Source of the DNA: a virus
IMG/VR virus record: IMGVR_UViG_3300045931_000004
Coordinates: 1 to 26,105 of that record
Direction: 5' to 3' (one strand)
Length of the DNA stretch: 26,105 nucleotides
Every line of letters starts with the position of its first letter. Position 1 is the stretch's first letter. The notes below the pieces were generated by a model, which saw only the letters and a list, made by a program, of their open reading frames with translations, had not been told where the DNA came from and did not search any database. Below are positions 1 to 26,105 of this stretch, piece by piece. Both the position numbers and the translations under genes were made by a program.

Positions 1-1810
1 TCTTACCACCAATTTCACCTAATCCCATACTCGACAGGTCAATCTGAGGCATAAGCCTCTGCATTAATACAATATACTGTTGGAAACCACCATAGGGGTC
101 AATCCTAGTGTTTCCAATTTTAGGTTTACCAAAGTCGCTAGATGCCGGGTCTGTTTCGACGGTAGCTCCACCCAATCTCATTAACTGTGTGAAGGTTCCT
201 GCTGTGCCAGCAATAGCAGCTAGAGATTTCAGGTATTCCCTACGCACGCTAGGTTGGGATATCATGTAGACTTCGGGACTGAATAATGCTTGTGTTCCTT
301 TAGCCATCATGCCTAGGCGCGAAGCTATAAGTCTAGGAGAAAAGAGAACAGTAGACAGAGCCTTAGCAGAAGGCTCTAGTTTACCTAAGTCCCCACGACC
401 TGTAGCGTTATTTACAAACTCAGCAATCTCCTTACCAAGCTTGACGTTATTACGCATATTGGTGCCAGATGTGACACCATAATCTTGCGTCATCTGTCGG
501 AACGTATCTGCTCTCAACTTATTCAGGAAAGCTGTATACGCTCTGTTAGACCTACGCACGCCGGGGATTTGTTCGGCGATTTTAGACATCATAGTTTCTT
601 CACGATTAGTGAAGTTATTCAAATCAGTTAGCTTTAGACCTACATCCTCTGCAAATGATGGTTTTACGTTACCATCAGCAGTGACCCTCTTTTTGAAAAT
701 TGGGTCGTCAAGAATACCCTTCTGAATAGCGTTATAGGCATCTTCAGATTTCCATGCCCTAAACATATCCGGAAGGGAATTCCAGAATTCTTTACGATGA
801 ATAAGTCCAATCCCTTGTCGAAGTGGAGCAGACATATCCATAGACGCCATAATAGTGCGAGGCACATTAGCAGCGTCCATCCACGCATTACTTTCTACTT
901 CAGGTGGTTCTGGCATCTTAGGTTGGGGTGATTCCCTAACCTTCTTCATTACTATCTTACTGCCATCACCTGCTAGTTCCTGGTAGTCAAATCCTAGTTT
1001 AATAGCATCAGTCAATTGCCTACGCGTCATACTTGAAGCACTAACTGTATATTTAGTCCCTACTGGAACTGCTCTCATTTTGGCAAATTTATCAATCATT
1101 TCAGAAGTATCAGGAGTAGTAGTTCCTTTCATTTCTGCAGGCTTATTCTCCATAGCATGTTTGAAGGTTTTACCCTGCTCTGGAGTCAAAGGCTTTTCGG
1201 GAGTTTTCCAAAAATCAGGTCCAAATGATTCTGGAGTAATAGCTCCCTTCTTACCTTTAACATTATCAGCAATATTTGACATGCCGGGGGTATGTCTCAT
1301 ACCACCCACACCACCAGCCATTTCAGCTAATCCAAATCCTCTTTCTGCAAGTGTGGATTCAGGTGATAATACATTACCAGCACCATGCGCGGCTGTTAAT
1401 GCACCAGCAGCCTTACCACCCATGCTCGCTAATTTAGCAACTTGAGGAAGACCAGCTTTCATAGCCATACTACCACCACCAGTTAAAGCAGTAGTAGCTA
1501 GGTCAATAGGAGATGTAAATCCTGAAATTACATCACCTAATCCTTGAAGTGCGCCAGCACCAAAACCTTCAATTTGAGCGCGTAGAGGACTACGCTCTAA
1601 AGAAGGTCTATCTATGTAGTCTGCAAGACCACTCGCAAATTCTGAGGGTAATGTAGTAAGTGGTTGAGATATAGCATCCCATATCCCACCTAACATAGAT
1701 GGCTGTTGAGTAGGTGCAGCGGGAACAGTTAGTGTGGGACGTGTATCATCTTCCCAATCATTAACATCTTCCCAATCGTCAGGTTGTTGTGTTAGTTGAC
1801 GATTTGCCAT
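1..1810 (-). CDS. Large internal-virion / polyvalent-type protein, C-terminus cut by the left edge
   Basis: The frame is open from an ATG at 1810 to the window edge, giving 603 visible residues and no stop. Residues 1-30 are acidic and polar (DDWEDVNDWEDD). About 80-160 are Gly/Ala-rich with weakly amphipathic helices, 300-500 are charged helical sequence, and near the edge (about 62-160 in the DNA) comes the string SSDFGKPKIGNTRIDPYGGF followed by QQY. From memory that DFGK...GNTR.D..GGFQQY pattern recurs in the C-terminal part of very large phage polyvalent or ejection proteins (an LPD-type domain); I cannot confirm the family by search. The start overlaps the end of the upstream gene by 19 bases and has only a weak GGGAA-like ribosome site. 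As the last and longest of three consecutive Ala/Gly-rich proteins it fits the place of a T7 gp16-like ejection protein. Function is inferred from position and composition. Confidence 0.72.
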   Translation of the reverse strand, partial: MANRQLTQQPDDWEDVNDWEDDTRPTLTVPAAPTQQPSMLGGIWDAISQPLTTLPSEFASGLADYIDRPSLERSPLRAQIEGFGAGALQGLGDVISGFTSPIDLATTALTGGGSMAMKAGLPQVAKLASMGGKAAGALTAAHGAGNVLSPESTLAERGFGLAEMAGGVGGMRHTPGMSNIADNVKGKKGAITPESFGPDFWKTPEKPLTPEQGKTFKHAMENKPAEMKGTTTPDTSEMIDKFAKMRAVPVGTKYTVSASSMTRRQLTDAIKLGFDYQELAGDGSKIVMKKVRESPQPKMPEPPEVESNAWMDAANVPRTIMASMDMSAPLRQGIGLIHRKEFWNSLPDMFRAWKSEDAYNAIQKGILDDPIFKKRVTADGNVKPSFAEDVGLKLTDLNNFTNREETMMSKIAEQIPGVRRSNRAYTAFLNKLRADTFRQMTQDYGVTSGTNMRNNVKLGKEIAEFVNNATGRGDLGKLEPSAKALSTVLFSPRLIASRLGMMAKGTQALFSPEVYMISQPSVRREYLKSLAAIAGTAGTFTQLMRLGGATVETDPASSDFGKPKIGNTRIDPYGGFQQYIVLMQRLMPQIDLSSMGLGEIGGK

Positions 1811-3126
1811 GTTTTCCCACCATCGTAAGATTCACGAACCTTACCAGTGCTAGGACTTCTCTGACGCTTGTGGTTAGGATTATTAGGATTAAATTTAGTG
1901 GTAAGTGGTTGTGTCCCAGTTCCGAGAGTATTACTACGAGTAGCTGAGACAGGAATGTCAGTTCCATATATTGCATCAGTTATTTTTTTGTGTTGTTCAG
2001 CAGTAGGACCAGAACGCCATCCAGATGCAGGAGGCATAACAGTAAATTCATTTCCCGGAGTAAATTGAATATATTTACCCAGTTCGGGATTTTTAGTTGC
2101 AAATTCCCTCGCTGCTGTAGCTTGTCTAACTTTAGTCTGTGTAGGTAATTCACCTCTACCCGCACCAGTTGTAGTTCCGGGTTTAACTAGTGTTCCTTCT
2201 ACATTCTGAACTGGCTTAGTTTCACCAGTTATCTGATTGACAAGAATGGTCTTACCATCAGCAGTATTAAAGGCTGTCCAGCCTCTAGTTTCTGCTAATG
2301 CTTCACGACCACCCTGTCTCATACCTTCAAGAGTTTCACGTCCACCCTGTCTTACACCTTCCAGTTCAATAGCATTCTCCTGTCCAAGTGCCATCTTATC
2401 AGCATCGGACAGAGAACCAGTATCGATATCAGTCTGCTCAACCTTGCCAGTAGCAGGGTCAGTAACAATAACTTTAGGACCACTAAAGTCAAACTTGAAG
2501 TTTCCCCGCAGAGACTTAAGTCTGTATACTTCAGCACGGTCCTGCATTATCTTAGTTCTGGCAGCATCTTTTTCTGCACGCGCTTGGTCTGCTGCTGACA
2601 GTCTTTCCTGTGTTACAACAGATGTAGCTAGTTGACGATTACTAGCATTAGACTGTCTCTCAAGAGATGCTGCATCTTGAGCAGAACCAATCTTATTTTT
2701 CCAATCTGCAAGTTTTCGACTCCTATTACCTTCGATAACTTGCATACCAGTTCCAGGTCTGTGAAGGTCTGCTAGTGTAGCTCCAATAATGCGTAACCAG
2801 TTAGGTTTCTGAGCTTCGGGATATTCTCCGAGCATCTGATTAAATCTATCTTGAGCCATAGTTTCTGGCTGATAGAGTTCTCGCATTCTGGCATCTACAT
2901 CAAATCCACCCATAGGCTGAGATTGCACAGGTGCCATAGGAATGTCTTGAGGCATAGCCTGATTCATAGATGGCCCAAATGATATATTACCAAATGGGTC
3001 ATTCTTTGGCCCCATTATATTTGGATTTTGTTGGGGCATAAAATCACCACCAGCAAATCCGGGTGCTGTTATTTGTGGGGCACCGAATAAATTTTGCAAT
3101 CTCAGAAATTGCATTAAATCAGGCAT
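1792..3126 (-). CDS. Predicted internal virion / ejection-type structural protein (444 aa)
   Basis: I do not recognise a named family. The N-terminal 80 residues are rich in Pro, Met, Gln and Asn and look disordered. Residues about 85-205 are charged and helical (many Ala, Arg, Glu, Gln), with coiled-coil character around 150-205. Then come a short beta-like part (FDFSGPKVIVTDPATGK, about 213-229), a duplicated 11-residue unit (255-276), and a polar C-terminus ending in YDGGKTWQIVN. The ATG overlaps the upstream gene by 8 bases and follows an AGGTG ribosome site. Its place between the S74-ending protein and the very long polyvalent-type protein, with similar composition, suggests a DNA-ejection or internal core protein like T7 gp14/gp15 in role. 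That role is inference; the reading frame is firm. Confidence 0.7.
   Translation of the reverse strand: MPDLMQFLRLQNLFGAPQITAPGFAGGDFMPQQNPNIMGPKNDPFGNISFGPSMNQAMPQDIPMAPVQSQPMGGFDVDARMRELYQPETMAQDRFNQMLGEYPEAQKPNWLRIIGATLADLHRPGTGMQVIEGNRSRKLADWKNKIGSAQDAASLERQSNASNRQLATSVVTQERLSAADQARAEKDAARTKIMQDRAEVYRLKSLRGNFKFDFSGPKVIVTDPATGKVEQTDIDTGSLSDADKMALGQENAIELEGVRQGGRETLEGMRQGGREALAETRGWTAFNTADGKTILVNQITGETKPVQNVEGTLVKPGTTTGAGRGELPTQTKVRQATAAREFATKNPELGKYIQFTPGNEFTVMPPASGWRSGPTAEQHKKITDAIYGTDIPVSATRSNTLGTGTQPLTTKFNPNNPNHKRQRSPSTGKVRESYDGGKTWQIVN
2299..2364 (-). repeat. 33-base tandem duplication inside a structural gene
   Basis: Two adjacent 33-base units encode LEGVRQGGRET and LEGMRQGGREA (residues 255-276 of the 444-residue protein). 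They differ at a few positions only, and a decayed continuation (LAETRGW) follows. This looks like a recent in-frame tandem duplication lengthening a helical stretch. Confidence 0.8.
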
Positions 3127-4465
3127 TTTTCACCTGTTCTTTCTGAGACGCCAAAACTACTCCCATTACATCGGCAAGGTGTAGAGTCTTTCCATCACCT
3201 ATACCAAATTTCTTTTTGAAATCCTGTGCCATTGGTCCGAAATGCTTGGTATCGTCACCCTTATATTTCCAAGTATATAGCTGAAGTTCATTCAGCTTTT
3301 TAGTGAAAGGACTACCCTTAATAGTGGACCCTCTCCCAACAGGCTTAATATGGTCTTTCATAGCCCGCGAGGAATAAGCAAAGATATTATCCATGCTTGG
3401 TTGATTCAGATTGATATTGCCAAATTGATAATTAGGATTCACAGGATTGATATCCTGTTTCATATTTCTGTCGGAGAATGCCATACCTACATATGGCGCT
3501 GCTGCTCCGGCAATACCAATAGCTTTCTTCCACCAAGGTTCACCCTCAGTAGCTTTATCAGTCTGATATCCACGCATTTGGGCATCAAGTAATCCAAGCC
3601 CAAACTGATTACGTGCTTGCTCCATACCTGCACGCTGTTGCCATGCATTAAGAGCCTGATTACCAAACATATTCGACATTCCGGGAGTAGTTCCATATAG
3701 TGATGCTTGACCACCAATACCAGCCAACTGCATCTGTCTGAGATTCTGTAGGGATTGTTCTCCCATCTGTTGAGCTTGCAAGTCTGCACCCTGATTAGCC
3801 ATTGCAGCTTGTAACATTCTGCCAGCTTCAGCAGATGACAAGTTACCCATAGCAGAACCAGTTCCAGTAATACCTTGTAAACCAAACATTTTACCCTGAC
3901 GAATGGAATCTGCTAGACCGGCGTTAACCGTAGTCATAGCATCAGCCATTTGTCCGGGTAAATCCCTCTGTGCTCTACTTGCAGCAGCAATATAGTTAGG
4001 GGCACCACCACCCCCACCTAATGACCTTGCTCTGTCAAGTTCCATCATGGTATTTCCATACGCAGCACGTATGGGACTAATACCACGCGCACGTAGTTCC
4101 TGAATATCAGTAGGTGAGTATCCACCTGTAGAGGCGAAGTCACGATATCCCGGCATTGCTTCATCGAGATATCCGTATGCTTTGCCCAATTCCTTGGGAC
4201 GTTGAGCAGAAACCTTCTGATACGAAAACTGAGAAGGTCCACCTAATCCCTCGCGGAACTGTTGATACGCGCCCATGATATTACCATAATCCTGTGTATT
4301 TTGCGTCACAGCATTATTGTAATTCGTCATGAATTGGTCACTAATAGGCCCATACGCAGCCTCATTAGCACTAGGCTGTTGCGTATTTTGATACGCAGTT
4401 TGAGCCTGATTTATTACTTCTTGAGCAGGATTTTGTGGTTGTTCTGGCTGCTTTTTCTTTCCCAT
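3119..4465 (-). CDS. Ala/Gln-rich internal virion-type protein with C-terminal S74-like intramolecular chaperone
   Basis: Residues 1-310 are polar, rich in Gln, Ala, Gly, Asn and Met, and mainly helical, unlike a beta-helical fibre. A short hydrophobic stretch (WWKKAIGIAGAAAPYVGMAF, about 309-328) is followed by SDRNMK (331-336) and, 34 residues later, SSRAMK (365-370). The rest (about 375-448) resembles the Peptidase_S74 / intramolecular chaperone domain: a helix with KKLNELQLYTWKYK, the HFGPMAQDFKKKFG strand, and a closing helix with DVMGVVLASQKEQ. In that family cleavage occurs before a Ser that pairs with a Lys five residues on, and both copies here keep Ser-x4-Lys. The start is a TAATG overlap with the GNAT-like gene plus a GAGGATAA ribosome site. 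S74 domains usually end tail spikes and fibres; here the partner looks like an ejection protein, so virion placement is inferred. Confidence 0.75.
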   Translation of the reverse strand: MGKKKQPEQPQNPAQEVINQAQTAYQNTQQPSANEAAYGPISDQFMTNYNNAVTQNTQDYGNIMGAYQQFREGLGGPSQFSYQKVSAQRPKELGKAYGYLDEAMPGYRDFASTGGYSPTDIQELRARGISPIRAAYGNTMMELDRARSLGGGGGAPNYIAAASRAQRDLPGQMADAMTTVNAGLADSIRQGKMFGLQGITGTGSAMGNLSSAEAGRMLQAAMANQGADLQAQQMGEQSLQNLRQMQLAGIGGQASLYGTTPGMSNMFGNQALNAWQQRAGMEQARNQFGLGLLDAQMRGYQTDKATEGEPWWKKAIGIAGAAAPYVGMAFSDRNMKQDINPVNPNYQFGNINLNQPSMDNIFAYSSRAMKDHIKPVGRGSTIKGSPFTKKLNELQLYTWKYKGDDTKHFGPMAQDFKKKFGIGDGKTLHLADVMGVVLASQKEQVKNA

Positions 4466-4842
4466 TATTTTATCCTCATACTCAACGCTGTATGTGGGTG
4501 CTTCTCAAATCCATGTTGGATGAGATGCTTGGCGTAATCACCATTATTCACAAAAGCGTAGAGTTCTTTTATTCCAAAAGTCTTAGCCGTAAATTCGGAA
4601 ATAGCCTTGGCTTCTAACAAAGCTCTACCAATTGTAGTAAGTGGCTTTGATTTGTCAGTAACTAAAACTACTTCCCCTACGTGCTCGACAGCACCACCCA
4701 TTACAATATCGCCTTTATCATCCTCTATGACAAAAGCGTTCAACATTTGAAGAAACACTGGAAATCCGAATTCAGGATAATATTGCTCATGAAGTCGAAT
4801 TAGTGATTCTAAGTCTTCAACGCGTAATGAGCGGGATTTCAT
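4465..4842 (-). CDS. GNAT-like acetyltransferase family protein
   Basis: The 125-residue length and order of elements fit a short GNAT fold: an opening helix-turn with LRVEDLESLIRLHEQYYPEF, a central strand pair AFVIEDDKGDIVMGGAVEHV, then EVVLVTDKS leading to TTIGRALLEAKA, which takes the place of the acetyl-CoA loop and following helix. The strands KELYAFVNNGD and GFEKHPHTALSMRI at the end match the usual GNAT C-terminus. The canonical Q/RxxGxG/A loop is weak, so catalysis is uncertain. The ATG overlaps the endolysin stop as ATGA and has no good ribosome site, so it is probably translated by coupling. Small GNAT-like genes of unknown substrate are common beside late genes in environmental phages. 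Target unknown. Confidence 0.6.
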   Translation of the reverse strand: MKSRSLRVEDLESLIRLHEQYYPEFGFPVFLQMLNAFVIEDDKGDIVMGGAVEHVGEVVLVTDKSKPLTTIGRALLEAKAISEFTAKTFGIKELYAFVNNGDYAKHLIQHGFEKHPHTALSMRIK

Positions 4843-5189
4843 TTTCTATTACCATGCATGATAGAGTAATGGTTGCCATCCCCAAAATGACCACCCCAAG
4901 CAGTAACAAAATCTTTGCCAGCACTTAGTGTCTCCCAGTATGTGCCTAAAGCACGATGAGATTCTGTATCAGTCAGATATTTACCATCTCTGAAAAGATG
5001 GATATCAATTGCGAGTCCAATTGAATGTAAAGAGTTTTTAATACCTTTTCCTAATTTAGCTAAACGTGCAGCTTCTTCAGGACTACGGTAAGCTTCGCCA
5101 AGTTTATATTGATATCCTAATCTCTTGGCTTCTGCCAAAAGAAAAGGAAGTAACTCAGCGAATGCAAACTGTTTCTGAAGAAGTGTCAC
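4839..5189 (-). CDS. M15-family peptidase, probable endolysin (peptidoglycan L,D/D,D-peptidase)
   Basis: The 116-residue protein carries the M15 zinc pattern: SLHSIGLAID (53-62) matches SxHxxGxAxD with His55 and Asp62 as ligands, and WGGHFGDGNHYS (98-109) provides the third ligand His107. The motif GEAYRSPEEAARL (31-43) matches the family's usual xxYRSxEE region. These single-domain peptidases cut peptide cross-links or stem peptides in peptidoglycan and often serve as the phage lysis enzyme. There is no signal peptide, so release would need a holin, and none lies next to it. The start is GTG, chosen because AGGAAG sits seven bases upstream and because GTGA overlaps the stop of the previous gene. 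Function is well supported by motif; the use in lysis rather than entry is inferred. Confidence 0.88.
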   Translation of the reverse strand: MTLLQKQFAFAELLPFLLAEAKRLGYQYKLGEAYRSPEEAARLAKLGKGIKNSLHSIGLAIDIHLFRDGKYLTDTESHRALGTYWETLSAGKDFVTAWGGHFGDGNHYSIMHGNRK

Positions 5190-5512
5190 GCAAGCACTTC
5201 CTCATCACCATCGATAGTGAGAGTAAGAATGTTATTAGTTCCGGCAAACGCCTGAATTATTTCAGTCGTAGCCAAGATATAATAACAATAATGGTCCAGA
5301 ACTTGATTCGCACCAATGCTGAAAGCATCGAATAATCTTGTGCCAGCAGCATCAGCACCAATAGACATAGTGAAAGTAACTGCAGAACCGCTTGGATTCT
5401 GGACGTGAACATGCCTCACAATTCCTCGTCTATTGGCGGGAACTGTATACTTAGTCGCAGCAGCGTTAGAAACTTGCGCGGGACCAGCCATGCGAACTTG
5501 AACTTTTGCCAT
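5186..5512 (-). CDS. Small conserved beta-rich virion protein (108 aa)
   Basis: The sequence is mostly short beta strands: KYTVPANRRGIVRHVHVQN, AVTFTMSIGADAAGTRLFDA, and a closing ILTLTIDGDEEVLA. The pattern 'TVPA..R.IVRHVHV.N.SG...TF..SIGADAAGTRL.DA' recurs, to my knowledge, in small proteins of phage tail and fibre clusters whose role is not settled. It lies between the fibre-tip gene (eight-base gap) and the endolysin (GTGA overlap). An AGAGGG ribosome site precedes the ATG. A tail-associated structural role is inferred from this position; there is no catalytic motif. Confidence 0.65.
   Translation of the reverse strand: MAKVQVRMAGPAQVSNAAATKYTVPANRRGIVRHVHVQNPSGSAVTFTMSIGADAAGTRLFDAFSIGANQVLDHYCYYILATTEIIQAFAGTNNILTLTIDGDEEVLA
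5197..5202 (-). promoter_or_regulatory. Ribosome binding site deciding the GTG start of the endolysin
   Basis: On the minus strand AGGAAG lies seven bases before the GTG at 5189. It supports a GTG start over any internal ATG in this frame. Confidence 0.65.
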
Positions 5513-5520
5513 TTTGCCCT

Positions 5521-5949
5521 CTAATTGTCTGTCAGATATGGCATTGTAAAACTAAATGCCGTATCATCATTTAGGTCAGCCTCAGCTAATGCAGTATCAA
5601 GTGACCCCGCTGCCGCTGTATTTATTCGAAGGGTAATGTTATCATCACCCTGTATCATTGCACCTTGAACGATTATGATAGAAGTCGCTAAACTAAACCA
5701 GTTAACTGCACATACTGAACGATAGTTAGTAAACTCACTAGTTACAGGAAATGGAATGCCTTGTATTTCAACTTGTCCAGTAATTGTGCCTTTAGCAGAA
5801 AGTTGTAGCACCCCAAATAATGTTACTAGTTTACCGAACTTAATCCACTGACCGTCTTGAAAATTATAGGTTTGTCCGGAAGCTCCCCCAGACCCACCAA
5901 TAGTAGGTGTCCAAAGTCCATATTGTGGAACGATTAATTGACCATACAT
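5521..5949 (-). CDS. Tail fibre tip / receptor-binding-type domain protein (142 aa)
   Basis: After a short lead ([11 protein letters not shown]) comes LWTPTIGGSGGASGQTYNFQ, then DGQWIKFGKLVTLFGVLQL and GQVEIQGIPFP. This 'GxWTPTIGG...Y..QxGxWxKxGxxVTxxxxL...GxxxxxGxPFP' layout is the familiar C-terminal domain of many phage tail fibres, usually the last trimeric part of a longer chain. Here it stands alone. An ATG at 5985 in the same frame would add 12 residues, but I prefer 5949: it forms TAATG with the collagen gene's stop, and its product begins directly at the domain. It is therefore probably made by re-initiation on the collagen message. I infer that it binds the end of the collagen-like fibre or the tail protein. 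Receptor unknown. Confidence 0.68.
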   Translation of the reverse strand: MYGQLIVPQYGLWTPTIGGSGGASGQTYNFQDGQWIKFGKLVTLFGVLQLSAKGTITGQVEIQGIPFPVTSEFTNYRSVCAVNWFSLATSIIIVQGAMIQGDDNITLRINTAAAGSLDTALAEADLNDDTAFSFTMPYLTDN

Positions 5950-6413
5950 TATGGGTATAAAGTTGTGCCTATGAATGGCATACATTCACATTCACAATCT
6001 TCTCCATCCAATCCCGGTGGTCCCATTAATCCTATTGGACCCTGTATACCCGGTGGTCCGGGCATACCATCCATTCCATCTTCACCATCATTACCATCTA
6101 TTCCCGGCATACCGGGTAATCCCTGTATACCTTGTAATCCTTGTGGTCCCGGTGGACCCCATTGCCAGTCAGTTTCTTCATTGCTGTCTCCAATATCACC
6201 TAATGGAGCAGCACTAGTTATAATAGTGCTACCACCCCCACCACCTGAAGATGAAGAAGAAAGAACAACTACTTGAGATTCTAGTTCATCTATTCCTTGT
6301 CTTAATGCTTTAATTAATTGGTCAATAACCTGATATAAAGCATTATTTTTCTGGCTTAAACCAGATGTAAGTAGTTGAGCCTGTAGACGGTCAAGTTGTG
6401 GAATGATAGCCAT
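5949..6413 (-). CDS. Collagen-like phage fibre protein with Cys-rich tail (154 aa)
   Basis: Residues 1-50 form a hydrophilic helical, coiled-coil-like segment ([30 protein letters not shown]), probably for trimerisation. Residues 52-62 are a Ser then Gly linker. From 86 to 139 there are 18 unbroken Gly-X-Y triplets with frequent Pro and charged Asp/Glu, the signature of a collagen triple helix. Directly after them comes CECEC (140-144) and a short end [10 protein letters not shown]. Phage collagen-like proteins usually form thin fibre shafts on tails or capsids. The gene is TAATG-coupled on both sides: to the 96-residue protein before it and the fibre-tip protein after it. No ribosome site is evident, which favours coupling. 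Fibre role is a strong inference; the Cys tail is discussed in the findings. Confidence 0.85.
5997..6158 (-). repeat. Eighteen-triplet Gly-X-Y (collagen) coding repeat
   Basis: The 162 bases encode Gly at every third residue without interruption, for example [19 protein letters not shown]. It is read on the minus strand; the plus strand appears as a Pro-rich antisense frame that is not a gene. Confidence 0.9.
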
Positions 6414-6703
6414 TATGTTGGATATTCGACAGCCACCGCTTTCGCGTAAATGATAATTCGACGAATAGTGAAAGTTTCATCCAATTCAGTTGTATATAAT
6501 TCGTATCGAATTCTCTGCCCCTGTATATTGGACAGGCGCATAGGTTCAATACGAGCAGTAGCCGTCATAGGCATAGGAACCAAATCCTGTTGTATAATGT
6601 CATCAAGTCCAGATAATCTATGTTGAAGATTACCCGAACCTGTTAGGCGTAGCCTTACACCTACAACATGATGTTCTGATTCAACTCCACCTGATTTAGC
6701 CAC
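6413..6703 (-). CDS. Small conserved tail-associated protein (96 aa)
   Basis: I do not recognise an enzyme or named domain. The sequence opens with [20 protein letters not shown] and has a middle part [13 protein letters not shown]...[21 protein letters not shown], ending in strands [20 protein letters not shown]. It seems a compact beta-rich protein. The start is GTG at 6703, inside the end of the long lectin-like gene (8-base overlap), with a GGGG ribosome site nearby. It is TAATG-coupled to the collagen gene. Its position between the large tail protein and the fibre suggests a connector or fibre-base protein, but that is inference from neighbours only. Confidence 0.6.
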
Positions 6704-9578
6704 CTATATACCCCGTTTTGGCTACAGGTAAAATAGGCACATCTACACTAGGTTGCCCTGATTGAGTATCCTGTAGCGTATCATTCAGCTTGCCAGGAAC
6801 TAATGTGTAAATACCACCTACATCCTGCAACATTAATCGTGGTGCATCTCCATTAAATTCAAGTCCACCATCACCAATAATGATGATATCAGCTAATGGT
6901 GGAGAAGGAGGCGTTCCACCGGGAGGAACACAGTATGTAGGCCAATAAATACCATTGGCCATTGACGCATGGTCACCACAAAGAGCGAATACTGTGTATG
7001 TAACACCATTAGCATTTATTGAAGATTGAACAGTAATTTGGTCTACTGCAACAGCAGTAATACCAGTCGTAGTATTACCAAAATTAGACGAAGTAGCACT
7101 ATTGTTTCCGGCATGTGATGGGTCACGGAAGATTCCATTACCACCAGATGCTTGAACCCACACAAATAGTGGGAATCTACCAGATATAGGAACAAGTGGA
7201 ATATTACGTGGATTTACACCATTACCAACATAAGTGGTTAATTGAACCATTATGTTAGCACATCCACCAACACCCGAATCATTAGTTCGCCATAGTGAAT
7301 AAGCAGTATTACTCTTATTACCAGCCATGAAATGCACGCCATTAAAAGTATTTAGAACTCCTATACCAAAGTTACATCCATTGGCAATATTACCAGCACC
7401 ATCTAACCGAATCATTGTATTACTACCAATGCCCGGTCCTTTTATATAAAGTCCATTGCCAGTAAATCCACCAGATTGAACCAAATTATCTTGAATAATA
7501 CCAAATTCAGCAGTAAATCCCGGTTGTGGGATAGTATTAACTTGTGGTGTGGGTGCTGCAAATGGATGATTAAATGCACCACACATATTAAATCTCGCGT
7601 CTGGGTCACAGAACACGATATATTGATAAGTAATACCATTTTGGTTTATCATTGAATCTGCACTATTAATCTGCAACTTAAATTGAGCCGTAGCAGAATC
7701 AAAGTATGCGCGTATTACTGGAAGCACATCATTATTTTGACGCATCGCGCCTAATGATGTAGCAAGCCAGAGACAACCCGCAGAAGTAGAAGTATTACGA
7801 ATATAGACGAAATGAAAAGCACTAGGTAATATGATGTTCTGTGTAGTTCCATTACCTACATACGTTCCACCTACGTTAAATTGCGCTCCCGATGGAAAAG
7901 AAGGCCAGAATCCATATTGAGTATTTGGATAATTGCAGTTATGGATAAGAGTTCTATCCATTGGTATAGTAATATCAGGTGCATCTTCCGGTCCCCATAG
8001 ACCTAAATATTCAACACACGCTACTGTAGCAACAGTTGTATCAGTATTACCATCATTAGATTTAGTATGAATAACTGAAAATGGAGCTATCTCATCAGGT
8101 ATATCCATACCTGTTGGGAGATATCCCATAAATGAATTAGTATTGCTACCAAATTGGTTAATGGTAACTTGAGTTACCGCACCACCAGCTTTACGATAGC
8201 CTAATTGTCCATCACTCGCGCCTGAATTTCTGCCATAATGTGAAATTACAGCAGCAGCGGCACCTAATACAAATCCCGGTGGTCTATCCTGATTACTCTG
8301 TAATGGAGCATCAGTCAAACCATCTATTTGTGCAAGTGCAGTCGAACTAACTAAAGTGACACCAGTTAGTGTTGCCTCGCGCGAAGGATTGATATCCTGA
8401 TTTAGACTACCAAATGAATTGGGAGTCCAATTAGTTAAACTTGCAGAATTACTGACTACCCTACGAACATGACTGCCAAGTAGCCAGTCAATAGGATAAT
8501 TAGTATCATTGAATGTTAGTGTAAGAGGATTCATATTGGCTGGAATATCCGCGCCAATCCAGTCATCGAAGTCAATTTCAGCAAGATTCGTATTAACAAA
8601 TTGTTGACCAAATATTATTGAAACAATATTCGTTCCAGTTGAAATTCCCTCACCAGTATTATCAGTAAAGCCTAATGCAAAAACTCCATTTATATAAACT
8701 TGAACTACTCCATTAGTAGTAGGGAAACTTCCTGAACGGGACAATACATCAAATCGATACCATTGTCCTACAACAGGAGTAAACACTACTCCTTTATCAA
8801 AATAAGTGCCAGCATTATTTATATTAAATAGTTTTACACTACCAGTAGATTGATAGATTAATTGCGCGCCCATAGATGCACCAGCACTACAGGTAACACG
8901 CCAAAATCCAACATCTGACGTAGATGCTGGTGGTGGAACTCGCGCTCGGAAGTAAAATCTATCCCAATGGGTTTGAGGGACTAATCCTGCCCTCAACATA
9001 ACCATTGTATTAGTCATGAACCTATTATTAGGTCCACCTGCGCGTAATCCACAACCATCCATTACACGCGAGGCATCTCTACTAAAGTCAGGAGTAGCGT
9101 TACCAGATGAACCATCTAATTCTGAGCTATGTTCAAATCCACACACCCACCTACGTTGTGAGATGTTATTAGCAGGTGGTGTGATACCTGAACCTGCACC
9201 CTGAAAATGTATAAGAGTAGCAGACCAAACGTGTAAACCATCTGGTCCAGCAGGAAATATTGATGGAGGATTTCCAGCCTGTCCGGGAACTAATACAGAC
9301 CCTACAGTAGGGTCCATAAAAATACCAGATGGACTTGGAAAACCAATTTCTGAACCTGGAGGTTCGAGATTGCTATATGGTGGAGTTGTATACATTCCTT
9401 TTGGAATTAAAGCTATATCCCCCGATGGAAGGGGATTATATGGAATTCCAAAAAGTGCAGCTGCGTCAGCAGGACATATTTCCAGAATAGGACTGCCAGC
9501 TACAGCGACAGCAGCTTGATATTCTGCTTGGTCCTGAAAGAAAATGACGTAGTTGACGTATACAGTAATCTGTGCCAT
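6696..9578 (-). CDS. Large tail adhesin / spike-like protein with concanavalin-like fold (960 aa)
   Basis: This is the longest complete gene here. Residues about 1-60 may bind the particle. About 115-350 have the look of a LamG/concanavalin A-like lectin domain: FEHSSELDG, YFRARVPPP, VGFWRV, GQWYRFDVLSRSG, VVQVYINGVFALGF and a closing DFDDWIGADIP. About 350-530 form a second region (NWTPNSFGSLNQDINPS..., SHYGRNSGASDGQLGYRKAGG). Two related beta-rich units follow at about 570-670 and 780-878, each opening with TYVGNG and closing with NxNG(I/V)TY...F.CxD...M. The last 80 residues include DIIIIGDGGLEFNGDAPRLM. Asn, Gly, Thr and Ser are abundant, as in secreted-like fibre domains. It is TAATG-coupled to the preceding tail gene. 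The role as host-binding tail protein is inferred from composition, lectin-like layout and location. Confidence 0.72.
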   Translation of the reverse strand: MAQITVYVNYVIFFQDQAEYQAAVAVAGSPILEICPADAAALFGIPYNPLPSGDIALIPKGMYTTPPYSNLEPPGSEIGFPSPSGIFMDPTVGSVLVPGQAGNPPSIFPAGPDGLHVWSATLIHFQGAGSGITPPANNISQRRWVCGFEHSSELDGSSGNATPDFSRDASRVMDGCGLRAGGPNNRFMTNTMVMLRAGLVPQTHWDRFYFRARVPPPASTSDVGFWRVTCSAGASMGAQLIYQSTGSVKLFNINNAGTYFDKGVVFTPVVGQWYRFDVLSRSGSFPTTNGVVQVYINGVFALGFTDNTGEGISTGTNIVSIIFGQQFVNTNLAEIDFDDWIGADIPANMNPLTLTFNDTNYPIDWLLGSHVRRVVSNSASLTNWTPNSFGSLNQDINPSREATLTGVTLVSSTALAQIDGLTDAPLQSNQDRPPGFVLGAAAAVISHYGRNSGASDGQLGYRKAGGAVTQVTINQFGSNTNSFMGYLPTGMDIPDEIAPFSVIHTKSNDGNTDTTVATVACVEYLGLWGPEDAPDITIPMDRTLIHNCNYPNTQYGFWPSFPSGAQFNVGGTYVGNGTTQNIILPSAFHFVYIRNTSTSAGCLWLATSLGAMRQNNDVLPVIRAYFDSATAQFKLQINSADSMINQNGITYQYIVFCDPDARFNMCGAFNHPFAAPTPQVNTIPQPGFTAEFGIIQDNLVQSGGFTGNGLYIKGPGIGSNTMIRLDGAGNIANGCNFGIGVLNTFNGVHFMAGNKSNTAYSLWRTNDSGVGGCANIMVQLTTYVGNGVNPRNIPLVPISGRFPLFVWVQASGGNGIFRDPSHAGNNSATSSNFGNTTTGITAVAVDQITVQSSINANGVTYTVFALCGDHASMANGIYWPTYCVPPGGTPPSPPLADIIIIGDGGLEFNGDAPRLMLQDVGGIYTLVPGKLNDTLQDTQSGQPSVDVPILPVAKTGYIGG

Positions 9579-9988
9579 TAGAATAGGCTCTGAGCACTCA
9601 ATTTCGGAAGAATTTGAATTTTACTTCCGGCAACTGGAACAAATGGAACATTTGCTGGTGGAAATCTTTCAGCCCACATGAGTTTTCCATCACTATTTCT
9701 AGTGACAAAATACCCATATATCGTTCCCGGACCAGCAATTGCACCAGTAAAATCAAAACTTTGCATAGCATTGTAAGTAGCGATAGAAGGGTCGCCAGAT
9801 ACAATACCCCAATTTGCAAAGGTTAATGGTTTTGATGTATAACCACCACCTGAAATTTCGGTAAAAGATGCAGCAGTTGACGCACCCGTAGGTGTGACGT
9901 TATTACCATATATCTTCATCGTCAAAGCTGGAGTCAGAAGTGTTGTTAACACTTCGACTTCTAGCGCATTCGGAATAACTTGTGGCAT
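9578..9988 (-). CDS. Small conserved tail protein (136 aa)
   Basis: The product begins MPQVIPNALEVEVLTTLL and contains LTMKIYGNNVTPTGASTAASF, a tight Gly-rich turn GGGYTSKPLTFANWGI, and TIYGYFVTRNSDGKLMWAERF. I recall this arrangement (L.L.L..NN.TP...T....F.....GY....L....W...YGY.V.....LLWAERF) from small proteins beside phage tail fibres, but no function is known to me. An upstream TTG at 10006 would add six residues. I chose ATG 9988 because it follows AGGTG at a good distance and starts two bases after the previous stop. The downstream 960-residue gene is TAATG-coupled, which suggests the two proteins are needed in related amounts. Confidence 0.7.
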   Translation of the reverse strand: MPQVIPNALEVEVLTTLLTPALTMKIYGNNVTPTGASTAASFTEISGGGYTSKPLTFANWGIVSGDPSIATYNAMQSFDFTGAIAGPGTIYGYFVTRNSDGKLMWAERFPPANVPFVPVAGSKIQILPKLSAQSLF

Positions 9989-9990
9989 CT

Positions 9991-11499
9991 TTACACCTGG
10001 TCGCAACCAATAAGAAGCTCATTGATGTTAATCAGAGCCACTGTGTTTACGAATGCCGGGAATGTATATGGACACCAACGAATCTTCTTAGGGTCCAATC
10101 CATTCGCGTAATCTGCAAATAGTATTTGTCTATCAGTAGTTACACAATATAGGAATTGATTCACAGAATCGTTCACAATCTGAATTCTGCGATTATTAGT
10201 CTTGAAAGTCTGACCGACCCAAATTTCCCAAATTTTCCAAGTTAATTCAGGTAGAACATATCTACCATTAAATAGTGTAATTCCAGTATATGTGCAAACC
10301 ATCAGGTAATCTACGTTAGAACTACCTGAATCAATAACAGTAGCAAGACCGTGAACACCACAACCCAACGCGTTATCAACAGCAGTAAGAGGCCATGATG
10401 CTGGTGCGCCACCGTTATCGACAAAACCCACCGTTTTGTTACGTTGCATTGTATACAAAACGTCTCTAAGTTCTGCGATGTTAGTAACAGGATTACCATT
10501 AGGAGGCACCAAACAGAACCCATCTATTTGGTTAATAGCCTCAGGTTCTCCAACTGAACTAACACGGACTATTGAGATGTTATCGTATTCAGTGCAAAGG
10601 CAGAGACGATTATGATAAATGCATAGATTAACTCCAGCTTTGATTTCGGCAAAGTTATCAAGTAGATGAGTAGCATCAAGTAGTAAATCTTGGTCGTAGA
10701 ATGAAATATTACTAAGAGTAGTAACAGTGTTATTCGGAATAGTTGCACCCGGTATAAAAAAGAGTTGGTATCCATTTACGTCACCGTTATAAGTTTGAAT
10801 TACTTTAGAAGCAACAATGTGTTTCTTAGTTACAAATGCATCAGGACTATTAGCAACAGTGCTGAAATCTAGTGCTTGTAATGCGTTAGTAGTAAATGCT
10901 ACCAAACCAGCAGGGGCAGTAAGGTAGCCGGTATCAGTCTCATAAACATAACCAAAAATGTGAACGCCAGCATCAGTATGACCAGCAGCACCATTAGCCA
11001 CAGTAATGTTGACAGTAGGCTTGGCTCCTGCGGCTTTTCTCGCATTAGTTCCATCGCCTTTGTATACATATAAGAACTCATTCTGCATACCACGTTCACG
11101 ATTCAATCCCCCTATTAGTTCTGTGAAGAAGGGAGTGATGTATGCACGTCCGTTATATGGAACAAAGCCGAAATCTGTCATTCCAGCGATAGTGAGAATT
11201 GGACCAAACATCGTAGTTGAATCTACGACATGGTAAATCTCTCCATTAGCACCATTCTTAACTAATACGAGTAGAGTTTGTTTATCGGATGTAGGATAGT
11301 TATACATCCTTAAAACATCAGAAAGTGGACTCGCGATGTTCTGATGACGGTCAATACCATCGCGAGTCCCAAATGCACGGGGACCAATAAACTTTAAGTT
11401 CTGGCACTCAGAAAAATGGTCTAAAGGCGTAGATTCAACATCCTCTTGCGCCCAGAGGCCATTAAATTCTTCCAGAGTTATAGGTTGATGGTCCCGCAT
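9991..11499 (-). CDS. Tail nozzle / stabilisation-type protein, beta-propeller-like (502 aa)
   Basis: The opening ITLEEFNGLWAQEDVESTPL is followed by DHFSECQNLKFIGPRAFGTRDGI. This is the typical start of phage proteins related to P22 gp10 / T7 gp12, which form the lower tail tube or nozzle in short-tailed phages. Repeated short beta blades follow, such as LLVLVKNGANGEIYHVVD, ICLYH-like NLCIYHNRLCLCTEYDNISI, LYTMQRNKTVGFVDNGG, LMVCTYTGITLFNGRYV and FLYCVTTDRQILFADYANG. The length of about 500 residues fits. It lies between the adaptor/decoration genes and the fibre module, as expected for a tail component. Assignment rests on motif memory and position; fold prediction would settle it. Confidence 0.62.
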   Translation of the reverse strand: MRDHQPITLEEFNGLWAQEDVESTPLDHFSECQNLKFIGPRAFGTRDGIDRHQNIASPLSDVLRMYNYPTSDKQTLLVLVKNGANGEIYHVVDSTTMFGPILTIAGMTDFGFVPYNGRAYITPFFTELIGGLNRERGMQNEFLYVYKGDGTNARKAAGAKPTVNITVANGAAGHTDAGVHIFGYVYETDTGYLTAPAGLVAFTTNALQALDFSTVANSPDAFVTKKHIVASKVIQTYNGDVNGYQLFFIPGATIPNNTVTTLSNISFYDQDLLLDATHLLDNFAEIKAGVNLCIYHNRLCLCTEYDNISIVRVSSVGEPEAINQIDGFCLVPPNGNPVTNIAELRDVLYTMQRNKTVGFVDNGGAPASWPLTAVDNALGCGVHGLATVIDSGSSNVDYLMVCTYTGITLFNGRYVLPELTWKIWEIWVGQTFKTNNRRIQIVNDSVNQFLYCVTTDRQILFADYANGLDPKKIRWCPYTFPAFVNTVALININELLIGCDQV

Positions 11500-11501
11500 T
11501 A

Positions 11502-11999
11502 TTACTCGCCCTGCATGTAGTAGAACAGAGTCACCTGCACCTTACCAGCAGTAAGAACTGCGCCGGAAACAGTGAATGTAACGAATGTTTCGGCAGCAGC
11601 TTTCACAACTGAAGCAGCTGTGAATACAGGAATGAGTGCTACGGTAGCGCCAGCCGCATACGTAGCAATAACAGTTGCAGCTTTCAATGCAGCAACTTGA
11701 GCACCACTACCCAAGCCGATTGCAATGGAAGCACCGGGACCAACTGGAAGGGTAATACCCTGAATGAAGCCACCAAAGATGACGGCTCCGGCAGGAACTA
11801 GTATAGATGATTTTGGTGTAATGGTAGAAATTGCACCACCATCCACCGAAACATCATATGTAACCTTGATTTCCTGTAGTGCTCCTGCACCTTTCTGAGC
11901 ACCCGCGTTAATGGAACCCTGTGCTGAGAGCAATGACTTAATCATTGCCCACATATTCCCACGCGGAGAGAATTGTCCTTGACCGACACTATAACTCAT
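11502..11999 (-). CDS. Decoration- or head-fibre-like virion protein (165 aa)
   Basis: A helical N-terminus (about 1-45) is followed by an all-beta part with many Ala, Gly, Val and Thr: VTYDVSVDGGAIST, SSILVPAGAVIFGGFIQGIT, GASIAIGLGSGAQVAAL, TVIATYAAGATVALIP and a last strand GKVQVTLFYYMQGE. The 'LVPAGAVIxGGxxxxxTxxxxPGxxxxIGxG...GKVxVTxxYxxG' pattern is shared, to my knowledge, by phage capsid decoration and head-fibre proteins. It has a good AAAGGTGG ribosome site (about 12004-12011) and a 36-base upstream gap, the longest in the window. That gap may allow separate translational control of an abundant protein. Role inferred. Confidence 0.62.
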   Translation of the reverse strand: MSYSVGQGQFSPRGNMWAMIKSLLSAQGSINAGAQKGAGALQEIKVTYDVSVDGGAISTITPKSSILVPAGAVIFGGFIQGITLPVGPGASIAIGLGSGAQVAALKAATVIATYAAGATVALIPVFTAASVVKAAAETFVTFTVSGAVLTAGKVQVTLFYYMQGE

Positions 12000-12035
12000 A
12001 TTTCCACCTTTCGGCAGCCCTTAATGGGCCAGAAA

Positions 12036-12746
12036 CTAAGTTACCCAACCACGACGTTTATAGCTAGACCTAAATGGTCGTCTCCTTGTCATGATTGTTT
12101 GTTTAGATTTAGAACTAATTCCAGTCACTCTATCCATACCTAGAACAGCGTATGCATTGAGCGCATTGGCACTAGTCAGATTCCTCTCAATAAATTCTGC
12201 ACAAAGAGCAGCAGTTCTATATTCAAGGAATGTGCGAGCATTTACGATATTGATGAGGGAATTTGAATCGACAAGTTCTTCAAACAATTGTTTGATATAG
12301 TCGATTTTAATATCATTATTCTGCACAGATGGAAGAACCGTGATTTTCTGGTCATTCCATGTAAAATACAGAAAATTGTTATATTGAACCCCTTCCAACT
12401 GATGTGGAAGATAATCCCTACGCGTCATAGGAACAAATGGGTTAATATCACGAGTCCGTTCCCACAATTGTTGTGGTTCTACGAAATCGTTTGGTAATGC
12501 TGGTGCTGTAGGAGTTCCAGCAGCATTGTAGATAATTTGTGTAACACCAGCATTAATCTGGATTACAGCAGATGTTAATTGAGTTACAGGAATTCCATTA
12601 AGTTCAAAGGCTTCCTGTAACTCTTGTAGTGCAATCTGTAGATAGGGTAATTGGGCTACAAAAGTATAATTAGTCAAGGCAGTATCATTCAGCAATGACG
12701 CTGACTTTTGCATTACCTGCCCTGCTGTTAAATCTGATGCAGCCAT
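12036..12746 (-). CDS. Head-tail adaptor-like protein (236 aa)
   Basis: An N-terminal helical part (ASLLNDTALTNYTFVAQLPY, ALQELQEAFELNGIP) is followed by a beta section with LPNDFVEPQQLWERTRD...FVPMTRRDYLP. A helical end comes next (ARTFLEYRTAALCAEFIERN). The C-terminus is strongly basic (RRRPFRSSYKRRGW). This layout is like the adaptor proteins that sit under the portal in short-tailed phages (P22 gp4 / T7 gp11 type), where the fold packs helices against a small barrel. The basic tail could touch DNA or the portal. It has an AAAGGGG ribosome site before ATG 12746 and follows the zinc-ribbon protein by four bases. Confidence is moderate because adaptors are short on motifs. Confidence 0.55.
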   Translation of the reverse strand: MAASDLTAGQVMQKSASLLNDTALTNYTFVAQLPYLQIALQELQEAFELNGIPVTQLTSAVIQINAGVTQIIYNAAGTPTAPALPNDFVEPQQLWERTRDINPFVPMTRRDYLPHQLEGVQYNNFLYFTWNDQKITVLPSVQNNDIKIDYIKQLFEELVDSNSLINIVNARTFLEYRTAALCAEFIERNLTSANALNAYAVLGMDRVTGISSKSKQTIMTRRRPFRSSYKRRGWVT

Positions 12747-12750
12747 CTAT

Positions 12751-13500
12751 TTACCCCTTTGGCATCTTGTCCCTAGCCGCAAGAATATCCTTTGTGAGAG
12801 GATGTTCCGGGTCGGGGAAATGACACGTTGCACAGATTGGGAATTGTGGATTCTTGAGAGAACCACAAGCTTTGCAACGCACCATGTCCACCATTTGAAA
12901 TTCTTTCATCCAATCCTTCGTGGCTGTGAGATTTAACTCTTTTGCAGCCAATCGCATATCATCAGCAATAGCGAGAGGATTGCCATTGGAACGCGCCCAT
13001 AGTGAATCAGCCATTTTAATAAGTAGTGTATACCAGTTCATTTGGCGAGCGCGTGCTTTCTCAAGCTCACCTTTATATTCTTTCTTTATCCATTCCTTAG
13101 TTGCAAGAACATCAGGTTCACCTTTCGCATTATTTTTACATCCCATGACGTAAAATAGTCCGGGCATATGCGAATCCATATTGCACGCAAGATACCCATT
13201 CAAATAATCTCGCACGACAGAATCGGCGATAGTAATTGAACTGACAGGAATTTCAAGTAGTGGCTGGTCTTCGTCAATATCTCTCCACCATGACGAGGGA
13301 CCAACAATCAGAATTCCAGGGTCTTCAATCGTTCCCGCAGGAATTCTGAAAATTCCAGGTTGAATAGTGCATTTCTTTTCTTCAATATCTTTTGGGAATA
13401 TCGAGATAACAGTTGACTTATCTAGTGGATTGATAGGACCACGAATAGTCCTACGCTTCCAGTCATTGATTCCCGGAAAAGCTCCTACTGCTCCTGACAT
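12751..13500 (-). CDS. Conserved neck-region protein with C-terminal zinc ribbon (249 aa)
   Basis: No enzymatic domain is recognised. Residues 1-110 are mixed beta (RTIRGPINPLDKSTVISIFP, IFRIPAGTIEDPGILIVG). The middle is helical and charged (EWIKKEYKGELEKARARQMN, residues about 136-155), and the end holds CKACGSLKNPQFPICATC (209-226): two CxxC pairs 10 residues apart, a zinc-ribbon arrangement. Zinc ribbons in phage structural proteins often stabilise small folds rather than bind DNA. The gene is TAATG-coupled to the preceding 195-residue protein and has an AAGGGAG ribosome site. A connector or neck function is inferred from its place just before the adaptor. It could also be an assembly factor absent from virions. 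Confidence 0.68.
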   Translation of the reverse strand: MSGAVGAFPGINDWKRRTIRGPINPLDKSTVISIFPKDIEEKKCTIQPGIFRIPAGTIEDPGILIVGPSSWWRDIDEDQPLLEIPVSSITIADSVVRDYLNGYLACNMDSHMPGLFYVMGCKNNAKGEPDVLATKEWIKKEYKGELEKARARQMNWYTLLIKMADSLWARSNGNPLAIADDMRLAAKELNLTATKDWMKEFQMVDMVRCKACGSLKNPQFPICATCHFPDPEHPLTKDILAARDKMPKG

Positions 13501-14087
13501 TATTCATCTCCCTTGACTGGTGTAATAATTTTGGGCTCACCAGTATAGCCTACAGCTTCACCTGTTACAGTTCTCAGTAACAGTGAAGATTCATCCCCAA
13601 ATAGTTGTTCCTCTAAATCAGAAACTCTTTTCATTTTGTCTGCTAATGCCACTTCCGGGTCATTATCAGGGTCAACATATTTAGCCATGCTCTTTTTACC
13701 AAGCGCGGCATACATAGTATCGATAACTAGTTTGCACGCATCCACGCGCGGAGGTAAAGGATTATTTGCATTATCCTTAAACACCCACAGTGGTTCGTAT
13801 GACATTCCAGAAGTAGGAAGTTCTTCTTGATTGGCTAGTGGAACGATTACTAACCTTTCAAGGATATATTTACCAGCCCAATCTTGGTCGCGCTGGTCAT
13901 ATTTAGGCTTTTCCATTACAATTGGAAGTTGTAATTTGAAGCCTTCAGGAGTTACATTCGATAGCCGTTTCTCATACTGGTCCCATGAACTTACAACACG
14001 GAACATGGGTCTACCAGTATCGGAATCGATACCGAATAAACTTACTAGTTGTTTATTAATAGATTCAATTGGTTCAGTAAGTTCCAT
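13500..14087 (-). CDS. Conserved protein of unknown function in head-neck cluster (195 aa)
   Basis: I do not recognise a function. The core has FRVVSSWDQYEKRL, an ERLVIVPLANQEELP strand, and SYEPLWVFKDNANNPLPPRVDACKLV split by short turns. It ends in a heptad-like acidic helix (LADKMKRVSDLEEQLFGDES) and a disordered tail. To my memory similar proteins ('YEPLWVFxDxxGxxLPP') lie in the same place in many environmental short-tailed phages. It is TAATG-coupled at both ends, to the 65-residue coiled-coil protein and the zinc-ribbon protein. A structural or assembly partner role is plausible but unproven. Confidence 0.65.
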   Translation of the reverse strand: MELTEPIESINKQLVSLFGIDSDTGRPMFRVVSSWDQYEKRLSNVTPEGFKLQLPIVMEKPKYDQRDQDWAGKYILERLVIVPLANQEELPTSGMSYEPLWVFKDNANNPLPPRVDACKLVIDTMYAALGKKSMAKYVDPDNDPEVALADKMKRVSDLEEQLFGDESSLLLRTVTGEAVGYTGEPKIITPVKGDE

Positions 14088-14284
14088 TATAACATCCCAT
14101 GCAGAATTTGAATTCTGCTTTGAAGTTCGGCATATTCACCATTATTATCCGGGGGAACATCAGTGAAATTCCCACCGTATTTTTTGATGATAGCCTGCTG
14201 TTGTTCCGAGTATTTCTGCATTAGGGCTTTTTTGTCACCCTTTAGCATTTCTAATTCTGCTTGAACTACTGATACTGATGCCAT
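14087..14284 (-). CDS. Small coiled-coil protein (65 aa)
   Basis: The sequence is helical with heptad spacing: VVQAELEMLKGDKKALMQKY, then SEQQQAIIKKYGG, a Pro/Asn loop (DVPPDNNGEY) and a second helix ELQSRIQILHGML. That is a helix-loop-helix hairpin of the kind found in small phage assembly factors. The frame is supported by an AAAGGA ribosome site and TAATG overlaps with both neighbours (glycosyltransferase before, 195-residue protein after). No function is known to me. Confidence 0.68.
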   Translation of the reverse strand: MASVSVVQAELEMLKGDKKALMQKYSEQQQAIIKKYGGNFTDVPPDNNGEYAELQSRIQILHGML

Positions 14285-14979
14285 TATTTATCCTTTCGGA
14301 ATTCGTAGGCGACTGCTGGCGTAATCTGAGGACTCATAATTGCGCCAGTGCCATTAGTGTCGTAAACAGTATACCATTGTCCTTTCTCGTATTTGGGTTT
14401 GATAATCATTGTGCCAATATGTCCCAAACACACGGACATATCACAATAGGATTGAATACCAGCTTCTCTTACGCGCTTGAAAAAGCCGATATCATCACAC
14501 CATTCTTCGGGATTAAGTTCCCCCAATCTGATATATGGTTTTTCCAACTTATCAAAGATTGAAGTTTTGACAAGTAGGAATCCAAATCCAGCAGCTACGA
14601 TTGGAACCAACGACGGTTTATCCAAAAGATACATGGGACACGCAGAACCATCTTCATCAGCAAGGTCAAACACGAGAGGCTGGTGAGGATACGCCCTACT
14701 AAGATAAAGTCCTGAAACAATGTCTTTATCATGTTGAACCAACTTGTCGAGTGCATCTGGTTCATAAGTCATATCGTCATCAATAAACAGAATATGAGTG
14801 CAACCCTGTTTGATTGAATGTTCGATAATAGTGTTCCGTCCCTTTGCAGGTGAACGGTCATGATTTGGCATAGCCAACGCATTCGCTGGTTTATCCAATA
14901 GAAAGAAATAATCGTAAAAATCCGCACGTCGAGCGTATTCACCCGTCTGAACACTAATCATGATTTTATTGCTGACCAT
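14284..14979 (-). CDS. GT-A fold glycosyltransferase (family 2-like, 231 aa)
   Basis: Residues 4-10 form the first strand. The nucleotide-sugar/metal site appears as HILFIDDDMTYEPDAL (62-76), where DDD 67-69 is the DxD motif. A Gly-rich acceptor loop follows (VPIVAAGFGFLLVKTSIFDK, 125-144), and EEWCDDIGFFKRVREAG (158-174) carries the likely catalytic Asp of the 'ED' region. GHIG (186-189) provides the C-terminal His that often completes metal binding. The protein is soluble and short, like enzymes that act on a protein or small acceptor. It overlaps the methyltransferase by 22 bases and has a GAAGGGA ribosome site. Its place amid head genes suggests that it modifies virion proteins; sugar and acceptor are unknown. 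It could equally modify host components. Confidence 0.85.
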   Translation of the reverse strand: MVSNKIMISVQTGEYARRADFYDYFFLLDKPANALAMPNHDRSPAKGRNTIIEHSIKQGCTHILFIDDDMTYEPDALDKLVQHDKDIVSGLYLSRAYPHQPLVFDLADEDGSACPMYLLDKPSLVPIVAAGFGFLLVKTSIFDKLEKPYIRLGELNPEEWCDDIGFFKRVREAGIQSYCDMSVCLGHIGTMIIKPKYEKGQWYTVYDTNGTGAIMSPQITPAVAYEFRKDK

Positions 14980-15512
14980 ATTGTCCCTTCAATTTGAACA
15001 GTTCCGACTAATTCATCAACAGCTTGTTTAACTCCCGGCCATGATGGATGACCATAATCATGACCACAAATTAAACCGCCAGTTCGCAATAGCTCGTATG
15101 CTTTCTTAATATCTTTCACTACTGTCTCGTATCTATGGTCCCCATCAATGAAAACCATATCTACAGGCCAGTCTAGTGAAAACTGATAAGAAAATTTACG
15201 AACCGGAATGACATGCTGAGTTTTAACATGGTCATTCAAATTGTATATGAAGTAAGGCATCACATACGTAGTAATTGGAATAGCATTTCCTTCTTCATTA
15301 TAATAATCACCAGCCCAAGGGTCTACAGCCCAAATAACTCCTTTGTTATTATCGGCCATAGCTCTTGTTGACCGACCATGTAATGAACCAAATTCTACAA
15401 TCAGTTTTCTTTCTAAAGCTTGTGTAGCGAGCCAGATTAATTCATTCTCAGCCATCCATCCCCCAATGGCTAAGGCTTTTGAAATGTCAACCTGACTCGC
15501 TACATTAGGCAT
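14958..15512 (-). CDS. Class I SAM-dependent methyltransferase (184 aa)
   Basis: Motif I is LIVEFGSLHGRST (37-49), where the usual ExGxxxGxS appears as EFGSLHGRS. The acidic end of strand 2 is WAVDPW with Asp64. Strand 4 is VDMVFIDGDHRYETVVKDI (117-135), and strand 5 is GLICGHDYG. The FIDGDHxYxxVxxDI block is typical of the Methyltransf_24 / CmcI-like group, which often O-methylates sugars or small molecules. The start follows the capsid-associated gene's stop at once (TAAATG), with GGGAGAGG upstream. Coupled with the glycosyltransferase, it may methylate the sugar that enzyme adds. The fold is sure; the substrate is inferred. Confidence 0.85.
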   Translation of the reverse strand: MPNVASQVDISKALAIGGWMAENELIWLATQALERKLIVEFGSLHGRSTRAMADNNKGVIWAVDPWAGDYYNEEGNAIPITTYVMPYFIYNLNDHVKTQHVIPVRKFSYQFSLDWPVDMVFIDGDHRYETVVKDIKKAYELLRTGGLICGHDYGHPSWPGVKQAVDELVGTVQIEGTIWSAIKS

Positions 15513-15839
15513 TTACGTAGTTACCTCTCCCGGATGATACTTCCCGGTATTCGGATTGAATACCAAGAACATCGGAAGATTCTGAGTAGGCGTTGCCACA
15601 TGGTTGATGTTTCCCGTAGTGGTAAACGCCACAGGTGTAGTTGTCGTGAAGATAAAGCACAGCAAGTGTGCTCCATCAGCAGGAGGTGTAATCGTTGCGA
15701 TTGCAACCGTGCCCGAAATCAACGTCAAAAACGTGATAGGGGCAATAGTTGCAGCCGAAGCAATAGTTGGAGGTTTCGGCGATTGCAGACCTGCAACAGT
15801 CGAAAGGTCTTGAAAGGAGAGGTCTTTTGATACTGCCAT
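15513..15839 (-). CDS. Small capsid-associated protein, decoration-like (108 aa)
   Basis: The frame extends upstream to 15926, but I start at ATG 15839: AAGGAGAG sits just before it, and the extra 29 residues would lie inside the capsid gene and look unnatural. The product (MAVSKDLSFQDLSTVAG...) is mainly beta and rich in Thr, Ala and Pro: FLTLISGTVAIATITPPADG, HLLCFIFTTTTPVAFTTTGN, and FLVFNPNTGKYHPGEV. The pattern 'GTxxIATITPP..GxHLLxxIFT...FTTTGNI...LVxNPNTGKYxP' is familiar from small proteins coded right after phage capsid genes. It is probably an outer-capsid decoration protein. The many exposed Thr residues make it a candidate acceptor for the neighbouring glycosyltransferase; that last point is inference. 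Confidence 0.7.
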   Translation of the reverse strand: MAVSKDLSFQDLSTVAGLQSPKPPTIASAATIAPITFLTLISGTVAIATITPPADGAHLLCFIFTTTTPVAFTTTGNINHVATPTQNLPMFLVFNPNTGKYHPGEVTT

Positions 15840-15843
15840 GATA

Positions 15844-15851
15844 CTCTCCTT
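15844..15851 (-). promoter_or_regulatory. Strong ribosome binding site for the capsid-associated protein
   Basis: AAGGAGAG on the minus strand overlaps the capsid gene's TAA stop and lies four bases before ATG 15839. It sets the start of the 108-residue protein and argues against the longer frame from 15926. Confidence 0.75.
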
Positions 15852-17112
15852 AGTAACCTGATGGAACCGCCAACGTATCAATAAAGGCAGTGGCAGCAGG
15901 ATTCGACACGAATGTCTGCATACCATTGACCATATAGAAAATGTCAGCGGTTACAACACCACCCGAAGGACCACGGATTTCGAAAATCTTACGCCCATCG
16001 GTGGTATAGAATCCGATAGGCAGGATTTCCCCACGGCCCCACACTTCGTCAACGACAAAGTCAATACGAGTGCGGTCCCAATTGAAGGAACCTGTAACAT
16101 TGGAACCGGCCATCTGCATACCGGAACCCTTACCATTGCCGAAATACATGTTCAGAGACTCATCCTTTGCAGCCTTCTGAATCATGATTACAAGCTGACC
16201 AATTTCCTCGTATGCCTGAATCTGAGCAGGATGCGTCCACACGCGAGGATTGAAATCATTGTCGATTCCTACTCTATCTCCAATTCGGTTAATCGCAAGA
16301 CGTGGAAATGGAAGTGCTAATGCACCACCACCAGCGTTTACACGATTGGACCGAATTTCGGGAGTAGCCGCTCGACTAAAGCCAAGCCATGTTCCTGCGC
16401 TGGCGTTTGAATGATGATAAGGCACACCATACAACGCTGGCAGAGAAGCAGGATTAGCAATACCATTGACAACCAGTCTATCAGTTGCAATTGCACCTGC
16501 AATAGCTGGTGTTACATCGATTTGTTTGTTCGCAACATCCCACTTGGTAATGAGGCCACTTCCTCGCAAGGTTGCAAGTGTAGCATCGAATACCTGAATG
16601 GTCTGTCCGAAACGGACAAGCTTTGCACCGAATCCATCAGTGCCAAGAGTATAAGTGTCAACGCCACCAGCAGTAGATACAGCAGAAATGGTGCCGACTG
16701 CACCAGTTCCATCCTGCATCATCTGAGCGTCTAACTGTCTACGCAGTTCATCCAATGCAGTTGCAGTAAGTCTGCGAACTCCATTGGTGATAGCTTTTCT
16801 TTCGTCGTCAGTTGACCACTGTGTCAACTTGGTGTATTCGATGTTCTCGCTCACGAATACGCAAGTAACAACAGCTTTGTCAAAAGTAGGACCGCCACCC
16901 CGTCCCAGGTCTCCGCCGTCAGGATTGAAATACTGAAAGCTTCCACCGGGTCGAAGTTCAAGCGGAACCCGCATTTGTCTGTTCGAGATTTTTTCTACGT
17001 CACGCTTCTTGATATTGGCGTAGAATTTGTCATCTCGCTCAAACAATACGCGAATCTTTGGAAGGACTTTCTCCAATTCCAAAGCCGCTACTTGAGCTTC
17101 AACAACAGCCAT
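15850..17112 (-). CDS. Major capsid protein (HK97-fold type, 420 aa)
   Basis: The N-terminus (MAVVEAQVAALELEKVLPKI, then RVLFERDDKFYANIKKRDVE) is an N-arm-like helix. It is followed by RMRVPLELRPGG-like QMRVPLELRPGGSFQYFNPD, GGDLGRGGGPTFDKAVVTCV and YTKLTQWSTDDERKA. This is the arrangement I know from capsid proteins of environmental short-tailed phages. Later sections include QLVIMIQKAAKDESLNMYFG (P-domain-like spine helix) and IDFVVDEVWGRGEILPIGFY plus FYMVNGMQTFVSNPAA at the end. There is no long N-terminal delta region, so a separate scaffold is expected, and one lies directly upstream. The strong AGGAG ribosome site fits a highly made protein. Confidence 0.85.
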   Translation of the reverse strand: MAVVEAQVAALELEKVLPKIRVLFERDDKFYANIKKRDVEKISNRQMRVPLELRPGGSFQYFNPDGGDLGRGGGPTFDKAVVTCVFVSENIEYTKLTQWSTDDERKAITNGVRRLTATALDELRRQLDAQMMQDGTGAVGTISAVSTAGGVDTYTLGTDGFGAKLVRFGQTIQVFDATLATLRGSGLITKWDVANKQIDVTPAIAGAIATDRLVVNGIANPASLPALYGVPYHHSNASAGTWLGFSRAATPEIRSNRVNAGGGALALPFPRLAINRIGDRVGIDNDFNPRVWTHPAQIQAYEEIGQLVIMIQKAAKDESLNMYFGNGKGSGMQMAGSNVTGSFNWDRTRIDFVVDEVWGRGEILPIGFYTTDGRKIFEIRGPSGGVVTADIFYMVNGMQTFVSNPAATAFIDTLAVPSGY

Positions 17113-17117
17113 GTTTT

Positions 17118-17122
17118 CTCCT
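17118..17122 (-). promoter_or_regulatory. Ribosome binding site of the major capsid gene
   Basis: AGGAG on the minus strand lies five bases before ATG 17112, inside the 19-base gap after the scaffold gene. It is among the best ribosome sites in the window, as expected for the most abundant virion protein. Confidence 0.75.
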
Positions 17123-17131
17123 ACTTCTCGG

Positions 17132-18496
17132 CTAATCCGAGTTTAGAAATTCTAGTGTGGACATTCCTCTCGGAATATCCTTGGCTTCTTTAATCTTGCC
17201 AGTAGGTCTTTCTTGGGAACGTGGCCTTCCCGGTGTAACTGGACCCCTTCGGGTCGTTGTTTCTTCTGCATCTTCCCTTACACGATGACCTGTGCCGCGC
17301 AAAGCTTCATTTCTGGCCTTTTTAAGGAGTGCAGGCAACACTGTTTTAGCTTTGCTAACATAGGCCGAGCGAATTCTATCAGCAGACTCCTTGGAAAATC
17401 CTTCTGAGAATGCTTTTTCCCAGAGTTTATCCAGAAGTGCTTTGAAACGTGAATCCTGATTGATAACACGCTCAAGATTATCCATGCAATCACGCGCTGC
17501 ATTCTTGCGCACGTAATCTGTCATTGACTTTTTAGGGTCAATATTCGCATCGATAGTATTCTTGAGCGTATTGTTAACACGAGTATTCAAATCATTTCTC
17601 GTGTTTTCAAATTGTGTGCGGACAAAAGTTTGTTCCTTTTCCGCAAGCTGTCTTTCCCGAGAATTTTCCTTCGGGTCTTCATTATTTGCTAGTTGTGAAG
17701 GAGCTTTGAATTCAGTTGTTCCGAAAACAAACTGATTCAGTAGAAGGGCAGCATTTTGCAATGCATTACCCGGTAGAGGTTTATTCTCATTGTCTTGGCC
17801 CACACCAAGTCTCCTTGCTTCTTGCACCATTGAGACGATAGTGTGCTTGGTGAGATTACCAATCACATGATAGTATGCTTTCTCATCAACTTTCGCGAGA
17901 GTAGGCAAATAGTCATCTACAATCTTGTAGAATCCATTAGGATTGGTTTCCCTAACAGCTTTGAGAACTGTTTCGGTAGAACCAGACATTAAATCGCTCT
18001 CGAATCTATCGAGAACCTGAGACTTTTCGACGGCTGTTTTTGCGTCTTCAATAGTAGGAAGTAGTTCCGTGAACTGTTGTTCTCTGTAGTAGGCTTTCTC
18101 TAAATAAGGAAAATCCTTAAAGAGTGAGGGATATTTCTTGAGAATTTCCTTCCGTCTGACAGGAGTAACTAATTCTAATTGCTCCTCAGATGGAGGCTCA
18201 ATTTCTTCCTCAAGCTCTTTTAATTCGTCGGCTTCTTCTATTTCTTCTTCCTCACCTTCAGGAGTTTCTTCTAATTCTTCCTCTCCTTCAGGCTCCTTTT
18301 CTTTCTCTTTCTCCTTCGGTTTTGGCTTACCTTCCTCTAAGTCTATGACTTCTTCCTTGGTATCATCTTCACCAAGGAAATTAATCATATCCTCTTTGGA
18401 CATATCAGCCCCACCACCGATGGTTTTACTTCCACCACCAGTTCCGACAGGAGCTTCAGGACTGTAGTAAATAGGAAGTCTAAACAGTTGCAACAT
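17132..18496 (-). CDS. Scaffolding protein (454 aa)
   Basis: The protein sits between portal and capsid, the usual place for a scaffold. Residues about 43-109 are extremely acidic (runs of Glu with Pro and Lys, such as EKEKEKEPEGEEELEETPEG). Residues 115-410 are charged and helical with no enzymatic motif, and the C-terminus is basic and disordered (RRGPVTPGRPRSQERPTGK), ending GMSTLEFLNSD. An acidic helical body with a small basic C-terminal region that binds coat protein is the known scaffold plan (P22, phi29). The ATG at 18496 overlaps the portal gene by 17 bases and follows GGAG. An internal ATG at 18403 could give a shorter form. No protease motif is visible. Confidence 0.78.
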   Translation of the reverse strand: MLQLFRLPIYYSPEAPVGTGGGSKTIGGGADMSKEDMINFLGEDDTKEEVIDLEEGKPKPKEKEKEKEPEGEEELEETPEGEEEEIEEADELKELEEEIEPPSEEQLELVTPVRRKEILKKYPSLFKDFPYLEKAYYREQQFTELLPTIEDAKTAVEKSQVLDRFESDLMSGSTETVLKAVRETNPNGFYKIVDDYLPTLAKVDEKAYYHVIGNLTKHTIVSMVQEARRLGVGQDNENKPLPGNALQNAALLLNQFVFGTTEFKAPSQLANNEDPKENSRERQLAEKEQTFVRTQFENTRNDLNTRVNNTLKNTIDANIDPKKSMTDYVRKNAARDCMDNLERVINQDSRFKALLDKLWEKAFSEGFSKESADRIRSAYVSKAKTVLPALLKKARNEALRGTGHRVREDAEETTTRRGPVTPGRPRSQERPTGKIKEAKDIPRGMSTLEFLNSD

Positions 18497-20861
18497 TTTC
18501 TTCTCCAGTTATGGGTGCTTCTTTAGTTTTCTTCTGATTGGGTTTTTCCCCCGGAGTAGCACCTTTCTCCTGTTGGGGTGGACCTTGCATCATCATTTGT
18601 TGCATCATACGTTGCTGTTGCAACATTTGATACATTTTGCCGTATAACAAGACATTGCGATAACCGGGTTCATTATCGACTTTTGCTTGTCTACCAGCTT
18701 CACTTCTAACCCATTTCCTAACAATCTCGAACCCAATTTCTGGGTCTGAATAATCAGGGTCTACTTCTATTGATGGCATTTCCGGTGGACCTGACATTGG
18801 GTCCATAGGATTATGCTGCGGATTTGGCATGGGTTCGCTATTCAGAAGTAGTTTAATATCATCGTATGTTGCTTCAACGTCAGATTCACCCGGAACATAG
18901 AAATCGGTAAGTCCAATTGCTTCCCGAATAACTGGCAAATTCTCAGGAGAACCGAGAATAGCCAGAATTTCAGGATTCGCAGACTGTAAAAGCTGCATGA
19001 TAATATCTTTTTGTTGGGACCAAGTCATTGGAAGATTTTCATTAGCTTCCAATTCTACTTTCCCAATCTTACCTTCCATTTCTGCCTTACGAATGAATAC
19101 ATTGACGAAAGAGCCATCTTTTAGGCGCTGAACATCACGTTCATCTTCATGTGTTTCTTCGATGAACATGGGAATAGCTTTCCCAAAGATTTGCTTCCAC
19201 CATGTAGTCAGCATTTTCCAAGTATTTTGTAGTCTCTGTAACGCTTGCGCGCGAGACATAGAATATTCTGATGCTGTTCCACCACCTGCTACAGCACCAC
19301 CAAATAGTGATGGAAGTGCGCCTGATACTAATTGCGCAAGAGTCTGGATATTCTGTGCAAATGGCATAACTTCTGGTGACAAAGTTGCCGTTTTAACCTC
19401 ATGGAATGCATCTCCGATACTTTTGCCGGACTTTGGCGTAGCTTCATATATACCACCCGGCGTAGATTCCATCTGGCGGTATGCATTGAAGTTTAATACA
19501 CCAGGGTCAGCAAATGTCTGCCCGATTCCATGTTCAATAGTCTGTAGTATAAGCGATATGAGGTCATTAGTAATTTCTTGAATACTGACGAGTAGCAAGC
19601 CAAGGGGGTCAAAGTGTATATAGTCTGATAGAGGATTGTGAGTAAGAGTCCAACAATCATCTAAATCCTCATTGCAGGCTTCTGCAAATTCATCGTTAAC
19701 TAGAACGACTTTCGCCCCATTTGGATACTTCTTTTTAAGTTCGTCCACATCCTCTTTACGCGAGAGAATGTTAAATGCAGATGGACGAAGCCAACAATTA
19801 CGAATAGTGACAGTATTGAGGGGATATTCTCCTTGGTATTGTGGCGATAATCTTCCCCACTGTTCGTATGGGTCACGCGGTCCCGTCGCTGCTGCAATTT
19901 TCTTTGCAGTAAGCGCATTCTTTCCGTGGAGATGTGAGTATCTTTCGATTGCAAGTGCGTAGTGCGTTTCATATGCGTATATTAAGTAAGGAGTATCAGC
20001 CTGTTTCATTGCATAATTGGCTACTTTAACGTATAGCCCACCATATGCTTCTAAACAGACTCTAGTTTTTGGCTCCTGTGTAACTCCCACGAGTCTGGTT
20101 ACAACTAATGTTTCACGTTGTAACTCAGGAGCAATTTGCATTAAACAAGCGGGACACATATCTTCCCCCTCGTTTTGAAGCATATCCTGAATGATTACAT
20201 CTTCATCATCAGGAGAATATTTATCTTTATTTAGTTCAGCTTTAGCCTTTAATGCATCTATTTGAGGCTGCATTTCAGGCGAAATTACTTCGTCATCCAT
20301 CTCGAAACCACACTCAGGACAACGAGTATATTGATGCACTTCATCAACACTCTCGTAGTTCTTTTTATCGTAGGTTCCGTATTTTTCGTCAGACTTCGGA
20401 TATGAATAGCACGCTACCATACCCTCAGTGCAATAGATAAACAAAGCATGAAGCCAAAGCAAAGGCACATCGTTGTGACGATATACCAGTTGGGCAATTT
20501 TATCTCCTGCTCTCGCGGTGGACAAATCAAGAGTGCTATCAGCGTCATCAGGAAAACACTTGATAGGAGGAACAGTAACACTAAGAGCAGCAATAATGGA
20601 TTCGAGATAAGCTCGGAATACGTTAATGGGCTTATCGTAGTATGATTGGTCTGTATCATCCCCATCATTCAACTCATCCCATATACGCCAATCGTGAGCT
20701 ACCTCGGAATACCAAGCCTTTTGGAAGCCTTCCCAGAATAATTTCAGCCTACGCCATGTGCGGATTTGTCGTTCACGCACAGCCATATCTTCCTTATCGA
20801 AGTGGTCTACTACTTCTTTAAGGAGCCGCTGAATATCGTCGTCTGGGATATTCTTCGACAT
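18480..20861 (-). CDS. Portal protein, P22-like, with inserted zinc-binding site (793 aa)
   Basis: The order and length fit long portals of short-tailed phages. The N-terminal helix-rich region holds RRLKLFWEGFQKAWYSEVAH and YYDKPINVFRAYLESIIAAL, then SVTVPPIKCFPDD. A clip/stem-like middle includes FDPLGLLLVSIQEITNDLIS and QTIEHGIGQTFADPGVLNFN. Next come GGIYEATP and ALPSLFGGAVAGGGTASEYS, followed by RAQALQRLQNTWKML. The C-terminus is Met/Gln/Pro-rich (MYQMLQQQRMMQQMMMQGPP). Unusual is CPECG at 181-185 and CPAC at 236-239, two CxxC pairs around a charged insert, which likely bind zinc. The gene is TAATG-coupled to the Gly/Met-rich protein. Portals form the dodecameric DNA channel at one capsid vertex. 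Confidence 0.87.
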   Translation of the reverse strand: MSKNIPDDDIQRLLKEVVDHFDKEDMAVRERQIRTWRRLKLFWEGFQKAWYSEVAHDWRIWDELNDGDDTDQSYYDKPINVFRAYLESIIAALSVTVPPIKCFPDDADSTLDLSTARAGDKIAQLVYRHNDVPLLWLHALFIYCTEGMVACYSYPKSDEKYGTYDKKNYESVDEVHQYTRCPECGFEMDDEVISPEMQPQIDALKAKAELNKDKYSPDDEDVIIQDMLQNEGEDMCPACLMQIAPELQRETLVVTRLVGVTQEPKTRVCLEAYGGLYVKVANYAMKQADTPYLIYAYETHYALAIERYSHLHGKNALTAKKIAAATGPRDPYEQWGRLSPQYQGEYPLNTVTIRNCWLRPSAFNILSRKEDVDELKKKYPNGAKVVLVNDEFAEACNEDLDDCWTLTHNPLSDYIHFDPLGLLLVSIQEITNDLISLILQTIEHGIGQTFADPGVLNFNAYRQMESTPGGIYEATPKSGKSIGDAFHEVKTATLSPEVMPFAQNIQTLAQLVSGALPSLFGGAVAGGGTASEYSMSRAQALQRLQNTWKMLTTWWKQIFGKAIPMFIEETHEDERDVQRLKDGSFVNVFIRKAEMEGKIGKVELEANENLPMTWSQQKDIIMQLLQSANPEILAILGSPENLPVIREAIGLTDFYVPGESDVEATYDDIKLLLNSEPMPNPQHNPMDPMSGPPEMPSIEVDPDYSDPEIGFEIVRKWVRSEAGRQAKVDNEPGYRNVLLYGKMYQMLQQQRMMQQMMMQGPPQQEKGATPGEKPNQKKTKEAPITGEENVATV

Positions 20862-21559
20862 TAGTATCCCTGTTGACCCCTATTTCCAAGCATTTGAGAA
20901 TACATCTGCCAAAATGGCATCATTTGCATCATCATTTGCATAGGGTCGCCACCACCCATTTGCTGTTGTGGCTGTTGTTTTGGAAGTGGCATCCCCTGAT
21001 TATCGAAATGCTGATAGTAGAGAGATGGAGAAACACCGAATGCACCCGGTCCATATTGTGCATTAGCACCCGGACGCTGAGCCATTGAGGAACCCATACC
21101 ACCAGCAGCTTTGAAATCCATCATCCGTCGAAAGTTAGGGTCAACCATACCACCAGCGCCACCGACACGTTTTGGACGTTCTTGTGCGTATCCGCCTGAT
21201 GGTTGCTGCATAAATGATGGTCCCTGCACCATATTGGGATTCATCATTGATGAAAATCCACCCCCACCACCGAATCCGCCAAATCCACCACCCATAGGTG
21301 GAAGATTTCCACGTCCCGGACCTGACGAATTAACCATTCCAAATGGCAAATTTCCCGGTGTATTACCACCAGAAGAATTTGCCATATTAAATCCCGGTGC
21401 AGTAGGAGGCGCACCACTTCCAGGACCATGACTATTAACAAAATTACGTGGACGACCTTCAATACCAGGAGTTCTAGGTCTTCCACCACCACCCCATTCA
21501 CGTTGAACAGGTGGAAGTCTCATTGGATTGTAGCCACCCGGCATAACATCAAGAGGCAT
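20861..21559 (-). CDS. Gly/Pro/Met/Asn-rich low-complexity protein (232 aa)
   Basis: The whole protein is low complexity with hardly any predicted secondary structure: repeats of GGG, GNLPF/GNLPPMGGGFGGFGGG, NSSG and MNPN. A few basic spots appear (RPRTPGIEGRPRNFVNSHG, ERPKRVGGAGG), and the end is rich in Gln and Met (QQPQQQMGGGDPMQMMMQMM). It is TAATG-coupled to the portal gene and preceded by GGAGTG. I know of no function. Disordered Gly-rich proteins next to portals may act in assembly or be packaged. The frame is firm because of the coupling on both sides and the lack of stops over 232 codons. Confidence 0.68.
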   Translation of the reverse strand: MPLDVMPGGYNPMRLPPVQREWGGGGRPRTPGIEGRPRNFVNSHGPGSGAPPTAPGFNMANSSGGNTPGNLPFGMVNSSGPGRGNLPPMGGGFGGFGGGGGFSSMMNPNMVQGPSFMQQPSGGYAQERPKRVGGAGGMVDPNFRRMMDFKAAGGMGSSMAQRPGANAQYGPGAFGVSPSLYYQHFDNQGMPLPKQQPQQQMGGGDPMQMMMQMMPFWQMYSQMLGNRGQQGY

Positions 21560-21726
21560 TATTTCACTCCATGTTTCTTTTTAACGTCATTTGAGGGGCC
21601 AGTATCCAATCCATGTTTATTTGCAGTAGCATAAAAGACTTGTTGTCCCTTTTTGCCACCATATTTCTTTTTCATTTTAGTCATGACTTCTTTGCCATGA
21701 CCTTTGAAATATTCACTTACGGGCAT
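21559..21726 (-). CDS. Small basic conserved phage protein (55 aa)
   Basis: Starting at ATG 21726 the frame reads MPVSEYFKGHGKEVMTKMKK, then KYGGKKGQQVFYATANKHGL, and closes after KKKHGVK with TAA overlapping the next ATG (TAATG at 21559). CAGGGAC precedes the start. The pattern 'VM..MKK.YG.KKG..VFYATANK.G' is one I recognise as a short conserved phage protein of unknown role near portal genes. It is strongly basic, so DNA or acidic scaffold binding is possible. The start lies 14 bases inside the previous gene. Confidence 0.72.
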   Translation of the reverse strand: MPVSEYFKGHGKEVMTKMKKKYGGKKGQQVFYATANKHGLDTGPSNDVKKKHGVK

Positions 21727-22297
21727 TTTGTCCCTGCAATTTCTTTAATGCCGCAGATGATGGTCCAGTTTCTACGTGTGGAGTGTATTTAGGATGTAGT
21801 GCAATATCCCTTCGACCTGTAATTGGGTCTACATAATCAGGAACTTTCAAGCGCGTGGCTCTATCTCTTTCTGCTTGATATGCTTCTAATTCATGTGGAC
21901 GCCAGTAGTATGGATTATTTAGATTTGAAGTCGCAGGAATTCCTTCCGGAACATTCCCACGGTTGAAAAGCATCTCACCTATCTTTTTATACCAAGGCAT
22001 ATCTTGCATTTGCCCGGTATGTGTCATCTCATGAGCAACTATCTGTTCTTTATCGAACTGATTTACACCTTCTAACATAGAAGGATTGTAAATCATGTTA
22101 CCAGACCAAGGATTTGATACAGCATTAGCTCCGCGTGGAGTAAATATTTTGGAAAGCATTCCAGAAGTAGACGAACTTACAGAAATTGGCTTAATGCCCG
22201 GCATCTCCTTAGAAACTTTGGAGTATGCACGTTGCATTGAGTCATCAATAGCTTTATTTTTATCCTGCGGCTTGTCCTTCTCGTTCTTGTTCGGCAA
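21713..22297 (-). CDS. HExxH metallopeptidase-like protein (zincin, 194 aa)
   Basis: The peptidase site is QIVAHEMTHTGQM (85-97): His89, Glu90 and His93 match HExxH. A downstream ELEAYQAERDRA (136-147) supplies a likely third ligand Glu, as in DUF4157-like and related minimal zincins. The N-terminal 60 residues are polar and probably flexible; no signal peptide is visible. The listed start is TTG at 22297, with a weak AGAGAAAG upstream; an ATG at 22237 would give 174 residues and keep the whole site. The stop of the upstream coiled-coil gene overlaps this start region. A role in head maturation, host-protein cutting or ejection is possible, but the usual prohead proteases are serine enzymes. 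I give the family, not the substrate. Confidence 0.74.
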   Translation of the reverse strand: MPNKNEKDKPQDKNKAIDDSMQRAYSKVSKEMPGIKPISVSSSTSGMLSKIFTPRGANAVSNPWSGNMIYNPSMLEGVNQFDKEQIVAHEMTHTGQMQDMPWYKKIGEMLFNRGNVPEGIPATSNLNNPYYWRPHELEAYQAERDRATRLKVPDYVDPITGRRDIALHPKYTPHVETGPSSAALKKLQGQNARK

Positions 22298-22655
22298 TTT
22301 GCAAGTCTTTCTCTAAATCTTCAGTTGAAACTTTCACAACTTCAGAATCAGGTTTTGCCGCATTCTTCAATCGCTGAGCTTTTTCCCTATCTTCAGTTTC
22401 TAATAGTTGCCTACGCACATGCCAAGGAATAGAACGTGGCCTTGTAATCTGTGGAGCCGGATTATCCTTAACAGGTTCAGGCTCTTTTAATAGTTTGTTA
22501 AGTAATTGTGTTTTCTCGTAATTTGAAAACTCAAGTTGCTGTCGAAGTGTCTCACAAGATTGACAAACCTTTTCTTCGACAACAACTTCATTCTTCAACT
22601 TACGAGATTCATACTTTATTTGTAAGTATTCTTTATACCAGTCTAGTAGGAACAT
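22260..22655 (-). CDS. Coiled-coil protein of unknown function with CxxC (131 aa)
   Basis: The N-terminus MFLLDWYKEYLQIKYESRKL is amphipathic, followed by VCQSCETLRQQLEFSNYEKT, a heptad helix containing one CxxC pair, then LLNKLLKEPEP. A Pro-rich hinge leads to SIPWHVRRQLLETEDREKAQ and a charged helical tail. It resembles small terminase-adjacent helical proteins in environmental phages; it could take the place of a small terminase subunit but lacks a clear DNA-binding motif. A very good AAGGAGAAGG ribosome site and a TAATG overlap with terminase support the start. Function unknown. Confidence 0.68.
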   Translation of the reverse strand: MFLLDWYKEYLQIKYESRKLKNEVVVEEKVCQSCETLRQQLEFSNYEKTQLLNKLLKEPEPVKDNPAPQITRPRSIPWHVRRQLLETEDREKAQRLKNAAKPDSEVVKVSTEDLEKDLQIAEQEREGQAAG

Positions 22656-24442
22656 TATGCCCTTCTCCTTCTATGAAATCGACTCACAACTTGCATCTTT
22701 TGTTGTGCTTCGACCATTCGCATATTTCGATAGTATGCCGTAAAATCCTGAGTAGCTTGGAGTTTACGAGTAATTTCTTCTTGTTTCTGAATTCTCTCGA
22801 ACTCAGTTATAGATTCCTCGAAATATCTTTCAGCCTTGTCACAGGCATAACGAATGTCATCATATGGGTCGTCACCATCAAACTCTGCTACGTCTTCAGC
22901 AGGTTTACCACTAGTAGCTTTCTTGTCGTAGCTACAAGCTTTGATGGAATCAATCATAATAGGGCAACAATTTGGATGCCCATCATGATTAGTTTCCTCG
23001 CAACAGAAAATCTGGAGCTTAGGAAGATTAGTTTCCTCTTGTGGAGGGTCGAATAAACTTAAATATGCCTTATAATCGATAAGTCCTTTATTCCGAAGAA
23101 CCCACATTGCATATTCTTCAGAATAAATTGGCATATCTTGTGGTGGAATTACTGGTTTCTGCTTCCACCTCAGATATTCATGTAGTAATAGTTTGCCAGC
23201 TACTCGCGAACCGGGAGAATTATTCGATAATTCAATCGGTCTACCAATAGCAGCTTCAATTTGTTGCTGAATAGTGTGTTCTTGTCCTCGCTCTTGCGAT
23301 ACTGATTTACACCACGCTAGAATTCTTGGATGTTCTCTTTCCGCAACATCCTTGACTTCTGGTGCCCAATCTTCAATCTTGGTTTTTAACCAATAAAGTT
23401 CCTTGTAGAGATAAAGTCGCTTCTGGGGAGATATTGCATAGAAGCCTACATAGTTCATGGCGGCAAATCCCCAATCCCCAATAATCATACGGGGCCACCA
23501 TGAAGGTACTTCAAACGGTGGAACTACGTGTAAAGCATTAGGAGGCTCATCAGGATAATTCTTATCACGGAATTCATCAAAAACTTGTCCCTGATATGCA
23601 TCCCAATCACCGAACTTCCTTGCTTTCCGCTCAGCCTCAGATGGTATACCATCAAGACGTGCAGAATAATCAGGGTCAGCGTTAGGATTATCAGCAACGG
23701 TTGCATGAATATAAATTCGTTTTACGTTTCCTTTACCAAGAATGATTTTCCCACCTTCTGGTGCAGGTTGAACAAATCGCTTCTTAGTAAATGTATGACC
23801 TATTCCGCCCGGCATTCCTGCCGCACGAATTATTGCGGGAATATTTGTAGGGTCAGATGACCTAACGCGAGTAAAACCAATATAGAGATAAATATACTCA
23901 GTAAAGGAAGTGAGTTCGTCCGGAGTAAAGAGATTAATTTCCATTGAGTCATATTTGTGAACATCATTTTCTTCCTCACAATGTCCGAGGAATATCATTG
24001 CACCGGCATTAGACATTCCAGTTCCACCGAACTGGTCCATACGTGGAAACGTCCACGCCATGTCCGTCTTATTAAAAGTAGCCCCGAACTTCGGGTAAAT
24101 TTCGCGCGAACGTGGAACTATCTCATTTCTAAGTTCCGGAAAAGTCCGACGCATGAATACTTGTTTGAACTTAGCATTTTCATGCCACCTATGGATTAAT
24201 CCATATACAAGTAAAACGTCAGACTTACCAGAAGCGTTACCGCCCCCGTAGAATCCCTCGAATATTGAAGTAGGAAGACTTAGGAATTGTTCCTGCTTCT
24301 TATTGGGTTTCCAGAACCCTTTATCAAATGCCATCTTCTTAGTTTGTTCTTTTACTTCTGGAGAAGGTATGACATTTAGCTTCGCACCTAACGCAAAAGG
24401 GACAGCAGCGAATCGCTGTAATAGTTCTCTACGAGTAAGCAT
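22655..24442 (-). CDS. Terminase large subunit (ATPase-nuclease, 595 aa)
   Basis: This is the DNA-packaging motor. The ATPase has Walker A GGGNASGKS (66-74), an adenine-site region with FMRRTFPELR, and a Walker B-like INLFTPDELTSF (169-180) with Asp175/Glu176. The nuclease half starts WPRMIIGDWGFAAMN (316-330) with Asp323 as first metal ligand, and ends with DDPYDDIRYACDKA as the late acidic site. The start at 24442 is well supported by AGGAG seven bases before it. That makes the first 23 residues MLTRRELLQRFAAVPFALGA plus KLN, which look like a twin-arginine signal and precede the usual terminase opening (an alternative Met at residue 37 has only a weak ribosome site). It overlaps the 54-residue membrane-protein gene by 55 bases. 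Confidence 0.9.
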   Translation of the reverse strand: MLTRRELLQRFAAVPFALGAKLNVIPSPEVKEQTKKMAFDKGFWKPNKKQEQFLSLPTSIFEGFYGGGNASGKSDVLLVYGLIHRWHENAKFKQVFMRRTFPELRNEIVPRSREIYPKFGATFNKTDMAWTFPRMDQFGGTGMSNAGAMIFLGHCEEENDVHKYDSMEINLFTPDELTSFTEYIYLYIGFTRVRSSDPTNIPAIIRAAGMPGGIGHTFTKKRFVQPAPEGGKIILGKGNVKRIYIHATVADNPNADPDYSARLDGIPSEAERKARKFGDWDAYQGQVFDEFRDKNYPDEPPNALHVVPPFEVPSWWPRMIIGDWGFAAMNYVGFYAISPQKRLYLYKELYWLKTKIEDWAPEVKDVAEREHPRILAWCKSVSQERGQEHTIQQQIEAAIGRPIELSNNSPGSRVAGKLLLHEYLRWKQKPVIPPQDMPIYSEEYAMWVLRNKGLIDYKAYLSLFDPPQEETNLPKLQIFCCEETNHDGHPNCCPIMIDSIKACSYDKKATSGKPAEDVAEFDGDDPYDDIRYACDKAERYFEESITEFERIQKQEEITRKLQATQDFTAYYRNMRMVEAQQKMQVVSRFHRRRRA

Positions 24443-24552
24443 GTAATGGCTCCTACTATTAATCCCGTCGTAAAAACCACGGCGGTGTAAATTCTGAACT
24501 GCCTAATGGCAATTCTATTCATTAACGCTCTATGAGTTCCCCACATTGCCAT
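24388..24552 (-). CDS. Small single-pass membrane protein (54 aa)
   Basis: The ATG at 24552 forms TAATG with the stop of the glycosidase-like gene, and the frame ends with TAG at 24388-24390. The product opens with a basic stretch MAMWGTHRALMNRIAIRQFR, followed by one hydrophobic segment IYTAVVFTTGLIVGAITCLLV (21-41) and a short polar end. The positive N-terminus suggests a cytoplasmic amino end. It is a candidate holin-like or other small membrane protein, but the size and single span fit many functions. A second ATG two codons in is possible. The last 55 bases also encode the start of the terminase in another frame. Confidence 0.62.
   Translation of the reverse strand: MAMWGTHRALMNRIAIRQFRIYTAVVFTTGLIVGAITCLLVENYYSDSLLSLLR
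24450..24454 (-). promoter_or_regulatory. Ribosome binding site deciding the terminase start
   Basis: AGGAG on the minus strand stands seven bases before ATG 24442, inside the small membrane-protein gene. It supports the long form of the terminase over the internal Met37 at 24334. Confidence 0.72.
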
Positions 24553-26105
24553 TAGATGTTTCCATTCAGAACATACCCAACCATCGTGTCATTACGACCT
24601 TCAAGGTTGAGAGTTCCATTAACAGAAACATTGTATTCGTCAGAAGAATAGTCACGAACATCAGTGGCTTTAATCTTCGCGACTAATCGACTAGTCCCAC
24701 ACAATGTAGAACCGGATTCAGCCGGATTCTTAACGCCATCTAATACTTCGACAAATCGATTACCACTAATTGTGGCATAATTCTTATTAACACTACCCGG
24801 ACCGGACCCTTCCCAAAATCCACCGTTAGGATGATTAACTCGTGGGTCAAGAGGTAGTGGATGATTAGAACGGCCATTATTCACTACTTGCCAATTCTCA
24901 ATTCCTTGAGGTAGGCATACATCTACTTTACGGACGCGCTTCATTATTTCGTCAATACCCGGAACTTCCCACATATTCTGTGGTCTACCGTGGTCTGGGT
25001 CTGCAATTCCAGTAACACCCTGACCTACGTGTAATACGTAAAAAGCTCCAGAACAAACAATACCTGTAGCGCGTGCCATTGCTAGACGTAATGGGTCACT
25101 ATCTTCCGCGACAGAAGATTGTGGACCCTGTGGTTCATTATTGGAAGTAGCTTTGGGGAATTCTTTCAGGTCATATCCCTGTCTTACATGGGACCACTTA
25201 TTATCGTGATTTGACCTGCGCGTATGAACAGTATACATGCTAACCCCAGCCATTTGACTGAGACTAATCATGCCACTGTAAGGACCATCAGGAGAGGATA
25301 GTGCTACTAGATTTGGTGTTTGAGCCATTAAATATCGACCCACATCCACCAAATCAGCAGGAGTAATCTTATCAAGTCTGCCATATTCATTGGCGACTTC
25401 ATAGTGCATTACTTTATTCTCGGCTCCGACCATAGCATTACGAACTTTTTGTTCCATGCCTCTATGGTCGTTATACTTACCGCCGACTAATGTAATTTCA
25501 CTACGCATTCCATACTGGTCGTAAGCTGTATCTACAAACTCACGAAGTATGTTTTCATAGTCGGGCCAGGATGGAAGGATACTCCTACCCTGCCAATTAA
25601 CTTCTCCGAGTATTCTAAGATAATCGAATCCATATTGTTTGAGCCAAGTAAGATGCTCATGGATTCGGTCTCTTTCAAATTTCCATCCATATAGTGCCCA
25701 GAAGAATGTAACACCTAATGGATGAAATAGTCCTGTATCATCGATAGCGCATCGACCATCAGTTCTAACTATTCCCTGTCTAATACCCGGAATAGGAACT
25801 GGTGCTTCTAATGGGATACGCTGAAATTCTTCCCAGACATCCTGATTCATTGTTTGCATCAGGGGAACATCTGGTAAATCAAGCCTCGCGGTAAGGAAAG
25901 TTCCATGATGAGTTTGGATTTTATTCCCAACCCATTTGAAAGCTTCCCACGGACCTATTGCAGTTCTATCTGTGGAAATATGAATTTTATCATCTTCCGC
26001 ACAGACGTAGTTACCCGAATAGGTCTGTAATGCAAACCCACCTTCAGGTAATGATATTTCTTTGAATTCTTCCCAGATATTCTGCGCTGCACGATTACAG
26101 TTGAT
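24552..26105 (-). CDS. Fascin-like beta-trefoil plus clan GH-A-like glycosidase, N-terminus beyond the right edge
   Basis: An ATG at 25859 exists, but the frame is open through all 82 codons upstream to the window edge, so the gene is cut at its 5' end and 517 residues are visible. The upstream part reads like fascin/actin-crosslinking trefoil repeats: FALQTYSGNYVCAEDD, then DRTAIGPWEAFKWVG and THHGTFLTARLD. Repeat ends NIWEEFKEISL and DVWEEFQRIPL match each other. After it comes a TIM-barrel-like enzyme: FHPLGVTFFWALYGW, WLKQYGFDYLRILGEV, and YEVANEYGR with a likely acid/base Glu (codon 25386-25388). TSNNEPQGP carries a likely nucleophile Glu (codon 25134-25136), 84 residues on. The C-terminal 80 residues are beta-rich. 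It may cut host surface or environmental polysaccharide; the substrate is unknown. It is TAATG-coupled to the membrane protein. Confidence 0.75.
   Translation of the reverse strand: MNCNRAAQNIWEEFKEISLPEGGFALQTYSGNYVCAEDDKIHISTDRTAIGPWEAFKWVGNKIQTHHGTFLTARLDLPDVPLMQTMNQDVWEEFQRIPLEAPVPIPGIRQGIVRTDGRCAIDDTGLFHPLGVTFFWALYGWKFERDRIHEHLTWLKQYGFDYLRILGEVNWQGRSILPSWPDYENILREFVDTAYDQYGMRSEITLVGGKYNDHRGMEQKVRNAMVGAENKVMHYEVANEYGRLDKITPADLVDVGRYLMAQTPNLVALSSPDGPYSGMISLSQMAGVSMYTVHTRRSNHDNKWSHVRQGYDLKEFPKATSNNEPQGPQSSVAEDSDPLRLAMARATGIVCSGAFYVLHVGQGVTGIADPDHGRPQNMWEVPGIDEIMKRVRKVDVCLPQGIENWQVVNNGRSNHPLPLDPRVNHPNGGFWEGSGPGSVNKNYATISGNRFVEVLDGVKNPAESGSTLCGTSRLVAKIKATDVRDYSSDEYNVSVNGTLNLEGRNDTMVGYVLNGNI

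Follow-up and report, generated by a model that had tools for sequence, protein, structure and literature searches.

The window, analyzed here at its full length of 26,105 bases, is a separate IMG/VR virus record with a G+C content of 42%. Its features are collected in Table 1.

Table 1. Features of the window (coordinates in nucleotides; aa, amino acids).
Feature	Position	Strand	Remarks
Whole window	1..26105		GATC 0, GTAC 1; uncultured tailed-phage genome fragment, structural region, genes on the − strand
Protein with C-terminal Peptidase_S74 chaperone domain, 448 aa	3119..4465	−	PF13884
Collagen-like repeat protein, 154 aa	5949..6413	−	PF01391 (E 3e-11)
Large tail or fibre-like protein, 960 aa	6696..9578	−	Probable function, from position and size
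Small neighbour of the 960-aa protein	9578..10006	−	Homologues in 8/11 GATC-avoiding and 0/8 GATC-keeping relatives
SU10-type adaptor-like protein, 236 aa	12036..12746	−	PF24175, 26.7 bits vs Pfam cut-off of 27
Glycosyltransferase-like protein, 231 aa	14284..14979	−	Weak match
Methyltransf_24 protein, 184 aa	14958..15512	−	PF13578 (E 1e-14); PHROGs label DNA methyltransferase (phrog_2675)
Major head protein, 420 aa	15850..17112	−	phrog_14242 (E 3e-7); in 19/19 long relatives
Probable portal protein, 793 aa	18480..20861	−	Conserved in long relatives; size and position; no family match
Terminase large subunit, 595 aa, family marker	22655..24442	−	phrog_979 (E 5e-32), PF03237
Sole GTAC	23506..23509		Codons GTA CCT, Val-Pro, inside the terminase gene

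Phage family and host signals

Named phages are only remotely related to the window. In tblastn comparisons, the terminase comes closest to that of Pelagibacter phage HTVC103P (ca. 27% identity), and PolA shows ca. 25% identity to named phages. The terminases of the window and its nearest relatives carry ca. 37 extra N-terminal residues that resemble a Tat signal (MLTRRELLQRFAAVPFALGAK); those of most other relatives align with the window's terminase only from about residue 36–37 (MAFDKGFW). Pfam searches with 20 proteins of the window and 26 of one relative matched no integrase or repressor. The gene product that the original prediction called a methyltransferase does match Methyltransf_24, but it shows no sign of being a restriction-type DNA methylase, with no match to the DNA methylase families PF02086, PF01555 and PF00145.

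Two scans of ca. 85,000 species genomes with terminase profiles (two short peptide patterns each) found no relative. Many, though not all, of the long relatives carry a tRNA-Leu(UAA) gene (for example, at positions 16461-16544 of L089); that of one relative matches plasmids of several phyla, mostly at 75–80%, and points to no clear host. Shine-Dalgarno-like motifs are present ahead of 11 of 25 window genes and ahead of none in the antisense control, which disfavors Bacteroidota-like hosts.

Loss of GATC and GTAC from the window

The original prediction, made by reading the sequence, was that GATC is absent from the window and that a single GTAC remains, in a Val-Pro codon pair of the terminase. 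A machine count gave exactly these numbers and the same position and codons for the remaining site; the near-identical contigs L002–L004 also have one GTAC each. Base composition predicts 96.6 occurrences of either word, and a maximal-order Markov model predicts 87.4 for GATC (z −11.6) and 88.5 for GTAC (z −11.9). Under this model, the two words occupy the bottom two places among all 256 tetramers, the next lowest being AACC (z −6.6), AATT (−4.9), CACT (−4.7) and CTAG (−4.4).

As a codon-preserving null, synonymous codons were shuffled within each of 28 window genes (24,057 coding bases). Here, the expected numbers are 90.5 ± 6.3 for GATC, of which none is observed (z −14.3), and 74.8 ± 6.2 for GTAC, of which one is observed (z −11.9). 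Thus, both words are extreme against both of the nulls that had been proposed as a check. Neither counts near expectation nor an equal depletion of other palindromes was found, since the palindromes next lowest in the shuffle are GGCC (z −3.8) and CTAG (z −3.7). The accompanying claim that other palindromes are common holds for TCGA, which is not depleted in the shuffle, and needs qualification for CTAG (48 observed, 79 expected), which is mildly low, as are GGCC (24/40) and AATT (198/250). With observed/expected ratios of 0/87 for GATC and 1/89 for GTAC, both words of the window fall in the range that defines site elimination (ratio below 0.1 with at least 15 sites expected), and in near-complete relatives the ratios for both words are likewise below 0.1. 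The depletion is specific to the exact words GATC and GTAC and goes beyond composition or codon usage; in the shuffle, the near-neighbour words GAAC and GTTC show no depletion.

The avoidance is apparent in codon choice. In the window genes, Asp ahead of a codon starting with C is written GAC in 69 of 69 cases; ahead of A, G and T, GAT is used 301 times vs 80 for GAC, which agrees with what had been noticed by eye at selected places. In a control with Asn ahead of a codon starting with C, AAT is found 85 times and AAC 10 times. The same proteins are encoded via synonymous codons that avoid GATC and GTAC.

Avoidance across the family and turnover of sites

A scan of IMG/VR retrieved 107 terminase relatives; 80 of these were retained, and later scans brought the total to ca. 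130, with terminase identities to the window of 49–100%. Among the first 80 relatives, GATC is close to zero in nearly all and GTAC in most as well. A tree of 135 rows includes the window. Both words are low in 76 of these rows, GATC alone in 22 (where GTAC has partly or wholly returned) and GTAC alone in 12; both words are kept in 19, and 6 rows are partial. A mixture-model tree of the 79 rows with better counts requires no fewer than 6 changes for GATC and 10 for GTAC, on a topology whose deep forks are weakly supported and with many contigs being fragments.

The range of states can be seen in the long contigs (observed/expected for GATC, then GTAC). Both words are almost or completely missing from G017 (46 kb; 0/175 and 0/138), G014 (0/116 and 0/114) and G004 (1/153 and 1/153). 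G013 (0/167 and 41/141) and G023 (2/135 and 62/125) are nearly or fully devoid of GATC only, G044 has GATC at 201/300 and GTAC at 23/106, and G037 has 156/248 and 158/212. The double loss is thus the rule in a large clade around the window; outside this clade, and at some of the tips, one word or both have returned, for example GTAC at L116/G023 and GATC at L109–L110. Since each avoidance occurs without the other, and each is gained and lost separately, two selective agents are implied. A single cause for both words was rejected because GATC and GTAC vary independently.

Several other properties of the long relatives were observed. G004, G017 and G019 are near-complete. The 6-bp palindromes CTGCAG, CCATGG, TTCGAA and GCATGC are depleted in nearly all family members, and depletion of TTTAAA and AAGCTT is confined to certain lineages; lineage-specific losses of this kind would be expected from hosts whose sets of restriction enzymes vary. 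G019, G037 and G046 have identical ends of 123–127 bases, which suggests complete genomes of 46–47 kb. In the 62.5-kb contig G012 (L085–L088), the tail and PolA regions are doubled, and two related phages were probably merged into this contig during assembly.

The fate of individual sites was followed in pairwise alignments. The window and G004 align over 23,051 bases, 19.9% of which differ. One GATC and one GTAC are present in one genome only, and none is shared; for each of the other 14 palindromes, 28–207 sites lack a counterpart in the second genome. Between G014 and G017, which are 30% apart, there are no one-genome-only sites for either word. In the site-keeping pair G037 and G039, 16% apart, there are 90 such sites for GATC and 103 for GTAC. 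It follows from the near absence of GATC and GTAC turnover at 16–30% divergence that new sites hardly persist in the avoiding clade. We conclude that the avoidance is kept by continuing purifying selection.

Host restriction and other possible causes

A cause encoded by the phages themselves was sought in their gene content. Matches to the DNA methylase families PF02086 and PF01555 were absent from 50 phage records and matches to PF00145 from 27, several of the records being fragments; the positive control genomes matched. The genes present in at least five GATC-avoiding and in no GATC-keeping long relatives are those of the ca. 950-aa tail/fibre-like protein, its small neighbour and two uncharacterised others. 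Of 11 long GATC-avoiding relatives, 10 have a homologue of the window's 960-aa protein; of 8 GATC-keeping ones, none does. The avoidance-correlated genes gave no match to nuclease or methylase families where tested and look structural or are uncharacterised. A gene switch behind the avoidance was rejected on the grounds that only tail/fibre-like, structural or uncharacterised genes correlate with it. The difference in the fibre-like protein fits a difference in hosts, but it is confounded with kinship.

Among 26 proteins from the early region of G004 (L082–L083), there are domain matches to UDG, PolA, SNF2, PD-(D/E)XK, WDGH and cold-shock families. One further protein is a hit to PF24729 (E 4e-16), the Acb2/Tad1 hairpin domain of the anti-CBASS/Thoeris family. 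Small early genes at L083 7619-7861 (− strand; G004 27619-27861) and at L092 3772-4206 (+ strand; G014) have Tat-like N-terminal signals, MVNRRTFLRFLALGVVG and MNRRSFLKSLAVGLTG, respectively. The product of the former groups with the major head protein in BLAST comparisons, as if it were a secreted fragment of the capsid N-terminus.

GATC and GTAC are words commonly cut by bacterial restriction enzymes. For GATC, enzymes of the DpnII/MboI type are the obvious candidates, and for GTAC, nucleases of the RsaI type are candidates. DpnII is described as a GATC enzyme in PMC12707154, and base-excision enzymes of the PabI type are further candidates for GTAC (PMC10273834). Very likely, both words were purged from these genomes by a pair of Type II restriction systems of the hosts, one directed at GATC and the other at GTAC, whose selection continues; this is the only explanation found that fits all the results. 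The original prediction of long exposure to enzymes cutting GATC and GTAC is supported by the specificity of the depletion, by the sparing of near-neighbour words, by its independent variation across the clade and by the near-zero turnover of sites.

Under this explanation, two distinct orthodox Type II systems would be present in the hosts or be picked up by them again and again; the first would cut GATC and the second act on GTAC, in each case when the word is unmethylated. A site born by mutation would lower the survival odds of incoming phage DNA, so that site-bearing variants would be removed and synonymous codons without GATC or GTAC retained. The agents are thus presumed to be host restriction enzymes. 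Judging from the words themselves, the GATC system may be DpnII/MboI-like and the GTAC system RsaI- or PabI-like. Tips with restored sites may have moved to hosts that lack one or both systems. A more specific version, in which the depth and wide sharing of the double avoidance stem from GATC- and GTAC-directed restriction being near-fixed in one host lineage and the GTAC enzyme is of the PabI base-excision type, with none known there, is unlikely. An assembly artefact from restriction-digested libraries was also considered improbable: digestion would break contigs where the sites lie and leave the codons as they are, and relatives in the same collection retain the sites.

Sites could in principle be lost without selection, if host methylation of GATC and GTAC (5mC or 4mC) promoted C-to-T changes. 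The expected products of such erosion are indeed in excess over the codon shuffle (GATT/AATC by 54 and GTAT/ATAC by 38), but excesses are also seen for other one-base neighbours (CTAC by 62, GATA by 45, GAAC by 42, CATC by 35 and GACC by 33), so the excess left by the missing words is distributed across most neighbours and not concentrated in one product. Cytosine deamination was rejected on this basis. In addition, the invariable use of GAC for Asp ahead of C corresponds to the T-to-C direction, and near-zero counts without turnover at 16–30% divergence require the removal of new sites as well. Mutational erosion is therefore exceedingly improbable. A nuclease of the phage itself that destroys host DNA at GATC and GTAC, requiring its own genome to be free of sites, is very unlikely. 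Virus-encoded nucleases attacking host DNA are known in general, and a near-complete relative does encode a PD-(D/E)XK protein. However, a homologue group of similar size (323-aa representative), linked to the PD-(D/E)XK protein by size, is found in keepers and avoiders alike, no avoider-only gene tested has a nuclease family match, and two independently varying words would require two such enzymes.

The remaining two alternatives invoke other host functions. Phosphorothioate-based restriction (Dnd or Ssp) could select against both words, given that GpsATC is a known phosphorothioation motif and that in Salmonella GTAC is a minor one (PMC9521924). The class with the GTAC side motif, however, marks GAAC/GTTC, and these words are enriched in the window instead of being depleted (237 vs 195 expected in the codon shuffle). 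Independent variation of GATC and GTAC also speaks against phosphorothioate-based restriction, as does the fact that clear elimination in a broad survey concerned orthodox Type II sites (PMC6286503), and this alternative is very unlikely. Avoidance driven by MutH, which nicks unmethylated GATC during mismatch repair, has in its favor the toxicity of MutH for phage DNA with unmethylated GATC, cited in PMC4687349. It would apply to GATC only and cannot account for GTAC, whose loss from the window is about equally complete; this alternative is extremely unlikely.

Elimination of restriction sites as such is already known, and the window's family is a clear new case of it. A survey of almost 4000 genomes of prokaryotic viruses with known hosts found Type II site elimination to concern chiefly orthodox sites and non-temperate phages (Rusinov et al. 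2018; PMC6286503). As in that survey, the words eliminated here are 4-bp palindromic Type II words with an observed/expected ratio below 0.1 and more than 15 sites expected; elimination there was seen in non-temperate dsDNA phages, and no match to three main DNA methylase families was found in the phage records searched here. Hosts and enzymes were known in the survey; the elimination described here is traced across an uncultured phage family in which two words are gained and lost separately. HF1-group haloviruses lack GATC and CTAG, which is explained by host restriction (PMC7230728). In that group, as in the window's family, a whole virus group is missing two 4-bp palindromes, but those are haloarchaeal viruses, whereas another family and the pair GATC and GTAC are concerned here; absence of CTAG is not seen in the window, where this word is mildly low, as given above. 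Strong avoidance of GTAC is also known from Helicobacter and Campylobacter, where it is linked to restriction enzymes of the PabI base-excision family (PMC10273834), and PabI-type systems target unmethylated GTAC. There, bacterial chromosomes avoid the word; here, it is avoided by a phage family. No paper on the GATC and GTAC pair in a phage family was found in the literature searched, from which subscription journals are mostly absent.

The case is unusually clean. Since the two words switch separately along the tree, it can be measured how many changes took place and how strongly restriction selects, without a known host. The loss of GATC and GTAC provides a fingerprint for finding the host among genomes or methylomes with both systems. 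The pattern indicates that host restriction has shaped the codon choice of this phage family.
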